Origin: Microbacterium wangchenii
Lineage (GTDB): Bacteria; Actinomycetota; Actinomycetes; Actinomycetales; Microbacteriaceae
NCBI RefSeq assembly: GCF_004564355.1
Contig: NZ_CP038266.1
Location: forward strand, 2,294,001 to 2,358,000
Direction of reading: 5' to 3'
Length of the DNA: 64,000 bases
The notes beneath the pieces are model-generated. The model made no database searches. It saw only the letters and a list, made by a program, of their open reading frames with translations, and was not told where the DNA came from. The first letter of the stretch is position 1; every line of letters begins with the position of its first letter. This document shows, one piece after another, positions 1 through 64,000 of the stretch. The position numbers were made by a program, and so were the translations under genes.

Positions 1-326
1 GTCACCCGTACCGCCGGGGCACCCGCATCCGCCGACTCCGCCACCGTGATGTCGCCGGCGTAGGCCTCACCGACGGCACGCGCCACCAACTCGCGCGTGC
101 GCTCGGCGCCCTGGGCCAGGGTCGTGTCGGCGAGGGCGGCGTGGAACGCTCCTTCGACGGCCGCGTCGTGGGCCACATTGCGCACGTACACCCCCAGCGC
201 GAGCTGGATCACCGCGAGCGTCAGGAGGGTCAGGAGCGCGCCGACCAGGACGAACTCGACCGGAGAGGAGCCGGCGTCGTCGGCCAGGGCTCGCCGAACC
301 CGGTGCCCGAGCGACTCCCCGTGCAT
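1..326 (-). CDS. TadE-like pilus assembly protein, 3' part missing (window edge)
   Basis: A short cytoplasmic N-terminus is followed by one hydrophobic segment at about residues 22-43 containing PVEFVLVGALLTLLTLAV, the type III prepilin-like membrane anchor of TadE/TadF proteins. The exposed part then begins and continues beyond base 1. TadE-like minor pilins are inserted by the Flp/Tad secretion machinery and help build the pilus. The start is fixed: an in-frame TAG of the preceding gene lies 9 bases upstream of the only available ATG. It is the last visible gene of the Tad operon that begins at 3497. I cannot say whether the missing C-terminus is intact. Confidence 0.75.
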   Translation of the reverse strand, partial: MHGESLGHRVRRALADDAGSSPVEFVLVGALLTLLTLAVIQLALGVYVRNVAHDAAVEGAFHAALADTTLAQGAERTRELVARAVGEAYAGDITVAESADAGAPAVRV

Positions 327-335
327 GGACGTGCC

Positions 336-533
336 CTACAGGCCCGATACGCGCGCGATGGCCTGCTCGAACAGCTGCGCGAGCGCCGGGCCGGCCAGCG
401 CCCAGATCACCACGACCAGCCCGGCGGTCATGAGCGTGATCAGCACCCAGCCGGGTACGTCGCCGCGCTCGTCCGCTACGGCATCGCCCCACGCCGTGCG
501 CAGACGCTGCATCCCGCGATGGATCCGTTGCAT
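336..533 (-). CDS. Small single-helix Tad-locus protein (Flp pilin-like)
   Basis: 65-residue protein with a charged N-terminus (residues 1-27), a segment with WVLITLMTAGLVVVIWALAG at about 29-48 that spans the membrane, and a short amphipathic tail. The size, single helix and place between TadC and a TadE-like gene fit the Flp pilin subunit or the short DUF4244-type proteins found in actinobacterial Tad loci. The canonical pilin processing motif (Gly followed by hydrophobic residues with Glu at +5) is not clear here, so the pilin assignment is an inference. It has a strong ribosome site (AAGGAGG, 7 bases before the ATG), unlike most genes here, suggesting high expression as expected for a structural subunit. 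Confidence 0.6.
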   Translation of the reverse strand: MQRIHRGMQRLRTAWGDAVADERGDVPGWVLITLMTAGLVVVIWALAGPALAQLFEQAIARVSGL

Positions 534-553
534 GCGAACCCTCCTTCCCGGCG

Positions 554-1483
554 TCAGCCGATTCCCAGTCGAAGCAGAAAGATCCCCGGAAAGACGGCGT
601 AGAGAACGCTCAGGGGCAGAATCAAAAACACCAGCGGGATGAGCATCAGGATCTCCTTGCGGCCCGCCTGCTCGATCAGCGCGCGCTTGGCGCCTTCCCG
701 CGCATCGGTGGCCTGAGCCTGCAGCACGTGTGCGAGCGGCGCGCCGCGCTCCAGCGCAGCCACCACCTGGTCGAGCGCACGGGAGAGCGCGGGAACCTCC
801 AGCCGCCGGCCCAGCGCGGTGAGCGCGTCGGGAAGGGGCTCCCCGGTGCCGACGGCCAGGAGGGCGCGGCGGATCTCTCCGGTGAGCTCGCCCGACCCGA
901 TCTCGCCCACACGCCGCAGCGAGTCGAGGATCCCCTCCCCCGCCGACAGGCACAGCGCGAGGAAGTCCAGCACTGTGGGGAGCTCCTCCTCGACCCGCTG
1001 CGTCCGGCCGCGGGCGGCCCACGTCAAGCGCGCGTCGTACAGCACGACCGCGGCGGCGGCGAGGACCGGCGCCACGATGACGGCGGGCGGCGCGAGGCGT
1101 CCGGCGAGGGCGAGGGCGACGATGAGCAGCCCTCCCGCCGCGAGTCCGGCGAGCGCCCACGCGAGCTGACGCGCACGGAAAGCGCCAGCATCCATTCGCC
1201 ATCCGGACTGGCTCAGTCGCCGGTCCAGGGAGTCCGACCCGCCGACGGCTCCTGTCGCCCGCGCCACGGCCCCACGGGTGGCCTCGCGGATCGTCGGCAC
1301 AGGTGAGAGCGCCGGGCCGAGTCCGAGTGGGTCGGTCACGTCCCGGATGTACGGGGCGACGCGCCGGGCCAGACTCGGTGCGCTGACCCGCGGGGCGAGC
1401 GAGACGAGGAGGCAGACACCGATGCCGAGCGTCGTGCCCAGGATGATCGCGATCGCCGATTCGGTGAGGAAGCCCGGGCTCAT
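554..1483 (-). CDS. tadC: Tad/type II secretion inner-membrane protein TadC
   Basis: 309 residues. N-terminal transmembrane helix (about 7-25), a helix pair near 115-155, a cytoplasmic T2SSF/GspF helical domain carrying LPTVLDFLALCLSAGEGI, and a C-terminal hydrophobic segment ending the protein. TadC pairs with TadB to form the platform in the membrane on which the TadA/CpaF ATPase acts. Its ATG overlaps the stop of tadB (ATGA), so the two are translationally coupled. Length is normal for the family. Confidence 0.85.
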   Translation of the reverse strand: MSPGFLTESAIAIILGTTLGIGVCLLVSLAPRVSAPSLARRVAPYIRDVTDPLGLGPALSPVPTIREATRGAVARATGAVGGSDSLDRRLSQSGWRMDAGAFRARQLAWALAGLAAGGLLIVALALAGRLAPPAVIVAPVLAAAAVVLYDARLTWAARGRTQRVEEELPTVLDFLALCLSAGEGILDSLRRVGEIGSGELTGEIRRALLAVGTGEPLPDALTALGRRLEVPALSRALDQVVAALERGAPLAHVLQAQATDAREGAKRALIEQAGRKEILMLIPLVFLILPLSVLYAVFPGIFLLRLGIG

Positions 1484-2340
1484 CCGAACCACCTCCGGGG
1501 CTCGGGGAGGCGCCCGATCCGCACCATCAACCGGAACGCGATCACTGAGACGAGGCCGCCCGCGAGGATGAGGCCCACGCCCTCCGGGCTCGCATACGCC
1601 GAGGCCCCCTCTGGCCGCAGCGCCAGGAGGACGAGGATCACCCACGGCGCGACGACCCCGAGCACCGCCGCGCCCCGGATCCACGACTGGCGCGCCTCGA
1701 CCTCTCCACGGAGGAGTGCATCGGCGCGCACCGAAGTCGCCAGCGCCCTCAGCACCGTGGGCAACTCGGTGCCGCCGACCTGCCGTGCCATCCGCAGCGT
1801 CTCGATGATGCGGTCGGCAACAGGGTCGGCCAGCGCCGTCTTCAGACGCCGGATGCTGGAATCGAAGTGCCCGGACGCGTGCACGTCCACCGCGAAAGCC
1901 GCGAAGGCGGAGCGCAGCGGCGGCGGACCCGCCGTGGCGAGACTGGAGACCGCGTCGGGCAGCGACATCCCCGCCCGCACCGAGGCGATGAGCAGATCGC
2001 ACACGTCGGGCCACAGCGTGCGGCGCGAGCGGAGCAGACGCACCCGGCGCGCCCGCAGCCACACGAACGGCGCCGTGGCCCCGGCAGCGGCGACGACGAC
2101 GGCGAAAGCGGGCACCGAGGTGACCAGCCATGCGACCGCCGCGGCGATGAGCGCGCACGCCGCCGCAAGGATGAGCACCACGCGCGGCCGCACGCCGCCG
2201 AAGCCGGCGGATTCGAGGAGTCGCGAGACCGCTCCCGACGAAACGGGCTTCTCCGCGCGGCTCGACGTGGGCGGCCACAGCCACGGAGAGGCCGTCAGCA
2301 GCACTCCGCCGGCGAGCAGGGCGCCCAGCAGGAGGGTCAC
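1480..2340 (-). CDS. tadB: Tad/type II secretion inner-membrane protein TadB
   Basis: 286 residues starting at a GTG that overlaps the stop of the CpaF gene (GTGA). One helix lies at the N-terminus, a helical pair at about 51-95 (VVLILAAACALIAAAVAWL and the next), then the T2SSF cytoplasmic domain with PDVCDLLIASVRAGMSLPDA, and two C-terminal helices around 223-275. Forms the membrane platform of the Tad pilus with TadC. The short cytoplasmic first segment and the T2SSF fold are typical of actinobacterial TadB. Confidence 0.85.
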   Translation of the reverse strand: MTLLLGALLAGGVLLTASPWLWPPTSSRAEKPVSSGAVSRLLESAGFGGVRPRVVLILAAACALIAAAVAWLVTSVPAFAVVVAAAGATAPFVWLRARRVRLLRSRRTLWPDVCDLLIASVRAGMSLPDAVSSLATAGPPPLRSAFAAFAVDVHASGHFDSSIRRLKTALADPVADRIIETLRMARQVGGTELPTVLRALATSVRADALLRGEVEARQSWIRGAAVLGVVAPWVILVLLALRPEGASAYASPEGVGLILAGGLVSVIAFRLMVRIGRLPEPRRWFG

Positions 2341-3497
2341 CGCCTGCTCCCGGGAACGACGCGACGCACCTCCGGCGCATCGCCGAGGATCCGTCCGGTC
2401 GGCTCCACGATCTCCGCGACCCTCCGCGCGCCGGCTGCATCGCGCTCGCAGTGCACGACGAGGTCGACCGAGCGCGCGACGGCTGCCGTCACGAACGTCG
2501 CATCGATGTTGCGCCCTGCCAGCAGCGGCAGGGCGGCGAGCTTCACGAGCGCCTCCGGAGCGGAGTTCGCGTGGATCGTCGCCGCGCACGGCACTCCGGT
2601 GTTCAACGCGAGCACGAGGTCGAGCGCCTCGGCGTCGCGCACCTCCCCCACCACCAGCCGGTCGGGGCGCATTCGCAGCGCCTCCTTCACGAGGCGGCGG
2701 AGCGTCACCTCGCCCGTGCCTTCCAGACTCGGCTGCCGCCCCTGCATCGCCACGAGATCGGGGGCCTCGACGCCGAGCTCGAACGTCTCCTCGACGGTGA
2801 CGATGCGCTGGGTGGGCGCGGCTGCGGCGACGAGTGCGCCCAGCAGCGTGGTCTTGCCCGCGTGCGTGGCACCGGAGACGAGGATGCTGCGGCCCGCGCG
2901 CATCGCGTCGGCCAGCAACTCGGCCGTCTCCCGGTCGAGCGATCCGGCGGTGACCAGGTGCGCGAGGTCGCGGTACGCCGGCGAGAACTTCCGGATGTTC
3001 ACCGCCCAGTGCCGGCGCGTGATGTCGGGGATCGCCACGTGCAGCCGCGATCCGTCCGGGAGTGAGGCGTCGACGAACGGCTGACTGAGGTCGACCCGGC
3101 GCCCCGTGGTGTGCAGCATCCGTTCCACCAGGTCGTGCACGATCGCATCGGTGAGACTCAGCGGGACCCGCTCGGCCCGCCCGCCGCGCGCCACGAACAC
3201 GCGATCGGGGGCGTTCAGCCACACCTCTTCGATCGTGGGATCGTCCAGATACGGCTGCAACGGTCCGAATCCCGACAACTGCGCGAGGACGTCACGCACG
3301 CACCCGGCTTCGTCGTCCACCGGCTCCAGACCGCGGGCCAAGGCATAGTCGTTGTGACGGCGCACTTCGCTCGCGGTGATGCGGGCGGCAAGCTCCGGCT
3401 CCCGCGTGGGATCGGCCTGTTCTGCACGGAGCCGCTCGCGCACCCGCTCGGCGACCACCGCAGTGGCCGAACCGGGGGACGCGTAAGCGAGGCTCAC
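2337..3497 (-). CDS. cpaF: Tad pilus assembly ATPase CpaF/TadA
   Basis: 386-residue hexameric secretion ATPase that powers Flp pilus assembly. The N-terminal helical domain contains the family signature GPLQPYLDDPTIEEVWLN (79-95), followed by the Walker A motif GATHAGKTT (209-217), an Asp-box glutamate region TVEETFELG (234-242) and the Walker B region RLVVGEVRD (280-288). Upstream in-frame codons exist as far as 3806, but the GTG at 3497 is preferred: GAGGA stands 7 bases before it and the sequence upstream does not look coding. First gene of the visible Tad operon. No CpaE/TadZ-like or prepilin peptidase gene is present in the window. Confidence 0.9.
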   Translation of the reverse strand: MSLAYASPGSATAVVAERVRERLRAEQADPTREPELAARITASEVRRHNDYALARGLEPVDDEAGCVRDVLAQLSGFGPLQPYLDDPTIEEVWLNAPDRVFVARGGRAERVPLSLTDAIVHDLVERMLHTTGRRVDLSQPFVDASLPDGSRLHVAIPDITRRHWAVNIRKFSPAYRDLAHLVTAGSLDRETAELLADAMRAGRSILVSGATHAGKTTLLGALVAAAAPTQRIVTVEETFELGVEAPDLVAMQGRQPSLEGTGEVTLRRLVKEALRMRPDRLVVGEVRDAEALDLVLALNTGVPCAATIHANSAPEALVKLAALPLLAGRNIDATFVTAAVARSVDLVVHCERDAAGARRVAEIVEPTGRILGDAPEVRRVVPGSRR

Positions 3498-3553
3498 GCG
3501 GGCATCCTCGCAAAACCCCCGTCGACCCGCGGAAGTTCTCCACACCCGGCGCG

Positions 3554-3973
3554 TCAGGCGATGGCGGCCGTTCGTGGATCGGTGATGCCAGGGAGTTCGC
3601 ACAACTTGGCGTCCGAGGTGAGATCGGCCAGGGCGTCCCGGAGGTTGCGGATCCGTTCGTGCACCTCGCGCTCGATCCGCTCGCCGAGCTCCACCCAATC
3701 GGACACCTCTGCCCGGCCCGAGGCCGGAAGCGTGGCGAGCAGATCGCGGATTTCGGCGACCGACAGCCCGACACGCTGACACACCCGGATCATGCGCACG
3801 CGGCACGGCGCGTCTTCATCGAAGCGGCGCTGGTTACCGTGCGTCCGGTGGCCCGAGATCAAGCCGTGCGTCTCATAGAACCGCACCGCGGACGCCGCCA
3901 CACCGGCCGCGGCCGCGACCTGCCCCACCGTCATGCCGTCTTGCACAGCCTGGATGCTCGTCACGTCGGTCAC
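3554..3973 (-). CDS. MerR-family transcriptional regulator
   Basis: MerR winged-helix DNA-binding domain beginning at MTVGQVAAAAGVAASAVRFY, followed by the recognition wing (NQRRFDEDAPCRVRMIRVC) and the dimerisation helix, with a short C-terminus. Only scattered cysteines are present, so the CX2CXCX5C [2Fe-2S] motif of true SoxR is absent, although the site in front of the gene resembles a SoxR box. GTG at 3973 was taken as start; GTG at 3964 or ATG at 3934 are alternatives. The longer reading frame to 4069 would run through the operator and is unlikely. Divergent from the two-gene oxidoreductase operon, which it probably controls and which shares the same promoter region. The inducer is unknown. 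Confidence 0.8.
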   Translation of the reverse strand: MTDVTSIQAVQDGMTVGQVAAAAGVAASAVRFYETHGLISGHRTHGNQRRFDEDAPCRVRMIRVCQRVGLSVAEIRDLLATLPASGRAEVSDWVELGERIEREVHERIRNLRDALADLTSDAKLCELPGITDPRTAAIA

Positions 3974-3977
3974 CGCC

Positions 3978-4008
3978 TTGACCTCAACCAATGTTGAGGT
4001 CTTAGCGT
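3978..4008 (+). promoter_or_regulatory. MerR-type promoter with SoxR-box-like palindrome
   Basis: TTGACC (3978-3983) and TAGCGT (4003-4008) are separated by 19 bp, the lengthened spacer typical of MerR-activated promoters. Filling the spacer is the inverted repeat ACCTCAAC-CAAT-GTTGAGGT (3981-4000), which contains CCTCAA-N6-TTGAGG, as in SoxR boxes. Transcription would start next to the ATG at 4017. On the other strand TACGCT (4004-4009) could serve the regulator gene, giving autoregulation. Confidence 0.75.
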
Positions 4009-4016
4009 ACCGAGGC

Positions 4017-4685
4017 ATGAACAGATTCGCCCCGACCATGCGGGATTCCCGCGCCACTTCAGCATTCATCAGTTGCTGGAACCTCCGAGACCGACAGCAT
4101 CAGCTCGACGCCGCCGAAGCGGCACTCGCGACCATGCCGGCGGCGCCCGGCCTGGTGCGATTCTCCATTCTCCGCGGACTGGAGGACGACACCCTCCTGG
4201 TCCTCGCGCAGTGGACCGATGCCGACGCGCGCGACGGCTACCTCGCCGACACCCACATCCCCCGCGACACCGTCGACGCGCGCGTCCCCGGCATCCAACG
4301 GCTCTGGCGCGTGACCGCGACACCGCATCGCGTCGTATCCGGCCCCGCCATCGCTCAGGAGCCCGGCTGCTTCGTCCTCATCCGGCAACCGCTCACCGCC
4401 GCGGAGCCGGAGGAACAGAGAACCTGGATCCACGCCGAGATCGCCGCCCTCACCGCAACCGCCTCTCAAGGAGTGATCGCAACGACCTTCTATGCCACCG
4501 ACGACGGTTCACCCGCACTCGCCCTCGCAGAGTGGACCAGCGAGGAAGCCCACCGGACCGCGACGAGCGCCCGGGCGATCGCTCCGTCGGACGTCACCGA
4601 ACCGCGGGAGGGCGGATCCGATCCCCTGGACCCGCCCACCGGCCGCCGCTACGCGTTCATCGGCGCCGTGGGAGCAGAGCGGTGA
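4017..4685 (+). CDS. Tandem antibiotic-biosynthesis-monooxygenase-like (ABM fold) protein
   Basis: 222 residues made of two ferredoxin-like halves, each resembling an ABM domain. The first half (about 15-100) carries LVRFSILRGLEDDTLLVLAQW; the second (about 120-205) carries VIATTFYATDDGSPALALAEW. ABM proteins are small oxygenases or stress-response proteins that act on quinones and polyketides; fused pairs are known, but the substrate cannot be told. The ATG at 4017 lies 8 bases after the -10 box of the MerR promoter, so the mRNA is probably leaderless. The stop overlaps the GTG of the FMN reductase gene, making a two-gene operon that may deal with quinones or redox-active compounds (inference). 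Confidence 0.6.
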   Translation: MNRFAPTMRDSRATSAFISCWNLRDRQHQLDAAEAALATMPAAPGLVRFSILRGLEDDTLLVLAQWTDADARDGYLADTHIPRDTVDARVPGIQRLWRVTATPHRVVSGPAIAQEPGCFVLIRQPLTAAEPEEQRTWIHAEIAALTATASQGVIATTFYATDDGSPALALAEWTSEEAHRTATSARAIAPSDVTEPREGGSDPLDPPTGRRYAFIGAVGAER

Positions 4686-5305
4686 GCGCCGCCGGCATCG
4701 CGCAGACCAGCGCGGATGACACGGCTGTGCGGCCGCGCATCGCTCTGCTGGTCGGCAGCATCCGCCGTGGACGCAAGGGCTGTTCGGTCGCCCGCTGGGC
4801 CCAGGATCATGCCCGCAACCGACAGGACGCCGACTACGTCCTCGTCGATCTGGCCGCGATCGATCTGCCGCGCTTCGATGCGGAGACCCCGCCCAGCTTC
4901 GGCGGATACCGCGATGAGCAGACGCAGCGCTGGTCGCACCTGATCGCCGGCTTCGACGCATTCGTGTTCGTCACCCCGGAGTACAACCGCTCCATCCCCG
5001 CTGCGCTCAAGGACGCCATCGACCACCTCTACGCCGAGTGGCGGGACAAGGCGGCGGGGTTCATCGGGTACGGGGTCGTGGGCGGCGTTCGCGCGGTCGA
5101 GCACCTCCGCCTCATCTGCGGGGAGCTCCACCTCGCCGACGTCAGCACGAGCGTCGCCATCGACCTCGCCGACATCACGCGTGAGGGAGTTGACCCGGCG
5201 GGCGGCTATGAGGCGGAGCTCGACGTCATGCTCGACGAGCTCCTGTCGTGGGCGAGGGCGCTGCGGCCTCTCCGCGGCGACCGCCTCGCGGCGAGCGCAG
5301 CGTGA
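4682..5305 (+). CDS. NADPH-dependent FMN reductase-family protein
   Basis: 207 residues with a flavodoxin-like fold. The phosphate-binding loop LLVGSIRRGRKG lies near residue 22 and the FMN-contact segment TPEYNRSIPAALKDAID near 100, both typical of NADPH-dependent FMN/quinone reductases (SsuE, ArsH and azoreductase relatives). It starts at a GTG overlapping the previous stop (GTGA). Under the MerR promoter it would be co-induced with the ABM protein; reduction of quinones, azo compounds or flavin is plausible but not shown. The 20-residue N-terminal extension is longer than usual. Confidence 0.8.
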   Translation: MSAAGIAQTSADDTAVRPRIALLVGSIRRGRKGCSVARWAQDHARNRQDADYVLVDLAAIDLPRFDAETPPSFGGYRDEQTQRWSHLIAGFDAFVFVTPEYNRSIPAALKDAIDHLYAEWRDKAAGFIGYGVVGGVRAVEHLRLICGELHLADVSTSVAIDLADITREGVDPAGGYEAELDVMLDELLSWARALRPLRGDRLAASAA

Positions 5306-5347
5306 GGACGCCAACCCGCGCCGCAGAGGCGGACGTGAGAAGCCGCT

Positions 5348-5941
5348 CTATTCCGGCGTTCCGACGCGGTAGCGCAGGTGCACCACTCCTTCCCCCTCCT
5401 GGGTCGCGACCAAGCGCAGCTCCTGTGTTCCCGCGTCCGAGTCGTCGAAGAGTCGTCTGCCGTGTCCGAGGAGAACGGGAACGAGGTGGATCACGAGTTC
5501 GTCAATGAGCCCCGCGCGAAGGAGCGCCTGTGCCGCCGAGGCGCCGTGCAGCATCACGTCCCGACCGTCGGCGGCGGCCCGCGCTTCCCTGACAGCGGTG
5601 TCGAGGTCCGTCACATAGCGGGCGTGTCCGGGTGCCGGTTCGGCGGGCGGTGTCCGGGTGATGACGAAGATCGGCACCCCGTTGTGGTGGTCTCCGCCCC
5701 ACTGACCGGCGAGGTCGAACGTTCGACGCCCCGTGAGCACAGCGCCGGTCTCCATCATCTCGTCGAATATCTCCGCATTCACCCGCGAGGAGGGTCGGTA
5801 TGAACCGGGGCTGAGTCCGCCATCGGCAAGCCACTGGTGCAACTGCTCGCCACCGATTCCGAGTCCGCGTCCCGCTTCATCGCCCGGCGCCGCGATGAAC
5901 CCGTCGAGCGACATCGACATGTACAGAACGACCTTGCTCAT
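5348..5941 (-). CDS. RibD C-terminal/dihydrofolate-reductase-like protein
   Basis: 197 residues with the motif order of the RibD_C family: VVLYMSMSLDGFIA at the N-terminus, GAVLTGRRTFD in the middle, PIFVITRTPP, and DELVIHLVPVLLGHGRRLFD near the C-terminus. Family members are NADPH-dependent reductases; the stand-alone form usually has no proven substrate and the protein should not be called folate DHFR. The ATG at 5941 has GGGGAAAG just upstream. It follows the CPBP gene by 7 bases on the same strand, so the two are probably co-transcribed, and it ends facing the FMN reductase gene. Confidence 0.8.
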   Translation of the reverse strand: MSKVVLYMSMSLDGFIAAPGDEAGRGLGIGGEQLHQWLADGGLSPGSYRPSSRVNAEIFDEMMETGAVLTGRRTFDLAGQWGGDHHNGVPIFVITRTPPAEPAPGHARYVTDLDTAVREARAAADGRDVMLHGASAAQALLRAGLIDELVIHLVPVLLGHGRRLFDDSDAGTQELRLVATQEGEGVVHLRYRVGTPE

Positions 5942-5948
5942 CTTTCCC

Positions 5949-6761
5949 CTATCGAACGCCATCAACGCTGCGTTGCCGGGCGCGCGCCGACGACAACCGG
6001 AGAAGGTGAAGGAGCGCCACCACCGCCGCGGTGAGCGCCGCGGTGACCCACGGGTCATACCCCTCGCCGGCGGCCGGCGACAGCGCCCACGCGAGATTGG
6101 ATGAGGCCTGGCAGATGACCGCCCACCACACGGATCCCCCGGCCACGGTCAGCCGCACCAGGAGGAGCATCAGCACGACCGTGAACACGCACTGACCGAC
6201 GATCCAGGATGCTGCGTGCCCGGCCTGCACCAAGGGGATGACATGCCACACCGCCCACACCACCCCCAGGAACAGGCCGCTGCGCAACTCTCCGGTGTTC
6301 GCACGGAGCCGAGGCAACAGGAAAGCGGTCCAGCCGACCTGCTCAGCGAACGCGCTGACCAGGAACACCACGGCGAGCCCGAGCGCCGCCGTTCCCGGCG
6401 CCTCGAACCCGGCCCCGCGTCCTGTGACGACGGCGGAGACGATCAGCACGACCGGCATCGCCACGATCGAGATCGCGCCCGTGAACACACCGCGCGGCCG
6501 GGCGGCCAGCTGAGCGCCCAGCTGCCGCAGAGACCTCGTCCGCGCCGCCACGACCACCGCGGCGATCGCCGGGCAGACGAACATCAGCGCCGCCGCCGGC
6601 ACATTCGCCCGCGTCACGGACGACAGACTGCCGATCAGCGGGCCCACCACGTAGAACACCGCACTGGCGGCCAAGAGGATCGTCAGGAACCAGGCGATGT
6701 CGACGATCTCGCGCCGTACCGGCCGGGTGAGGCGGTTCGCAGCGCGCCGGAGGAGTCGCAC
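5949..6761 (-). CDS. CPBP-family intramembrane protein, catalytic motif altered
   Basis: About 270 residues with seven or eight hydrophobic segments and the CPBP (CAAX-protease/bacteriocin-processing) layout: motif 1 as SAFAEQVGWTAFLLPRL, motif 2 as VVWAVWHVIPL and motif 3 as SSNLAWALSP. In motif 1 the usual EExxxR has become EQxxxT, so glutamate and arginine ligands are lost while the histidine of motif 2 is kept; proteolysis is doubtful. GTG 6761 is chosen because TACGCT ends 6 bases before it, the leaderless pattern common here. The frame is open to 6884, but that extension would read through the palindrome at 6861-6874. Possible link to the eCIS regulon through that site. Confidence 0.7.
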   Translation of the reverse strand: MRLLRRAANRLTRPVRREIVDIAWFLTILLAASAVFYVVGPLIGSLSSVTRANVPAAALMFVCPAIAAVVVAARTRSLRQLGAQLAARPRGVFTGAISIVAMPVVLIVSAVVTGRGAGFEAPGTAALGLAVVFLVSAFAEQVGWTAFLLPRLRANTGELRSGLFLGVVWAVWHVIPLVQAGHAASWIVGQCVFTVVLMLLLVRLTVAGGSVWWAVICQASSNLAWALSPAAGEGYDPWVTAALTAAVVALLHLLRLSSARARQRSVDGVR

Positions 6762-6860
6762 GGCCCGAGCGTAGAACCGGCGGACCCGCGCGGGAAGCCC
6801 CGATGACACTCCTTCTTCCGCGCGGACGCACCCGCCGCAGGACGGAGAGCGACGGCGGGA

Positions 6861-6874
6861 TGCCCGATCGGGCA
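6861..6874. promoter_or_regulatory. TGCCC-N4-GGGCA palindrome, site 1
   Basis: Exact copy, TGCCCGATCGGGCA, between the divergent CPBP and lipoprotein genes. Its right flank (GGGCAGCGAGATC) resembles that of site 6 (GGGCAGCGCGATG). Candidate operator shared with the eCIS units. Confidence 0.6.
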
Positions 6875-6953
6875 GCGAGATCACCCCTCCGGGTGTCCGA
6901 TACTCCCCGCGCGGCAGCTGCCGCCCTGAGAGGCTGTGGACGGAGTGTGAGCG

Positions 6954-7487
6954 ATGGCCGGACGCGTGAGGCAGCGGAATGGATCCGCGAGTCCGCTGCG
7001 TGCGAACTCCTCGGCCGTCGCGATGCTGCTCTCCTGCGCAGTGGCAGCTCCCCTCCTCGCCGGTTGCGGCCTGGGCATCCCCCTCGGCGGCGGGCTGCCC
7101 ACGGGAGCGACGAGTTCCACCAGCTCAGCGAGTGCCCCACCTCCGCTCGAGCCCGAGCCGGCGCCGGTGGAACCGCCCGCGCCGGCGGCACCCGCCGTTC
7201 CCCCCGTCACTGCGCCCCCGGATGCGGCCGCGGAGATCTGCGCCACTGCGCGGCTCGCGTTCGCCAGTCCCACCGTCGATGACGCGGAGGATGAGATCTT
7301 CGCGATCAGGCAGCGAAACCTCGAGAGGGCGGAGTCCGATGCGCTGTTCTGGCACGTCTGGCAGCTCGCCGATGCCTGGGACGGGTATGCGGCGCTCCGC
7401 GACACCCCCGAGCTGACGGACGGCGCGGTCGTGGTCCGAGCTGCTCTCGAGAACCTGCTCGCCGAATGTGAGGCGCTCGCCTACTGA
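6954..7487 (+). CDS. Predicted lipoprotein, function unknown
   Basis: 177 residues with a signal peptide ending in the lipobox LLAGC, so the mature protein starts at Cys38 and is lipid-anchored outside the cell membrane. Residues 40-90 are a Pro/Ala/Ser-rich spacer. The folded part (about 92-177) is small, acidic and helical, with ICATARLAF at its start and WQLADAWDGYAALRD in the middle. I do not recognise a family. The palindrome at 6861-6874 lies about 80 bases upstream, which could place it with the injection-system genes. Its last bases overlap the end of the convergent zinc-ribbon membrane gene. Confidence 0.65.
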   Translation: MAGRVRQRNGSASPLRANSSAVAMLLSCAVAAPLLAGCGLGIPLGGGLPTGATSSTSSASAPPPLEPEPAPVEPPAPAAPAVPPVTAPPDAAAEICATARLAFASPTVDDAEDEIFAIRQRNLERAESDALFWHVWQLADAWDGYAALRDTPELTDGAVVVRAALENLLAECEALAY

Positions 7488-8356
7488 TCGCGATCCGCCT
7501 CGAAACGGCCGCCGTCGCGAGGTCGCCGAGGGGATACGGCCAGTGCGGCGCCGATGTAGCCGAGCAGGGCGCCGAACCATACGAAGAGAGCGCCGTAGCT
7601 GGGCCCGGGGTATCCGCCCGCGATGGCGGCCGAGATCACCAGTCCCGCCGTGAGCAGAGCGATCAGGACCGCCGACTCCCGCATCAGAGTGCGTGCGCGC
7701 CTGCGGAGACCGACCAGCATCAGAACGGCGAGGATCAGCACGACGATCCGCGCGAGCGGCTCGATGAGGCGCTGCCATTGAAGGACGCCGTCGGGGTCGC
7801 TGAACACATCTCGGATGGCCTGCGTCGTCAGGAGGGCGGTCGCGCTCCCCTGGATCCACGGCATGAACGATCCCAGGACGACGAACAGGAAGCCGAAGAG
7901 AACGAGGACGATGCGCACCGCCGGCCGCCAGTCCGGAGTGCTCTGCACGAGGGTGGCGCTCACGGTGATCTCCCGCCACCCATCACGAGCCGTGAAGAGC
8001 AGCTGGCGAGTCATCGATCCGGCCGCCCGGGGGCGTGGCGCCCGCACCGCGACGCCCACGGTCGCCGTCGCCTGTGCCGGGACGACGACTTCGTCCGGAT
8101 CGAACCGGAGCAGCACGGCCCGGTCATCCGACTCGCCGGCCAACCAGATGTGCAGCGGTTCTACCGCATCGTTGTTGTCGACGAAGAGCTGGAGGCTGCA
8201 GCGCTGTTCGCCGGCATCGAGCCTGATCTCTGCCGGATCGACCCGCAGAGCGACCGAGGCAGGGTGCGACGGCGCGACCGGCAGGAGACATGCCGCGCAG
8301 AAGCGGTCAGAAGAGTCCAGCTCCGCGTGGCAGAACTCGCATTCCTGCGCCGCCAT
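7481..8356 (-). CDS. Zinc-ribbon / Ig-like / four-helix membrane protein (shorter paralogue)
   Basis: 291 residues. N-terminal zinc ribbon CEFCHAELDSSDRFCAAC (about 6-23), one Ig-like beta domain (about 35-135; hallmarks LQLFVDNND and a closing VSATLVQSTPDWRP), then four transmembrane helices, the first carrying VVLGSFMPW. The same order, the FMPW motif and the VSATLVQS joint occur in the 708-residue protein at 9203, which has four Ig-like domains, so the two are paralogues. With no helix between the zinc ribbon and the Ig-like domain, both should be on the cytoplasmic side (inference). ATG 8356 is preferred: GAGGA lies 7 bases upstream and the zinc ribbon starts there. Candidate membrane partner of the injection system. 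Confidence 0.65.
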   Translation of the reverse strand: MAAQECEFCHAELDSSDRFCAACLLPVAPSHPASVALRVDPAEIRLDAGEQRCSLQLFVDNNDAVEPLHIWLAGESDDRAVLLRFDPDEVVVPAQATATVGVAVRAPRPRAAGSMTRQLLFTARDGWREITVSATLVQSTPDWRPAVRIVLVLFGFLFVVLGSFMPWIQGSATALLTTQAIRDVFSDPDGVLQWQRLIEPLARIVVLILAVLMLVGLRRRARTLMRESAVLIALLTAGLVISAAIAGGYPGPSYGALFVWFGALLGYIGAALAVSPRRPRDGGRFEADRDQ

Positions 8357-8429
8357 CGCCGTGTCCTCACACTCGACACCACACTCGAGACCGGATCGTA
8401 TCGCGCGCCGTTTTCGCCGGTGGGCACTG

Positions 8430-8443
8430 TGCCCTTTTGGGCA
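8430..8443. promoter_or_regulatory. TGCCC-N4-GGGCA palindrome, site 2
   Basis: Exact copy, TGCCCTTTTGGGCA, between the divergent zinc-ribbon membrane gene and the M23 peptidase gene. A further GGGCA half-site stands at 8422-8426. TAGATT (8467-8472) downstream could be the -10 box for the peptidase gene. Confidence 0.65.
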
Positions 8444-8495
8444 GGGATCGCGACTCCATACAGCGATAGATTGGCCGCGCGAAGGCGATGACGTC

Positions 8496-9110
8496 ATGGA
8501 TCCGTTGCACTCGGCCGCCGCACCGGTCGGCACCTCTCGCGGTCCGTCCCTCAGCGCGGCGGAACCGCCGGCTCACCGCGTGGTCGTGGCGGACGCGATC
8601 CGTGCGGTCACCTTCCTCCTCGCCGTGACGCTCGGTGCCATCGCATTCCAGCCCCTCGTCGACGCGCCGGGGCTGCAGGCCTCCGCCGGCCTGCCCGGGA
8701 CGGGGTACGTGGTGCCCGCGGCCGCCGGGGTGTCGTGCGACTGGACATGCCACCGCGAGAGGAAGCCCTCCTCGCCCGAGCCGGGCACCGACTTCGCCGC
8801 TCCATACGGCACGCCGGTGGCATCAGCGGACGCGGGGACGGTGATCAGCGTGAAGTCCGACCCCTCCACCGCCACCGGCCGGCTCATCGCCATCCGACTC
8901 GACGACGGATACACCGTCCGATACCTGCACCTCTCCGAATCCCTGGTGGACCCGGGGCAGCGGGTGACGCGCGGGCAGATCATCGCGGTGTCCGGTGCCA
9001 GCGGCGGCGGGCGTGACTGGCACTACGGGCCGCACGTGCACGTGACACTGTGGCAGGGCGCGGAGTGGTCAGGGCCCACCGTCGATTTCGAGCGTTACGT
9101 CGGGAAGTGA
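8496..9110 (+). CDS. Membrane-anchored M23-family peptidase-like protein
   Basis: 204 residues. A hydrophobic segment at about 30-50 (VTFLLAVTLGAIAF) acts as signal anchor or signal peptide. An M23/LytM domain follows: PGTDFAAPYGTPV, RYLHLSESLVDPGQRV and the metal-binding HVHVTLW. M23 enzymes cut peptidoglycan cross-bridges outside the membrane. The first zinc-ligand histidine, expected four residues before the Asp of PGTD, is Glu here; a nearby CHRER histidine may replace it, as I recall for actinophage relatives. The ATG at 8496 has GAAGG 9 bases upstream. Flanked by the two paralogous membrane proteins and preceded by an operator copy, so it may thin the wall for the injection system. Confidence 0.75.
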   Translation: MDPLHSAAAPVGTSRGPSLSAAEPPAHRVVVADAIRAVTFLLAVTLGAIAFQPLVDAPGLQASAGLPGTGYVVPAAAGVSCDWTCHRERKPSSPEPGTDFAAPYGTPVASADAGTVISVKSDPSTATGRLIAIRLDDGYTVRYLHLSESLVDPGQRVTRGQIIAVSGASGGGRDWHYGPHVHVTLWQGAEWSGPTVDFERYVGK

Positions 9111-9146
9111 GCGCCGCCCGCACGCTCGGCCGGAGGCAGTCCCTGA

Positions 9147-9160
9147 TGCCCATTGGGGCA
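9147..9160. promoter_or_regulatory. TGCCC-N4-GGGCA palindrome, site 3
   Basis: Exact copy, TGCCCATTGGGGCA, centred about 50 bases before the ATG at 9203. TAGCAT (9191-9196) ends 6 bases before that ATG and probably is the -10 box of a leaderless mRNA. No clear -35 box, which fits a promoter needing an activator. Confidence 0.65.
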
Positions 9161-9202
9161 CGACTCGGGATCGTTGCGGAGCGCACGTTCTAGCATTCGG
9201 CT

Positions 9203-11329
9203 ATGGAGGCGGTCGAGGAGTCGAACGGCGTGCTGATCTGCGGCAACTGCGGCACCAAGAACCCGCTGACCGCACAGTTCTGCTCCCACTGCGACTCGTA
9301 CCTCGGATGGGATCGGGGCCAGGCGACCCTCGACGGCGCACCCCTCGCCGGGGCCGCTCCGCTGGTGGTGGAGGAAGCGCCGATGGCCGGGGCCCGCGTG
9401 GACGCGCCCGCCGACGCCGACAGCGCGATCACTGCTCCGCAGGACGCGGCCGCGCCCCCTCCGGCGCCTCCCCCGCCGCCGCCCGGACCAGCCCCGCCGA
9501 CCGTGCCGCCCCCCACCGCCGGCACCGGCGATGCGCGCGCCCCGACCGAGGAGGCGGCACCGACGGCCCCCACGCAACGGGTACCCGACCCGCCGGCGCC
9601 CCCGAAGGCGCTCCCACCCGAAATCGCGACACCGACGATCGCGATCGAGATCACGCCGGGATCGACGACGACCGCGGCCCTCGAGATACGGAATCCTTCA
9701 CCGATCGTCGACGGCTACGTCCTCACCCCGCTGAACGCGCCGCCGTGGCTGCTGGTCACTCAGGAGGACGCCCATCTCATGCCGGGGGAAGGCCGCATCA
9801 TCACCGTGACGTTCGGCACGAGACCGGGCGGGATGATCATCGCGCAGCGACTGCAGGTGACGCTGGTCCTCCGCTCCGAGGCGAGTCCCGAGGCCCGCAC
9901 CGAGGTCGAGGTAGCGATCACCGTCCCTCCGCAAGGGCCCCCTGCCTCGATGGAGGTGACCCCGACGCTGCTGCGGCTCGTCGACATCGCCCTGGGATCG
10001 TTCCAGATCCGCCTAGACAACCGCCTCGCGAACTACCCGCAGCGCTTCGCCCTGCATGGCCGCGACCCCGAGAAGGTGGTGCAGTTCTCCTTCTCCCCCG
10101 CGGTGGTCGAGGTAGGACCCGGCCAGCTCGTGGAGGCGGAGGGCATGTTCACGGTCCCGGCCATCGACGCGGGCACGGAAATCAGCCGGCAGCTCACCAT
10201 CAGCGCGGCCAACGACGCCGCCGAACTCACCGCGCTCGTGACGCTCCTGCAGCGGACCTCTCCCGCGCCCGAATTCGTCCCGGTGGAGGTCGAGCTCGCG
10301 CCGAGCCATCTCACGGCGGTCGACACCGACACGGTGGACTTCGACGTCCGCATCGACAACCGCAAGGGCAATGCGCCCGCGTCCCTCGAGCTGCACGGCC
10401 AGGACCCGGAGGACCGTGCGCGGTTCGCGTTCACCCCGGCGCGTGTCACCGTGCCCGAAGGCACGGAGACCGTCGTGAGGGCGAGGATCCGCTCCTCTCT
10501 GCCGGAGGAGGGCGAGACCGTCGACCGACCCTTCTCGGTGATCGCATCGCACGGCCCGCACGACGTCGAAGCCACCGGCACGCTGGAGCTGACATCGACG
10601 CCCTCTCCGCTTCGGACCGCCGAGCTGCGCATGGAGCCGGCCGTCCTCAATGTCGGCGGCTCCCAGCACGGCGTCTTCCGGCTGCTCGTCGACAACCGAC
10701 GCGGCGTCCGCCCGCTCGCCGTCGCCTGGTCGGGGCAGTCCTCCGACGGTACGGTGAACTTCCGGTTCCTCCCGCCGAGCACGACCGTCATGCCGCAATC
10801 GACCGGAACGGTCCGCGTCGAGGTGGAAAGCCCCGGTCCCCCGCCGTCGCAGTCGAAGGTCTCCCAATTGCGGATCACCGCCGCCGACGGGCAGGGGATG
10901 ATCGAGACGTCGGCGACCCTCGTGCAGTCCGCCAACGACCGGCGACCGCTCGCCAAGCTCCTCTTCGTCATCATCGGCGCGCTGCTCATGGTGATCGGCG
11001 CGTTCATGCCCTGGGTGGATGGCGACGACTACGCCCAGCTCGCTGACATCATCGTGAACCGCAACGTGTCCGAGGTCGAGACCGCGGTCGCGGTGGCCGC
11101 CCACCTCGCGATCGTGCTGCTGGTCGTCGCGATCCTCTTCGGTTTGTCCGGCAAGTCCGGCAGCCTCATGCGCCGCTCCGCGGTGGTCGCCTTCCTGACC
11201 TCCGCCGGCTTCGCCGTGTACGCGTTCGTGGTGGATGACTTCGTGGTGCTCCTGGTCGGGCTTTTCGTCGTGTGGGTGGGCGCCGTGCTGGTGTACATCG
11301 GCGGGATCTTCGCCCGCCCGCGCCGCTGA
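9203..11329 (+). CDS. Zinc-ribbon / four Ig-like repeats / four-helix membrane protein
   Basis: 708 residues. Zinc ribbon CGNCGTKNPLTAQFCSHC at about 14-31; a Pro/Ala-rich linker (about 60-140) with a run of prolines; four Ig-like beta repeats of about 100-115 residues (about 145-250, 250-362, 362-475, 475-590), three of them with an LDNR/IDNR/VDNR strand motif; and four transmembrane helices, the first with VIGAFMPWV. It is the larger paralogue of the protein at 7481-8356. Zinc ribbon and repeats probably lie in the cytoplasm because no helix precedes them. A membrane adaptor has been described for Streptomyces cytoplasmic injection systems; a similar docking role here is my inference and homology is untested. 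Confidence 0.65.
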   Translation: MEAVEESNGVLICGNCGTKNPLTAQFCSHCDSYLGWDRGQATLDGAPLAGAAPLVVEEAPMAGARVDAPADADSAITAPQDAAAPPPAPPPPPPGPAPPTVPPPTAGTGDARAPTEEAAPTAPTQRVPDPPAPPKALPPEIATPTIAIEITPGSTTTAALEIRNPSPIVDGYVLTPLNAPPWLLVTQEDAHLMPGEGRIITVTFGTRPGGMIIAQRLQVTLVLRSEASPEARTEVEVAITVPPQGPPASMEVTPTLLRLVDIALGSFQIRLDNRLANYPQRFALHGRDPEKVVQFSFSPAVVEVGPGQLVEAEGMFTVPAIDAGTEISRQLTISAANDAAELTALVTLLQRTSPAPEFVPVEVELAPSHLTAVDTDTVDFDVRIDNRKGNAPASLELHGQDPEDRARFAFTPARVTVPEGTETVVRARIRSSLPEEGETVDRPFSVIASHGPHDVEATGTLELTSTPSPLRTAELRMEPAVLNVGGSQHGVFRLLVDNRRGVRPLAVAWSGQSSDGTVNFRFLPPSTTVMPQSTGTVRVEVESPGPPPSQSKVSQLRITAADGQGMIETSATLVQSANDRRPLAKLLFVIIGALLMVIGAFMPWVDGDDYAQLADIIVNRNVSEVETAVAVAAHLAIVLLVVAILFGLSGKSGSLMRRSAVVAFLTSAGFAVYAFVVDDFVVLLVGLFVVWVGAVLVYIGGIFARPRR

Positions 11330-11377
11330 CTCCGCTGACGGGAGGGACGCTGTCGCGCGGGTGACGACGAGGACACA

Positions 11378-13615
11378 ATGGGGGTTGTGGAGGCCAGGCT
11401 TCACGAGGGGTTCGAGGCAGCGCGGGCTGGGTCCGCGTCGCCCCCCGGACCGGTGCGCACTCCACCCGGCGGCAAGGTCGATGTGATCCGGCCCCGACTG
11501 CTGCGCCGCCTGGAGGCTCCGCGGGTGCTGTTGATCGCCGGCCGCGGTGCGGGGAAGACCACGCTGCTGCGTCAGCTCACCGAGATGCACGCCGACCACG
11601 ACCGCATCACCGTCCTGGCTCTCGGTCCCCCGCACCGCCGTCCGGCCGTCCTCGAGGACGCGCTCGGGGCCGTCCTGGCCGGACGACCGGACACCATCGC
11701 GCTGGACAACGCCGAGCACGTCGTCGCGGGACCGGCCGCCGCCGTCCTCACGCGGCTGCTCGCCGCGCCCGAAGGGTTCCCCCGGATCGTGGTGGCGAGC
11801 GGCATCGCACCGGACTTCGCGCTCGCGCGCGCCGAGTTCACCGCGGTCTCCCTCGTGGAGGAGTGCGAGCTCGTGCTGCGCCTGGACGAACTCATGGCGC
11901 TCATCCGGCACGAGCTCGGTGTGCGCGTCGCACCCGACACAGCCGCGGGAATCCTTGATGCGACCGGTGGATGGCCGGCAACCGTGCGGCGGCTCCTGCT
12001 GCACGTTCAGTGCCAGGGTCCGGCGCGCACCGACGGCGACCTCCTGGACGCACTGGCCGATCCCGGCTGGCGCGAACCGCTGTCCTCCGGAGCCGGGGGT
12101 GCCGGCCAGGCGTGGCGGCTGCCGAATCCCCCGCCGCGAGCGGACCCCGGCGCCGCCGCGGCGCTGCTCCCGCCGCGGGTGTTCCGCGCGGTCCAGCCAC
12201 TCGCGGGCGGCGACGTCGTCGGCGCCACCCGTCTGCTCGATGCCCTCGTCCGATGCCCCGCCGATTCATGGGACGCGTGGGCGGCGCGGCTCGCGCTGCT
12301 CATCATCCGCGCTCCCCTGCTCGGGACCACTGCCACCGCCGACGCGCTGTTCCGGCTCGAGCGCGACGCCGCAGCGCGGGGCCTGACACGGTTGGCACGG
12401 CTGGTACGCGGAACCCTCGGCGCAGCCGCCGCGCTGCCCTCCGCCGACGCCGCCCTCCGGGACACCATCGCCGCCTGCGCGGCGGACGGCGACGCCGTCG
12501 GAGAGGCGATCCTGGAGGCTCTGGCCCTGCTGTGGCAGCTGCGGTCCGGCGTGGTGCCGCGCGAACGGGACGCGGTGCTCGATCTCGCGACGCGGTTCGA
12601 CGCGCTCGGCTGCCCGGACGTCGCGGGATGGATCACCGCCGCGCTCGTCCTGGCGGGGATCGAGGGCGCCCACCTCGCGCCGCCCGAGCTCGATGGGAGG
12701 CGGATCGCGGCGTTCCAGGATCAGATGAGCCGCGGCGCGCGAGATCTCCTCGCCGCGGCCGAAAGCGAGGACGGCGATCGCTCCGGCCGGCTGCGCGCGT
12801 CCGCGCTGCGCATCGGCGTCCCTCGCCTCCCCGCCGCCCTGCGCCCTATCGAGCGCGCACCACGCCCGCGCGGCGCCGAGTCCGTGCTCCATTCGGCCGA
12901 CGCGCCGGTCGTGCTGACGTGCTTCGGCTCGTTCCACCTGCGCATCGGGGGAAGGGATGTCGATGTCTCCAGCGTCCGCCCGCAGGCGCGCACTTTGCTG
13001 CGACTGCTCGCCCTGAGCGCCGGCGGGCCGGTGCACCGCGAGTGGATCGCCGAGATCATCTGGCCCGACCTGCCGTTGGACTCGGCGGTGCACGCCCTGC
13101 ACGTGAGCGTGTCGAGCCTGCGACGCGCGTTGAACGCCTACGGGCATGGGACGGGCGGAAGACTCGTCGAGCGGCGCGGCAATGCGTACGCGCTGCGACT
13201 GGACCGCTTCGACCACTGCGATCTCGTGTCCTTCGATTCCCGTCTGACCGCCGCCACCGACGCCCGCGCCCGCGGGGACATCGACACGGCGGTGCGGCAG
13301 CTGGATGGTGCGGTGGAGCTGTACCTCGGCGACGTGCTGCCCGAGGACGGCCCGGCGGACTGGGTCGTCGGCACCCGAGAGCGGTATCGCGCCCGCGCCG
13401 CCGAGGCGGCCGCGGCCCTCGCGCTGCTGGAGCTGCGCCGTGCCGACACCTCCGCGGCGCTGCACGCGGCGGAGCGTGCGGTGGAGATCGACCCGTGGAC
13501 GGACGCCGCGTGGCGCGCGCTCACGACCGTGCACCGATCCGCCGACGACCTCATCGCCCTCGCGCGCACCGAGGAGCGGTACCGCCGCATGCTCCACTCG
13601 CTCGGCGTGCGCTGA
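11378..13615 (+). CDS. ATPase-BTAD transcriptional regulator (SARP-like)
   Basis: 745 residues. The N-terminal P-loop ATPase domain has Walker A GRGAGKTT (55-62) and a Walker B-like DTIALDNAEHV near 105. A helical, repeat-like middle follows. Residues about 511-605 form an OmpR/SARP winged helix (LTCFGSFHLRIGGRDVDVSS ... HVSVSSLRRAL), and 611-745 the BTAD helical domain ending in RYRRMLHSLGVR. The DNA-binding domain at the C-terminus rather than the N-terminus is unusual for SARPs. ATG has GAGGA nearby. It lies 48 bases after the membrane gene on the same strand and ends 11 bases from the last eCIS structural gene, so it is a likely cluster regulator. Confidence 0.8.
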   Translation: MGVVEARLHEGFEAARAGSASPPGPVRTPPGGKVDVIRPRLLRRLEAPRVLLIAGRGAGKTTLLRQLTEMHADHDRITVLALGPPHRRPAVLEDALGAVLAGRPDTIALDNAEHVVAGPAAAVLTRLLAAPEGFPRIVVASGIAPDFALARAEFTAVSLVEECELVLRLDELMALIRHELGVRVAPDTAAGILDATGGWPATVRRLLLHVQCQGPARTDGDLLDALADPGWREPLSSGAGGAGQAWRLPNPPPRADPGAAAALLPPRVFRAVQPLAGGDVVGATRLLDALVRCPADSWDAWAARLALLIIRAPLLGTTATADALFRLERDAAARGLTRLARLVRGTLGAAAALPSADAALRDTIAACAADGDAVGEAILEALALLWQLRSGVVPRERDAVLDLATRFDALGCPDVAGWITAALVLAGIEGAHLAPPELDGRRIAAFQDQMSRGARDLLAAAESEDGDRSGRLRASALRIGVPRLPAALRPIERAPRPRGAESVLHSADAPVVLTCFGSFHLRIGGRDVDVSSVRPQARTLLRLLALSAGGPVHREWIAEIIWPDLPLDSAVHALHVSVSSLRRALNAYGHGTGGRLVERRGNAYALRLDRFDHCDLVSFDSRLTAATDARARGDIDTAVRQLDGAVELYLGDVLPEDGPADWVVGTRERYRARAAEAAAALALLELRRADTSAALHAAERAVEIDPWTDAAWRALTTVHRSADDLIALARTEERYRRMLHSLGVR

Positions 13616-13626
13616 GCGCTCTGTCG

Positions 13627-14178
13627 TCAGCCGGAGACGGGCACCAGCTCGACCTCGAGATCGAAGAGCAGGTGGGCCGGCACCGACGCGGCAGCCGCAC
13701 GGGCCAGGCGGGCGCGGTCCGCTTCCTCGAGCGGCACCGTGCTGGCCACCACGATCCGCACCCGCTGCTCTGGCGCGGCAGGATCCGGCACCGTTCCGAT
13801 CCACACCCCGCCCCCGTCGGTGACGGTCACCTCAGCGGCCGGTCCGGCCGCGAGGGACACGGCATGCCGGATACCGGTGGCGGTGCCCCGAAGCCGGTGC
13901 AGCGTCGCAGCCTCGGCGATGAAGCGCCGCCGCTGCTCCAGCGGCCAGTTCTGGTCGAGCTCGACGTCGACCCATCCCGCCAGCCATTCCAGGAAGTCCG
14001 CCGGGGCGGAGAAGGGGTCGATATACGCCGGCAGGCTGTCCAGCACCGCGTACACCGGCGCCACCGTCGCGTCGAAGGCCGGCAGGAAGCGCTGCAGGAA
14101 GTCGTCGTCCTGCAGGATCCCGGGCAGCCGGTCGAGAAGGGGCGCCGGTGTGCCGAGGCCGGGGATGACACCGCGCAT
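13627..14178 (-). CDS. Short phage tail protein I-like baseplate protein
   Basis: 183 residues resembling the phage tail protein domain related to P2 gpI: LLDRLPGILQDDDFLQRFLPAFD at the start, WLAGWVDVELDQNWPLEQRR and LHRLRGTATGIRHAV in the middle. In Afp/PVC systems this slot (Afp12) is filled by a far longer protein, so only a core wedge domain is present here. Last gene of the structural set on the minus strand, one base after the stop of the baseplate J gene. It faces the BTAD regulator gene tail to tail with 11 bases between. Confidence 0.75.
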   Translation of the reverse strand: MRGVIPGLGTPAPLLDRLPGILQDDDFLQRFLPAFDATVAPVYAVLDSLPAYIDPFSAPADFLEWLAGWVDVELDQNWPLEQRRRFIAEAATLHRLRGTATGIRHAVSLAAGPAAEVTVTDGGGVWIGTVPDPAAPEQRVRIVVASTVPLEEADRARLARAAAASVPAHLLFDLEVELVPVSG

Positions 14179-14179
14179 G

Positions 14180-16132
14180 TCACACCCCGGCGGTCACGCG
14201 GACCCGGTGTTCATACGAGAACGGGACCGACTCGGCGCCCCATTCCAGCCGCTGCGTCGGCTCGCCACGGGTCCCCTTGTCCGGATCAGCGGGGAACAGC
14301 AGCACCTCGTCGACGAGTTCGGTTCCGGTCAGGTTGTGCAGCACCGCGTGGAGTTCGCCGGCCGACAGCGGCCGGCCGAAGGGCCAGCCCGTGCCGTCGG
14401 CGCCGCCGGTGAGCGGATCGAGATAGCGGTACAGCGCCTGCAGCGCTGCCGTCCGCAGGCTCGCGACGGCCACCCGAGGACGGGCGGCGAGACTCGCCAC
14501 GACCGTCACTCCGCGGTAGTCCGGTGTGCGGAGCAGGACTCGGGCACCGGCGGAGCGGCGTGGCTCCAGCTCGTCGCGGATCTGGGTCAGCAGCTCGGCG
14601 GACGGCTGCAGATCGGCCAGCTCCCGCCGGCCGTCCTCGCCGATGGCCACCCGAGGGACCACGAGCACGCGCACCTCGCCGGAGGCGCCGCTCTCGGACG
14701 CGGGGATGCAGTGCACCCGCGCGACGCCCGGCGTCGACCGTCGCACGAGCTGCTCGTAGTCCTCCGGAGTCACGGCGCGGTCGCGGGTGCGCAGGATCAA
14801 CGGCCCGCGGACCTTCGCCTCCTCGACGGTCTCGCCGTCGGCTCCCCCCGTCGCAGCAGCGCGGTTCTCGCAGCGGCCCACGAACGGGATGCCGCTGCGG
14901 ACGACCACGAGGGATCCGGCCGAGAGGTTCCCGACGAGGCCGCCGCCGATGCGATAGCGCCGCACCACCAGCGGCGCACCCTTGGGCGGGACGGCCCCGA
15001 AGGCCCGCAGGCTGCCGTCGGGCTCGCGGACGGCGGGCGGGAAGCGCACGGTTCCGCTGCTGCGATCGACGGTGATGCGCCGCTCGCCGGCATCGAGCCC
15101 GGCGAATGTGTCGGTCTCACGCCAGGACTCCCACCCCGCGCCGGCGCCCACCTCGACGATGAACTCCGTGCCGTCCGCGACGACCGGGTGAGCCGCCAGC
15201 GGGAACTGCTGACCGGGCACCCCCTCGGACAGTCCGAGGACCTCGTCGGCCACGGTGGTGGCGTGCACGGCGGGGGCGACCGCGCCCACCGCGTCTGCCG
15301 ACGCAGACCGCACCACGGGTGATGCGCTGTACGTCGGCGCTCCCGAATCGGCCTCGATCAGGCGGCACCGCAGCCATCCGGCCCGCACTCCGCCCAGCGT
15401 CGCCGCCGCATGGCTGCGCGGCACCACGAGGAGCACCTCGCCGGCCTGGTTCAAGCCGCCGGTGCCGTCCGAGACCACGTCGCACGCTGTCCAGTCCGAG
15501 CCCGTGTATGCCTCCCAGCGCAGCGTGGGCGCGAGCGGGTCGACGCCGACGCCGCGCACGGCGCAGTCGAGGGTCAGCCGCACCGCCATCGCCCCGGCCG
15601 CGTCGTTCAGCCCGAACAGCAGCCCGTCGCCGACGGCGGGATTCGGAGAGAATGCGTCCAGCCGGCCGTCGCCCAACCGCGACGCCGACCGCACCGCGGG
15701 CTCCGCGTCAGCCGGCTGCGAGCCGATATGGGTGAGGCGGCGGGGCCGGACGCTGGTCGCGTCGGTCGTCGTGAACACGACTGCCGGCCGGTCCTCCGTC
15801 CGTCGCGTGGCCGCCTCGGTACCACCGGGGATCGTGACGTCGTGCGGTCGCGGCGCGGTGAGCCAGAAGACGATGTCGGTCGTGGCCGCGGCGGGAGGAT
15901 GCGGCGACACTCCCAGCAGGTTCAGGAACTCGACGTACAGGCGGTCCGGCACCCGGTTGAGGCGGTAGAGGAGCTCATCGACCATCTGTGCGAACGCCTC
16001 GAGCAGCGTCACTCCGGGATCGGACACGTTGTGGTCGGTCCACTCCGGGCAGGAGACGGCGATGAAGCGCTTGGCATCGTCCACGAGGTCCTGGAAGCGG
16101 CGATCATCCAGACGCGGTGCGGGAAGGGTCAT
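14180..16132 (-). CDS. Baseplate J-like protein (Afp11 type)
   Basis: 650 residues. The N-terminal segment (DDAKRFIAVSCPEWTDHN, FAQMVDELLYRLNRVPDRLY) matches putative baseplate assembly proteins of contractile systems. The middle is a beta-rich insertion, and the baseplate J core near 430-560 contains RDRAVTPEDYEQLVRR. The C-terminus holds LSAGELHAVLHNLTGTELVDE. Baseplate J proteins form the wedge ring around the spike and trigger sheath contraction. The start overlaps the stop of the gp25 gene by four bases, so translation is coupled. Length is in the range seen for Afp11 relatives. Confidence 0.85.
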   Translation of the reverse strand: MTLPAPRLDDRRFQDLVDDAKRFIAVSCPEWTDHNVSDPGVTLLEAFAQMVDELLYRLNRVPDRLYVEFLNLLGVSPHPPAAATTDIVFWLTAPRPHDVTIPGGTEAATRRTEDRPAVVFTTTDATSVRPRRLTHIGSQPADAEPAVRSASRLGDGRLDAFSPNPAVGDGLLFGLNDAAGAMAVRLTLDCAVRGVGVDPLAPTLRWEAYTGSDWTACDVVSDGTGGLNQAGEVLLVVPRSHAAATLGGVRAGWLRCRLIEADSGAPTYSASPVVRSASADAVGAVAPAVHATTVADEVLGLSEGVPGQQFPLAAHPVVADGTEFIVEVGAGAGWESWRETDTFAGLDAGERRITVDRSSGTVRFPPAVREPDGSLRAFGAVPPKGAPLVVRRYRIGGGLVGNLSAGSLVVVRSGIPFVGRCENRAAATGGADGETVEEAKVRGPLILRTRDRAVTPEDYEQLVRRSTPGVARVHCIPASESGASGEVRVLVVPRVAIGEDGRRELADLQPSAELLTQIRDELEPRRSAGARVLLRTPDYRGVTVVASLAARPRVAVASLRTAALQALYRYLDPLTGGADGTGWPFGRPLSAGELHAVLHNLTGTELVDEVLLFPADPDKGTRGEPTQRLEWGAESVPFSYEHRVRVTAGV

Positions 16133-16539
16133 GACGCCGTCCTTTCATGCTGGGGGATGACATAGAACGGGAACACGAGGTTGCGTGGGTCGTTCGTACC
16201 GCGGATCTCATAACGGACGTCGATGAGCAGTACCCCCTCGGTGCTGCGCTCGAGCGAGACCGCCACGCCGACGACGTCGATGCGCGGCTCCCAGAACCCC
16301 AGCGCGTCGCGGACCGCGTTGCCGATGGCGCCGGCCGTCGTCGCATCCGCGGGCGCGAACACATACTCGTGCACAGCGCAGCCGAACTCGGGTCGCATGG
16401 GCCGCTCCCCGGGGGCGGTCGCCAGGATCAGACGGATGCTCTCCTCGATTTTCCGATCGCCCTCTGACAGGGCGATGCGCCCGGTCGGATCGGTGCGTAC
16501 GGGGAACGACCAGCCCCACCCGACGAACTCCTGCGCCAT
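16129..16539 (-). CDS. gp25-like baseplate wedge protein (Afp9 type)
   Basis: 136 residues with the gp25/W family core: IEESIRLILATAPGERPMRPEFG (about 31-53), the EPR loop in GFWEPRIDVV near 81-90 and a closing strand with LLIDVRYEI. gp25-like proteins join the baseplate to the first sheath ring. ATG 16539 is chosen because GGGAG stands 5 bases upstream; an in-frame ATG lies 15 bases earlier. Between the spike gene and baseplate J, the standard order in eCIS clusters. Confidence 0.88.
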   Translation of the reverse strand: MAQEFVGWGWSFPVRTDPTGRIALSEGDRKIEESIRLILATAPGERPMRPEFGCAVHEYVFAPADATTAGAIGNAVRDALGFWEPRIDVVGVAVSLERSTEGVLLIDVRYEIRGTNDPRNLVFPFYVIPQHERTAS

Positions 16540-16553
16540 GACCGCTCCCGCCA

Positions 16554-18371
16554 TCAATTGATTAGGACGGTCGCGCCGCGCACGGTGGTCACGCCGTCGG
16601 AGGTCACCGTGGTGGCACCGGCGCCGGCGAGCGTCAGCTGCGCGCCGGTGATGTCGGCGGACGCCGTCGCCGCAACCTCCAGGGTGGCACCCTTCACAGA
16701 CAGCGCACCGGTGGCCTCGATCGCCACCGACGCCCCACGGATGGACACGGCGCCGGACGAGGTCGAGACCGCGACATCCTGTTTCGCGGTGATGGTGATG
16801 GGGCCTTCCGCGAGCAGCGCGATGCCCCGCTCGGCGGTCTGGGTCAGCGTCAGCTTCTGCGTGCCGTCGGATGTGGACAGCTCGACGCGCTCGTCGCCCG
16901 GCGCTTCCACGAACTCCAGGCGCATGCCCGTCCGCGAGGTGAACGACCGCCGCTCGATGCGGCCGCCCGACGCCACGTGCGTGTTCCACCCGCCGTGGGG
17001 CAGGTCGTGGCCGTTGTACAGGTTGCCGAGCACCACCGGACGGTCGAAGCGACCCGAGTCGAAGGCGACGAGCACCTCGTCCCCCACCTCCGGCAGCAGT
17101 GCCCATCCTCGTCCGTCGCCGGCGCCCGGCTGCACCGTCCGGGCCCATCCGCTCACGTAGTCGTCGGATCGGGTGGGGAACGAGAGCCGCACCCGCCCGC
17201 GCTGCTCCGGGTCGGCGGTGTCGGTCACCACGGCCTGCAGCACTCCGGGCAGGGGCGCATCGGCGGGCGCGGGCGATGCGGACACCAATCCGAACAGCGA
17301 GCGGTCGGAGGCGTTGCTGACGACGACCGTGGTGGTGTAGCCGAGCCGGGAATCGAAGTCGTGCACAGACTCGGTCGCCGTGTAGCGCCCGTCGAACGGC
17401 GCGCCGAACCCGGTCAGCGCGATCGCGGTGCCGCATCGGATGACCGGGTTCCCGAGGATGTGCGCCTCGACCTCGGCGAACCCGCCCGCGATGCGGTCGG
17501 CGAGGGCAGCCGCCAGCAGGTCCTGGTCTGCGGGGGTGCCGCTTCCGTTTCCGCTGAGGTACGGCGAGCCGCCGAAGCCGTCGGCAAGCCGCGCCGGGTC
17601 GGCGTCGGGCAGTTCCGCGCTCCGCGTGCGGGCTGCCGCGGTGGACACGACGGCTGCCTTGGACTCGGCATCCCACCCGCGGACTTGCACTTCGGGCACC
17701 TGCTCCGCGCTGGTCACCGTGGCGCGCAGGTAGAGGGTGTTGACGCCGTACTGCAGCACGACCGGATCGTCGCGGGCGCCCTCGGCGCCGTCGGGGGCGT
17801 CGCCCGCGTCCGGGGGTGGACCGAAGTCGAGCTTCCCCTCCCTGACGTCGAACACGCAGCCTGCTGCATCCGCCAGCCGCCGCAGGAAGACCCAGTCGCT
17901 CACGCCGTCCTGCGCGACATGTTCCAGCACGGCGGTCGGCGCCGAGATCGTCCCGGGCGACAGGCCCGCGCGGCGGACGACGATCGCAACGATGTCGGCC
18001 ACGGTGGTGTCGAGATAGGCGGCGACGTGGCGGTTGCGCAGCAACCGGTGCGACCGATCCGCACCGCGGACGCGGGTGCGCAGCGATCCGCCGATGTCCT
18101 CGCGTTCGAGGGCCGTGACCTCGGCGGTCAGCAGCGGCTCCGGCGGTTGAGGACCGTTCGCCGAGGCGATCAGCCGCACGACCGAACCGATGCGCAGCGA
18201 CGCCTTCTGCAGCAGGGTGCCGTCGCTGTCGACGAAGTCGAGCTCGAATGCGTCCGGGAGACCCGAGGCGTCGGTGATGCGCCCCCGCTCCAGGAGCCCC
18301 GCGAGCTCGGCAGGGAGCGGCGTTCCGTCGACCTCGACGGTCAGCAGGCTCGTGTAGGCCTCAGTGTGCAC
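16554..18371 (-). CDS. VgrG/gp27-gp5-like central spike protein (Afp8 type)
   Basis: 605 residues starting at a GTG that overlaps the end of the LysM gene. The N-terminal half is gp27-like, with VSDWVFLRRLADAAGCVFD, the hub-ring signature also found in phage gpD. Residues 373-455 form the gp5 OB domain (GVLQAVVTDTADPEQRGRVR, GWALLPEVGDEVLVAF, RPVVLGNLYNG). From about 470 to the end comes a repetitive, alternating hydrophobic stretch expected to form the triple beta-helix needle. The needle would be tipped by the PAAR protein encoded at 30748. No C-terminal effector domain follows the needle, so this is not an evolved VgrG. Confidence 0.88.
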   Translation of the reverse strand: MHTEAYTSLLTVEVDGTPLPAELAGLLERGRITDASGLPDAFELDFVDSDGTLLQKASLRIGSVVRLIASANGPQPPEPLLTAEVTALEREDIGGSLRTRVRGADRSHRLLRNRHVAAYLDTTVADIVAIVVRRAGLSPGTISAPTAVLEHVAQDGVSDWVFLRRLADAAGCVFDVREGKLDFGPPPDAGDAPDGAEGARDDPVVLQYGVNTLYLRATVTSAEQVPEVQVRGWDAESKAAVVSTAAARTRSAELPDADPARLADGFGGSPYLSGNGSGTPADQDLLAAALADRIAGGFAEVEAHILGNPVIRCGTAIALTGFGAPFDGRYTATESVHDFDSRLGYTTTVVVSNASDRSLFGLVSASPAPADAPLPGVLQAVVTDTADPEQRGRVRLSFPTRSDDYVSGWARTVQPGAGDGRGWALLPEVGDEVLVAFDSGRFDRPVVLGNLYNGHDLPHGGWNTHVASGGRIERRSFTSRTGMRLEFVEAPGDERVELSTSDGTQKLTLTQTAERGIALLAEGPITITAKQDVAVSTSSGAVSIRGASVAIEATGALSVKGATLEVAATASADITGAQLTLAGAGATTVTSDGVTTVRGATVLIN

Positions 18372-19119
18372 GGAGCACCTCGCGCAGGGTTCTGCCGCGC
18401 GTCGCCGCGCGGGCCATCTCGGTCGCCGACGGCAGGAGCAGGACGGTGCCGGGGCGCAGCCGAAGCGGATCGTCGATGCCGTTGGCCTCGGCGACCTCTC
18501 GCCACAGCTCGGCGTTGCCGTACTCGCGGTAGGCCAGGAGCGGCAGCGAATCGCCCTCGCGCACGACATGTGAGCGGCGGGGGGCGATCCCGCCGGACGT
18601 CGGGTTCTGCTTGCGCTTGGGGTTGGCGAACTCCTCGAGCGCGACCGTGCAGACAGCGCGGAGGGGCCGACCGTCCGGGGAGAACAGCGTGTACCGGGCC
18701 GAGACCGACGTCACGTAGCCGACGAAGCCGCTGAGCGTCCCCCACATGAAGCGCACCCACGGGGCGGAGGGCTTGCCACCGGTCTTGGATCGCGCCGTGG
18801 GCAGGCACGTCTCGAACAGACGCTCCACGCTCTTCACCACGAACTCGTCCTGCGCTTTGCTGGCGTCCAGGTACATCTCGACCGTCAGCTTCTGCGCATC
18901 CGGCCCCAGGTACGTCACCGGGCCGGCTGCGCCCGAGTTGTTCTGATTCTTCTTCTCCCACTTCGCCGTCTTGGCCATCGTGAGCTCGCGGGGGTTGAAC
19001 TGGAAGTCGATGGCGAACTTGAACGGCCCGAGCTTGCCCGGCTCGGGGCCCGGTTCGTGCACGTCGATCCGCGCGTGCTCGAGCTTGGAGGTGTCGGAGG
19101 ACGTCGAAGTCAGCGGCAT
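18361..19119 (-). CDS. LysM-domain tube-baseplate connector (Afp7 type)
   Basis: 252 residues. The N-terminal part carries FKFAIDFQFNPRELTMAKTA and WVRFMWGTLSGFVGYVTSVS, the tube-initiator type fold seen in gp53/gp54-like eCIS proteins. The C-terminal LysM runs from HVVREGDSLPLLAYREYG to LRLRPGTVLLLPS (about 183-232). In Afp/PVC particles this protein sits between the hub and the first inner-tube ring; its LysM need not bind peptidoglycan. Nine bases separate it from the upstream tube gene, and its end overlaps the start of the spike gene. Confidence 0.87.
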   Translation of the reverse strand: MPLTSTSSDTSKLEHARIDVHEPGPEPGKLGPFKFAIDFQFNPRELTMAKTAKWEKKNQNNSGAAGPVTYLGPDAQKLTVEMYLDASKAQDEFVVKSVERLFETCLPTARSKTGGKPSAPWVRFMWGTLSGFVGYVTSVSARYTLFSPDGRPLRAVCTVALEEFANPKRKQNPTSGGIAPRRSHVVREGDSLPLLAYREYGNAELWREVAEANGIDDPLRLRPGTVLLLPSATEMARAATRGRTLREVLRAH

Positions 19120-19128
19120 GGCCTGCTC

Positions 19129-19569
19129 CTAGTACTTCGAATTCGTGTCGGTGAAGCCGTGATGCGCGATCTCCAGCGTCTCGGTGACGACCTTGGGCTG
19201 ATCGGGGGCGAACGAGGGTCCCGTCCACCGGACGGGCACGACGTCAACGAGGGACCAGGCGGCGATGGCGTCGCCGGACGCCGTCATCGCGCGGATGGTG
19301 CCGGCGCTGCGCGTGAAGCCGGTCGTGACGCTCAGCAGCCACTGCAGTACCTTCTCGGACTCGGGTCCGAGCGGCCGGCTCAGCTTGACGTTGGGGTACT
19401 TCAGGCGGGTCGGGAACTGCCAGACGAAGCTGTTGTTGCCGCCCTCTTCCCGCGACTCCAGCACCACCTCGACGCCCAGACCCTCGCACCCGGTGAAGGC
19501 GCCGAGCTCGGCGTCGTCCAGTTCCACGACGTAGCGGACGCTGACCGCCGTCTCCACATCGAGGGCCAT
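19129..19569 (-). CDS. Inner tube protein 2 (Afp5-like)
   Basis: 146 residues of the T4 gp19-like tube family. Typical segments are FTGCEGLGVEVVLESREEGG, the loop TRLKYPNVKLSRPLGPESEK and the C-terminal strand VVTETLEIAHHGF. It differs clearly from tube 1 at 22083, and its place just before the LysM gene is that of Afp5, the special ring next to the baseplate. The gene follows the Pro-rich protein by four bases, consistent with one operon. Confidence 0.87.
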   Translation of the reverse strand: MALDVETAVSVRYVVELDDAELGAFTGCEGLGVEVVLESREEGGNNSFVWQFPTRLKYPNVKLSRPLGPESEKVLQWLLSVTTGFTRSAGTIRAMTASGDAIAAWSLVDVVPVRWTGPSFAPDQPKVVTETLEIAHHGFTDTNSKY

Positions 19570-19573
19570 CTCG

Positions 19574-21496
19574 TCACACTCCGTCGATTCGGACGCCGCG
19601 GCGCTCGCGGTCGGTCAGCAGTTCAGCCCGCAACCGACGCACCATCGCGGGGTACAGCGCAGCGGCGAGCGCGTCGACCTCCTCCGGACGCGTCGGCACG
19701 GCCGCCGGCGCGGCCGGTGCGGGCACCGCGCCCGCCATGACGGACGCTGCGAGTCCGGGGTTCGGAGCCGGGGCGGCCTCCGGGGCGGGCGCCGACGCGG
19801 CATCGGCCTCACCCTCGCGAAGTTGCTGCACGCTCGGGTGCCACCCGGCTCCCGAGAACGCCTCGCTGGTGGACGGGACCCGGGGATCGCCGACGCGAGC
19901 GGAGCGGGTCGCGAGCCGCTGCACGAGCGCCGTCGCGTGGGTCGGAGCGCCCACGGGGATCGGGTCCGGCGGCTGCGGCGCGGTGGCCGGGCGCGCGGGC
20001 ACCAGGGCGGCGCGCTGAATGTGGAGCGCGGCGGCCCCCGGGGCTTCGGGCGGCTGCTCCGGAGGGAGGGGCGCAACGAGAACCGGGGGGCGGAATCCCA
20101 CAGCGGCGGACCCCGGCGCAGTGCTCTCGGGCCCGCGCGTCGAGAGCTGCACCGCTGGTCGAACGACTGCCGGTGCCCGAACCCGGGGCGCTCGCCCCAC
20201 CGCCGTCGCGCCCGACCGGGGCAGCGATTCGGTCCTGACGGTGCGCTGCAGGACGGAAGGGGCGGGGGACGCCTGCAGCAAAGGCTGCACGTCCGCCTGG
20301 CTCGTCGCCGGCGTGACATCGACCTCGATCGCCTCGGCCGGTGTCGCGCTGCCCGCGGCGGAGACGTCCGCCGCCCCTTCCCACCGACTCGCGGGCGTCG
20401 CCTCCGCCACGGCAGGGGAACCCGATCGCGATGGGTCGCCGTCCGCGTGCCGGCTTGCGACCGGCGCGGCCGGAAGGGGTTCGGCGGGGAGGCCGACGGA
20501 ATCGGTGGTGGACGCGCGCGGATCCCGTGTTGCCGGCACGTCCGCGGAGCGGCCGACGACAGTGCGCCGCTGGATGAGCAGAGGCTCCAGGGCGTCTGCG
20601 GTGGGCGGGGCGGCCGATGGTGAGGTGTCCGGCGTCGCGGTGATCGACGGCGGCGGTCCCCCGTCCTGCACGCCTCGCGGACGCGTCGAGGGGAATCTGC
20701 CGGCCGCGGTCGGGATCCTCGCCACCACACGCGGCTCGGGTCCGCGGGACGCACCCGAGCGGGATACGGCGGGAAGATCGTGGCCGGAGACGGCCCTCGG
20801 CGGGATGGACCCCGCAGGCGGGAGCAGCTCTGCATCGCGGGTCGTCGGCGACGGGCGTGACGCGGTACCGCCATCGGCTGCGGCACCGCCATCAGCTGCG
20901 GCATCGTCCTCAGCATCGACCTCGACGCCCGCGTCGCCAGCGGCATCGACCGCGAGCCGGCGGGACACGACAGGGGCGGGCCCAGCCCTCCCCGCCGACG
21001 CGCGAGGCTGCTGCCCCGGGGAGGAATCGGCGGCGGGCACCTGCGTCACCGTCGTCGCTTGCGGAGGGGAGGACGGCTCCGCGCTGCCCTCCCCGGCGTC
21101 GGAGACGGCGTCGAGACCGGGCTCGGAGGACGCGGCCTCGCGCTGGGCGACGGCAGGCACCGGTTTCCGAGCGGGCCCGCTCGTGTCCCCCGCGGTGCGG
21201 CGGAGAGCGAGATCCGAGAAACCGGAGGAAGCGGCTGGGCTCCCGGCGACGGGGTCCAGGTCGATGGTGCCCCCCGGCGCATCGCCGGTGCCGTGCACCG
21301 CCGTGCCGCCCAGAAAGGACGGATCGGTCCTGAGCGGCAGCGACGGCAGGAAGTCGGCGGCGAGCACGCCGGGCGAGCCATCCGCGATCGTGGTCTGCAC
21401 CGGCGGGAAGAACGCCCATCCGGCCGGCTCCGGCGGGGCTCCGGCGGGAACGGCGGGCGCGGCCGTGCGCGCCGTGCGCTGCCACGGCCAGCGCAC
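19574..21496 (-). CDS. Pro/Ala-rich QR-motif eCIS protein, candidate tape measure
   Basis: 640 residues, largely Pro/Ala/Ser/Val and predicted disordered. Hydrophobic-QR motifs recur at 118, 309, 417, 494 and 526 (AVAQRE, LLIQRR, VLQRTV, LHIQRA, LVQRLA). The only ordered part is a C-terminal helix with LAAALYPAMVRRLRAELL followed by TDRERRG (about 610-633); I recall similar ends on eCIS proteins often annotated as extensin. It starts at a GTG, with GAGGGG 10 bases upstream. It lies between DUF6760-like and tube 2 genes. No other tape-measure candidate exists in the cluster, so a length-setting or scaffold role inside the tube is a reasonable but untested guess. Confidence 0.6.
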   Translation of the reverse strand: MRWPWQRTARTAAPAVPAGAPPEPAGWAFFPPVQTTIADGSPGVLAADFLPSLPLRTDPSFLGGTAVHGTGDAPGGTIDLDPVAGSPAASSGFSDLALRRTAGDTSGPARKPVPAVAQREAASSEPGLDAVSDAGEGSAEPSSPPQATTVTQVPAADSSPGQQPRASAGRAGPAPVVSRRLAVDAAGDAGVEVDAEDDAAADGGAAADGGTASRPSPTTRDAELLPPAGSIPPRAVSGHDLPAVSRSGASRGPEPRVVARIPTAAGRFPSTRPRGVQDGGPPPSITATPDTSPSAAPPTADALEPLLIQRRTVVGRSADVPATRDPRASTTDSVGLPAEPLPAAPVASRHADGDPSRSGSPAVAEATPASRWEGAADVSAAGSATPAEAIEVDVTPATSQADVQPLLQASPAPSVLQRTVRTESLPRSGATAVGRAPRVRAPAVVRPAVQLSTRGPESTAPGSAAVGFRPPVLVAPLPPEQPPEAPGAAALHIQRAALVPARPATAPQPPDPIPVGAPTHATALVQRLATRSARVGDPRVPSTSEAFSGAGWHPSVQQLREGEADAASAPAPEAAPAPNPGLAASVMAGAVPAPAAPAAVPTRPEEVDALAAALYPAMVRRLRAELLTDRERRGVRIDGV

Positions 21497-21499
21497 GGC

Positions 21500-21658
21500 T
21501 CAGTCCCCCTCGCTCATACGCCGGTTGATCTTCGCGATCTCGGCGACGTAACGCTGCCGCTGGGGGTGCTCGAGGTCGAGGATGTCGTTCAAGGACCAGT
21601 GGAAGTGGTAGGCGACGTACGCGACCTCCTCGTGGATACGGCCGGCCGCGTACGTCAT
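21500..21658 (-). CDS. DUF6760-like small eCIS protein
   Basis: 52 residues: starts MTYAAGRIHEEVAYVAYHFH, then WSLNDILDLEHPQRQRYV and a basic end INRRMSEGD. This pattern is what I know as DUF6760, found beside tube and chaperone genes in eCIS and related tail clusters; it resembles the short tail-assembly chaperone parts of phages. ATG 21658 overlaps the stop of the preceding gene (ATGA); an in-frame start upstream to 21709 would duplicate coding sequence of that gene and is rejected. Confidence 0.75.
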   Translation of the reverse strand: MTYAAGRIHEEVAYVAYHFHWSLNDILDLEHPQRQRYVAEIAKINRRMSEGD

Positions 21659-22083
21659 GATTCCCCCAGGCGCCCACCCGCGAGGTCGGCGGTGAACCGG
21701 TGATCGCACTCCGGGCAGGTGATGGCGATCCGCGTCGTGCCTTCCGCGTTGATCTGCCGGTAGAAGGCCTGCAGGAACGCGACATCCGACGCGAACATGT
21801 TCTCCACGACCGTGCCGTCGATGGTGGCGAGGGCGCCGAGGGAGGTGATGACGCGGCCCAGCAGCACGACCGTCGTGTACGCAGGATTCTCCTGCACGCG
21901 GGCGTCGTAGAGCGGAAGCAGCTCGTCACGTGCGGTCGCGAGCCGCATGACGCCGGAGCGATGCACCCGGCCCGCCGAGTCGAGGTACCCGCGGGGCAGC
22001 TCGAACGGGAACTCGGTGCGCATGGCCGTGTCATCCGAGGCCGCCGGGGCAGTCGAGGGTGCCGTGGCGAGGACGCGCTGCAT
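21655..22083 (-). CDS. T4-type baseplate hub assembly chaperone-like protein
   Basis: 142 residues. A core with FPFELPRGYLDSAGRVHRSG, then YTTVVLLGRVITSLG and VAFLQAFYRQIN, ends in a small metal-site-like CPECDHRF. The family accompanies eCIS tube genes and is usually annotated as hub assembly chaperone; it probably helps load tube or hub subunits and is not part of the finished particle. The ATG overlaps the tube-1 stop, and its own stop overlaps the next start. Only one CxxC pair is present, so zinc binding is uncertain. Confidence 0.72.
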   Translation of the reverse strand: MQRVLATAPSTAPAASDDTAMRTEFPFELPRGYLDSAGRVHRSGVMRLATARDELLPLYDARVQENPAYTTVVLLGRVITSLGALATIDGTVVENMFASDVAFLQAFYRQINAEGTTRIAITCPECDHRFTADLAGGRLGES

Positions 22084-22526
22084 CACGCCACGCTCGATTC
22101 GTCGTAGCAGACGGTGAACTTCTCCGTCGCCTGCTCGGTCGCGCCGGCCTTGAGGCTGTTCAGCTCGACGCTCTGCACCCAGCAGTTGACGAAGTTGTAG
22201 GTCTTGATGGTCTCGCCCTTGTAGTCCAGCAACGCCACCGATGCGGTCTTGCGGGCGCCGGCGACATCCCCCTCCATCACGACCTTCAGCCAGTCGGTCA
22301 CTGTCTTGGAGTCGGTGAGGCCCCGCGTGACGGTGAACTGCCCGGCCTTGGGACGCCCGATGAGCTGGCGGACGATGTACTTGCCGTCCTTGGTCTGCTG
22401 CTTCAGCTCGATCTTGTCGACCTCGGTCTTCAGACCGGAGACCTCGACGACCTTGGGGATCTCGATGCCGTCGATGGTCACGGTGAACGCATTGGCGGGC
22501 GATGAGTCGAACGGATCCATTGCCAT
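22083..22526 (-). CDS. Inner tube protein 1 (Afp1-like)
   Basis: 147 residues of the gp19/Hcp-like tube family: FTVTIDGIEIPKVVEVSGLK at the N-terminus, KDGKYIVRQLIGRPKAGQFT with the typical tube loop, and WVQSVELNSLKAG near the end. This should be the main inner-tube subunit because it directly follows the sheath gene, as in other contractile systems. The gap to the sheath stop is 24 bases and holds a purine-rich ribosome site (GAGGA). Confidence 0.9.
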   Translation of the reverse strand: MAMDPFDSSPANAFTVTIDGIEIPKVVEVSGLKTEVDKIELKQQTKDGKYIVRQLIGRPKAGQFTVTRGLTDSKTVTDWLKVVMEGDVAGARKTASVALLDYKGETIKTYNFVNCWVQSVELNSLKAGATEQATEKFTVCYDESSVA

Positions 22527-22550
22527 GATTCCTCCTCGATGCGGGTTCGG

Positions 22551-24113
22551 TCACTCGGTGACGATGCTGGTGCCACCGGAGAACTGCGACAGCTCGAATA
22601 CGACGAACTCCGCCGGTTTGACCGGCGCGACGCCGATCTGGCAGATGACCTGTCCGGCGTCGACGATTTCGGGCGGGTTGGTCTCTTCGTCGCACTTGAC
22701 GAAGAAGGCCTCCTCCGGCGTCCGGCCGAAGAGCGCGCCCTTGCGCCACTCGTTCAGCAGGAAGCTGGAGATCGACCGGCGCAGCTTGCCCCACAGCGCG
22801 GCGTCGTTCGGCTCGAAGACGGCGAATTGCGTGGCGCCGAGGATCGACTTCTCCAGATAGTTGAACAGGCGCCGGACGTTCACGTACCGCCAAGCGGCGT
22901 CGCTGGAGAGGGTGCGCGCTCCCCAGACGCGGATCCCCTGGCCCGGGAACTTCCGGATCGCGTTGATCCCCACGGGGTTCAGCAGTTCCTGCTCGATGCG
23001 TGTGAGCTGCGTCTCCACGGCGACGACGCCGCGGATGATCTCGTTGGCAGGCGCCTTGTGCACGCCCCGGTCGTTGTCGTTGCGCGCCCACACCCCGGCG
23101 ATGTGGCCGGAAGGCGGGACGAACTGATTCGTCCCCGACATCGGGTCCAGCACCTTGATCCAGGGGTAGTAGAGCGTGGCGTACTTCGAGTCGTGGGCCG
23201 CGTCCGCCCGCCACGTCGTGATCCCTTGGGCGCTCAACCCCGGTGGCGGATCGAGGATCGCGAGGCGGTCGCCCATGAGCTCGCAGTGTGCGACCATCGC
23301 CGATTGCACGGCCTGCACCGTCTCGAGGTCGATCGCGCCCTGCTGATACGCCGCCATCAGGTCGGGCACGGCGACCATCGTCACCTCCTCGATCTCCTGG
23401 AGGCCGCCGAATCCGGTGCGGTCGGCGGGATCGCCGATGTAGTCGGCAGCGCGCAGCCGGTCCACGGCGAGCGGCTGCGGCTCGGGCTCGGGCACCGCCA
23501 GATCGAACGTCCCGGTCGCAGGCTTCAGTGCCGCGCCCTGGGCGACTTCGGTCACCGTGACGAGCTTGGACTCGCTCGACACCTTCGTGACGATGTAATT
23601 CTCGGTTCCGGGCTTCGTGGAGACGTTCTCCCAGACCTCCGGCGCACGCCCCTCCAGGATGACCGAAACCATGAATTCGTCTTCGGCGGGCGCTTCACCC
23701 CCGGCCGGGCTCACCTCCACCTTGACCGGCTTGGCGTTGGCGGCGGCGCTCTTGGCCGTGATCGCATAGCCGCCGATGGTCACCGTCGGTGCGGCATTCA
23801 CGGACTTCGCGTCCTTCTCCTTCTTGCTCTCCCGCCCGGGGCCCTGCTCCGACGTTCCGATCCGGACGATGTAGCAGTTTCCGCCCCCGTTCAGGAAATA
23901 GCCGTACACCGCGTATGCGAGGTAGGCGCCCGCGTACAGCCCGCCGAACGTGTCCACGTACTGCGTCCAGTTCGACACGAGTGTCGGCTGGTTCTGTGGG
24001 CCGTCCGGCGCCACACCCACGAAGGCGGCGACGGCGGTGCCGACACCTTCGATCGGCCGCGTCGCCGCATCGACCTCGTGCACGTAGACACCGGGAGATA
24101 GATAGGTGGGCAT
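22551..24113 (-). CDS. Contractile tail sheath protein
   Basis: 520 residues. The N-terminus MPTYLSPGVYVHEVD is diagnostic of contractile sheaths. The C-terminal sheath core contains GIRVWGARTLSSDAAWRYVNVRRL, read in two parts, and IGVAPVKPAEFVVFELSQ, whose end makes the inter-subunit strand exchange. A variable surface domain of about 120 residues (about 95-215) is inserted. Only one sheath gene is present, where Afp/PVC have three. ATG 24113 is preferred: AAGGAG lies 8 bases upstream. The 122 bases before it hold operator site 4 and no gene. Confidence 0.93.
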   Translation of the reverse strand: MPTYLSPGVYVHEVDAATRPIEGVGTAVAAFVGVAPDGPQNQPTLVSNWTQYVDTFGGLYAGAYLAYAVYGYFLNGGGNCYIVRIGTSEQGPGRESKKEKDAKSVNAAPTVTIGGYAITAKSAAANAKPVKVEVSPAGGEAPAEDEFMVSVILEGRAPEVWENVSTKPGTENYIVTKVSSESKLVTVTEVAQGAALKPATGTFDLAVPEPEPQPLAVDRLRAADYIGDPADRTGFGGLQEIEEVTMVAVPDLMAAYQQGAIDLETVQAVQSAMVAHCELMGDRLAILDPPPGLSAQGITTWRADAAHDSKYATLYYPWIKVLDPMSGTNQFVPPSGHIAGVWARNDNDRGVHKAPANEIIRGVVAVETQLTRIEQELLNPVGINAIRKFPGQGIRVWGARTLSSDAAWRYVNVRRLFNYLEKSILGATQFAVFEPNDAALWGKLRRSISSFLLNEWRKGALFGRTPEEAFFVKCDEETNPPEIVDAGQVICQIGVAPVKPAEFVVFELSQFSGGTSIVTE

Positions 24114-24211
24114 CTCCGACTCCTTCACTCAGACACATCCGTGCCCTCAGTGTTCGACGGCAGGTGCCCAGGGTGAGAGTCCGTCGGGCCGGGCGTGCGG
24201 GTACCGGCCCG

Positions 24212-24225
24212 TGCGCGAAAGGGCA
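24212..24225. promoter_or_regulatory. TGCCC-N4-GGGCA palindrome, site 4 (one mismatch)
   Basis: Reads TGCCCTTTCGCGCA on the minus strand (one base off the consensus), about 105 bases before the sheath ATG. It lies in the only gap between the effector gene and the structural genes, so the sheath-to-baseplate block may have its own controlled promoter. Confidence 0.45.
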
Positions 24226-24235
24226 GGGTGGCGAA

Positions 24236-26149
24236 TCAGCGCGTCCCGGGCGCAAAGTTCACGCCCTGGTCATTGAGCTGATGGCGGACGACAAACCCCT
24301 CGACGACGTCTGCGGGCCAAATGGAACCCTGCTTGCGCAAGGCCTCGAGATACTGCTGATTCTGGGGCGCGTCGGTCAGGACGAGGTTTCGCCCTGACTT
24401 CGCCAGCCACGGGTTATCGGATAGCCGGATCTTGTGCTCGAGGTTGAACGGCTCGAACGCTTCCGAGCCGTCGGCCCTGACCACCTTGATGCGCAACGTG
24501 CCCCGAGGACCAGCCTGCGCGTCGCCCGCGGCGACAAGCTGGTTCTCGATCGCCCTAAGTTGGGGATCCGCCCGCAACTGCGGCATGACCTTTTTCTGAA
24601 GGTTGCTGTAGTCCTTTCCAGCGAGGTCGCGAGCTTCGCGGATGATGTCGTTGCCTCGCGTCCGTTGATTGGGTGTCAGGGTCGGCGCGTCACCCACCTC
24701 CGTCCGCAGATCGTCGAACTGTTTCGAGAGCTCGGCCAACCTGGCACGGCCAGGTGTGCTGCGTTCGCGAGCGATCGTCCGGGTGACGACGTCGGGGAGG
24801 CGCTTGTTCGCGGTCGCCTCATACCGTGCGACGAGTTCTGGGTTGGCCACCCGGACGTTTCGAGTCTGAGGCGTGTGGGTCTCCGGCGCCGCGGGGGCTC
24901 CGGCCTTGCCTGCGACCGCGTGACCGATGAGTCCGGCGATGCCACCAACGATCAGGTTCACCACGACATTCCGCAGGAGTTGTTCCATCGTCGCTTGTCC
25001 ACGTAGGACGCGCACGCCGTCGGTAATCGCCCCTTGCACCATGCCGCCCGCGGAACCTGAGACCACAGAGCCGACCGCCTTCACGAGTGTCTCCTCCGCG
25101 ACGTCGGTGAACAAGCCGTTAGCGACAAGAGATTTCGACAGAGCCGGAGCGAGGTAGGGTCCGAGCTTCGCGGCAACCGCGCCGCCGACTGCACCGGCCC
25201 CTGCGCCCACCACGGTGTCAATCGCGACGTTCTTAGCGTCTTTCCAGCCGACTTCATCACCGGTCACGACCTTGCCACCGACCGCAGCAGCACTCGACAG
25301 GAGGGCCGTCCCGCCGCCCATGATCGCGCTACTGGAGACGAGACCCAAGCCGAGCCCGCCGGCCGCGACGGGCGCAGCAAGAACCGCGCCGCCGGCAATC
25401 GCGAAGATCATGAAGCACACCGTTGAGGTGAGCTCCAAAGCGAGCACGGTGGTCTCCGCCGTGCCGATCTGGCGAGCGCGGTAATCAACGATGGCGGTGT
25501 GCGCGGCCTCGACTCTTTCCTGCGCCATTCGCGTGGCAGTCTCGGTCGCGGCGAGATCGTCCCCAGGCAGGGCGGCTCGCACGGCGGCCAGCGCGTTCTC
25601 GCCCGCGGCGATGAGCGGCTCTACCTCATCGAGGTTGATTCCCGTCCGCGCTGCCTCAAGGAACCATGCCACGATCCGCTGATCGGAGTTCAGTTTCTTC
25701 ATGTCGGCGTAGAGGCCGGAAGCTGTTGACATCCGGGATTCCATCGGGCGCAGCACGCGCAGTCGGAACGTCCCTTTCAGGCCGGTCAAGAACGGCTTCC
25801 ACTGGCTCTCCACAATCGCGTACTGCTGACCCTGATAAGTCAAGACATGTAACTTCTCTTCGCAAACCGCGGTCTCCGGCGGCGCAGCGGGACTGGCGTT
25901 GCGATCCTCGTCTACGGTCGGAGCGCATACAGCGGCGGCTGTGGCATCTTCTCGCTGCACCACGGAGCGCATGACTGTCGACATCGCGGCACGGTTTCCG
26001 CCCGACCGCTGCATCGTCAGTAGGGTGGACGGCGTTATCGCGGCCCCGTGCCACCTGCGGCTCAAAGCCGGAGCCGTCGCCCTCCGAACGCCGACTCCCG
26101 GCGTAGACGGTGAGGCGAGTTCCTGGGGCGTAGCGCGTGCTGTCAACAT
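24236..26149 (-). CDS. Candidate eCIS effector (polymorphic-toxin-like, possible HNH nuclease end)
   Basis: 637 residues. The N-terminus holds TMQRSGGNRAAMSTVM (about 45-60), a pattern shared with the DUF4157 protein encoded just upstream. A helical region follows, then a long Gly/Ala-rich, partly hydrophobic stretch (about 235-415, with DTVVGAGAGAVGGAVAAKL), as seen before toxin tips in polymorphic toxins. The last 90 residues contain FNLEHKIRLSDNPWLAKSG and LVLTDAPQNQQYLEALR; EH-N-N spacing suggests an HNH/endonuclease-VII-like fold, but the activity is unproven. GGAGGT lies 9 bases before the ATG. No immunity gene was seen next to it. G+C is lower than in neighbouring genes, suggesting later acquisition. 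Confidence 0.6.
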   Translation of the reverse strand: MLTARATPQELASPSTPGVGVRRATAPALSRRWHGAAITPSTLLTMQRSGGNRAAMSTVMRSVVQREDATAAAVCAPTVDEDRNASPAAPPETAVCEEKLHVLTYQGQQYAIVESQWKPFLTGLKGTFRLRVLRPMESRMSTASGLYADMKKLNSDQRIVAWFLEAARTGINLDEVEPLIAAGENALAAVRAALPGDDLAATETATRMAQERVEAAHTAIVDYRARQIGTAETTVLALELTSTVCFMIFAIAGGAVLAAPVAAGGLGLGLVSSSAIMGGGTALLSSAAAVGGKVVTGDEVGWKDAKNVAIDTVVGAGAGAVGGAVAAKLGPYLAPALSKSLVANGLFTDVAEETLVKAVGSVVSGSAGGMVQGAITDGVRVLRGQATMEQLLRNVVVNLIVGGIAGLIGHAVAGKAGAPAAPETHTPQTRNVRVANPELVARYEATANKRLPDVVTRTIARERSTPGRARLAELSKQFDDLRTEVGDAPTLTPNQRTRGNDIIREARDLAGKDYSNLQKKVMPQLRADPQLRAIENQLVAAGDAQAGPRGTLRIKVVRADGSEAFEPFNLEHKIRLSDNPWLAKSGRNLVLTDAPQNQQYLEALRKQGSIWPADVVEGFVVRHQLNDQGVNFAPGTR

Positions 26150-26188
26150 GACTGTTGGACCTCCGGGTGGAGACGGAAGCGGTCTTCC

Positions 26189-26884
26189 TCATTGGAGCAG
26201 GGTCTGTACCGGCTCCTCAGCCGAGAGTTCTTCCGGTTCCTCCCCAGGGTCATCCTCACGCTGCGCCACCGGCTCGGCGCAACAAGAATCTCGTTGCACC
26301 TGCGGCTCAGCCACCGCCGGACCGCTCAGAACGCGTGCGGCGTTTTCGACCGCGTCGCGCTCGAAGCGGTCATCAGGGCTGCTCACATTGATTCCGCCCT
26401 CCGCAGGCGTGCCCTCGACGGGTCCTTCACGCTGCTGCATCACGTGCGTCAGCTCGTGGGCCAATGTGGTTCTGCCCTCCGGCGAGCCGGGATCGTAGGC
26501 GTCACGCTGGAAAACGAGGTGTGGGCCCACGGTGTACGCGCGCGCCCCCACGGATCGAGCGGATTCGGACGCGTCAGTGTCCGTATGCACACGTACGTCC
26601 CCGAAGTCCGCGCCCATCCGCGACTCCATGTCGGCCCGGACGGCGCCCTGCAGGGTCTCTCCGCCCGACGAGATTGCGTCGAGCACCGGCGAACGCTCTT
26701 CTTCGATAACGCTGGAGGTGGCGGCGTTTCCCACCTCGCGCTGCAGGCGCAGGACCCCGGCTGCGTCCAGGACCGGGAGGTCTCGACTGCTGCGCCCGAA
26801 AGGCTGGCGCTCGTTCATCCGGGAGTTGCTGGCGACGCGGCGTGCGCTGATCTGCTCCGCAACCAGAAGGTCGACTGTCGGCAC
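26189..26884 (-). CDS. DUF4157 eCIS-associated metallopeptidase-like protein
   Basis: 231 residues. DUF4157 spans about 68-160, with VLDAISSGGETLQGAVRADM, MGADFGDVRVHTD, FQRDAYDPGSPEGR and the zinc motif HELTH at 143-147. Before it stands LRLQREVGNAATSSVI (45-60), matching the effector N-terminus. DUF4157 is one of the domains most strongly linked with eCIS loci, on cargo or on loading proteins. The frame is open to 26983, but GTG 26884 is preceded by AAGGAGG at the ideal distance. The effector starts 39 bases after its stop, so the two probably form an operon and may be loaded together (inference). Confidence 0.82.
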   Translation of the reverse strand: MPTVDLLVAEQISARRVASNSRMNERQPFGRSSRDLPVLDAAGVLRLQREVGNAATSSVIEEERSPVLDAISSGGETLQGAVRADMESRMGADFGDVRVHTDTDASESARSVGARAYTVGPHLVFQRDAYDPGSPEGRTTLAHELTHVMQQREGPVEGTPAEGGINVSSPDDRFERDAVENAARVLSGPAVAEPQVQRDSCCAEPVAQREDDPGEEPEELSAEEPVQTLLQ

Positions 26885-26975
26885 GACTCTCCTCCTTGTA
26901 GCTCCTTTCCGTCTGCTTACGCCACTCGGCGCGCGTTGTCTGCATCGAATGGGCACACGCGCGAGCATCCCACGG

Positions 26976-26989
26976 TGCCCCATCGAGCA
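26976..26989. promoter_or_regulatory. TGCCC-N4-GGGCA palindrome, site 5 (one mismatch)
   Basis: Reads TGCTCGATGGGGCA on the minus strand, about 98 bases before the DUF4157 start, in a 146-base gap without genes. A perfect 10-bp palindrome GCAGGCCTGC (26987-26996) overlaps it and a GGGCA half-site lies at 26951-26955. Confidence 0.45.
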
Positions 26990-27030
26990 GGCCTGCGCCC
27001 AGGATCGAACACCGCCTCATTCCTCCCTAC

Positions 27031-29079
27031 TCACCGCGCGATGAGGGTCCAGTACTTGCCGAACTCGCGTTCGGCGGTGAGACGACCGAGCTTGCGGTAT
27101 TCGCGCTGCACCGCCGTGATGACGTGCTCCATCGTCAGGACGCCCCCCGCGCCGGCCGCGAAATACGCCGCCGTCACGGCGGCTGCCCGGATCGCGCCGC
27201 CAGCCAGTTCGAACGCGCCCCCGAGGAACTGCAGGTCCAGGTCGTCGTCCCGCGGTATCCGCACCCCTAGGCACCGGTCCCACAGAACGGCGCGGTGCGC
27301 GGCATCCGGAAGCGGGAAGTCCACGACGACGTCGAGTCTGCGCGTGAAGGCCTCATCGATGTTCGCGCGGAGGTTGGTCGCGAGCAGCGCCAGGCCGTTG
27401 AAGCTCTCCATCCGCTGCAGCAGGAACGCGCTCTCGACGTTCGCATACCGGTCGTGCGCATCCTTCACCTCGGATCGCTTGCCGAAGATCGCGTCTGCCT
27501 CGTCGAACAAGAGCACCGCGTTCACGTCCGCGGCCGCGGCGAAGATCTTGTCGAGGTTCTTCTCGGTCTCGCCGATGTACTTGTCCACCACCGTCGCCAG
27601 ATCGACGACGAACAGGTCGAGTCCGAGCTCCCCCGCGACGACCTCGGCCGACATGGTCTTGCCCGTTCCGGAATCGCCCGCCAGGAGAGCGACCACGCCA
27701 TGCCCGCGGCCGCCGCCGGGGCGCATGGTCCATTCGCCGAGGACGCGCTCCCGGAAGCGGGCGCGCAGTTCGATCTCGTGCAGCGCGTTGAGCACCGCGG
27801 GGGGCAGGACGAGATCGGTCCAGCGCACCGCCGGCTCAACACGACGGGCCAGGCGGTCCAGAGCGGATCCGTTTCCGGCGCGGGCTCCGGCACCCAGGTG
27901 ATCCGCGGTGACCGTGCCCGTCGGCGTCAGCGCCGCCTGCGTGCGTGCTGCGGCGGCGGCGCGGGCCACCTGCTCCGGCTTGAGCCGGAACTGCTCTGTG
28001 GCTCCCGCCACATCCACGCCGAACGCGGCGGGCCCCAGCGCCCCCTGCCACAGCGCGACCCGTTCGTCGATCGTGCTGGGAGGCACCTGCACGAGTGCCG
28101 GCAGCTGCTGCGTCCACGACGCGTCCCACGCGCCCTCACCGATCAGGATGGTCGGCCGGGACACGGCGTCCACCGCCGCGACGAGAGCCGGCTCGATGCC
28201 ACCGACGACCGGCCCGGCCACGAGACCACATCCGCGCAGCCGGACTTCGCGCACCGCCGCACGCGCGAGCTGCACGGAGTCCGGGGCGCTTCGGAGCTTC
28301 TCGAGGTCCAGAACGAGACTGTCGCTGCCCACCGTCGACAGCGCGCGCACCGCCACGGACGTGCCGGATCCGGTGCTGGAGTCCCGCAGATACACGGAGC
28401 GGATGCCAGCACGCAGCGCCCGCACGATCTGCGCGGGATCACCCCACTCGGCCGCCAGCGGCTCAGCCAGCACGCCCGCCAGCGGCAGGTCGATCGTGTC
28501 GTCGCCGAGCAGGTGTCCGACGACACGATCGGGGACGCGGAGCATGCGCGCCGGCAGGGCTCGATCCGGCTCGTCGAGCGTGAGAAGGCCCCCGGCGAGG
28601 AGCGGGCCATGCAGCAGTCGTCCCCGATCGGCGACCAGGATCAGGGACGCGCCGCACAGCTCCAATGCCAGCCCGACCGTTGGGCGGCGCTGTGTGACGT
28701 CGTCGTTGAGGTACCCGAAGAAGCGCTCGAAACGTGGGTCCACGTCGGCGGCGAGCGCCACCAGAAGGAGTTCCACGTCGAGCGGCGAGAGTGCGAACTC
28801 CCGTGCCAGCTCGCGCAGCCGGGACGGGTGACCGGCCGCTTCGGCCAGATCGGCCTCCCGCTCGCTCGCGAGGAATGCCGCCGACGCATCGGGCTGCAGC
28901 GGCGGGCGGCGCTCGGTGTCCAGCAGGCGATCCACCATCTCGTCGCTGAGGTACAACCCCCGGAAGGGGTCGTCCGGCTGCGGATCGTCCGCGCGCCGCG
29001 CCGCCACGAGCCTTCGGATGCGCTCCTCCACCGCCGCGACGCGGCCCAGGAGATGCGCGGCGCTGGGGTCGCGGCGCAT
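27031..29079 (-). CDS. AAA+ ATPase of the injection system (Afp15 type)
   Basis: 682 residues. The N-terminal 400 residues are helical and include a degenerate AAA-like region. The active AAA+ domain has Walker A GDSGTGKT (468-475), Walker B LLFDEADAIFG (523-533), sensor 1 ATN (567-569) and an RR arginine finger (580-581), followed by the C-terminal lid. Afp15-type ATPases are assembly or cargo-loading factors and are strict companions of eCIS loci. ATG 29079 is one base from the stop of the cap gene; the frame upstream of it overlaps that gene and is not used. Confidence 0.88.
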   Translation of the reverse strand: MRRDPSAAHLLGRVAAVEERIRRLVAARRADDPQPDDPFRGLYLSDEMVDRLLDTERRPPLQPDASAAFLASEREADLAEAAGHPSRLRELAREFALSPLDVELLLVALAADVDPRFERFFGYLNDDVTQRRPTVGLALELCGASLILVADRGRLLHGPLLAGGLLTLDEPDRALPARMLRVPDRVVGHLLGDDTIDLPLAGVLAEPLAAEWGDPAQIVRALRAGIRSVYLRDSSTGSGTSVAVRALSTVGSDSLVLDLEKLRSAPDSVQLARAAVREVRLRGCGLVAGPVVGGIEPALVAAVDAVSRPTILIGEGAWDASWTQQLPALVQVPPSTIDERVALWQGALGPAAFGVDVAGATEQFRLKPEQVARAAAAARTQAALTPTGTVTADHLGAGARAGNGSALDRLARRVEPAVRWTDLVLPPAVLNALHEIELRARFRERVLGEWTMRPGGGRGHGVVALLAGDSGTGKTMSAEVVAGELGLDLFVVDLATVVDKYIGETEKNLDKIFAAAADVNAVLLFDEADAIFGKRSEVKDAHDRYANVESAFLLQRMESFNGLALLATNLRANIDEAFTRRLDVVVDFPLPDAAHRAVLWDRCLGVRIPRDDDLDLQFLGGAFELAGGAIRAAAVTAAYFAAGAGGVLTMEHVITAVQREYRKLGRLTAEREFGKYWTLIAR

Positions 29080-29080
29080 G

Positions 29081-29761
29081 TCAGCGTCGCCCGTCTCGAG
29101 GACGCGGGGCCCGGGGCGTCCGCGGGATGTCGGCAGACCGTGCTGGGTCCGGAGCCGCCGCTCGGAACAGCCGTTCCTCAACCGCGTCCGGCATGTTCTG
29201 GAACGTCGCTCCCACACCCTCGGTCACCGGCGCCCCCGCGGTCCGGGACACACCTGGGAGCACCGGTGCGAGGACCACGAGGTCCAGTGACGGCTTCAGC
29301 TCCCCACCGAGGGAGGACCACACATCGGCGAACGCACGGTCCTCCGGGGGCGGCAGCCCCACCGTGATCTGCACGGGCTGGCCGGTGTCGGCGAGACCAC
29401 CCACGCGGAATTCGTCCGGCAGCGCGTCGAATCGCAGGAAGCATTGCAGGAGCTGATCCAGCAGCCGGTGCTCGTCATCGGGCCGCTGCGTCCATGCGGT
29501 CACGAGGTAGGAAAGCTTGAAATAGCGCGGCGCCGGGGTCCGTCCCACCACGATGCCGCGCGGATCCCGCCGTTCCAGGAACCCGTTCTCACGGCGGCGC
29601 GTGTCCTCCCGGATGTCGTAGAGGTACAGATCCACGGTCGGCGCGTTCCGGCGCGCGGCCCAGTCGGTCGTCGGCGCGTCGAGCACGACGTCCACGTCCG
29701 GGTCGGAGATCGCGTCGGTGCGCACGATCGCCCGGATGGCGTCATCCACCTCCCCGATCAC
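29081..29761 (-). CDS. DUF4255 tail terminator/cap protein (Afp16 type)
   Basis: 226 residues. Begins VIGEVDDAIRAIVRTD and continues with VVLDAPTTDWAARRNAPTVD, LYLYDIREDTRRRENG and APRYFKLSYLVTAWTQRPDD, the conserved core of DUF4255. These proteins cap the distal end of the tube and sheath. Family alignment as I remember it supports the GTG at 29761; earlier in-frame starts at 29833 and 29824 have no better ribosome site. The C-terminal 50 residues are Pro/Arg-rich and variable. Followed by the ATPase gene. Confidence 0.82.
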   Translation of the reverse strand: MIGEVDDAIRAIVRTDAISDPDVDVVLDAPTTDWAARRNAPTVDLYLYDIREDTRRRENGFLERRDPRGIVVGRTPAPRYFKLSYLVTAWTQRPDDEHRLLDQLLQCFLRFDALPDEFRVGGLADTGQPVQITVGLPPPEDRAFADVWSSLGGELKPSLDLVVLAPVLPGVSRTAGAPVTEGVGATFQNMPDAVEERLFRAAAPDPARSADIPRTPRAPRPRDGRR

Positions 29762-29884
29762 GCGCCCACGCGCGACGTTCCGGTCGCATGGCGGATCATG
29801 CGCGCCTCCCCTCCTCGCCTCCATGGTCGCCACAGCGCGGTCGTGCGTGCGCGGAATGCGGGCACGGCGGCGGGCACTGTGCGG

Positions 29885-29898
29885 TGCCCTCTCGGGCA
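29885..29898. promoter_or_regulatory. TGCCC-N4-GGGCA palindrome, site 6
   Basis: Exact copy, TGCCCTCTCGGGCA, between the end of the LuxR-type regulator gene and the cap gene. Extra GGGCA half-sites at 29860-29864 and 29872-29876 make a cluster of half-sites. Likely operator for the cap-ATPase unit. Confidence 0.6.
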
Positions 29899-29914
29899 GC
29901 GCGATGCGCGGTGA

Positions 29915-30541
29915 TCAGATGAGTCCTTCCCGCAGGGCGTAAGCGACCGCGTGCGACCGGTTGCGCAACTGCAACCGCGTCGTCACGTCGTGCAGGATGT
30001 TCTTCACCGTCCGTTCGGAGTACGACAGGCGCAGCGCGATCTGCGCGGTGCCCAGGCCCTCGGCGACCAGGCGAAGGACCTCCACCTCGCGTGCGGACAG
30101 GCCGTTGAAGGCGATCCCGCGCGGATCGAGGACGGTGCGCTGAAGCCTGCCGATCTGCTCGAGGAGGCGGCCCAGCATGTCTGGTGGGACAGCGCCCTCA
30201 CCTGCGGCGGCGGAGCGGATCGCCGATACCAGCCGCTCCGGCGTGGCTTCGACGCGCCGGACGATCCCCACCACGCCCACTTCGATCGCGCGGACCAGAC
30301 CCTGATCATCGAGGCTGGCAGGGATCAAGATGACCTTGGCGTCACCGTTGCGGCGCAGGAAGCGCAGGGTGTTCAGCGACTCCTCGTCCACGGCATCCAC
30401 GAGCACCAGCACCACCTCAGGGTCCTCGTCCTCACGCGGAGAAACGACGCGGACCTCGGGACGGGGACGGAGCTGGCTGGACAGGCCAGCCTCCGAAATA
30501 GGGTCACGGGCGAAGACCCGGACCGCGATACGTGACATCAT
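29915..30541 (-). CDS. LuxR/NarL-type regulator with atypical receiver domain
   Basis: 208 residues. The C-terminal LuxR helix-turn-helix (about 148-208) contains LSAREVEVLRLVAEGLGTAQ and YSERTVKNILHDV. The N-terminal 120 residues have a CheY-like layout but the usual phospho-Asp strand reads VVLVLVDAVDEE, the conserved Thr/Ser strand VILIPAS and the Lys position is Arg (IVRRVEAT), so phosphorylation is doubtful. A GAGGAGG ribosome site precedes the paired ATG. A LuxR-type gene also sits in the Streptomyces injection-system locus. NarL-type dimers bind inverted half-sites, so it is the best candidate for the TGCCC-N4-GGGCA sites. Confidence 0.82.
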   Translation of the reverse strand: MMSRIAVRVFARDPISEAGLSSQLRPRPEVRVVSPREDEDPEVVLVLVDAVDEESLNTLRFLRRNGDAKVILIPASLDDQGLVRAIEVGVVGIVRRVEATPERLVSAIRSAAAGEGAVPPDMLGRLLEQIGRLQRTVLDPRGIAFNGLSAREVEVLRLVAEGLGTAQIALRLSYSERTVKNILHDVTTRLQLRNRSHAVAYALREGLI

Positions 30542-30621
30542 GTCCTCCTCCTCGGGGGTCGGCGAGCTGCCGGGCCCAGCCTGCTCCCCCGCACTCTTCG
30601 TGCACTCAACACCGGCTCAAC

Positions 30622-30638
30622 GGGCACGCTGATTGCCC
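30622..30638. promoter_or_regulatory. Inverted half-site pair GGGCA-N7-TGCCC
   Basis: In the 206-base gap between the divergent regulator and PAAR genes. The half-sites are the same as in the other six sites but in opposite orientation, as also found beside site 2 (GGGCA-N3-TGCCC) and site 6. May serve autoregulation; weaker evidence than the six main sites. TATCGT at 30682-30687 could be a -10 box for the PAAR gene. Confidence 0.3.
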
Positions 30639-30747
30639 CCACCGCCGCACCGGCGATCCGGCCCCTTCCCTTCGGCCGGAGTATCGTCGCCGTACCGGAG
30701 GGCTATGCCCGGCCGGCGTTGCTCCCCCGCGAGAAAGGAGCCGGATC

Positions 30748-31065
30748 GTGCCCACCGGGCCTGCCCTGCGCGTCGGTGACATGGCCGCTTGCCCGCTGTC
30801 GGAGGGCGTCACGGTGCACATCGGCGGTCCCATCACGCCGGCGGCGGGCGTCCCCGCAGTCCTCATCGGCGGCATGCCGGCCGCGGTCGCGGCCGGCACC
30901 CCCGGCGGAATCGTGTGCGCCTCGCCCGCCCCGAACGGGCTGGCGACCGGCAGCGCGACGGTCCTCATCGGCGGGCGTCCGGCGGCGCGACTGGGCGATA
31001 TGTCGATTCACGGGATCCCGGTGGGCCCCGGACCCGGGTGCACGACCGTGATCATCGGCGGCTGA
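30748..31065 (+). CDS. PAAR-repeat spike tip protein (Afp10 type)
   Basis: 105 residues with the repeating PAAR pattern: VTVHIGGPITPAAGVPAVLI, GGMPAAVAAG, SATVLIGGRPAARLGDM and TTVIIGG at the end. PAAR proteins form the sharp cone on the spike. Starts at GTG 30748, with AGAAAGGAG 8 bases before it. It is the only structural gene on the plus strand and stands apart, beyond the regulator, 12 kb from the spike gene it should partner. No extension is fused to the tip, so it carries no toxin itself. Confidence 0.87.
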   Translation: MPTGPALRVGDMAACPLSEGVTVHIGGPITPAAGVPAVLIGGMPAAVAAGTPGGIVCASPAPNGLATGSATVLIGGRPAARLGDMSIHGIPVGPGPGCTTVIIGG

Positions 31066-31090
31066 CGCGCTCCTGGCCCCTGAGCCGAAT

Positions 31091-34000
31091 TCACCGGCGG
31101 TCGGTCGCTCCGGAGTCAGCGAGGATGACCTCCACCTGGCGTACGGTGCCGGTGCCACGGAACACGAACCTGGCCCCGCACGGGGGCGGCCCATCCACGC
31201 GCGGCGCGCTGAGCGGGCGGAGCTGCTCCGCCCAGGTGAAGGCGACGTGCCGGTAGGGGCGTGATGCGACGACGAGCCCGTGTTCGTCGAGCAGGTCGAC
31301 GTCGAAGTCGATCGCCCCGGGCCCGTCGGCGGTCACGGTGACCATCGACACCGGCGCGGCCTCCGCGAAGCGAATGGTCAGGGCGTCACCCGGGGCGACC
31401 GCGACCGGGATGGCTGCCCGGTCATCGACCAGTGCTTCCAGCCCTGCAGACGTCCCGTCGGCGCGCGCGGGGTGCGCGAGGTCCTGGACCGGCTGCGAGA
31501 AGCCGTGCAGTGTGCGGGAGGAGATGGGGCGAGAGTGTCGGGCCCACCCCGTCGGGATGGACGACAGCTCGAAGTCGATGCGGCAGCCGCGTTGCAGGAC
31601 GTCGTGACCGATGCTGATGTCGTGCCACTCCCTCCCGTCGACGCGGACGGAGGAGATGAACGAATCATCGGGGTCACCGCGGACGATCCGGATCTCGACC
31701 TCGTTGCCCCCGAAGGGACGCAGCACAGCGCGGCGCACGGACGGCGGCACCAGCACGTACGTGCCCGTGGCGGGGACCAAGGGGTACAGGCCGAGCGATG
31801 CGAACAGATACCAGGCGCTCATCTCGCCGTTGTCCTCATCGCCGGGGTACCCCTGGCCGAAGTCGGATCCGACGAAGAGCCGGTCCAGGCATTCCTTGAC
31901 GAGCCGATGGGCGTCGTCGTGCCTGCCTGCGAACATGTACATGAAAGGGATGTGGTGCGCGGGCTGGTTCGACATCGCCAGCAGCCCCATCCTGGTGTCG
32001 CGTGCCTCGAGCATCTCATGGATGACCCTGCCGTAGTGGCCCACATTGGTTTCGCTGGCCGGTTCCGGGATCTCACGCAGTTCATCGAGGCGCGCGCCGA
32101 ACGCTCCTTCCCCACCGTGTAGTTCGACGAGCCCGGCGCCGTCGTGCGGTGCGGTGAACGCGGTGCCCCAGGCATGGGTCTCGGTGTAGTCGATGCCCCA
32201 TTCGAGGGCGTCGAAGGGCGTGCGCCAGCCCCCGTTGATGTCGCGCCCGATGAAGAATCCCCGCTCGCGGTCGAACACGCGCTGGTAGCCGAGGGAGCGC
32301 CGCGCGAAGTACTCGCGTTCGACGGCGAGTTCCTCTCGGCGCGGCGGGGAGTGTTCGGCACCGTGCAGCCGGTCGGCGAGGACGGCGATGCCCCAGTCGT
32401 TCAGCGCGTTGTCCAGCGACCAGGAGAGCCCCTCGTGGGTGGACGTCGGCGTCCATCCCAGGTACCGCGATTCCCGCAGCCCCTTGCGCCCGACCGCGGG
32501 GTCGGTCGCAGGCACCGTCGCCCCCTTCACCGCGGCGGCGTACCCGCCCGCCAGGTCGAGCCCGGGCAGATCCTTCGCGGCGAGGTCGGCGAACACGAGG
32601 TCAAAGGTGGTCCCCGTCATGCAGTCCTCGGCGGCGGGAGCACTCCACCTCGGGGTCCAGCCGGCGACGCGAGCGTGGTTCACGAAGCCGTTCGCGAGTG
32701 CGACCGACGCCCCAGGATGCAGGAGCGCCACAAGCGGCCATGCCGTGCGGTAGGTGTCCCAGAAGCCGTTGTTGACGGCGAGCGCACCGTGCTCGATCCG
32801 GCCGCGGTGGGAGGGCGAGCCGAACGCGAAGCCGCCGTCGGAGACGGGCTCGGAGTACCAGTTGGGGTATAGGAATGCACGATACAAGCCGCCGTAGAGG
32901 CTCGCCCGCTGCTGCTCGCTGCGCGCGTCGACGTCGAGAAGCCTCATGATCCGCGACCACTCTTCCCGCGCCGCGTGCTTGCGGTCGGCGAAGCGCACGC
33001 TCGGTCGTGCGTTCTCGCGGGCCTGGGCGGGGCTGACGGTGGACAGACCGACGACCGCCTCCACGACCTGCGCCCCATCGGCGAGGCGGAGGTGACCGCG
33101 CACGGTGTCGCCATGCTGCCGCACGTCGCTGCTGTGCACGTGCGAGAAAGCGCAGTGCACGAAGTAGGCGGGCTTGGCAGCGAAAGGGTGGAGGTGCACG
33201 TCGAGTTCGTGGCCGTCGGCGGTCGAGGACTGCGACAGCAGCGTGGCATCCCCGAGATGGTCGACGATGATCGACCCTTCCCCGCCGTCGAAGCTGAACC
33301 GCGCCGCGATCGCGAACTGGTCGGGGACGATCTCGGCGATGATTCCGCCGTCCAGTGCCACCTCATAAAGGTGCGGGCGCGCTTTCTCATCGCGATGCTC
33401 GAAGCCGAGTGCGCGCTGCGTGCGGTCCAGGGCCGGCTCGCGCAGCGGGCTGGGCATGAGCTGGAAGACGCCGTGGTCGCCCATCCACGGGCTGGCGATG
33501 TGCGAGGTCGCGAAGGCCTGTACCGCGGGCCTGCCGTCGTGAGCGCGGTTGTGCGCCGCCCAGGAGTACGGCCAGTCGCTCGCGGACGCGTCGGTCATGG
33601 GCACAGCGAAGACGCCACCGTGCGGGAGCCCGACCAGTGGCGCGGTGTTGCCACGGGAGAACGTCGGGGTGGAGTGGCTGCCGCGTCTCGTGTCGACCGT
33701 GTCCAGGTCGTCGACGGGCTCGCGCACGGGCACGAGGCCCACCTCGTCCAGGTACGCCCGCACCGATGCGCCGGCGCCTGTGCCCAGGGACGCGGTGACA
33801 CGGCGGATGACGCGCCCCACGGCAGGCTCGAGCGACACCCGCCGGAGGTTCCACTGATCGGGCCAGAGCTTGCGGGCCGCCCCCTGTGCGTGCGCGGTGA
33901 TGCCGTCACCGTATTGATCCACCGCCCCCATCCGGGACAGCTGCGCTCCGTCGGTGAACTCCACATCGACCGACACCGCCGTCGCCTGCCACCGGTCGTG

Positions 34001-34195
34001 AGGCGCATCGCCGGCGACCGGCAGCACGATCCAGACCAGTTCGGTGTCCGGTTGCACCTGCTGCCCGACGAGCTCGGTGGCGGCGATGACGGTGACCGCA
34101 CCTGCCTCGGCGTCGAGGAGCAGGGGGCGCCGGGCCGAGTACCCTGCCCTCGCCCGCCCGGTCAGCGATGTGGGCCCGGGATCGGTTCCGGTCAT
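31091..34195 (-). CDS. GH92-family alpha-mannosidase
   Basis: About 1034 residues. GH92 markers are WTPRWSAPAAEDCMTGTTFD, NQPAHHIPFMYMFAGR and the GYPGDEDNGEMSAWY segment, which holds the calcium-binding and catalytic acid residues of these exo-acting alpha-mannosidases. An N-terminal beta domain (about 1-190) precedes the (alpha/alpha)6 catalytic part, and the last 150 residues form another beta-rich domain. No signal peptide is evident, suggesting cytoplasmic action on imported manno-oligosaccharides. ATG 34195 is preferred over a TTG at 34204 that overlaps the stop of the GH2 gene. Second gene of the LacI-controlled operon. Confidence 0.88.
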   Translation of the reverse strand: MTGTDPGPTSLTGRARAGYSARRPLLLDAEAGAVTVIAATELVGQQVQPDTELVWIVLPVAGDAPHDRWQATAVSVDVEFTDGAQLSRMGAVDQYGDGITAHAQGAARKLWPDQWNLRRVSLEPAVGRVIRRVTASLGTGAGASVRAYLDEVGLVPVREPVDDLDTVDTRRGSHSTPTFSRGNTAPLVGLPHGGVFAVPMTDASASDWPYSWAAHNRAHDGRPAVQAFATSHIASPWMGDHGVFQLMPSPLREPALDRTQRALGFEHRDEKARPHLYEVALDGGIIAEIVPDQFAIAARFSFDGGEGSIIVDHLGDATLLSQSSTADGHELDVHLHPFAAKPAYFVHCAFSHVHSSDVRQHGDTVRGHLRLADGAQVVEAVVGLSTVSPAQARENARPSVRFADRKHAAREEWSRIMRLLDVDARSEQQRASLYGGLYRAFLYPNWYSEPVSDGGFAFGSPSHRGRIEHGALAVNNGFWDTYRTAWPLVALLHPGASVALANGFVNHARVAGWTPRWSAPAAEDCMTGTTFDLVFADLAAKDLPGLDLAGGYAAAVKGATVPATDPAVGRKGLRESRYLGWTPTSTHEGLSWSLDNALNDWGIAVLADRLHGAEHSPPRREELAVEREYFARRSLGYQRVFDRERGFFIGRDINGGWRTPFDALEWGIDYTETHAWGTAFTAPHDGAGLVELHGGEGAFGARLDELREIPEPASETNVGHYGRVIHEMLEARDTRMGLLAMSNQPAHHIPFMYMFAGRHDDAHRLVKECLDRLFVGSDFGQGYPGDEDNGEMSAWYLFASLGLYPLVPATGTYVLVPPSVRRAVLRPFGGNEVEIRIVRGDPDDSFISSVRVDGREWHDISIGHDVLQRGCRIDFELSSIPTGWARHSRPISSRTLHGFSQPVQDLAHPARADGTSAGLEALVDDRAAIPVAVAPGDALTIRFAEAAPVSMVTVTADGPGAIDFDVDLLDEHGLVVASRPYRHVAFTWAEQLRPLSAPRVDGPPPCGARFVFRGTGTVRQVEVILADSGATDRR

Positions 34196-34200
34196 CGGGA

Positions 34201-36009
34201 TCAACCGCGGCGGCCGGTGACGATCTCACGGATGCGCGCGGCGGCGAACTTCGGCTCCCTGTCCGCCGTCAGCAGGCCGTTCGTCTCCTGCAGCGTGTCG
34301 GTGAGCTGCGTGTAGCAGAACCCCGCGAGCACTCCGCTGGCGTGGACCCCGGCGAAGATCGCGCCCATCCGTTCGGCGAGGTCGTCCGGCGACGATGCGG
34401 TGGAGTACCCCCACGCGCCCGCCTGCTGCGACGTGTCATACGAGACTCCACCGAATTCGGTCAGCATCACGGGCTTGTCGTCGACGTCGCCGGCGAGGAC
34501 CAGGCGGCGCCCCGCGGGCCCGAGGGTTCCGAGCATCCGATCGATTGCCGGTCGATCCGCGTAACGGGCGGCGATGACGTCGGCCTGCCACTCGTAGTCG
34601 TGGATGGCGATGATGTCGGTGTCGACCTGCTCCCAGCCGTCGTTGCTCACGACGGGCCGGGTCGGGTCGATCGCCCGGGTCAGGGCGGCGATACTGCGGG
34701 CGAACTCGACCATCTGCGGGTCGTGCCGTATCTCCTGCACGCCCCAGCTCTCGTTGAGCGGAACCCACGCGACGATCGAGGGATGGGAGTAATCGCGTTC
34801 GAGCGCCGCGATCCACTCGCTGATCGTGCGCTGAACTGCGGTCGGCCCGAACGCGAATGCCGCGGGCGCCTCCCCCCAGACGACGAGACCGAGACGGTCG
34901 GCCCAGTAGAGGAAGCGAGGATCCTCGAACTTCTGGTGGATGCGGGCAGCGTTGAACCCGAGCTCCTTGATGAGCTCCACCTCTCGGCGCAGCGCATCGG
35001 CGCCCGGCGCGGCGAGGTGCGACTGCGGCCAGTACCCCTGGCTGAGCACCGAGCGCAGGTAGTACGGGCTGCCGTTGAGCAAGAACCTGCCACGGTCGAC
35101 TTCCACACTGCGCAGCCCGAGGTAGGAGCTCACCTGGTCGGCGCCGGCATGGACGACGGCGTCGAGGAGGTGAGGTCGTTCCGGACTCCAGAGCAGATCG
35201 TGATAGCCCTGCCCGTTGGCGATCGCGGCAACGGGGAGAGCGACGGTGATCTCGCGCTCCGTGGCGGTCGTCGTGACCGTGGCCAGGGGTGTGCCGTCGC
35301 TGACCAGCTCGATGCTGATGGGTGTCGGCGTCGACGGACGGTCGTTCAGCACGATGCGGGCGGTGACGGTGGCGGCGGTGAAATCCGACCGCCAGTGCAG
35401 GGTCTGAACGAAGATGCTCGGGACGGATTCCAACCACACCGGCTGCCAGATTCCACTGGTGCGGTGGTAGTAGATGGCGTGCGGATCGTCCTGCCAGTCC
35501 TGCTTGCCCCGCGGCTGCGTGACGTCCCTCGGGTCGTCTTCGACGCGGACCACGAGCAGCTGAGACGCGCGGGAGTCGTCGACAGCGCTGCTGATGTCGA
35601 TCCCGAACGGGGTCTGCCCGCCCTCGTGGCTGCCCACCAGCTCGCCGTTCAGCCACACCGAGCAGCGGTAATCAACCGCTCCGAACTGCAGGAGCAGCCG
35701 CCGGCCGTCCCCGTGACCGGCGGCCGCGATCTCCTGTGCCGACACCTCGCGCCGGTACCAGAAGATCCTTCGCGGCTCGGTCACTCCCACCCCGGATGCG
35801 GTGGACTCGGGGGGGAACGGCACCACGATGTCGAGATCGAACGCGGGCTCGCGATGCCAGCCGAGCCCTACACCGAGATCGTCCTCGTCGAAAGCGAACC
35901 CCCATGTCCCGCTCAGGTCGGTCCAGGATCCACGGACCAACTGCGGTCGGGGGTAGCTGCCGCCGTCTGTGCGGGCCAGGGAAACCGGCAGGACATCGTT
36001 TTGACGCAT
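34201..36009 (-). CDS. GH2-family glycosidase
   Basis: 602 residues. The order is a jelly-roll sugar-binding domain (about 15-190, FWYRREVSAQEI, FGIDISSAV), an Ig-like domain, and a TIM barrel beginning about 290 with NAARIHQKFEDPRFLYWAD. The acid/base Glu is in WVPLNESWG and the nucleophile Glu in VMLTEFGG. GH2 covers beta-galactosidase, beta-mannosidase and beta-glucuronidase; the neighbouring alpha-mannosidase makes beta-mannosidase attractive, but the sequence does not decide it. No signal peptide. TACGAT ends 7 bases before the ATG, and a LacI operator covers the -35 region. Confidence 0.85.
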   Translation of the reverse strand: MRQNDVLPVSLARTDGGSYPRPQLVRGSWTDLSGTWGFAFDEDDLGVGLGWHREPAFDLDIVVPFPPESTASGVGVTEPRRIFWYRREVSAQEIAAAGHGDGRRLLLQFGAVDYRCSVWLNGELVGSHEGGQTPFGIDISSAVDDSRASQLLVVRVEDDPRDVTQPRGKQDWQDDPHAIYYHRTSGIWQPVWLESVPSIFVQTLHWRSDFTAATVTARIVLNDRPSTPTPISIELVSDGTPLATVTTTATEREITVALPVAAIANGQGYHDLLWSPERPHLLDAVVHAGADQVSSYLGLRSVEVDRGRFLLNGSPYYLRSVLSQGYWPQSHLAAPGADALRREVELIKELGFNAARIHQKFEDPRFLYWADRLGLVVWGEAPAAFAFGPTAVQRTISEWIAALERDYSHPSIVAWVPLNESWGVQEIRHDPQMVEFARSIAALTRAIDPTRPVVSNDGWEQVDTDIIAIHDYEWQADVIAARYADRPAIDRMLGTLGPAGRRLVLAGDVDDKPVMLTEFGGVSYDTSQQAGAWGYSTASSPDDLAERMGAIFAGVHASGVLAGFCYTQLTDTLQETNGLLTADREPKFAAARIREIVTGRRG

Positions 36010-36016
36010 GCGACGA

Positions 36017-36047
36017 ATCGTAGCCGCATGATGTGTAGCGCTGCAAA
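36017..36047 (-). promoter_or_regulatory. Promoter and LacI-type operator of the glycosidase operon
   Basis: On the minus strand TTGCAG, 18 bp spacer, TACGAT (36017-36022) lead to the ATG at 36009. Around the AGCGCT core (36037-36042) stands TGCAGCGCTACA, the LacI/GalR-type central-CG palindrome also found at 37136-37153. Repression there would block the -35 region. Confidence 0.6.
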
Positions 36048-36052
36048 GACGC

Positions 36053-37087
36053 TCATTCGCCACCGGCGGCCGGCGGCGGGGAGCTTTCCCGCCGCACGAT
36101 CGAATGGGAGGTGACGACGTGGCGTCCAGCCCCGGCGTACCCATCGATCCGCTCGGCGAGCAGGCCGAACGCGGTCGAGGCCAGCGTCGCCAGATTCGGG
36201 CTCACGGTGGTGAGGCCGGGAAAGGCGAGCGCACTGGCCCACGTGTTGTCCCACCCGGTGATGGCCAGATCTGCGGGGATCCGCAGCCCGCGTTCCTGAG
36301 CGGCACGGATCGCACCGAAGGCGACCAGGTCGTCTCGGCACACCAGCGCGTCGGCGTCCAGACCCCGGTCCAGAGCACGGCCGATGGGCAGGTGGGCGGA
36401 GGGCACGGTGCCCACGGGAGCCGCGTCGAACGCGACGAGTCGCGCCGGGTCGACGCCGAGCCCCGCCGCCTGGAGCGCCTCCTGGTAGCCGAGCAGACGC
36501 TGCCGCGAGGTCTCGCTGAGCGCGGTCTCCTCATGACCGACGAACGCGATCCGCCGGCACCCCGCGGCGATCAAGTCAGCCGTGATCTCGCGGGCCGCCG
36601 CGACGTTGTCGATCATCACATGGTCGAGGGTGAGCGGAGCCGACGCCTCCCCCAGCAGGACCAGGGGAACGTCGGTGCGAGTACGGGCGAGCTCGCGCTG
36701 CGAGATGGCGGAGGGCTGCAGGAGGATGCCGTCGACCAGGCTGGAGTCCAGGTCCGTCAGCAGTTCGCGCTCCGCCTCCAGGGAGGCCCCGGTCTCCTCG
36801 AACAGCACGCGGTACCCGGCCCGTTCGGCCACGCGCGACATCATCTGTCCCAGCTCCGCGAAGTACGGATTCGTGATCTGCATGAACGCCAGCGCGATGA
36901 ACCCGGTCCTGCCGGTGGCCAGCTGCCGGGCGACCCGATTGGGGCGATAGCCGAGCTCGTCGATCGCCGTCTGGACCTTGTGGCGCATCTTCGCCGACAC
37001 GTGCGGTCGGTCCCGCACGACGTTCGACACCGTCGAGACCGATACCCCCGCCTTATCCGCGACGTCCTGCAGCCGTAGCCCACGCAT
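36053..37087 (-). CDS. LacI-family regulator of the glycan operons
   Basis: 344 residues. The N-terminal helix-turn-helix with LQDVADKAGVSVSTVSNVVR and the hinge helix RPNRVARQLATGRTGF are canonical LacI. The periplasmic-binding-like core (about 60-335) includes DGILLQPSAISQREL and DLAITGWDNTWASALAFPGL. It lies between the GH2 and substrate-binding protein genes and two matching operators flank it, so it should repress both units and itself until a mannose-containing oligosaccharide or its breakdown product binds (inducer inferred). TAGAAT (37112-37117) may be its -10 box and GGAGGAG its ribosome site. Confidence 0.88.
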   Translation of the reverse strand: MRGLRLQDVADKAGVSVSTVSNVVRDRPHVSAKMRHKVQTAIDELGYRPNRVARQLATGRTGFIALAFMQITNPYFAELGQMMSRVAERAGYRVLFEETGASLEAERELLTDLDSSLVDGILLQPSAISQRELARTRTDVPLVLLGEASAPLTLDHVMIDNVAAAREITADLIAAGCRRIAFVGHEETALSETSRQRLLGYQEALQAAGLGVDPARLVAFDAAPVGTVPSAHLPIGRALDRGLDADALVCRDDLVAFGAIRAAQERGLRIPADLAITGWDNTWASALAFPGLTTVSPNLATLASTAFGLLAERIDGYAGAGRHVVTSHSIVRRESSPPPAAGGE

Positions 37088-37126
37088 TCGGACTCCTCCC
37101 CTAGGTGCTGAATTCTAGCGCCCGCC

Positions 37127-37154
37127 TTGACAGCAGTTTGTAGCGCTCTAAACT
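37127..37154 (+). promoter_or_regulatory. Promoter and LacI-type operator of the sugar importer
   Basis: TTGACA (37127-37132), 16 bp spacer, TAAACT (37149-37154). The 18-bp palindrome GTTTGTAGCGCTCTAAAC (37136-37153) fills the spacer and the -10 box. The core AGCGCT matches the operator at 36037-36042. Confidence 0.72.
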
Positions 37155-37207
37155 CACCGGTGTGACGTGGTCGCGGATCCCCCGGGCCGACCTTCAAAGG
37201 AGAAGCA

Positions 37208-38497
37208 ATGAAGTTCACGAGAGGACACGTGACGGCCGTCGCCGCAGTGACCGTCCTGGCGTTCGCGCTCTCGTCGTGCAGCGGGCAGTCCGCCGGCACC
37301 GGCGCGGAAGTGACCGTCAGCGGAGACAGCTATGACGGTCCCGATGTCGCGCTGACGGTCTGGAATCCCTTCACCGGCGCGGACGGGCCGCACTTCCAGA
37401 CGATGGTGGACGAGTTCAACGAGTCGCAGGAGTCGATCACGGTCACGGCGACCTCGATGCCCGGCAGCGATCTGTACGGGAAGATCGGGACGGCGATCAG
37501 GGCCGACAAGGGACCGGATGTCGCCGTGATCCATGTCCAGAACGTGGCTTCGCAGGTCGCGCAGGGAAATCTGCTCGCGATCGACAACGTCGTCGAAGCC
37601 CTCGACCTGACCGGCGATGACTTCGCGGAGAACGTGTGGGACGCGGCTGAGTACGACGATCGCCGATACTCGATCCCGCTCGATCAGCACATGTACGGGC
37701 TCTTCATCAACAAGGAGGTTTACGCCGAGGCGGGGCTTGACCCCGTTGCACCCACCGACAAGGACGAGTTGATCGCACAGCTCGATGCGTTCAAGGCCGC
37801 CGGCATCCAGGGATTCTGGCAACCCACCTCAGACGAGTGGGGCTTCCGCACGTTCCTCTCCCAGTTCGGGGGCAGCGAGTTCAGCGAGGACGGCACCGAA
37901 GCGACGTTCAACTCCGCCGCCGGCGTCGAGGCGCTCGCCTGGCAGCGGTCCCTGATCGACGACGGGTACAGCCCGGAGAACGTGGACGACCCGTGGAAGG
38001 CCTTCCTCGCGGGCGAGAACGCGATGGGCCTGTTCGGCATCTGGCACCTCGGCGACCCTGCCCTGGCCGAGGTGGATTTCATGGCCGCGGAGGTCCCGCA
38101 GGTCGGCGACCAGCCGGGCGTCTGGGGCAGCTCGCATCAGCTCACCATCACCACGCAGGCGGAGGGTGACGAGAACAAGACGGCGGCCGCGGCGTACTTC
38201 GTGAACTATCTGTCGCAGAACTCCCTCGAGTGGGCGCACGCGAATCAGGTTCCGGCGCGCAAGAGCGTCCGCGAGAGCGCCGAGCAGGAGTTGACGCTGC
38301 TGCAGCCGTTCGCCGCGCAGATCGAGCACATCGCGTTCAACCCGCTCTACCCGGGGCTGGAGAGCTCACTGACCCCGCTGACGGACGCGATCAACGAGGT
38401 GATGACCTCGGGCGCCGACCCGCAGGAGGCGCTCGACAAAGCGGCGGAGCAGACGAACGCCATCATCAAGGACAACAGGCAGAAGTACGGCTACTGA
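37208..38497 (+). CDS. ABC sugar-binding lipoprotein
   Basis: 429 residues. Signal peptide with lipobox LSSC, lipidated Cys at about 24. Family 1 extracellular solute-binding fold: ALTVWNPFTGADGPHFQTMV, KGPDVAVIHVQNVASQVAQG, DQHMYGLFINKEVYAEAGLD and NAMGLFGIWHLGD. It delivers oligosaccharides to the two permeases encoded downstream. AAAGGAG lies 5 bases before the ATG, and the promoter carries the LacI operator, so the importer is induced with the glycosidases. Substrate is probably a manno-oligosaccharide, judged only from the neighbours. Confidence 0.88.
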   Translation: MKFTRGHVTAVAAVTVLAFALSSCSGQSAGTGAEVTVSGDSYDGPDVALTVWNPFTGADGPHFQTMVDEFNESQESITVTATSMPGSDLYGKIGTAIRADKGPDVAVIHVQNVASQVAQGNLLAIDNVVEALDLTGDDFAENVWDAAEYDDRRYSIPLDQHMYGLFINKEVYAEAGLDPVAPTDKDELIAQLDAFKAAGIQGFWQPTSDEWGFRTFLSQFGGSEFSEDGTEATFNSAAGVEALAWQRSLIDDGYSPENVDDPWKAFLAGENAMGLFGIWHLGDPALAEVDFMAAEVPQVGDQPGVWGSSHQLTITTQAEGDENKTAAAAYFVNYLSQNSLEWAHANQVPARKSVRESAEQELTLLQPFAAQIEHIAFNPLYPGLESSLTPLTDAINEVMTSGADPQEALDKAAEQTNAIIKDNRQKYGY

Positions 38498-38499
38498 CC

Positions 38500-39477
38500 A
38501 TGGCATCCGTCCTGCCCGTGGTGGGGGCGCGCGAGTCCGAACTCGTGAGCCCCCGACGCGGGGACACCGGCAGGTCCCCGCGCCCCATCCGACGGTTCGC
38601 CTGGTACACGCCCTGGCTGTTCCTCGCCCCGTTCCTGGTGTTCTTCGGGTTGTTCGTCGCGTTCCCCTCCGTCTTCGGGGTGTGGATCAGCCTCCACAAC
38701 TACGACTACAACTTCCCGGTACAGCCCTGGGTCGGGCTGCAGAACTACATCGACCTGTTCACGCCCGGCACGCGTGATTTCGACGGATGGTGGCAGTCAC
38801 TCGGCAACACGGGCCTCTTCGTGCTGATCAGCGTGGTTCCGCTGGTCGTTCTGCCGCTCCTGGTCGCCCTCGCACTGAACCGGAGGTTCCGGGGGCGCAC
38901 GGTCTATCGCGCGATCTTCTTCGCCCCGTACGTGCTCTCAGTGTCGGTGATCGGACTTCTCTGGCGGTACCTGCTGGACGCTCAGTTCGGCCCCGTGAAC
39001 GCGATTCTCAAGGCGCTGGGATTGCCGGCGGTGTCGTGGTTGCAGACACAGCCCGGGGCGTGGGTGTCGATCCTCGTCGCCACGGTGTGGTGGACGCTCG
39101 GTTTCAACACGATCGTCTTCCTTGCGGGGCTGCAGAACATCCCCGCGGACCAGTACGAAGCGGCAGCGCTGGACGGAGCCAACTCCCGGCAGGTCTTCCG
39201 CTTCATCACGCTCCCCGGCCTCCGCACGGTCACGGCGCTCATCATCGTCCTGACCGTCCTGGCATCGGCGAACCTGTTCGGACAGCCCTACATCATGACC
39301 CTCGGCGGTCCATCGAACTCGACGCGCACCGCGATCATGTACATCGCCGAGTCCGGACTCACTCAGTCGCGTATGGGGGTCGCATCCGCGATGGGCTACC
39401 TCCTCGGAATCATCCTGGTGGTCGTCAGCATGATCAATTTCTGGCTCACCTCGGGCCGCGGAAGGAAAGACTCGTGA
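38500..39477 (+). CDS. ABC sugar permease 1 (MalF-like)
   Basis: 325 residues with six transmembrane helices after a 35-residue cytoplasmic lead. The binding-protein-dependent transport signature with the EAA loop is QYEAAALDGANSRQVFRFIT near residue 222. The ATG lies 2 bases after the stop of the binding-protein gene. Partner of the permease that follows. No ATPase gene is in this operon, so a shared multi-sugar ATPase of the MsiK type encoded elsewhere is expected. Confidence 0.9.
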   Translation: MASVLPVVGARESELVSPRRGDTGRSPRPIRRFAWYTPWLFLAPFLVFFGLFVAFPSVFGVWISLHNYDYNFPVQPWVGLQNYIDLFTPGTRDFDGWWQSLGNTGLFVLISVVPLVVLPLLVALALNRRFRGRTVYRAIFFAPYVLSVSVIGLLWRYLLDAQFGPVNAILKALGLPAVSWLQTQPGAWVSILVATVWWTLGFNTIVFLAGLQNIPADQYEAAALDGANSRQVFRFITLPGLRTVTALIIVLTVLASANLFGQPYIMTLGGPSNSTRTAIMYIAESGLTQSRMGVASAMGYLLGIILVVVSMINFWLTSGRGRKDS

Positions 39478-40307
39478 GATCCACGCCGCGCCTCGCGAAC
39501 GTCGTGTCCTATATCGGTCTGACCCTTCTCGCGCTCGCCATCGTGCTGCCGCTGCTGTCGTTGCTGTCGGCATCGTTCAAATCGCCGTTCGAAGTCCAGA
39601 CCAACGCGTCGCTGATCCCGGAAGACCCCACCTTCGCGGCGTACCTGCCCCTGCTGTCCTTCGACGGGCCGACACCGGTGCTGCGATGGTTCATGAACAG
39701 CGTGATCGTCTCCACGACGTCGGCAGTGCTCTCCGTCGTGTTCGCCGCACTGGCCGCCTTCGCCCTCACCCGAATGCGGTTCCGCGGGCGCGGGCTCGTC
39801 TTCGGCGTCCTGGTCGCCACCCTCTTCGTTCCCGGCTTCGTCTTCCTGATCCCCAACTTCGTCACCGTCGACCGTCTCGGACTGCTCGACTCGCTGCCGG
39901 CGCTCATCCTGCCGTCCCTCGGCGGGGCGTTCGGGGTGATCTTCCTCAGCGGGTTCTTCGCCGGCCTGCCCAAGGAGCTGGAGGAGGCGGCATCCATCGA
40001 CGGAGCCAACCAGTGGCGCATCTTCATCTCGGTGATGCTGCCGCAGGCGCAGGGCGCTCTGTCCACCCTGCTCGTCCTGAGCTTCCTCGGCGCGTGGAAT
40101 GATCTCCTCTGGCCGACGTACGTGATCTTCGACACCAACAACCTGACCCTCACCGCCGGCCTCCCGCTGCTGCAGTCCGCGCATCTGGGGAACCTGCCCG
40201 CAGCCATGGCCGGATCCGTCATCTCCGCGGTCCCCGTGCTGGTCGTCTTCGTCCTCGCCCAGCGGAAGATCGTGGAGAGCGTCGCCAACGTGGGACTGAA
40301 GGGGTAA
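39474..40307 (+). CDS. ABC sugar permease 2 (MalG-like)
   Basis: 277 residues, six transmembrane helices. The EAA loop is KELEEAASIDGANQWRIFIS near residue 175 and the C-terminus is cytoplasmic. The GTG start overlaps the stop of permease 1 (GTGA). It completes the importer core; transcription probably ends in the 69-base gap before the tRNA, where two short inverted repeats occur. Confidence 0.9.
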   Translation: MRSTPRLANVVSYIGLTLLALAIVLPLLSLLSASFKSPFEVQTNASLIPEDPTFAAYLPLLSFDGPTPVLRWFMNSVIVSTTSAVLSVVFAALAAFALTRMRFRGRGLVFGVLVATLFVPGFVFLIPNFVTVDRLGLLDSLPALILPSLGGAFGVIFLSGFFAGLPKELEEAASIDGANQWRIFISVMLPQAQGALSTLLVLSFLGAWNDLLWPTYVIFDTNNLTLTAGLPLLQSAHLGNLPAAMAGSVISAVPVLVVFVLAQRKIVESVANVGLKG

Positions 40308-40335
40308 CCACCCGGTTCGACGGTCGGGTTATCCC

Positions 40336-40354
40336 CCCTGTGGGTGTCACAGGG
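40336..40354 (+). other. Short hairpin between permease operon and tRNA
   Basis: CCCTGTG-GGTGT-CACAGGG, a perfect 7-bp stem with 5-base loop. No T-run follows, so it is a weak terminator candidate. It overlaps the expected -35 region of the tRNA promoter, whose -10 is TAGACT (40361-40366). Confidence 0.35.
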
Positions 40355-40376
40355 CTCGCCTAGACTGAACCCACTC

Positions 40377-40458
40377 GCGGGAGTGGTGGAATTGGCAGAC
40401 ACGCAGGATTTAGGTTCCTGTGCCTCCGGGCGTGTGGGTTCAAGTCCCACCTTCCGCA
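40377..40458 (+). tRNA. tRNA-Leu (anticodon UAG)
   Basis: 82 bases. Acceptor stem GCGGGAG pairs with CTTCCGC; the anticodon loop TTTAGGT between CAGGA and TCCTG gives anticodon UAG, reading CUA and probably other CUN codons. D-loop TGGCAGAC and T-arm GTGGGTTCAAGTCCCAC are standard, with the long variable region of a class II tRNA shortened to a few bases. Discriminator A; CCA is not encoded. No direct repeat of its 3' end was noticed nearby, so there is no sign of integration here. Confidence 0.95.
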
Positions 40459-40509
40459 CGGGGACGCTCTGTACCCGCCCTCTCCGCCGACCGAACGACG
40501 GGACATTCC

Positions 40510-41278
40510 GTGATCACGCACGCCGCGCTCATCCCCTGGCTCGACCCAGAGACGATCATCACGGCCGCAGGGCCGTGGGCGCTGCTGGTGGTGTGCCTCA
40601 TCATCTTCGCCGAGACCGGACTGCTGGTCGGATTCCTCCTCCCCGGCGACACACTCCTGATCATGGCGGGGCTGCTCTCGCACCCCTCGGCGGTCGCGCC
40701 CCACGGTGTCTTCGGCATCAACGTGTGGTTCGTGGGGCTCCTGATCGGCCTTGCCGCCTTCGTCGGTGGTGAGGTCGGCTACCTGATCGGACACAAGGCC
40801 GGCCCGGCGATCTTCGAACGCAAGGAATCCGGACTGTTCAGCGTCAAGAACGTCGAGCGCACGAACGCCTTCTTCGAGCGGTTCGGCGGGCTCACCGTCA
40901 TCCTCGCCCGCTTCGTCCCGATCGTGCGCACCTTCGCGCCGATCGCGGCGGGGGTGGGCACATGAACAAGTGGAAGTACACCCTCTACAACCTCATCGGC
41001 GCGCTCATCTGGGGTTTCGGGCTGACGGTGCTCGGCTACGGCATCGGACTGATCCCCGGTGTGGGCGATTTCGTCGCGGAGTACATCGACGTCATCCTGC
41101 TCGTCGCCGTCGTCGGCACGGTCGGGTTCGTCGCGTTCCACTACTTCCGCGAGCGCGCCGCCGCCAAGCGGGCCCCGCACGGCGGCGATCCCGAGACGGA
41201 TGCCGCCGAGGCGCGCTCCCTCGCCCTCGACACCGACACGTTCGAGCAGCCGCACTCCCCCGACGCCCGAAGGGCTGA
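40510..41278 (+). pseudogene. DedA-family membrane protein, frame broken (probable sequence error)
   Basis: The first frame (from GTG 40510) carries FAETGLLVGFLLPGDTLLIM and LARFVPIVRTFAPIAAGVG, typical of DedA transporters (polyprenyl-phosphate or lipid flippase family). It stops at once after GVG-T. The continuation MNKWKYTLYNLIGALIWGFG starts in another frame at 40962; one extra C at about 40959 would join the two as GVG-H-MNKW, the normal family sequence. The second frame then runs on into the antisense of Ku unless one more C is added in the C run at 41257-41261, which brings a stop at 41278. Either a decaying gene or two missed bases. Confidence 0.75.
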
Positions 41279-41281
41279 GCG

Positions 41282-42272
41282 TCAGGAGGCCTTCGCGGTC
41301 TTCTTCTTCGCCGGAGTCTTAGCCGTCGAGCTCTTCGACGCCGAGTTCTTCGACGCCGAGCTCTTGGACGTCGAGGACTTCGACGCGGGCTTGCTCTTGG
41401 CCGTCGACGTCTTGCCGGAGGACGCGGACGAATCGGATGCGGCCGAGCCCGACTTCTTCGACGCCGACTCCCCCTTGCCGTCCCGAGCCGCCCGGCTGCG
41501 CTCCACGCTCGCGCGCAGGGCCTCCATGAGGTCGATGACCTCGCCGCCGGAGTCCGCTTCCTCCTCCTCGCCGAAGGTGGCGGCAGTGTCCAGCGCGTCG
41601 CCCTGCTCGAGCTTGGCGTCGATGAGGGTGCGCAGCTCGGCCTGGTACTCGTCGGTGAACTCCTCCGCGTCGAAGTCCTTCGCGAAGCTGTCCACCAGCG
41701 CCGCCGACATCTCCAGTTCCTTCGACGAGATCCGCACGGATTCACCCAGCGATGGAAGGCGGCTTCGCGCACCTCGTCGGCCACAGGAGGGTCTGCAGCA
41801 CGAGCACGTCGCCGCGCACGCGCAGCGCGGCCAGGCGCGTCTTCTGCCGCAGCGAGAACCGCACGATCGCGGTGCGGTCGGTCTCCTCCAGCGTGCGGCG
41901 CAGCAGCACGTACGCCTTGGGCGAGGCGGAGTCGGGCTCGAGGTAATAGGCCCGGTCGAGCGTGAGCGGATCGACCTGGTCGCTCGGCACGAACTCGACC
42001 ACATCGATCTCGCGGCTGCGCTCGGAGGGCAGGGAGTCCAGATCCTCCTTCGTGAGCACGACCGTCCGCTCGCCGTCGTCGTAGGCGCGGTCGATGTCGG
42101 AGTACGGCACGACCTCGCCGTCGACCTCGCAGATGCGCTGATAGCGGATGCGTCCACCGTCTTTGTTGTGCACCTGATGCAGCGGCACGTCATGGTCCTC
42201 GGTCGCGGAGTACACCTTGACCGGCACGTTCACGAGCCCGAAGGTCAGCGCACCTTTCCAGATCGCCCTCAT
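41282..42272 (-). pseudogene. ku: Ku, frame broken twice (probable sequence error)
   Basis: Non-homologous end-joining protein. The N-terminal frame starts MRAIWKGALTFGLVNVPV and continues to VLVLQTLLW; the C-terminal frame resumes at SLGESVRISSKELEMSAALV and ends with a long Lys/Ser/Ala-rich tail, as in DNA-bridging Ku of actinobacteria. Between them, ADEVREAAF reads in a third frame. Adding one base at 41781-41782 and one at 41754-41755 restores ADEVREAAFPSLGESVRIS, the expected sequence. Ku dimer binds DNA ends and recruits LigD, encoded divergently. GGTGGG precedes the ATG at 42272. Confidence 0.82.
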
Positions 42273-42339
42273 CCCACCAGTGAACACCTGTCACAGCAAT
42301 CCCCGAAACCCCTTGCATCCGCGCCGCTACGGTGGTGCC

Positions 42340-44925
42340 ATGGCGGCGGGTGAACAGACGGTGCGCATCGAGGGCCGGCGACTGCGCATCACCAACCTCG
42401 ACAAGGTGCTCTACCCCGACACCGGCACCACCAAGGGCGAGGTCATCGCTTACTACACCCGCATCGCCCCCGTGCTCATCCCGCATGTGACGGGTCGACC
42501 GGTCACGCGAAAGCGCTGGCCCGATGGCGTCGGCACAGCGGATGACCCCGGCATGTCGTTCTTCGCCAAGGACCTGGAGGCCGGTGCGCCGTCGTGGGTG
42601 CAGCGCCGCCCCATCCCGCACTCCTCCGGACCCAAGGACTACCCGCTCGTGGGAGATGTGCCCACCCTCGTCTACCTCGCCCAGGTCGCCAGCCTCGAGC
42701 TCCACGTGCCGCAATGGCGGTTCGCCCCCGACGGCGAGCGCGGAAACCCCGACCGCCTCGTGCTCGACCTCGACCCCGGCCCCGGTGTGGGCCTCGCCGA
42801 GTGCGCCGAAGTGGCGCGACAGGCGCGCGCGATCCTCTCCGACATGGGCATGGAGCCCTACCCCGTCACCAGCGGCAGCAAGGGCATCCACCTGTACGCG
42901 CCGCTCCCCGGCGAGCAGTCCAGTGATGCCATCACGGCGTTCGCGAAGGAGCTGGCCCGCGCGATCGAGGCCGACTCCCCCGACCTCGTCGTCAGTCAGA
43001 TGGCCAAGTCGGCCCGCCCGGGCAAGGTGTTCATCGACTGGAGCCAGAACAACGGCGCCAAGACGACCATCGCGCCCTTCTCGCTGCGCGGACGCGCCCA
43101 CCCCACCGTCGCGGCGCCTCGCACGTGGGAGGAGCTCGACGACCCGGAGCTGCGTCACCTCCTGTTCTCCGAGGTGCTGGAGCGGGTGGAGGCCTCCGGC
43201 GACCCGATGGCCGCGCTGGGGTTCACCGCCGGCGCGCGCGCGACGGAAGACGGCCCGCTGGGTCAGTACATCGCCAAGCGCACCGCCGGCGCCACACCCG
43301 AGCCGGTGCCCGCGAACCCCGCCGGCGCCGCCGCATCCGAGGGCCTGCCGCGCTTCGTCATCCAGGAGCACCATGCCACCCGGCTGCACTGGGATCTGCG
43401 CCTGGAGCGCGACGGGGTGCTGGCCAGCTGGGCCGTCCCGAAAGGCGTGCCCTCCACCACCGCGCGCAACAACCTGGCGGTCCAGACCGAAGACCATCCC
43501 ATGGAGTACGCGACGTTCGCCGGCACGATCCCGGCAGGTCAGTACGGCGCGGGCTCCATGACGATCTGGGACGAGGGCCGGTACGAGCTGGAGAAGTGGC
43601 GCGACGACGAGGTGATCTTCACCCTCGAGGGGCGCCCGGGAGGTCCGCTCGGGCGCGTGCGCCTCGCCCTCATCCGCACCGACGGGAGCGGTGAGAAGTC
43701 GACGTGGCTCCTGCACCGCATGAAGACGGATGCGGCGGGCCATCCGCAGGCCGACGGGGCGCCCGTCGTCCCCACCGATGCCGACGACGCCGCGCCTGCA
43801 CCCGACCACCACGCGCCCGCGCCGGCAGCGGAGGAGGACGCCGATCCGTCCGCCGTCGACGCGGACGACGCCGGCCCGTCCCTCTCCGACCCCGCCGACG
43901 CCGCCCTCTCCGGCCCCGCCCACGCCGGCGCCAGGATCCCGCCGCGCGCCGAGCTGCGCCCGATGCTCGCCACGACCGCGACGCCGGGGATCGCGCGCCA
44001 GGCGGCGCGGCGCTGGTCGGGCGAGGACGACGCGTGGGTGGAGGCGAAGTGGGACGGCATCCGCGCGATCGGAGTGTGGGACGGGCAGCGGTTGCACCTG
44101 CGCGCCCGCAGCGGCAACGACGTCACCGCGAAATACCCCGAGCTGACGACCGTCGACCTGGGGCTGGGCCCCGAACCGGCGGTCCTGGACGGCGAGATCG
44201 TCGCCCTGGACGGGCAGGGGCGGCCGAGTTTCCCGCTCCTGCAGACCCGGATGAACCTGGAGAAGCCGCGCGAGATCGCGCGCGAAACACCGCGCACCCC
44301 GGTGAAGCTCTTCCTCTTCGACGTTCTCGCGCTCGGCGGACGCGACCTGGCGCCCCGCCCGCTTCGCGAGCGTCGCCGCGCGTTGGAGAAGCTTGCGACC
44401 GCGGCATCCGGGCCGCTCGTACTCCCTCCCGTATTCGACGACGTCGATGCGGCACTCGCGGCCAGTCGCAGTCTCGGCCTGGAGGGCATCGTCGTGAAAG
44501 ACCCCGCGTCGCCGTACCGCCGCGGGGAGCGCACGGAGCAGTGGCTCAAGGTCAAGCTCACGCGCACGCAGGAGGTCGTCATCGGCGGCGTCCGTCCGGG
44601 CAAAGGCGGGCGCAGCGGCACGATCGGTTCGCTTCTGCTGGGGGTGCCCGGCGACGACGGATTGCACTACGCCGGCCGCGTCGGGTCGGGCTTCAGCGAG
44701 GCCACGCTCGCGCAGCTGGAGGCTCGGCTGACTCCGCTGCGCACCGACGAGAACCCGTTCGTCGACGTCCCGCGCCCCGACGCCAGCGACGCACTGTGGG
44801 TGCGGCCCGACCTGGTGGGCGAGGTGGAGTTCGCCGAGTTCACCCCGGGCGGCATCCTGCGTCACGCCCGCTGGCGGGGCCTGCGGCCCGACAAGACCCC
44901 GGATGAGGTGGTCAGGGAGTCGTGA
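42340..44925 (+). CDS. ligD: Multifunctional end-joining DNA ligase LigD
   Basis: 861 residues with all three activities. Polymerase/primase domain about 5-295 with metal-binding LDLDPGPG (Asp143, Asp145). 3'-phosphoesterase domain about 335-465 with EHHATRLHWDLRLE. A disordered acidic Pro/Ala linker about 465-530, then the ATP-dependent ligase domain with nucleotidyl Lys570 in VEAKWDGIRAI and the motif EGIVVKDP. The POL-PE-LIG order is that of mycobacterial relatives. TACGGT ends 6 bases before the ATG, indicating leaderless mRNA. Divergent from Ku. A long open frame on the other strand (42190-44865) is an antisense artefact. Confidence 0.93.
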   Translation: MAAGEQTVRIEGRRLRITNLDKVLYPDTGTTKGEVIAYYTRIAPVLIPHVTGRPVTRKRWPDGVGTADDPGMSFFAKDLEAGAPSWVQRRPIPHSSGPKDYPLVGDVPTLVYLAQVASLELHVPQWRFAPDGERGNPDRLVLDLDPGPGVGLAECAEVARQARAILSDMGMEPYPVTSGSKGIHLYAPLPGEQSSDAITAFAKELARAIEADSPDLVVSQMAKSARPGKVFIDWSQNNGAKTTIAPFSLRGRAHPTVAAPRTWEELDDPELRHLLFSEVLERVEASGDPMAALGFTAGARATEDGPLGQYIAKRTAGATPEPVPANPAGAAASEGLPRFVIQEHHATRLHWDLRLERDGVLASWAVPKGVPSTTARNNLAVQTEDHPMEYATFAGTIPAGQYGAGSMTIWDEGRYELEKWRDDEVIFTLEGRPGGPLGRVRLALIRTDGSGEKSTWLLHRMKTDAAGHPQADGAPVVPTDADDAAPAPDHHAPAPAAEEDADPSAVDADDAGPSLSDPADAALSGPAHAGARIPPRAELRPMLATTATPGIARQAARRWSGEDDAWVEAKWDGIRAIGVWDGQRLHLRARSGNDVTAKYPELTTVDLGLGPEPAVLDGEIVALDGQGRPSFPLLQTRMNLEKPREIARETPRTPVKLFLFDVLALGGRDLAPRPLRERRRALEKLATAASGPLVLPPVFDDVDAALAASRSLGLEGIVVKDPASPYRRGERTEQWLKVKLTRTQEVVIGGVRPGKGGRSGTIGSLLLGVPGDDGLHYAGRVGSGFSEATLAQLEARLTPLRTDENPFVDVPRPDASDALWVRPDLVGEVEFAEFTPGGILRHARWRGLRPDKTPDEVVRES

Positions 44926-44928
44926 GCC

Positions 44929-45843
44929 TCACGCGTGGCGCGCGTCGTCGTGCTCGACGTGCCCGGCCGGCTCGAGCTGGAACGTGGAGTGCGCGACGTC
45001 GAAGTGGTCCGACAGGCAGCCCTGCAATGACGACAGGACGCGTCCGGACCCTTGGCTGCGCAGGCAGTCCTCGTCGACGACGACGTGCGCACTGAATACG
45101 GGTGCACCCCGCGTGAGCTGCCACACGTGCACGTCATGCACTCCGACGACGCCGGGGGTGCCGAGGATGTGGTCGCGGATCTCCTGCACGTGCATGCCCT
45201 CGGGCGTGGACTCCCACAGCACCGATCCGACTTCGCGGAGCAGCCCCACCGCACGGGGGACGATCATGGCGGCGATCAGCAGCGAGGCCACGGCATCCGC
45301 CGGCGCCCATCCGGTCACCACGATCACGATGGCCGCGACGATGACGGCCGCCGAGCCGAGCAGGTCTCCGAGCACCTCGAGGTAGGCGCCGCGCACGTTG
45401 ATGCTGTGCCGCTGCGCGCTGCTGAGCAGCCACATCGAGACGGCGTTGGCGATGAGCCCCGCCACCGCGACGGCGAGCATGAGGCCGCCCACGATCTCGG
45501 CCTCGCCCGGATCGACGAGCCGCAGGATCGCCTCGATCGCGACCCACGCCGACAGGGCGAGCAGGATCACCCCGTTGACGAGGGCACCGAACACCTCCGC
45601 GCGGCGGTAGCCGAAGGTGCGCCGGTCGTTCGCCGGCCGGGCGGCGAGCGTGCTGGCCACGAGGGCGATCACGAGCGCTGCGGCGTCGGTGAACATGTGG
45701 GCGGCGTCGGCGAGCAGGGCGAGCGAGCCGGACAGGGCGGCGCCGACGATCTGCACGACCATGACGACGGTCGTGATCGCGAGCGAGATCGCCAGCAGGC
45801 GGCGATTGCTCGCCCCGCGGATCCCGGGCGCGTGATCGTGCAT
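44929..45843 (-). CDS. CDF-family zinc exporter (ZitB/CzcD-like)
   Basis: 304 residues, six transmembrane helices and a C-terminal cytoplasmic domain. The metal site is HMFTDA in helix 2 and EVLGDLLGS in helix 5; the usual His of the second site is Glu, which I recall as common in actinobacterial members. A short His/Asp-rich tail ends the protein. It exports zinc, perhaps cadmium or cobalt, by proton exchange. TAGCCT ends 6 bases before the ATG (leaderless). A palindrome like a Zur box lies 56 bases upstream, in line with Zur-activated zinc export known from Streptomyces. Confidence 0.88.
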   Translation of the reverse strand: MHDHAPGIRGASNRRLLAISLAITTVVMVVQIVGAALSGSLALLADAAHMFTDAAALVIALVASTLAARPANDRRTFGYRRAEVFGALVNGVILLALSAWVAIEAILRLVDPGEAEIVGGLMLAVAVAGLIANAVSMWLLSSAQRHSINVRGAYLEVLGDLLGSAAVIVAAIVIVVTGWAPADAVASLLIAAMIVPRAVGLLREVGSVLWESTPEGMHVQEIRDHILGTPGVVGVHDVHVWQLTRGAPVFSAHVVVDEDCLRSQGSGRVLSSLQGCLSDHFDVAHSTFQLEPAGHVEHDDARHA

Positions 45844-45898
45844 GCTCCCAGGCTAGAACGGGGGCGCGGGCCGCGCGCCGCTTTCGCCCAGTCGGGAA

Positions 45899-45913
45899 CG
45901 AGAACGATTCTCG
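45899..45913. promoter_or_regulatory. Putative Zur box upstream of the zinc exporter
   Basis: CGAGAACGATTCTCG, 6-bp arms around CGA, resembling the actinobacterial Zur site TGAAAACGATTTTCA. It lies 44-58 bases upstream of the -10 box, a position that suits activation more than repression. Confidence 0.5.
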
Positions 45914-45920
45914 GTCGCGG

Positions 45921-46520
45921 TCAGATGCGCTCCAGCAGCGGCACGAGCGCCGCGAAGGCCCGCGCACGGTGCGACACCGCGTTCTTCTCCGCGGCCGACC
46001 ACTCCCCGACCGTGCGCTCGGCGCCGGGCTCCTGCCCGTCCGGGATGAAGATGGGGTCGTAGCCGAATCCCCCCTCGCCGGATGCCGCCGTGGCAAGACG
46101 CCCGGACCACCGGCCCTCGACGGTGTCTTCGCCGCCCCCGGGCCGCACGAGCGCGATCGTGGAGACGAAGTGCGCCGTGCGGTGCGGGTCGGCGACGTCG
46201 GAGAGCTGGTCGAGCAGGAGCGTCAGGTTGGCCGCGGCATCCTTCGCGTGCCCCGCCCAGTACGCCGAGAAGACGCCGGGCGAGCCGCCCAGCACGTCCA
46301 CGCACAGGCCGGAGTCATCCGCAAGCGCCGGGAGCCCCGTGTGGGCGGCTGCGGCACGCGCCTTGATGAGCGCGTTCTGCGCAAAGGTCACGCCGTCTTC
46401 GACGGGCTCCGGCCCGTCGTAGCCGATGACTTCGAGGTCGGGGCGCACGGCGGTGACGATGGCCCGGAACTCCTCCACCTTGTGGGCGTTGTGCGTGGCG
46501 AGGACGACCTGTCCGGCCAT
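45921..46520 (-). CDS. rdgB: Non-canonical purine NTP pyrophosphatase (RdgB/HAM1)
   Basis: 199 residues. VLATHNAHKVEEF at the N-terminus binds the phosphates, LADDSGLCVDVLGGSPGVFSA is the signature core, and GGFGYDPIF, EKNAVSHRARA complete the family pattern. It hydrolyses dITP, XTP and ITP to monophosphates, keeping altered purines out of DNA. Three bases after the RNase PH stop on the same strand; murI, rph and rdgB form the common actinobacterial order. Confidence 0.95.
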   Translation of the reverse strand: MAGQVVLATHNAHKVEEFRAIVTAVRPDLEVIGYDGPEPVEDGVTFAQNALIKARAAAAHTGLPALADDSGLCVDVLGGSPGVFSAYWAGHAKDAAANLTLLLDQLSDVADPHRTAHFVSTIALVRPGGGEDTVEGRWSGRLATAASGEGGFGYDPIFIPDGQEPGAERTVGEWSAAEKNAVSHRARAFAALVPLLERI

Positions 46521-46523
46521 CGC

Positions 46524-47258
46524 TCAGCCCGCCAGGGCGGCGGCCTGGGCGTCACGCAGGCCGGCGCATCCGGCCACGCCCAGCTCGAGCAGCCGGTCGA
46601 GCTCGCGCTTGTCGAACGGCGCTCCCTCCGCGGTGCCCTGCACCTCGACGAAGAGCCCGCGCCCGGTGACCACGACGTTCATGTCGGTCTCGGCACGCAC
46701 GTCCTCCACGTACGCGAGGTCGAGCATCGGGGTGCCGTCGATGATGCCCACCGACACGGCGGCGACGGAGTCGTGCAGCACTTCGGAGCGCTGGGCGATG
46801 AACTTGCGCTCCTTGCCCCACGCGATCGCGTCCGCCAGCGCGACGTACGCGCCGGTGATCGCGGCGGTGCGGGTGCCACCGTCGGCCTGCAGCACGTCGC
46901 AGTCCAGCACGATCGTGTTCTCACCGAGCGCCTTGGTGTCCACGACGGCGCGGAGAGCGCGTCCGATCAGGCGCGAGATCTCGTGCGTGCGTCCCCCGAC
47001 GCGGCCCTTGATGCTCTCGCGGTCGTTGCGGTCGTTCGTCGCACGCGGAAGCATCGCATATTCGGCGGTGACCCATCCCTTGCCCTTGCCGGTGAGCCAG
47101 CGCGGCACGCCGTTCGTGAACGAGGCGGTGCACAGCACGCGCGTTCCGCCGAAGCTGATGAGCGCGGAGCCCTCGGCGTGGCTGGACCAGTTCCGCTCGA
47201 TCGTGACGGGACGCAGCTGGTCGACGGCGCGGCCGTCTGCGCGGGTGATGTCGGTCAT
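46524..47258 (-). CDS. rph: Ribonuclease PH
   Basis: 244 residues. RNase PH core: [38 protein letters not shown] (phosphate and RNA contacts), [19 protein letters not shown] and a C-terminal helix. It trims tRNA 3' ends by phosphorolysis. Complete and normal length. Starts 78 bases after murI with a hairpin between, so it may have a promoter of its own; rdgB follows at once. Confidence 0.95.
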
Positions 47259-47282
47259 GGGATGCCTTTCATTCGGGTGTCT

Positions 47283-47325
47283 CCCTCTTCTGCGGGCGTT
47301 CGGGTCGATCTCCCGCAGCGGAGGG
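47283..47325 (-). terminator. Hairpin between murI and rph
   Basis: CTGCGGG (47290-47296) pairs with CCCGCAG (47312-47318), extended outside by CCCTC with GAGGG after a small internal bulge; loop of about 15 bases. It lies 12 bases after the murI stop. No clear T-run, so partial termination or mRNA processing is possible. Confidence 0.45.
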
Positions 47326-47336
47326 AAGGGTGCGCC

Positions 47337-48155
47337 TCAGCGCGGAATCTCGATCGCGCCGGTCTGCACGAGTTGCACGTCGCGCACCTCGCGGCCCATC
47401 AGGCGGTGCGCGAGGCGGACGAAGTCGTCGACCGAGGCTCCGGTCGCCTCGTACACGTGGGATGCCACGGCGTCCGCTCCGGCGAGCAGGTCGCGGCCCA
47501 CCAGCTGGCGATAGACGTCCTTGGCGGTCTCGGTGTCGCTGGAGACCAGGCTCACGTCCGGACCCATGACGTAGCTGATCGCCCCCTCCAGGAACGGGTA
47601 GTGCGTGCAGCCGAGCACGAGCGTGTCCACGCCGGCGTGGCGCAGCGGCGCGAGGTACTCCTCGGCGACGGCCAGCACTTCGGGTGAATCGGTGACGCCG
47701 GCTTCGACGAACTCCACGAAGCGCGGGCAGGCCTGGGCGAACACGGTGAGACGCTCGTTGACCTCGAGCATGTCCTGGTAGGCGCCGGATGAGATCGTGC
47801 CCTCCGTGCCGATGACGCCGATGCGGCCGTTGCGCGTGGTCGACATCGCCGTCCGCACGGCGGGGCCGATCACTTCCACCACGGGCACGTCGTAGCGCTC
47901 GCGTGCGTCGCGCAGCATCGCCGACGACGCCGTGTTGCACGCGATGACGAGCATCTTCACGCCCTGCTCGACGAGGGAATCCAGCACCTCGAGGGAGTAC
48001 CGGCGCACGTCGGCGATGGGCTTGGGCCCGTACGGGGAGCGCGCGGTGTCACCCACGTAGAGGAGGGATTCGCGGGGCAGCAGGGCCGAGACCGCACGTG
48101 CGACGGTGAGTCCACCGACCCCCGAGTCGAAGATCCCGATGGGCGCGTTATCCAC
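47337..48155 (-). CDS. murI: Glutamate racemase
   Basis: 272 residues. The two catalytic cysteines lie in [11 protein letters not shown] and LGCTHYPFL; the substrate loop [17 protein letters not shown] is at the N-terminus. It makes D-glutamate for peptidoglycan. The GTG at 48155 is the only sensible start; TAGGGT ends 8 bases before it. Divergent from the NAPRT gene with a 57-base shared promoter region. Confidence 0.95.
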
Positions 48156-48212
48156 GAGAAACCACCCTACCCGCGTGCGCCTGGGCGCCGGATCCGTGGA
48201 TAGGGTGACGGC

Positions 48213-49556
48213 ATGACCGCGAGCTCCGCCCTGCACACCGACCGGTACGAGCTGACGATGCTGGACGCCGCCCTGCGCGACGGCACCGCGCAGCGCCGGT
48301 GCGTCTTCGAGGTGTTCGGCCGGCGCCTTCCCGGTGCCCGCCGCTTCGGCGTGGTGGCCGGCACCGGCCGCCTCCTCACGCTGCTCCGCGACTTCCGCTT
48401 CGGCGACGACGAACTGCGGTTCCTCCGCGACGAGAAGATCGTCGATGCCGAGACGCTCGACTATCTCGCCGGTTACCGCTTCACCGGCACGCTGACCGGA
48501 TACCGCGAAGGGGAGCTGTACTTCCCGGGCTCGCCGATCCTCACCGTGGAGGGCACGTTCGCGGAAGCGGTCGTGCTGGAGACGCTCGTCCTGTCGGTGC
48601 TCAACCACGACTCGGCCATCGCGTCGGCGGCGGCCCGCATGAGCGTGGCGGCCGGCGACCGCCCCCTCGCCGAGATGGGCTCCCGCCGCGCGGGTGAGGA
48701 CTCCGCGATCGCCGCGGCGCGCGCCGCGTACATCGCCGGGTTCAACGCCACGAGCAACCTCGCCGCCGGCCGGCGGTGGGGCATCCCCACGATGGGGACG
48801 GCAGCCCACGCGTGGACGCTCCTGCACGACACCGAGGAGGACGCCTTCCGCTCGCAGATCGAGGCGCTCGGCACCGACACGACGCTGCTCGTGGACACCT
48901 TCGACATCCGCACCGGCGTGGAGACCGCCGTGCGCGTGGCCGGCACGGGCCTCGGCGGAGTCCGCATCGATTCCGGGGATCTGCCCACCGTCGCCGCCGA
49001 CGTGCGCGCGCAGCTGGATTCCCTCGGCGCCACCGGCACCCGCATCACCGTCACGAGCGACCTGGACGAGTTCGCGATCGCCGCCCTCGCCGCCTCGCCC
49101 GTGGACTCCTACGGGGTCGGTACGTCGGTCGTCACCGGCTCAGGAAGCCCCACCGCCGGCATGGTCTTCAAGCTCGTCGCCCGCCAGGACGACGCCGGCG
49201 CGTGGATCGGCGTCGCGAAGGCCTCCACCGACAAGGCCTCGCGCGGGGGCCGGAAGGCCGCCTTCCGCACGCGGGAGGACGGCGTGGCCACGAGCGAACT
49301 CGTCGTCGTGTCCGACGGATACGAAGAGCTCGACGACGCCGCGGCTCACCCCGACGCCCGCGCCCTTCAGGTTCCGCTGGTCGTCCGGGGCGACATCGAC
49401 GCGAGCGCCGAAGGCCCGGCCGGCGTCGCTGCGGCGCGCGCGCATCACCTGCGAGTGCGGGAGGAGCTGCCGGTGCGCGCGCTGGCGCTCAGCCGCTCCG
49501 ATCCGGCGCTGCCGACGGTGTTCACCGAGGCGGCCGAGGTGACCGGTCAGGTCTGA
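48213..49556 (+). CDS. pncB: Nicotinate phosphoribosyltransferase
   Basis: 447 residues. [18 protein letters not shown] at the start, the His-containing loop with [27 protein letters not shown] and [12 protein letters not shown] are family markers. Converts nicotinate plus PRPP to NaMN in NAD salvage. TAGGGT ends 6 bases before the ATG (leaderless). Its end overlaps the convergent DUF3039 gene by 10 bases. Confidence 0.95.
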
Positions 49557-49813
49557 AGCGACTCGTAGATCTCTTTGCACGTCGGGCAGACGGGGAACTT
49601 CTCCGGATCGCGGCCCGGCGTCCACTTCTTGCCGCACAACGCGCGCACCGGCTTGCCGGTGAGGGCGGACTCGAGGATCTTGTCCTTCTTGACGTAGTGC
49701 GAGAACCGCTCGTGGTCGCCCGGCTCGACGCTCTCTTCGCGGATGAGCTCTTCGAGCTCGCGGTCGAGGGTGGCGACTCCGCCCGGATCGGGCTGGTCCA
49801 GTGGCGTGCTCAT
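49547..49813 (-). CDS. DUF3039 protein
   Basis: 88 residues. HERFSHYVKKDKILESALTG is followed by a metal-site-like region with cysteines at about 60, 76 and 79 (ALCGKKW, PVCPTCK). DUF3039 is widespread in actinobacteria and has no assigned function; the cysteines and a nearby His could bind zinc. TACACT ends 8 bases before the ATG. Seldom absent from Microbacteriaceae genomes, so it supports the assignment of the host. Confidence 0.85.
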   Translation of the reverse strand: MSTPLDQPDPGGVATLDRELEELIREESVEPGDHERFSHYVKKDKILESALTGKPVRALCGKKWTPGRDPEKFPVCPTCKEIYESLQT

Positions 49814-49848
49814 GATATGCCAGTGTAGCGGCGCGCACGCGGGGTCGG

Positions 49849-51408
49849 TCAGGAGGCCTCCGCGAACTCCATGATGCGATCGCCCCGCCGCTCGAAGACG
49901 ACGGCCCCGATCGCGACGCCCACGACCAGGACGAGCGCTCCCGTCACCAGCCCGCCCCACAGTGCAGCGGTGGCGTAGGAGAGGTCGCCTGTGACGGCGA
50001 GCCAGGCCCACCACAGCGCAGGCGCGCTCAGCACGATGGCACCGATCATCACAAGCGCCTGCGACATGGCGCCACGCGAATCCGTGCGCTGAGGCTGCTG
50101 GAACGGGCTGTCGCCGGGGTGGGAGACGGCGTACGGGGCTGCGGCGGACGCGATGCTGGACAGCCCCAGACCCGACAGGAACAGCGATGCGCTCACGCCG
50201 GCCAGCGCGGGCAGCACCGCCCACCGCCCGTGCAGCGCTGAGGCGACCGACACGGCGATCGACAGCAGCGGCAGCGCGATCAGCACGATCGGCACGAGCC
50301 GGCCGAGCCGGTCGGCGCGACCGCGCATGCCGCTGGCCAGGTGCATCCACACCGCGGTGGAGTCGTACGCGACGTCGTTGTGCGGCAGCCATCCGAAGAA
50401 CAGGGCCATGATCGGCACGGGCACGAGAGCGGCGATCGGCAACGGCACGCCGGCGATCAGGAGGGGCACGACGGTGAGCACCGCCGCCACCGGCACGACC
50501 AGGATGTTCACGCGGTAGCGCCGGTCGCGCAGCCAGTACACGAGGCTGCGGGCCGCGACCGCGCCGCCCGGGGTGCCCGGCGCCACGGCGAACCAGCCCA
50601 GTCCCCCACGCTCGCGCACCGCGGCGGGGCGTTCCACGTGAGAGAGCATCCGCTGCACGAGCGCGACCCACAGGGCAGCCAGGGCCACCACCGTGGTGAC
50701 CGCGATCGCCAGCAGCGCTGCGACTGCGCCTCCGGAGGCGGACGGCAGCGCCCACGCGGCTCCGAGGGGCGTCAGGGCGAACGCGTCGGCCGCCCCCCGC
50801 AGCTCGACGGGCACCGCGGCGCCCCACTCGAGGGATGCGAGGAACACTCCCACCGGGACGATCACCACGAGAACGGCGACGAGGAAGACGCCGGTCAGCT
50901 CTCTCGAGCGTCGTTCGCGCACCACGAGCGCGGCGACGGCTTCGCCGACGCGGGCAAGGAGGGTGCAGGTGAGCACGGCGAGCACGACGGATGCCGCGCC
51001 CAGCGCGAGCGAGGCGCCGTGAGAGTCCCACATCACCGCCGCGCACGCCGCCAGGGCGAGCACGACGGCGATGGGGACGCTGATCAGACCCGCGACGACC
51101 AGTCCCGCCGACAGGGGCCCCGGCGGCAGACCGAGCACCGCGAAACGCCGCGGGTCCAGGGGGTCGGCGGCGCCGAGCACGAGGGGTGCCACCGCGAAGC
51201 CGAGCGTGATCGCCGATCCGCCCAGCACCGTCACGACGCGCGCCTCCGCGGGGGTCGCGTCGCCGAGGCTCAGGATCGCGACGCATGCGACGGCCGTCGC
51301 GGCTGCCAGGAGGACCAGGCCCACGCTCAGTCGGATCACGTCACGGCGCTCGCCTCGCAGGAGGCCGAGCATCGAGGCCAGCCTCAGTCGGAGAAGGCGT
51401 GCAACCAC
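49849..51408 (-). CDS. ABC exporter membrane protein
   Basis: 519 residues with about twelve hydrophobic segments and short loops, for example VIRLSVGLVLLAAATAVACV and RVNILVVPVAAVLTVVPLLI. No binding-protein-type EAA motif, so an exporter. The start (GTG 51408) lies inside the 3' end of the ATPase gene, so the two are coupled. Substrate unknown. Confidence 0.8.
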   Translation of the reverse strand: MVARLLRLRLASMLGLLRGERRDVIRLSVGLVLLAAATAVACVAILSLGDATPAEARVVTVLGGSAITLGFAVAPLVLGAADPLDPRRFAVLGLPPGPLSAGLVVAGLISVPIAVVLALAACAAVMWDSHGASLALGAASVVLAVLTCTLLARVGEAVAALVVRERRSRELTGVFLVAVLVVIVPVGVFLASLEWGAAVPVELRGAADAFALTPLGAAWALPSASGGAVAALLAIAVTTVVALAALWVALVQRMLSHVERPAAVRERGGLGWFAVAPGTPGGAVAARSLVYWLRDRRYRVNILVVPVAAVLTVVPLLIAGVPLPIAALVPVPIMALFFGWLPHNDVAYDSTAVWMHLASGMRGRADRLGRLVPIVLIALPLLSIAVSVASALHGRWAVLPALAGVSASLFLSGLGLSSIASAAAPYAVSHPGDSPFQQPQRTDSRGAMSQALVMIGAIVLSAPALWWAWLAVTGDLSYATAALWGGLVTGALVLVVGVAIGAVVFERRGDRIMEFAEAS

Positions 51409-53102
51409 TCCAGGCCCTCCACATCGCCCGCTCCGCCGGCCAGCTCGAGGAAGCGCTCCTGAAGGGTGCCGGCACCGCGCACCTCGTCAATCGTGCCCTC
51501 GGCGAGCACCTGGCCGGCCACGAGCACCGCGACGCGGCTGCAGACGCGCTCGACCAGCTCCATGCCGTGGCTGGAGAGGATCACGGTGCCGCCATGGGCG
51601 ACGTAGGCCGAGAGGATGTCGAGGATGACCGCGCTGGAGACGGGATCCACCGATTCGAACGGCTCGTCCAGCACCAGCAGGCGCGGCGAGTGGATCATGG
51701 CCCCGGCCAGCATGACCTTCTTGGTCATGCCGGTGGAGTAGTCCGACACCGACCGCCCGAGCGCGTCGACGAGGTCGAACGCGCGCGCGAGGTCGACGAT
51801 CCTGCTCTCCACGACCGCCGAGGGCAGGCCCCGCAGCACACCGTAGTAATACAGCAACTGCCGGCCGGTCAGACGGTCGAACGTGCGCAGCCGATCGGGC
51901 AGGACGCCCATGGCACGCTTGGCCTGCGTCGAACGAGTGCGCGCGTCGATGCCGTTGACGGTGATCGCGCCCTCGTCGGGGCGCAGGAGACCGGCGATCA
52001 TCGACAGGGTCGTCGTCTTGCCCGCCCCGTTGGGCCCGACGATCCCGTAGAACGACCCGGCCGGAACGGTGAGGTCGATCCGGTAGACGGCCCGCGTGCC
52101 GCCGAAGGTCTTCGTCACGCCCTCAAGGGCGAGTGCGGGCACGGCGGCGTCGGCGCCGGTCTCCGGGGCGGGGTCCAGGGTGACCAGCAGGGTCTCCGAC
52201 GCGTCCGTGTCGACGGCGGGCTCGCCCGGCACATCCGCGGTCAGAACCTGAGTCGGCGCGGGTTCTGACGCCGCCGGCGTCTCGGGCTCGGTCTCCCGGT
52301 CGGCCACGAGCTGTTCGAGCTCCACGACCGGATCGGGCTCCGGCTCGGCGACGGCAGGCTCGGCGACGGCAACCGGCGCGGGCTCGGCGACGGCGACCGG
52401 CTCCGGATCGAGGACCGCGTCCGGCTCCGGCTCCGATACGACGGCCACGGGCTCGGGCTCCACGGCGGCAGGCTCGGGCTCCACGGCGGGGGGCTCGGGC
52501 GCGGGGGCGACCGACGGGATGTCGGCCGCCGGCACGGACGGGACCGGCGGCAGTGGCGGACGCGGCGGGATGACCAGCCCATCCGGCACTGCCGGCGGTC
52601 CAGGTAGCGGGGGCGGCGGGCCCGGCAGCGGCGGGGGCGGACCGGGCAACGGCGGCGGGACCGCGCCGACCTTCGCACCCACCCCGCCGTCGACGACGGC
52701 GCGGGCGGCGGTGGAGCGCGGTCTGCTCGCAGCGGGCTTCTGCGCAGGCTTCTCCGCCGTGACCTTCTTCGCCGCCGGCTGCTGGGCTGCGGGCTTCTTG
52801 GCCGCGGCTTTCTTGGCCGCAGGAGCCTTGCCTGCAGGTTTCTTCACCGCCGGCTTCTTCGCGGCGGGCTTCTTGTCTGCAGCGGGCTTCGCGGCACTCG
52901 GCTTGGTCGCCGCCGTGGGGCTGATCGGCTGCTCCTCCGCGCCCGCGGCGGCAGGGGTCTCCGCTCTCTCCCGAGGCTCGGCGACCACCGCGACGGGGGG
53001 TGTCACGGCGGGGAACGGCGCGTTCTTCGAAGCCACCTCCGTGTCGATTTCCCCATCGACGTCCGGGGGCGAATCGTCAGGCAGCGGCAGCGAAGCTGTC
53101 AT
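51384..53102 (-). CDS. ABC transporter ATPase with 320-residue disordered N-terminus
   Basis: 572 residues. The ATPase domain occupies only about 322-572: Walker A GPNGAGKTT (356-364), signature YSTGMTKKVM, Walker B LLVLDEPFESVD and switch His in SSHGME. Before it stand an Ala/Lys/Pro histone-H1-like stretch (about 66-125), three copies of PPPLPGP (about 149-169) and an acidic PEPVA-rich part (about 200-285). Such an extension is not usual for ABC ATPases. TAGTTT ends 6 bases before the ATG. The extension could bind nucleic acid, membrane or partner proteins; nothing in the sequence decides this. Confidence 0.85.
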   Translation of the reverse strand: MTASLPLPDDSPPDVDGEIDTEVASKNAPFPAVTPPVAVVAEPRERAETPAAAGAEEQPISPTAATKPSAAKPAADKKPAAKKPAVKKPAGKAPAAKKAAAKKPAAQQPAAKKVTAEKPAQKPAASRPRSTAARAVVDGGVGAKVGAVPPPLPGPPPPLPGPPPPLPGPPAVPDGLVIPPRPPLPPVPSVPAADIPSVAPAPEPPAVEPEPAAVEPEPVAVVSEPEPDAVLDPEPVAVAEPAPVAVAEPAVAEPEPDPVVELEQLVADRETEPETPAASEPAPTQVLTADVPGEPAVDTDASETLLVTLDPAPETGADAAVPALALEGVTKTFGGTRAVYRIDLTVPAGSFYGIVGPNGAGKTTTLSMIAGLLRPDEGAITVNGIDARTRSTQAKRAMGVLPDRLRTFDRLTGRQLLYYYGVLRGLPSAVVESRIVDLARAFDLVDALGRSVSDYSTGMTKKVMLAGAMIHSPRLLVLDEPFESVDPVSSAVILDILSAYVAHGGTVILSSHGMELVERVCSRVAVLVAGQVLAEGTIDEVRGAGTLQERFLELAGGAGDVEGLEWLHAFSD

Positions 53103-53255
53103 CGTCCCAAACTAGCAAGTCGAACCGACAGAGAGGCCTGGTGTTACCTGAGACCCGGGACTACACCATGCATCACGAATCGGCAACGGGTCGCGGTTAT
53201 GATGTCTCTCTTCAGGCTTCCTCGCTACCATGAGGGGCGCACAACGGAGTGGCAT

Positions 53256-53269
53256 TCCGGTTAACCGGA
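53256..53269. promoter_or_regulatory. Perfect 14-bp palindrome before the nucleotidyltransferase gene
   Basis: TCCGGTTAACCGGA, 24 bases before the GTG at 53294 and inside the probable leader, since TATGAT (53198-53203) is the likely -10 box. Could be a repressor site or an mRNA hairpin. Confidence 0.45.
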
Positions 53270-53293
53270 CATGAACCAACCCCAGGAGCAACA

Positions 53294-53986
53294 GTGTCCC
53301 CTCAGATCGTCATCCTCGCCGCCGGCCTCGGTTCGCGGCTGGGCCGAAGCCTCCCCAAGCCCCTCACCGAGCTGGGTGACGGCCGCAGCATCATGCAGCA
53401 GCAGCACGACAACATCCACGCGGCCTTCGGCCCCGGCGCCCGCATCCTCACCGTCGTGGGTTACCGCGCCGAGACCATCGTCGACGCGTTCCCCGAGGCG
53501 GACTACGTCTACAACGAGCGCTACGACCAGACCAACACGTCCAAGAGCCTTCTGCGCGCCCTCGCCCAGACCGGAAAGGGCGGGGTGCTGTGGATGAACG
53601 GCGACGTCGTCTTCGACCCCCGCATCCTCGGGCGGGCGCTGCCCCTGATCGAGCGCGACCAGTCCTTCGTGACCGTCAACACGGCCAAGGTCAGCGACGA
53701 AGAGGTCAAGTACACCGTCGGCCCCGACGGCTTCATCAAGGAGCTGTCGAAGACCGTCGTCGGCGGCATCGGCGAAGCCGTGGGCATCAACTTCATCTCC
53801 GGACGCGACAAGAAGTCGTTCCAGCGTCAGCTCGCCCGCGTGGGTGACCAGGACTACTTCGAGCGCGGCCTGGAACTGGCCATCGCCGAAGACGGCCTGC
53901 GACTGGAGCCGATGGACATCTCCGACCTCTACGCCGTCGAGGTGGACTTCGCCGAAGACCTCGAGCGCGCGAACCTCTTCGTCTGA
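53294..53986 (+). CDS. Sugar/choline-phosphate nucleotidyltransferase-like protein
   Basis: 230 residues, NTP-transferase fold. ILAAGLGSRLGRSLPKPLTEL is the nucleotide loop; VLWMNGDVVFDPRIL holds the metal Asp; IGEAVGINFISG and AVEVDFAEDLERAN follow the pattern of LicC-like and GlmU-like cytidylyl or uridylyl transferases. The substrate cannot be told; the CDP-glycerol-type transferases downstream suggest an activated precursor for a surface polymer. GTG 53294 has AGGAG 7 bases upstream; the frame open to 53249 would read through the palindrome. Confidence 0.82.
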   Translation: MSPQIVILAAGLGSRLGRSLPKPLTELGDGRSIMQQQHDNIHAAFGPGARILTVVGYRAETIVDAFPEADYVYNERYDQTNTSKSLLRALAQTGKGGVLWMNGDVVFDPRILGRALPLIERDQSFVTVNTAKVSDEEVKYTVGPDGFIKELSKTVVGGIGEAVGINFISGRDKKSFQRQLARVGDQDYFERGLELAIAEDGLRLEPMDISDLYAVEVDFAEDLERANLFV

Positions 53987-54029
53987 GCGCCCTGAGCACT
54001 CCCGCCACGACGTCGATCGGATCGCCCGG

Positions 54030-55046
54030 ATGAGCGAGAAGGTGCACCGCATCCACTCGCTCCCGCAGGACGCGCCGTGGTCGGGCGGGCTCCCGCCCGT
54101 CGGCTCCGACGAGCACCCCCGCACCATCCGCGCGCTCGACCGCGTGCTGGCCATCCAGCGGCCCGTCGTGCTCGCGCACCTGCGGAGCATCCGGTTGCGT
54201 CATCCGAGCGCCACCCCCGCCGAGCTGGTGCGGATCCTCGAGCGTCGCTACCTCGCCGGAGTGACCGCGGGCGGCGCTGCAGTGGGCGCCACGGCCGTCG
54301 TCCCGGGAGTGGGCACAGGCGTCACCCTCGCCCTCAGCGGCGCGGAGACGGTGGGGTTCGTCGAAGCCACGACGCTGTTCGCCCAGTCGGTCGCCGAGGT
54401 GCACGGCATCGCCGTGTCCGATCCTGATCGCGCCCGCGCCCTCGTGCTCACGATGATGCTCGGCAAGGAGGGCGTCGATCTCCTCGCCCAGTTCGCCGGC
54501 GAAGTCACCGGCCGCGGGACCTCACGCGCGGGGTACTGGGGCGAGATGGTCACCAAGACGCTCCCTCGGGCTGCGGTCGGCCCCGTCGTCGACCGGCTCA
54601 AGTCCGTGTTCGTGCGGCAGTTCGCCGCGCGCGCAGGCGCCTCCTGGGTGGGCAAGGCCCTGCCTTTCGGGGTCGGCGCGGCCGTGGGCGGTGCGGGCAA
54701 CAACATCCTCGGGCGGCGGGTGCTCGTCGGGTCCCGTCGCGCCTTCGGTGCGCCGCCGGTCCAGTGGCCGGCCGAACTGGAGCCTCGCCCCGGGGCGCGG
54801 CGCGCCGAAGCCGCCGCGGTCGTCGGTGCCCAGCGAGTCGGCGGGGCAGTCGCGGGCGTGGCCGGCAGTGCGGCCCGAGGCATCGCCTCGGCGGGCCGGT
54901 CGGTGGGCGGCGCCACGCGCCGCGCCGGCGGGGCCGCACGTCGCGCGCTGCCCGGACGCACCTCCCGCAGCACTGCGGACGCGGATGATGCGCCCGTCGA
55001 GGGCCCCGCAGGGATCGACGACTCCCCCGACGGCGGCGAACGATAG
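54030..55046 (+). CDS. Conserved protein with Gly/Ala-rich hydrophobic core, unknown function
   Basis: 338 residues. The middle (about 75-205) has amphipathic and hydrophobic helices (GVTAGGAAVGATAVVPGVGT, VLTMMLGKEGVDLLAQFAG, GKALPFGVGAAVGGAGNN) reminiscent of EcsC-type proteins, but the match is weak. The last 110 residues are Ala/Arg-rich and disordered. 43 bases after the nucleotidyltransferase gene and 7 bases before the kinase gene, so likely in one operon. I do not assign a function. Confidence 0.6.
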   Translation: MSEKVHRIHSLPQDAPWSGGLPPVGSDEHPRTIRALDRVLAIQRPVVLAHLRSIRLRHPSATPAELVRILERRYLAGVTAGGAAVGATAVVPGVGTGVTLALSGAETVGFVEATTLFAQSVAEVHGIAVSDPDRARALVLTMMLGKEGVDLLAQFAGEVTGRGTSRAGYWGEMVTKTLPRAAVGPVVDRLKSVFVRQFAARAGASWVGKALPFGVGAAVGGAGNNILGRRVLVGSRRAFGAPPVQWPAELEPRPGARRAEAAAVVGAQRVGGAVAGVAGSAARGIASAGRSVGGATRRAGGAARRALPGRTSRSTADADDAPVEGPAGIDDSPDGGER

Positions 55047-55053
55047 CTCCGCC

Positions 55054-56385
55054 ATGGACAGCACACTGACGTGCCTGGGCGAATGGATGCCCCGCCAGCG
55101 GTGGTACGCCAACAAGGGCGCGGCGCCGGATCTGCGACTGGTCGCGGAGTGGGACCTCGGCGGCTCCCCGGACGCGCGGGTGCAGGTGCTGCTGGTGTGC
55201 GACAGCAGCGGAGGACGCCCCTCGCTCTACCAGATTCCGGTGGTGTGGCGATCCGAGGCCTCCCCCGCGGAGATCGGGCGCCCTCACGGCGCGGTGCTCG
55301 TGGACGGTACCGCCGACGCCGCCTTCCACGCCGTCCTCTACGCACTGGTCACGCGCGGTGGACGCTTCGGCGGCGCGGACGGACCGCTGTACGGGGAGCC
55401 ATCGCCGCGGCATGTCCGCGGGTCGCACCATCCGCTCCCGGCCACCGTGCTCGAGGGCGAGCAATCCAACACCTCCCTCATCTTCCGCGGCGCCGGCCGC
55501 GCGCACCCGGTGATCTGCAAGGTCTTCCGGCAGGTGCACGCCGGGCTCAACCCCGACATCGAGCTGCAATCCGCTCTCTCCGAAGCCGGCGCCCGCTCGG
55601 TGCCGCCGGTGGTCGGTGCGGTGTCGGCCATGTGGCGCGCACCCGGCGACGAAGGCCACCTGGTGGCCGGGTCCCTCGCGTTCGCCCAGGAGTTCTTCCC
55701 GGGCGTGCAGGACGCGTGGCGCGTGGCGCTGCGGGCTGCCGAACAGGGCGCCGACTTCTCCGGACCGGCCGAGCGGCTCGGCGTGGCGGTCGCGGAGACC
55801 CACGCCGCCCTGGCCCGACTGTTCCCCACCCGCCCCGCCACCGCTGCAGACCTGGACAGGACGGCCGCACGCTGGCGGGCGCGGCTCCACGCCGCGCTGG
55901 AGGCCGTCCCTGAGCTCGAGGCCTTCGTCCCGGCGGTGGAGGGCACCTTCGCGCGCGCCCTCGCCGCGCCGTGGCCGCGGCTGCAACGGGTGCACGGCGA
56001 TCTGCATCTCGGCCAGGTCATCGACGTGCCGGGGCGCGGATGGGTGCTGCTGGATTTCGAAGGCGAACCGCTGCGACCCATGTCCGAGCGGCACGCACCG
56101 GATTTCGCGGTGCGCGACGTCGCCGGGATGCTCCGCTCCTTCGCCTACGCCGCCGACTCCGTGCCGGCAGGATCCACGGGCGACCCGCACGCCTGGGCCG
56201 CCACGGCGCGCGCGGCGTTCCTGCGCGGGTACGCCGCATCCGGCGCGGCCGAGACGACGGACCCGCGCGTGCTGAGCGCGTTCGAGGTCGACAAAGCGCT
56301 CTACGAGACGGTGTACGAAGCCCGGAACCGCCCCGACTGGGTGCGCATACCGCTGGCCGCGGTGGAACGGATCGCCGCCGGCTGA
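55054..56385 (+). CDS. Maltokinase-like sugar kinase
   Basis: 443 residues. The N-terminal cap has LGEWMPRQRWYANKG, the hallmark of actinobacterial maltokinase and its relatives; the kinase lobe has VHGDLHLGQVID (catalytic Asp) and WVLLDFEGEPLRP (metal site), then DVAGMLRSFAYAAD. Mak makes maltose 1-phosphate for the GlgE glucan route; close relatives phosphorylate glucosamine. No TreS or GlgE gene is next to it, so the substrate stays open. ATG 55054 lies 7 bases after the preceding gene. Confidence 0.82.
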   Translation: MDSTLTCLGEWMPRQRWYANKGAAPDLRLVAEWDLGGSPDARVQVLLVCDSSGGRPSLYQIPVVWRSEASPAEIGRPHGAVLVDGTADAAFHAVLYALVTRGGRFGGADGPLYGEPSPRHVRGSHHPLPATVLEGEQSNTSLIFRGAGRAHPVICKVFRQVHAGLNPDIELQSALSEAGARSVPPVVGAVSAMWRAPGDEGHLVAGSLAFAQEFFPGVQDAWRVALRAAEQGADFSGPAERLGVAVAETHAALARLFPTRPATAADLDRTAARWRARLHAALEAVPELEAFVPAVEGTFARALAAPWPRLQRVHGDLHLGQVIDVPGRGWVLLDFEGEPLRPMSERHAPDFAVRDVAGMLRSFAYAADSVPAGSTGDPHAWAATARAAFLRGYAASGAAETTDPRVLSAFEVDKALYETVYEARNRPDWVRIPLAAVERIAAG

Positions 56386-57660
56386 TCAGTCGTCGACGTC
56401 GGCTTCTTCGTCGCCGTCCCGGATGTCGTCCTGGGCCCCGGGGCGCGAGTGCCAGTGCTCCCACCGCTCCATGAGCGTCTCCACCGCCGCTTCGAACCGC
56501 GCCGACGCCGCCCCCGGCGTGGTGTCGCCGAAGTAGTACCGGACCCACTGCTGAAGACGAGCGACCGATTCCGGGTCGCGGAGCACGCGCTCGGCCCGCG
56601 CGACGATGTCAGGCGCCTCCGCCGCATCCAGCCACTCGCAGGCGGAGAGGTAGCCGTGGGTGTCCACGATCGCCTCCGGGTCGGTGGGGCGCGTGATCAG
56701 AAGGGGCTTGTCGGCGGCGAGACGGTCGTAGACCATCGCCGAGATGTCCACGACAGCGAGGTCGGCCGCAGCCAACTGCCAGCCCAGCTGCGGGCCGTCG
56801 TCGTACACGTGCTGGGCTGCCGGATCGGCCGTGTTCGCCGCGGCGAGGGCGGCGATGATGCGCTGGTTCGCCCGGCCGTACTCGGGATCCACGACCCCCG
56901 AGCGGGGGTGCGGACGGTAGATGACGCGGTGGCGCCCGCTGGCCAGCAGCGCGGAGACGAGCGCCTCGCCGTGGGTGCGGATCGATCCGTAGTGCGCCGA
57001 GGGGCGGTCGCCCTCCCACGTCGGCGCGTACAGCACGACCGTGCGGTCATCGGGCGAATAGGGCAGGACGCCGGAGTAGTGATCGGCCTGCGGGCGGCCG
57101 ATCGAGAACGTGCGCGCGTCGAGGTCGTAGTCCCACAGCACCCGCGCCAGGCGATCGCGTGCGGCGTCGCCGGCGACGAACGCATAGTCGTACGCCTTGA
57201 ACTGGTTGGTCGTCATGTACATCTTGTCGGACTCGCCGTGGTTGATGAACACGTGCCAGCGCCGGCCGTACCGGAACATCTGGAAGTTGCGGGTGTTCTG
57301 GTTCACGTAGAGCACGACGCGGATGTCCTGCCCGGCCACGAACTGCTCCAGGTCGCGCACCGAGGGCACGTAGGCCACCGGCAGGGCGCCGTCGGCCAGC
57401 AGCGCCCGCGTGCCGAACGCCGACCGGGCGAGCACGACCACGGGCCACCGCTGCGCGAGAGCGGCGAGCGGTTTGTACCACTGCCGCATCTGGTACATGT
57501 TCACCGCGCCATCGGCGAAGTACACCGCCACGCGGTAATGCTGGGGCGGATGCGGCGGCTGCGACTGGATCGCGCCGCGCACGGCTTTCACGGCTGCGCG
57601 GTTGGACAAGCCCTTGCGGAACAGGCCCCACGCGAGCTTGGCGTCGCCGATCAATCGCAT
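56386..57660 (-). CDS. CDP-glycerol glycerophosphotransferase-family protein A
   Basis: 424 residues. The GT-B fold of the Glyphos_transf family is seen in VFINHGESDKMYMTTNQFKA, VVLYAPTWEGDRPSAHYGS, YRPHPRSGVVD (RxHP) and ADLAVVDISAMVYDRLAADK. Such enzymes link glycerol-, ribitol- or other polyol-phosphate units in teichoic acids; the usual TWHG is replaced by NHGE, so the acceptor may differ. TACGCT ends 6 bases before the ATG (leaderless). The acidic C-terminus is short and variable. Its stop directly abuts the end of the kinase gene. Confidence 0.8.
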   Translation of the reverse strand: MRLIGDAKLAWGLFRKGLSNRAAVKAVRGAIQSQPPHPPQHYRVAVYFADGAVNMYQMRQWYKPLAALAQRWPVVVLARSAFGTRALLADGALPVAYVPSVRDLEQFVAGQDIRVVLYVNQNTRNFQMFRYGRRWHVFINHGESDKMYMTTNQFKAYDYAFVAGDAARDRLARVLWDYDLDARTFSIGRPQADHYSGVLPYSPDDRTVVLYAPTWEGDRPSAHYGSIRTHGEALVSALLASGRHRVIYRPHPRSGVVDPEYGRANQRIIAALAAANTADPAAQHVYDDGPQLGWQLAAADLAVVDISAMVYDRLAADKPLLITRPTDPEAIVDTHGYLSACEWLDAAEAPDIVARAERVLRDPESVARLQQWVRYYFGDTTPGAASARFEAAVETLMERWEHWHSRPGAQDDIRDGDEEADVDD

Positions 57661-57703
57661 CCTTCCAGCGTACCCACCGGCCCCACCATGACATGATCGT
57701 CGG

Positions 57704-58798
57704 ATGCATGTCGCCGCGCCCGGACGCCGGGACGCCCCCGTGCCCGAGGAGGGATCCGGCGTCACCTTCGTCATGCCGGTCCTCAACGAGGAGCGGTACC
57801 TGCGTCGCGCCGTCGAGACCGTGCTGGCCCAGGACGTCCCCGGCCCGGTCGAGCTCGTCCTGGCCCTGGGCCCGTCCTCCGACGGCACGGACCGCATCGC
57901 GCGCGACCTCGCCGCGGAGGACCCCCGCATCCTGCTCGTGGACAACCCCGCCGCCGATATCCCGGTGGGCTTGAACCGCGCCATCCGCGCCGGTCGCTAT
58001 CCCACGATCGTGCGCGTGGACGCCCACTCGGAGATCTCGCCCGACTACACCCGCCGTGCCCTCGCCACCCTCGCGCGCGTGCGGGCGGCCAACGTCGGCG
58101 GCGTCATGCACGCCGAAGGGCGGACCCCCTTCCAGCGCGCGGTCGCGCGGGCCTACAACTCGCCCATCGGCCTGGGCGGGGGCGCGTACCACGGCGGGAC
58201 GGTGGAGGGCCCGGCCGAATCGGCGTACCTCGGGGTCATGCGACGCGCAGTCCTGGAGGAAGTCGGCCTGTTCGACGAATCCATCCGCCGCGGCGAGGAC
58301 TGGGAGCTGAACCTGCGGATCCGCCGCGCCGGATACCGGGTGTGGTTCGATCCCGAGCTGTCCGTCGTGTACTGGCCGCGGGAGAGCTGGACGCGCCTGG
58401 TGCGGCAGTTCCGTGCCACCGGCGCATGGCGCGGCGAGCTGGTCCGGCGGTACGGGCGGGGCAACTCGCTGCGCTTCTTCGCTCCCCCCGCACTTGTGGT
58501 CGCCGTGGGCGTGAGCATTGCCGTGGGCCTGCTCCAGGTCACGCGCGTGGTCAGCGGTGTCTGGACGCTCATCGCCTCGATCGTGCACCTGCCGGTGGCC
58601 GTGTACGCGGCACTGATCGGGGCGGTCGCCGCCGGTCCCGGCGGAGGGAAGGGCTGGCGCGACAAGCTGTGGACGCTCGCGGTGCTGCCCACGATGCACC
58701 TGTCGTGGGGAGCCGGTTTTCTGGCGGGCCTGCTGCGGGGCGCGCACGACACGGTCGACACCTCACGGCTGGGCGACCGGAACACCCCGCTTCCCTGA
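57704..58798 (+). CDS. Family 2 glycosyltransferase with C-terminal membrane helices
   Basis: 364 residues. VTFVMPVLNEERYLRRAVET starts the GT-A fold; IVRVDAHSEISPDY holds the DxD-like site and RRGEDWELNLRIRRAGYRVW the acceptor motif ED. Three hydrophobic segments follow (about 262-350). This layout fits succinoglycan-type GT2 enzymes acting on lipid-linked sugars at the inner membrane face. Divergent from transferase A with 43 bases between, and convergent with transferase B. Confidence 0.85.
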   Translation: MHVAAPGRRDAPVPEEGSGVTFVMPVLNEERYLRRAVETVLAQDVPGPVELVLALGPSSDGTDRIARDLAAEDPRILLVDNPAADIPVGLNRAIRAGRYPTIVRVDAHSEISPDYTRRALATLARVRAANVGGVMHAEGRTPFQRAVARAYNSPIGLGGGAYHGGTVEGPAESAYLGVMRRAVLEEVGLFDESIRRGEDWELNLRIRRAGYRVWFDPELSVVYWPRESWTRLVRQFRATGAWRGELVRRYGRGNSLRFFAPPALVVAVGVSIAVGLLQVTRVVSGVWTLIASIVHLPVAVYAALIGAVAAGPGGGKGWRDKLWTLAVLPTMHLSWGAGFLAGLLRGAHDTVDTSRLGDRNTPLP

Positions 58799-58804
58799 TC
58801 CCGG

Positions 58805-60268
58805 CTACTCCGGGCCGCGCACGAACCCCTGATCCAGGATCCGCGCCACCACGCGCTCGGCGGCCGATCCGTCGTCGCGCGCGTTGAACGTGCGCCGCCA
58901 CCTCTCATACCGGTCGGCGTAGTCGGCGGGGTCGCCGTCGCGCAGGGCGGACACGAGGTCGGCCTGCGTCCGGACGACCGGGCCGGGGACGGCGTCTTCG
59001 AGGGTGAAGTAGAACCCGCGCAGTTCTCCCCGGTAGTGCTCCATGTCGGGCACGAGGAAGTACATCGGCTTGCCCGTGACCGAGAAGTCGAACATCACGG
59101 AGGAGTAGTCGGTGATGAGCGCGTCGACGGCCGTCAGCAGCAGCGAGGTGTCGGGGAAGCCGGTGACGTCGATCACCTGCGCGCCCACGGCGTCGCGCCC
59201 GGGCTGCAGCGTGCGCGAGTGCCCGCGCACGAGCACCACGGCGCCGGCCTGCTCGGCCAGAGCCGCGGGGTCGAGGAAATCGACGATCTCCTCCCGGTCG
59301 TCACGCCACGTGGGCGCGTACAGCAGGACGCGCGCATCCGGGGCGATCCCCAGCGCGCGGCGCGTGGCCGCGCCGTCGTCGGTGACCAGGACGTCGTTGC
59401 GGGGATACCCCTCGACCCAGATCGGCCGCCGGAAGAAGGCGTACGCCTTGCGCAGAATGCCCGCGGCGTACGGATTCTGAGCGAGCAGCACGTTCCAGCG
59501 GCGCGACTCCCGGAGAACCGCGAGCGCGCGGCGCGGATCGAACCCGGGCCGGTGCAGGGCGAGCCGCTTGACCGGCGTGCCGTGCCACGTCTGCAGCACG
59601 ACCTGCCCGGGGCGCCGCGCGAATCGCCGCCGCATCCAGTCGTTGATGACGAGCAGGCGCGACGCGCCGCGTGCGCGCCACCATTCCGGCGTGCCCTCCA
59701 CGACCGGCACGGCACCGTCGGGCACGTGCACGGAGAGATCCACGACGCTCCAGTACCGCGTGACGGCGGGAGCGCGGCGAGCGAGCTCGCGATCGATCGC
59801 GAGCGGATTGCAGCCGGCGTTGCGCCCGTAGAAGCTCTCGAAGAACACCGCGTTCTCCAAGTCCCCTCCCCCGGCGGCGTAGCGGCGCTCGAGCGCTTCC
59901 TGTCCTTCGCCGGAGTCGTACGCCGGATTCACCGGCGGACCGATCCGCACGTGCTCGCCGTCCCACGACGCCCGCAGCGTCCGCAGGAGGGTGACCGGCA
60001 CGGCGTCGGCCGGCAGGCCCGTGTCGGTCGCCTCGCCCGGCTCGATCACGAGCGAATAATCGCCGGTGGGCAGGGGCAGCTCGGGGCCGCCCCATCGTGC
60101 GGCCTGCAGCGCGATGCTCGCGCGCCACGTGCGCCCCCGTCCACTCATCCGGCCCTCGGCGCGCGCGCGGCGGCCCACGAGAGCCACGGCGTGCGGGCGC
60201 GGCCCGGTGCCGGAAAGCTCCAGCGTCGCGACTCCGTCGTCGCGGACGAGGAAACGCACATCGGTCAT
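58805..60268 (-). CDS. CDP-glycerol glycerophosphotransferase-family protein B
   Basis: 487 residues. About 110 beta-rich residues precede the transferase. Then VVLQTWHGTPVKRLAL, LLYAPTWRDDREE, VVLVRGHSRT and ALITDYSSVMFDFSVTGKPM give the complete Glyphos_transf pattern. Membrane-associated enzyme of wall polymer synthesis. The ATG overlaps the stop of protein C (ATGA), so B and C form an operon. Confidence 0.87.
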   Translation of the reverse strand: MTDVRFLVRDDGVATLELSGTGPRPHAVALVGRRARAEGRMSGRGRTWRASIALQAARWGGPELPLPTGDYSLVIEPGEATDTGLPADAVPVTLLRTLRASWDGEHVRIGPPVNPAYDSGEGQEALERRYAAGGGDLENAVFFESFYGRNAGCNPLAIDRELARRAPAVTRYWSVVDLSVHVPDGAVPVVEGTPEWWRARGASRLLVINDWMRRRFARRPGQVVLQTWHGTPVKRLALHRPGFDPRRALAVLRESRRWNVLLAQNPYAAGILRKAYAFFRRPIWVEGYPRNDVLVTDDGAATRRALGIAPDARVLLYAPTWRDDREEIVDFLDPAALAEQAGAVVLVRGHSRTLQPGRDAVGAQVIDVTGFPDTSLLLTAVDALITDYSSVMFDFSVTGKPMYFLVPDMEHYRGELRGFYFTLEDAVPGPVVRTQADLVSALRDGDPADYADRYERWRRTFNARDDGSAAERVVARILDQGFVRGPE

Positions 60269-61509
60269 GAGACTCCTCTCGGCGCGCCGAGAGCGGCGCG
60301 GATGGCGCGGTACACCCGTTCGGTGTTGCGCCCGTCACGGTAGGCGTGCATGTGTTCGCTCAGAGCGAACGAGCGGGCCGTGCGCTCGTCGGGATCGCGC
60401 AGCACGGCCTCCAGTTGCGCGCAGGCCTGCGTCCACGACGCCGCCCAGTCCTCTCCCGCGACGTCCGTGTAACGGCCGTACATGCCGCGACGGGCGCGGT
60501 ACTCCGCCAGATCGGGGGCCAGGAACACCACCGGCAGCGGCACGAGGCCCGCGTCGAAGACGAGTGAGGAGTAGTCGGTGATGAGCACGTCCATTCCCGG
60601 AAGCAGCGGTGTCACGTCGGCCACGAGGTCGGACCCGAGGCTCCGCACGCGGTCCGTTCCCACCGGCGGGCGGTACTCCCCCGCACCCAGGGGGTGCGAG
60701 CGCACCAGCAGCACGGCGTCGCTGCGTTCGAGCACCTCGAGAAGCGTGCGCCATTCCTCCGGGGAGGGAACGGCGGGATCGGGCGCGCCGTCGCGCCACG
60801 TGGGCGCGTACAACACCACGCGCGTGTCGTCGGGGAGCGGACCGGCGACCCGGTCGATCGCGGCGCGCGCGCGGCGACGGCGTTCGTCCGCCGTGCCCCG
60901 CGACAGCACGTCCACGCGCGGCTCCCCGGTGACCGGGACGCGCTCGGCGGGGAGGCCGAACGCCGACTCCAGGCGCCCCCGCACGAGGTGGGACGCGGCG
61001 GGCAGGACGCGGATGCGCCGCGTGGCTCCGGCATACATCCGCCGCAGCATCCCGCGCACGATCCGGGAGTCGGGCAGGATGCCGCTGCGCAGCGTCTCGG
61101 CCGAATCCAGGCCGATGCGCTTGAGCGGGATGCCGTGCCACAACTGGACGAGAACCGCGCCGGCCACCGCATAGCGGTTGACGTCGCCGAAACCGTGCGT
61201 GACGACCACGACGCGCGCGCGGGCGGTGCGCCAGAAGCCGCGCAGACCCGTCTTGCGCACGTGCGGGATACCGCGGCGCCCGGCCTCGCGCGCCTCCTCC
61301 GCGGTCCCGGTGAGCCACACCGCCCGTTCACCACGGGCGGTGGCCTCCTCCCACAGCGCGAGCGCGCCGTCGGCGATGCCCACGGCGCATCCGAAGACCC
61401 ACTGGTCGCGCGAGCGCGGGATGAGCCGGGTGAGGAGCCCTCCGGCGGCGTACAGCGGGATGCTGAGGAGCTTCCGCGCATTCCCCGCGCCGAACGAGAA
61501 GGACGCCAC
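60265..61509 (-). CDS. CDP-glycerol glycerophosphotransferase-family protein C
   Basis: 414 residues. An N-terminal amphipathic/hydrophobic stretch (about 10-28) may bind the membrane. Motifs are VLVQLWHGIPLKRIGLD, VVLYAPTWRDGAPD, LLVRSHPLG and VLITDYSSLVFDAG. Probably the priming or first polymerising enzyme with B (inference). The GTG at 61509 lies 6 bases after TAGGCT and inside a 15-bp perfect inverted repeat, an unusual start site. Confidence 0.85.
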   Translation of the reverse strand: MASFSFGAGNARKLLSIPLYAAGGLLTRLIPRSRDQWVFGCAVGIADGALALWEEATARGERAVWLTGTAEEAREAGRRGIPHVRKTGLRGFWRTARARVVVVTHGFGDVNRYAVAGAVLVQLWHGIPLKRIGLDSAETLRSGILPDSRIVRGMLRRMYAGATRRIRVLPAASHLVRGRLESAFGLPAERVPVTGEPRVDVLSRGTADERRRRARAAIDRVAGPLPDDTRVVLYAPTWRDGAPDPAVPSPEEWRTLLEVLERSDAVLLVRSHPLGAGEYRPPVGTDRVRSLGSDLVADVTPLLPGMDVLITDYSSLVFDAGLVPLPVVFLAPDLAEYRARRGMYGRYTDVAGEDWAASWTQACAQLEAVLRDPDERTARSFALSEHMHAYRDGRNTERVYRAIRAALGAPRGVS

Positions 61510-61537
61510 CCCGCGAGCCTATCGCGGGGTGGCGTCC
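61501..61537. other. Perfect 15-bp inverted repeat around the start of transferase C
   Basis: Arms 61501-61515 and 61523-61537 are exactly complementary, with a 7-base loop AGCCTAT. It lies 12 bases after the HtrA stop and could end HtrA transcription on the minus strand. It also contains the GTG of the next gene, while the candidate -10 box TAGGCT lies in the loop. Confidence 0.75.
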
Positions 61538-61549
61538 GTTCCGTTGCGC

Positions 61550-63004
61550 TTACGCGCCGAGCTCTCCCAGTGTCACGTCGGCGGTGCGGGTCTCCCCGTC
61601 GCGCACGTACGTGAGGGTCGCGTCGGCTCCGGCGGCGAGGGCACGCACCTGCGCCGTGAGGTCGATCGACGTCGTGATGGGCTTGCCGTCCACGGCCGTG
61701 ACGATGTCACCCTCCTGCAGCCCCGCCTCGTCGGCGGCGCCGCCGGGGGTCACCTCCGCGATGTAGGCACCGGCGATCTCGGTGCCCTCCACTGCCGAGG
61801 CGGGCTGAACAGTGGCGCCCAGCAGGCCGTGCGTGGCCGAGCCGGTCTCGATGATCTCGTCGGCGACGCGCTCGGCGATGTCGGACGGGATCGCGAAGCC
61901 GACCCCGATGTTGCCGGCCTGGCCGGACGCGCCGCCGGCCGAGGCGATCGCGACGTTGATGCCGATGAGGCGTCCCTCGGAGTCCACGAGCGCGCCACCG
62001 GAGTTGCCGGGGTTGATGGCCGCGTCGGTCTGGATGACGGCGATGCTGATGGTCTCGTTCGACCCGGTCTGCTGCTGGCCCTGCCCGAAGTCGAAGAAGA
62101 ACGGGCCTTCCTGGCCGGGCGCGGGCTCCCCGCCGTCTTCGCTCTCCGCGTCGTCGGGCACGGCGGCCGAGGCGACCGAGATGGAACGCTCGAGGGCGCT
62201 GATGATTCCGGTGGTCACGGTGTTCGACAACCCCAGGGGCGCGCCCACCGCGACGGCCACGTCGCCGACGTTGAGCTTGTCGGAGTCGGCGAACTCGATC
62301 GGCGTGAGGCCCTCGGCGTCCTGCAGCTGGATGACGGCGAGGTCGTAGATCGGGTCCACTCCGACGATCTCGGCGTCGTACACGCGGCCATCGGACGTCG
62401 TGGCGGTGATGACCGGGTCGGCGGACTGCCCGTCGAGGGTCACGACGTGCGTGTTGGTGACGACGTGACCCTCGTCGTCCAGGATGACGCCGGAGCCGGT
62501 GCCGCCGCCGTCACCGCTGGTCGCGCTGATGGTCACGACGCTCGGGACCACCTTCGCCGCGATGGCGGTGGTCAAGGTGGCGTCGTCGGGGTCGTTGATC
62601 GTGATGGACTCGGGTCCGGCGACGGGCGTCGATTCGGACTCGCCGCCCCACAGGGCAGCGCCCGCGTAGCCGCCGCCGAGACCTGCCGCGCCGCCGACGA
62701 GGGCCGCCGCCACGATGAGCCCGACGACCTTGCCCGCGCCGGACTTCTTCCGCGGCTCCTCCGGCGCGTCCGGGGACAGCGGCGTGGTGGGCTGGGTGGT
62801 CTGAGCGGCGGGCCGGCCTGCGTAGGGGGGCTGCGGCGCGCCGTAAACCTGCGGGGGACGGGCGTAGGGGCCCTGGGGGTTCTGCGCCGTGGGCGCGGTC
62901 CATCCGGCCGGTGCCTGCGGGGCGGCCTGCGGCGGGACGGGGCCCGGGTGCGGCGGTGCAGCCGGGACGTTCTCTTCGGGACGGTTGCCCTGGTTCTCGC
63001 TCAT
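61550..63004 (-). CDS. HtrA/DegP-type serine protease with PDZ domain
   Basis: 484 residues. A Pro/Gln/Ala-rich cytoplasmic part (1-88), one membrane helix (about 91-118), then the trypsin-like domain with His186 (TNTHVV), Asp221 (YDLAVI) and Ser335 (NPGNSGG). An acidic, Gln-rich loop (about 285-315) is inserted before the Ser. PDZ at about 395-480 (YIAEVTPGGAADEAGLQEGD). Extracytoplasmic protein quality control. AAGGAG lies 7 bases before the ATG. Confidence 0.93.
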   Translation of the reverse strand: MSENQGNRPEENVPAAPPHPGPVPPQAAPQAPAGWTAPTAQNPQGPYARPPQVYGAPQPPYAGRPAAQTTQPTTPLSPDAPEEPRKKSGAGKVVGLIVAAALVGGAAGLGGGYAGAALWGGESESTPVAGPESITINDPDDATLTTAIAAKVVPSVVTISATSGDGGGTGSGVILDDEGHVVTNTHVVTLDGQSADPVITATTSDGRVYDAEIVGVDPIYDLAVIQLQDAEGLTPIEFADSDKLNVGDVAVAVGAPLGLSNTVTTGIISALERSISVASAAVPDDAESEDGGEPAPGQEGPFFFDFGQGQQQTGSNETISIAVIQTDAAINPGNSGGALVDSEGRLIGINVAIASAGGASGQAGNIGVGFAIPSDIAERVADEIIETGSATHGLLGATVQPASAVEGTEIAGAYIAEVTPGGAADEAGLQEGDIVTAVDGKPITTSIDLTAQVRALAAGADATLTYVRDGETRTADVTLGELGA

Positions 63005-63102
63005 GGGATGCTCCTTCTGCCAAGCACTTTCAGCGTGGCTCCGGTTGCTGTGGTTTTCCTATGCCGCGACCGGGATCAGACTATGCGACTAGCGTGAGGC
63101 GG

Positions 63103-64000
63103 ATGCGAGAGATTCCGGGCGCCTGGCGGCGAGCCGCCGAAGGCGCCGGCCTGCGGACACCGGACGGAACGACCGTCCCCACCATCTTCGCCGAGATGAG
63201 CGCGCTGGCGGCGCAAACCGGGGCAATCAACCTGGGACAGGGCTTCCCCGACGAGGACGGTCCTGCCCAGATCCTCGAGGCCGCCCGCGAGGCGATCGCC
63301 CGGGGCGTCAATCAGTACCCTCCGGGGCGCGGCTTCCCGGATCTGCGCCTCGCGATCGCGGAGCACCAGCAGCGGTTCTACGGCCTGCGCCCCGACCCCG
63401 AGCGCGACGTGCTCGTCACCGCCGGCGCGACCGAGGCGCTCGCGGCCACGCTCCTCGGCCTCGTGGACGGCCCCGGCGACGAGGTCGTGGTCTTCGAGCC
63501 GTTCTATGACTCCTACGCCGCGTGCGTCGCCCTCGCGGGCGCCCGGCTGGTCCCGGTGCCCTTGCGGTGGCCGGATTTCCAGCCCGACCTCGACGAACTC
63601 GCGGCGGCGGTGACCGATCGCACGCGCGTCATCCTGGTCAACGATCCGCACAACCCGACCGGATCGGTCTTCTCGCGCGAGGTCCTCGAGCGCATCGTCG
63701 AACTCGCCGAGCGCCACGACGCCGTGATCGTGACCGACGAGGTGTACGAGCATCTCGTCTTCTCCGGCCCGCACGTGCCCATCGCGACGCTTCCGGGCGC
63801 GTGGGAGCGGACGGTGTCGATCTCTTCGGCGGGCAAGACGTTCTCCGTCACGGGCTGGAAGATCGGATGGGTCACCGGTCCCGCCCCGCTGGTGTCCGCG
63901 GTGCTGGCGGTCAAGCAGTTCCTGACCTACGTCAACGGCAGTCCCTTCCAGCCCGCCATCGCCACGGGGCTGCGCCTGTCGGACGACTTCTTCCGGGGCA
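63103..64000 (+). CDS. PLP-dependent aminotransferase class I/II, 3' part missing (window end)
   Basis: The visible 299 residues carry INLGQGFPDEDGPAQI, VLVTAGATEALAATLLGLVD, VILVNDPHNPTGSVFSREVL and the PLP lysine in SSAGKTFSVTGWKIGW. The QGFPDEDGP and PHNPTG segments fit the KAT/YbdL and DapC-like group (kynurenine, methionine or N-succinyl-diaminopimelate aminotransferases); the specificity cannot be read here. TAGCGT (63090-63095) ends 7 bases before the ATG, so the mRNA is probably leaderless. Divergent from HtrA. The frame is open to the window end. Confidence 0.9.
   Translation, partial: MREIPGAWRRAAEGAGLRTPDGTTVPTIFAEMSALAAQTGAINLGQGFPDEDGPAQILEAAREAIARGVNQYPPGRGFPDLRLAIAEHQQRFYGLRPDPERDVLVTAGATEALAATLLGLVDGPGDEVVVFEPFYDSYAACVALAGARLVPVPLRWPDFQPDLDELAAAVTDRTRVILVNDPHNPTGSVFSREVLERIVELAERHDAVIVTDEVYEHLVFSGPHVPIATLPGAWERTVSISSAGKTFSVTGWKIGWVTGPAPLVSAVLAVKQFLTYVNGSPFQPAIATGLRLSDDFFRG

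Follow-up and report, generated by a model that had tools for sequence, protein, structure and literature searches.

The locus described here raises the question of how a contractile injection system can be built and filled if its gene cluster appears to lack a tape measure. The available text of the papers on the Streptomyces coelicolor (PMC10066040, PMC12237407) and S. lividans (PMC10286715) clusters gives this gene as absent, while the particles of this type, IId, are described as working inside the producing cell (PMC10066040, PMC12237407, as far as their accessible text goes). S. coelicolor makes particles of uniform length. We analysed a window of 64,000 nucleotides from Microbacterium wangchenii (NZ_CP038266.1, positions 2,294,001 to 2,358,000 of the forward strand), to which all coordinates refer. 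Comparison with relatives points to one overlooked protein, T, as a possible determinant of particle length or filling of the bore.

Positions 13627-31065 hold an intact eCIS gene cluster, in which every structural part is backed by profile searches (Pfam/NCBIfam; Table 1). Sheath, tube, tube initiator, hub, spike, gp25, J, gpI, AAA+ ATPase and a Pvc16-type cap lie in one cluster together with a DUF4157 (eCIS_core) protein, and the genes are open reading frames on the minus strand, with PAAR on the plus strand. The sequence-only reading had seen a complete-looking actinobacterial contractile injection system here, and the family matches and the conserved gene order bear this out. Sheath, tubes, hub, spike, gp25, J, gpI, PAAR, AAA+, cap and DUF4157 protein all matched families, and each part that it had named was found where it had been placed; its parts list missed T, the chaperone-position pair, two regulators and a zinc-ribbon membrane protein (ZnIgTM). 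The sheath shares 56-60% identity with those of Streptomyces, gene order is common to both, and the nearest relatives by sheath belong to actinobacterial systems whose genes are arranged alike. Judged by its genes, the locus is a contractile injection system of the Streptomyces type IId, a label taken from the papers, and it is a further member of this already known class, not a new class. The likeness to the S. coelicolor CIS and S. lividans SLP extends to the core gene set, its order and the lack of a fibre, and in most complete loci to a LuxR-type regulator at the cap end. In contrast to these systems, T is far shorter in Microbacterium, the cargo is an orphan, and the membrane protein has four transmembrane (TM) segments where CisA of Streptomyces has one. 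A PAAR gene is present as well, whereas the S. coelicolor CIS has none according to the accessible part of PMC10066040.

Table 1. Genes of the Microbacterium wangchenii locus with coordinates in the window and the evidence for each assignment
Feature	Coordinates	Strand	Evidence
ZnIgTM: zinc ribbon, Ig-like region, four TM segments; candidate membrane adaptor	9203..11329	+	sub-threshold Pfam, hydropathy, eye
BTAD/SARP-type regulator with NTPase-like region	11378..13615	+	PF03704 5e-10
gpI-like baseplate protein	13627..14178	-	TIGR02242 1e-28
Baseplate J (Cis11-like)	14180..16132	-	TIGR02243 3e-134
gp25-like (Cis9)	16129..16554	-	PF04965 1e-26
VgrG-like spike (Cis8)	16554..18371	-	NF033848 2e-176
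LysM/CIS_tube hub (Cis7)	18361..19119	-	PF19266 1e-23; LysM 4e-4 and P2 GpU 0.001, both below cut-off
Second tube protein / tube initiator (Cis1b, tube2)	19129..19569	-	PF06841 3e-28
T, 640 aa, Pro/Ala-rich, low complexity; candidate cryptic tape measure / bore scaffold	19574..21496	-	phiQR motifs, conserved C-terminal helix
DUF6760, P2 gpE'-like position	21500..21658	-	PF20546 7e-15; Phage_P2_GpE 0.067, below cut-off
142-aa protein at tail-assembly-chaperone position	21655..22083	-	position; no family match of its own
Inner tube (Cis1a)	22083..22526	-	PF06841 3e-27
Sheath (Cis2)	22551..24113	-	PF04984 4e-25, PF17482 4e-16
Orphan candidate cargo, 637 aa, N-terminal MQRxxGNxA motif, hydrophobic middle	24236..26149	-	phrog_342 internal virion protein 1e-4
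eCIS_core (DUF4157) protein with HELTH, Sle2-like	26189..26983 (longest ORF; true start may be internal)	-	PF13699 2.5e-32
AAA+ ATPase (Cis15-like)	27031..29079	-	PF00004 1.5e-23, WHD 4e-25
Cap / terminator (Cis16-like; Pvc16_N, DUF4255)	29081..29761	-	PF14065 1.5e-38
LuxR/NarL-type regulator	29915..30541	-	PF00196 1e-13
PAAR spike tip	30748..31065	+	PF05488 5e-13

T matches no profile in the libraries searched (Pfam, NCBIfam, PHROGs), which may be why it was overlooked, and the same libraries detected no tape-measure homology in it. Afp14/Pvc14 and gpT of phage P2 are tape measures, and in P2 the gene order is E-E'-T-U-D, with gpT at the place that corresponds to T. The genes around T parallel this order, with sub-threshold matches to GpU, GpE and Phage_TAC_7. 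T lies between the hub and the chaperone-position pair, whose identity as chaperones rests on such sub-threshold matches: the 142-aa protein matched nothing in Pfam, NCBIfam or PHROGs, and the proteins at this position in the Microbacterium locus, L083 and Haloferax matched no chaperone family, while the positional counterpart in a cyanobacterium gave Phage_TAC_7 at 5.6e-5, just below the cut-off. In the literature searched, chiefly open-access main texts, we found no description of T or of its motif.

Gene order was read across 80 fetched loci, many of which end at contig ends. The interval between DUF6760 and tube2 was unreadable in 27 of 85 loci, 26 being cut by the contig and one, L084, having no tube2 match nearby despite its full stretch. 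A single usable, long, proline/alanine-rich frame occupies this interval in 54 of the 57 distinct loci in which it is readable (L062 lies on the same contig as G365). L101 was left out for runs of N, and neither L113, where the frame ends differently, nor L134, which has no long frame, holds a single intact T; L133 was kept despite 34 undetermined residues. The counterparts range from 640 to 1506 residues across the 54 usable loci, with 1070-1506 residues in 36 Streptomyces-type loci against 640 in the Microbacterium locus. A profile of the T C-terminus, built from 19 of the 54 sequences, matched in 5 of 366 Microbacterium genomes, exactly the five that have a close sheath; the system is rare in the genus. 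In a class-wide draw of 296 genomes T was present in 28; 26 of these fall among the 28 genomes with a sheath identity of at least 54%, a cut-off set after the gap between 54% and 48% had been seen and a count that leaves out G942 (60% sheath, partial match). None of the 24 other sheath-positive genomes has T. In a sister clade, a like protein lies between tube2 and hub in all 8 loci with a complete interval (8 of 9 were read, G806 being cut by the contig end), and it matches T by profile comparison with 91% probability (E 9e-7; one negative control gave 0.1%). Deinococcus plasmids have a like protein after tube2, and in Haloferax no T lies between DUF6760 and tube2, where the gap is 25 bp.

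The T proteins have a C-terminal helix in common and are rich in a short motif, phiQR ([LIVMF]QR), which occurs 739 times in the 54 proteins compared to 18.8 ± 4.3 times in shuffled sequences and 18.4 expected from composition. In sheath, tubes, cap, spike, hub, gp25 and J it reaches 0.1-1.2 times expectation. Each of the 54 proteins carries at least three copies, and the T of the Microbacterium locus has four. The motif is not universal in T, since G992 (1628 aa) and G848 (1176 aa) of the same clade carry one each, and in the sister clade it is replaced by phi-R-R.

We consider it probable that the locus encodes a type IId system that works by the following scheme as a whole, T as a bore component included. 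Particles would form in the cytoplasm. The AAA+ protein would help to load cargo bearing N-terminal phiQR/GN motifs, and the DUF4157 protein would act as a link between the tube initiator and the 637-aa cargo. T would act in place of the missing tape measure, with its C-terminal helix anchored near the tube initiator/hub and its presumably disordered, phiQR-bearing body running along the bore, where it would set or support tube length. For firing, ZnIgTM, with its CisA-like N-terminal ribbon, would connect the baseplate with the membrane of the producing cell itself. More tentative is the narrower proposal that type IId does possess a tape measure, in which a proline/alanine-rich, disordered T (as judged on a disorder scale) might serve as a motif-based ruler rather than a coiled coil; at ~0.2 nm per residue this would give Microbacterium particles of ~110-135 nm. 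Published lengths of extended particles are 268 nm for S. coelicolor, 217 nm for Roseiflexus castenholzii, 238 nm for Calidithermus chliarophilus and 365 nm for Deinococcus aquatilis, for which such a ruler would call for T proteins of about 1340, 1085, 1190 and 1825 aa, respectively. The same proposal takes the phi-Q-R (sister clade phi-R-R) motifs as docking sites common to DUF4157 proteins and cargo, and the C-terminal helix as an anchor.

Like Afp14/Pvc14 and P2 gpT, T combines a body of variable length with a conserved end; unlike them it has no detectable tape-measure similarity and is rich in proline and alanine. Its role as a ruler is that of a candidate. Proline-rich T is also unlike the helical tape measures of phages, and the drastically short T-like gene of G788 (under about 240 aa, no phiQR) would be odd for a ruler. 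T can be likened to Tme of S. davawensis, in the accessible text of PMC11126660 a largely disordered, DUF4157-linked and tape-measure-related particle protein. Tme ends in a nuclease according to the same source, whereas the T of Microbacterium bears phiQR motifs, lacks DUF4157 and does not end like a toxin. A dependence of T length on cargo-slot length was dropped, as the correlation is weak and not significant (rho 0.48, p 0.06, 16 loci).

Instead of a ruler, T might just as well be cargo or an adaptor for loading. As a dedicated adaptor, a role that we regard as conceivable though doubtful, it would offer a multivalent phiQR chain that is read by the AAA+ ATPase or the tube and recruits DUF4157 and effector proteins with the same motif. 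This would fit the 11-fold enrichment of phiQR in DUF4157 proteins and its frequent occurrence in those of Haloferax, Pseudanabaena, Deinococcus and Rhizobium, as well as the DUF4157 domain that T itself includes in G848 and, by annotation, in 3 of 5 Deinococcus loci; Pvc15 loads effectors via disordered N-terminal signals, as the available text of PMC11495950 has it. However, phiQR is missing from the DUF4157 proteins of Parabacteroides and Caballeronia, and T is nearly always single per genome (two matches in 3 of the 28 class-draw genomes). Its C-terminal helix is conserved, it keeps a fixed place with the hub on one side and the chaperone-position pair on the other, and none of the T proteins whose ends were read by eye ends like a toxin. 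With a conserved T candidate at the right place, the question of length control in type IId becomes testable by one deletion, and phiQR would hint at the way in which a large class of such bacterial machines recognises its cargo.

By analogy with Streptomyces type IId, we infer that the Microbacterium particle acts inside the producing cell. ZnIgTM may take the role of the adaptor CisA; its gene lies past the baseplate end of the cluster, with one gene in between, and is read from the opposite strand. Its Pfam matches, Zn_Ribbon_1 (6e-5) and Cep192_D3 (0.0045), are both below the cut-off; the four C-terminal TM segments were read from hydropathy and the Ig-like region by eye. Counterparts with 39-40% identity occur in G365, G343 and L070. 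Both ZnIgTM and CisA (PMC12237407, available text) are membrane proteins at the baseplate end, and the N-terminal zinc ribbon is common to ZnIgTM and the CisA-position protein of one Streptomyces-type genome, which fits an intracellular, membrane-coupled action. Of the 15 loci searched, 8 carry the ribbon signature, and all five Microbacterium loci are among these 8; the link to CisA comes from that one genome. The accessible part of PMC12237407 calls the CisA N-terminus largely unstructured and makes no mention of zinc there. In contrast to CisA, defined by a single TM segment and a conserved C-terminal domain, ZnIgTM lies one gene further on the opposite strand, has four TM segments and an Ig-like region, and is without the C-terminal domain; whole-protein alignment with the CisA-position protein gave no match in the 64-kb window, the best being the ZnIgTM ribbon (E 0.27).

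A released, target-seeking particle with an unrecognised receptor-binding protein, such as ZnIgTM or PAAR, is unlikely in our view. Classical eCIS are released, Ig-like domains are able to bind ligands and fibre sequences are diverse, but ZnIgTM joins its four C-terminal TM segments to an N-terminal zinc ribbon, and the nearest studied relatives are cytoplasmic according to the accessible text of PMC10066040 and PMC12237407. The earlier finding of no fibre gene also held: three fibre/collar families had no match in the whole genome in a search that recovered its positive controls and is blind to unknown fibre families.

That the region is an R-type tailocin or a prophage tail, conventional or degraded, is very improbable: PHROGs relatives exist for 7 of the 10 cluster proteins scanned (none for second tube, DUF4157 protein and cap), but cap, AAA+, eCIS_core and VgrG-related markers are present and the cluster genes are open frames. 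Among the 35 ORFs outside 9203-31065, the 29 scanned gave no PHROGs match for head, tail, lysis or integration, some matching entries of unknown function, and Phage_portal (PF04860) and TerL_ATPase (PF03354) were without match genome-wide while positive controls matched. The prophage reading is rejected because such matches are missing from the ORFs scanned and eCIS markers are present, in agreement with the sequence-only reading, which had seen no head, lysis or integration genes.

At E 0.1 the 637-aa cargo matches neither a Pfam nor an NCBIfam family, and searches of 397 other genomes of the family, of plasmids and of viral contigs found nothing related to it. In four relatives (G365, G343, G210, G257) the same slot holds larger proteins that are alike at 56-89%, one with an exchanged end; the G365 cargo is the only one of the four with a tape-measure family match (phrog_167, 6e-4), and those of G210 and G257 gave no PHROGs match. 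The small DUF4157 gene adjoins the cargo gene upstream of the sheath, as in the Sle1/Sle2 pair of S. lividans, where in the accessible text of PMC13277306 a small DUF4157 protein sits beside cargo just upstream of the sheath and cargo ends are unrelated. The cargo of that pair is marked by a coiled-coil N-terminus and tape-measure homology. In contrast, the Microbacterium cargo is without relative or detected tape-measure homology, phrog_342 at 1e-4 being its only match in PHROGs. Two phmmer matches of its C-terminus in fetched loci (best 3e-4) fell in frames antisense to the J gene and were discarded as spurious, and an HNH-like look of this end (EH...N...N, by eye) found no support in Pfam and is not claimed. 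The first 110 residues of the cargo gave weak phmmer matches (best 0.0015) to minus-strand frames of Streptomyces loci.

The contractile injection system of M. wangchenii is of type IId, the class that sections of two papers give for the cytoplasmic system of S. coelicolor (PMC10066040, PMC12237407). The host genome is one contig of 3.83 Mb. Genes in the window were called from ORFs and codon-position GC, and profile searches of the cluster products with Pfam and NCBIfam identified the genes that the sequence-only reading had named, other than the candidate effector. The genes from LuxR to gpI form one unit in the order LuxR regulator, cap, AAA+, DUF4157, candidate cargo, sheath, tube, 142-aa protein, DUF6760, a low-complexity protein (T), second tube protein (tube2), LysM hub, VgrG, gp25, J and gpI; past gpI lie, convergently, a BTAD regulator and then a zinc-ribbon/Ig-like/four-TM protein (ZnIgTM). 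GerE and BTAD are counted among eCIS shell domains in part of PMC8213781. That reading had also seen neither phage head, lysis or integration genes nor a fibre gene, and both statements were borne out: the 29 of 35 flanking ORFs scanned gave no PHROGs match to head, tail, lysis or integration, and genome-wide, with positive controls, no match was found for portal and TerL or for the collar, S74 peptidase and Phage_fiber_2 families.

When the genomes of 84,980 species were scanned with the sheath alignment, 228 relatives emerged, of which the best 80 were kept; these include Agromyces, Pseudarthrobacter, Cellulomonas and many Streptomyces, and share the gene order wherever the fetched stretch suffices. 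Of the 366 genomes of the genus, 27 gave a sheath match, besides the window only four close (69-75%); the remainder belong to contractile systems of other kinds, AAA+ and DUF4157 genes being present in some. Two of the close relatives, G210 and G257 (loci L037, L039), have ~4 kb between the LuxR and cap genes and carry PAAR at the baseplate end instead. Microbacterium G140, G327 and G265 (L007-L009, L029) possess a tandem pair of different long sheath genes, a different system; G140 has a third sheath gene elsewhere.

Positions of features in the window and in two compared loci
Feature	Sequence	Position	Strand	Remark
ZnIgTM paralogue	window	7481-8533		adjoins cluster
ZnIgTM	window	9203-11329	+	
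Unit from gpI to LuxR	window	13627-30541	-	
T	window	19574-21496	-	640 aa
Candidate cargo	window	24236-26149	-	637 aa
PAAR gene	window	30748-31065		divergent from unit
DUF4157 pair region	L150	5426-11302		Pseudanabaena plasmid
Tube/T-helix ORF	L198	17675-21454		D. grandis, 1259 aa

Phage P2 has the order sheath, tube, E, E', T (tape measure), U, D, which the window resembles in its order sheath, tube, 142-aa protein, DUF6760, T, tube2, LysM hub, VgrG. The window hub matches GpU at 0.001, below the cut-off, and for the DUF6760 neighbour in Pseudanabaena a match to Phage_TAC_7 ('E, or 41 or 14') falls just short of it, at 5.6e-5; no Phage_TAC_7 match was obtained for the corresponding proteins of Haloferax, one Streptomyces locus and the window. 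From position, a sequence motif, co-occurrence with the sheath and a rough scaling with particle length, we infer that T may act as tape measure. Sections of three papers report a tape measure gene as absent from the Streptomyces clusters (PMC10066040, PMC12237407, PMC10286715).

In 58 of 85 loci (L062 duplicating the close relative G365) both DUF6760 and tube2 were reachable, and 54 gave a single usable ORF for T, from 640 aa, the window being the shortest, to 1506 aa; shorter forms exist in class genomes outside this set, e.g. 621 aa in G764. Mean disorder propensity of T is 0.26 vs 0.08-0.14 in seven other cluster proteins. The motif [LIVMF]QR (phiQR) occurs 739 times vs 18.8 ± 4.3 after shuffling, while the reversed [LIVMF]RQ is found 3 times vs 19 expected; since tandem repeats and relatedness inflate such totals, the count per protein is the safer statement, with at least three phiQR in each of the 54 and four in the window vs 0.29 expected. 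Outside the set, G930 has 13, G764 nine, G992 and G848 one each. Enrichment is 40x in T, 11x in DUF4157, 3.9x in gpI, 3.8x in AAA+, 3.7x in ZnIgTM, 2.7x in LuxR, 1.2x in J, 0.5x in VgrG, 0.2x in sheath and 0.1x in tube. phiQR is likewise borne by DUF4157 proteins in Haloferax, Deinococcus and Rhizobium, though not in Parabacteroides or Caballeronia, and on the Pseudanabaena plasmid two IQR-bearing DUF4157 proteins adjoin DUF6760 and the Phage_TAC_7-like gene.

The C-terminal 47 residues of T were alignable in all 19 members tried. Their profile matches five of 366 genus genomes, exactly those with a close sheath, and 28 of 296 class genomes; in this class draw 28 genomes have a sheath of at least 54%, 26 of them also with T, which was found in none of the 24 other sheath-positive genomes. 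Among the exceptions, the Streptomyces-type G884 (L179) has T and no sheath match genome-wide; its 20-kb stretch holds baseplate genes and tube2, with sheath, tube1 and DUF6760 not found there; this natural cluster is read as a partial deletion or rearrangement. G982 has only a weak T match, G788 a T-like gene that is greatly reduced in length and lacks phiQR, and G1022 stops at a contig end.

A sister clade, with sheaths at 45-48%, has DUF6760 and tube2 38-76 bp apart, and an Ala/Pro-rich protein of 914-1389 aa lies between tube2 and hub in all eight loci with a complete interval. It is enriched in phiRR (81 vs 16.6), phiWR (11 vs 1.8) and phiER (21 vs 3.9), not in phiQR (3 vs 2.0). In Haloferax, 25 bp separate DUF6760 from tube2. 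On Deinococcus plasmids a T counterpart follows tube2, the longest ORF being 1506-1973 aa in four of five loci, with at most two phiQR each; DUF4157 is annotated in three, and the remaining two show an HExTH-type motif on inspection by eye. DUF4157 is also contained, in frame, in T of G848 (tblastn 2e-6). Profile comparison gave a probability of 91% (E 9e-7) for sister clade and T, 80% (1.5e-5) for Deinococcus and T and 86% (5e-6) for sister clade and Deinococcus, the sole control reaching 0.1%; as the matching C-termini are short amphipathic helices, homology is likely, not certain. The D. grandis ORF, with a tube domain at its start and the T helix at its end, is a fusion, a deletion or an assembly error.

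T of L106 and L122, whose species we take to be near S. coelicolor, measures 1300-1354 aa. Particles of S. coelicolor are described in parts of PMC10066040 and PMC12237407 as uniform, 268 nm with 61 sheath layers, the earlier of the two giving ~230 nm for a non-contractile mutant in vitro, which with these stand-ins corresponds to 0.17-0.21 nm per residue. D. aquatilis particles (365 ± 39 nm in a section of PMC12998442) correspond to 0.19-0.24 nm per residue with mesophilic Deinococcus T (1506-1973 aa) as stand-in. This relation was spotted post hoc with proxies from other species; D. grandis, which makes sheaths according to the same paper, does not fit it in a simple way. The rough scale predicts window particles of ~110-135 nm.

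The protein at the CisA position of G884 begins with a zinc ribbon, which a long low-complexity linker joins to a second ribbon, and has one TM; by place and architecture it is taken to be the membrane adaptor CisA. The signature C-x2-C-G-x(8)-FC-x2-C-x2-[YV]L-x-W[DE] occurs once each in eight of 15 loci, all five Microbacterium included, several of the seven negative loci stopping short of this position; in G210, G257 and Agromyces L061 it lies after gpI on the same strand. In ZnIgTM it precedes the Ig-like region and four TM segments, and therefore this protein may dock to the baseplate by analogy with the CisA N-terminus, predicted to bind CIS components (section of PMC12237407). The Ig-like region resembles proteins of Cellulomonas and Streptomyces loci (tblastn E 2e-6 to 8e-4), several of which lie directly upstream of the sheath and have the Ig-like part followed by a hydrophobic segment. 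These are possibly of Sco4256-4258 type. The shorter ZnIgTM paralogue (37% identical over 242 residues) has a zinc ribbon, a single Ig-like region and four TM.

Between DUF4157 and sheath the four close relatives encode proteins of 1101-1138 aa, mutually 56-89% identical, an arrangement like that of the Sle1/Sle2 pair in part of PMC13277306. The G257 protein is alignable only to about residue 930 and ends in a weak CDI_toxin_EC869_like match (3.5e-4, below cut-off); G365 matches a tape-measure family (phrog_167, 6e-4), for which G210 and G257 gave no PHROGs match. The window cargo had no tblastn match in these four loci; a family draw of 398 genomes yielded no relative among the other 397, nor did plasmids or viral contigs, and by sequence comparison it is an orphan. 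The N-terminal Q...GN.A-type motif of the relatives' cargos was also seen in it by eye. Recent acquisition is suggested by the third-position GC of its gene, 0.76 and thus lower than in adjacent genes, and by a GC content of 65-66% at 22-26 kb vs 68-75% in neighbouring cluster blocks.
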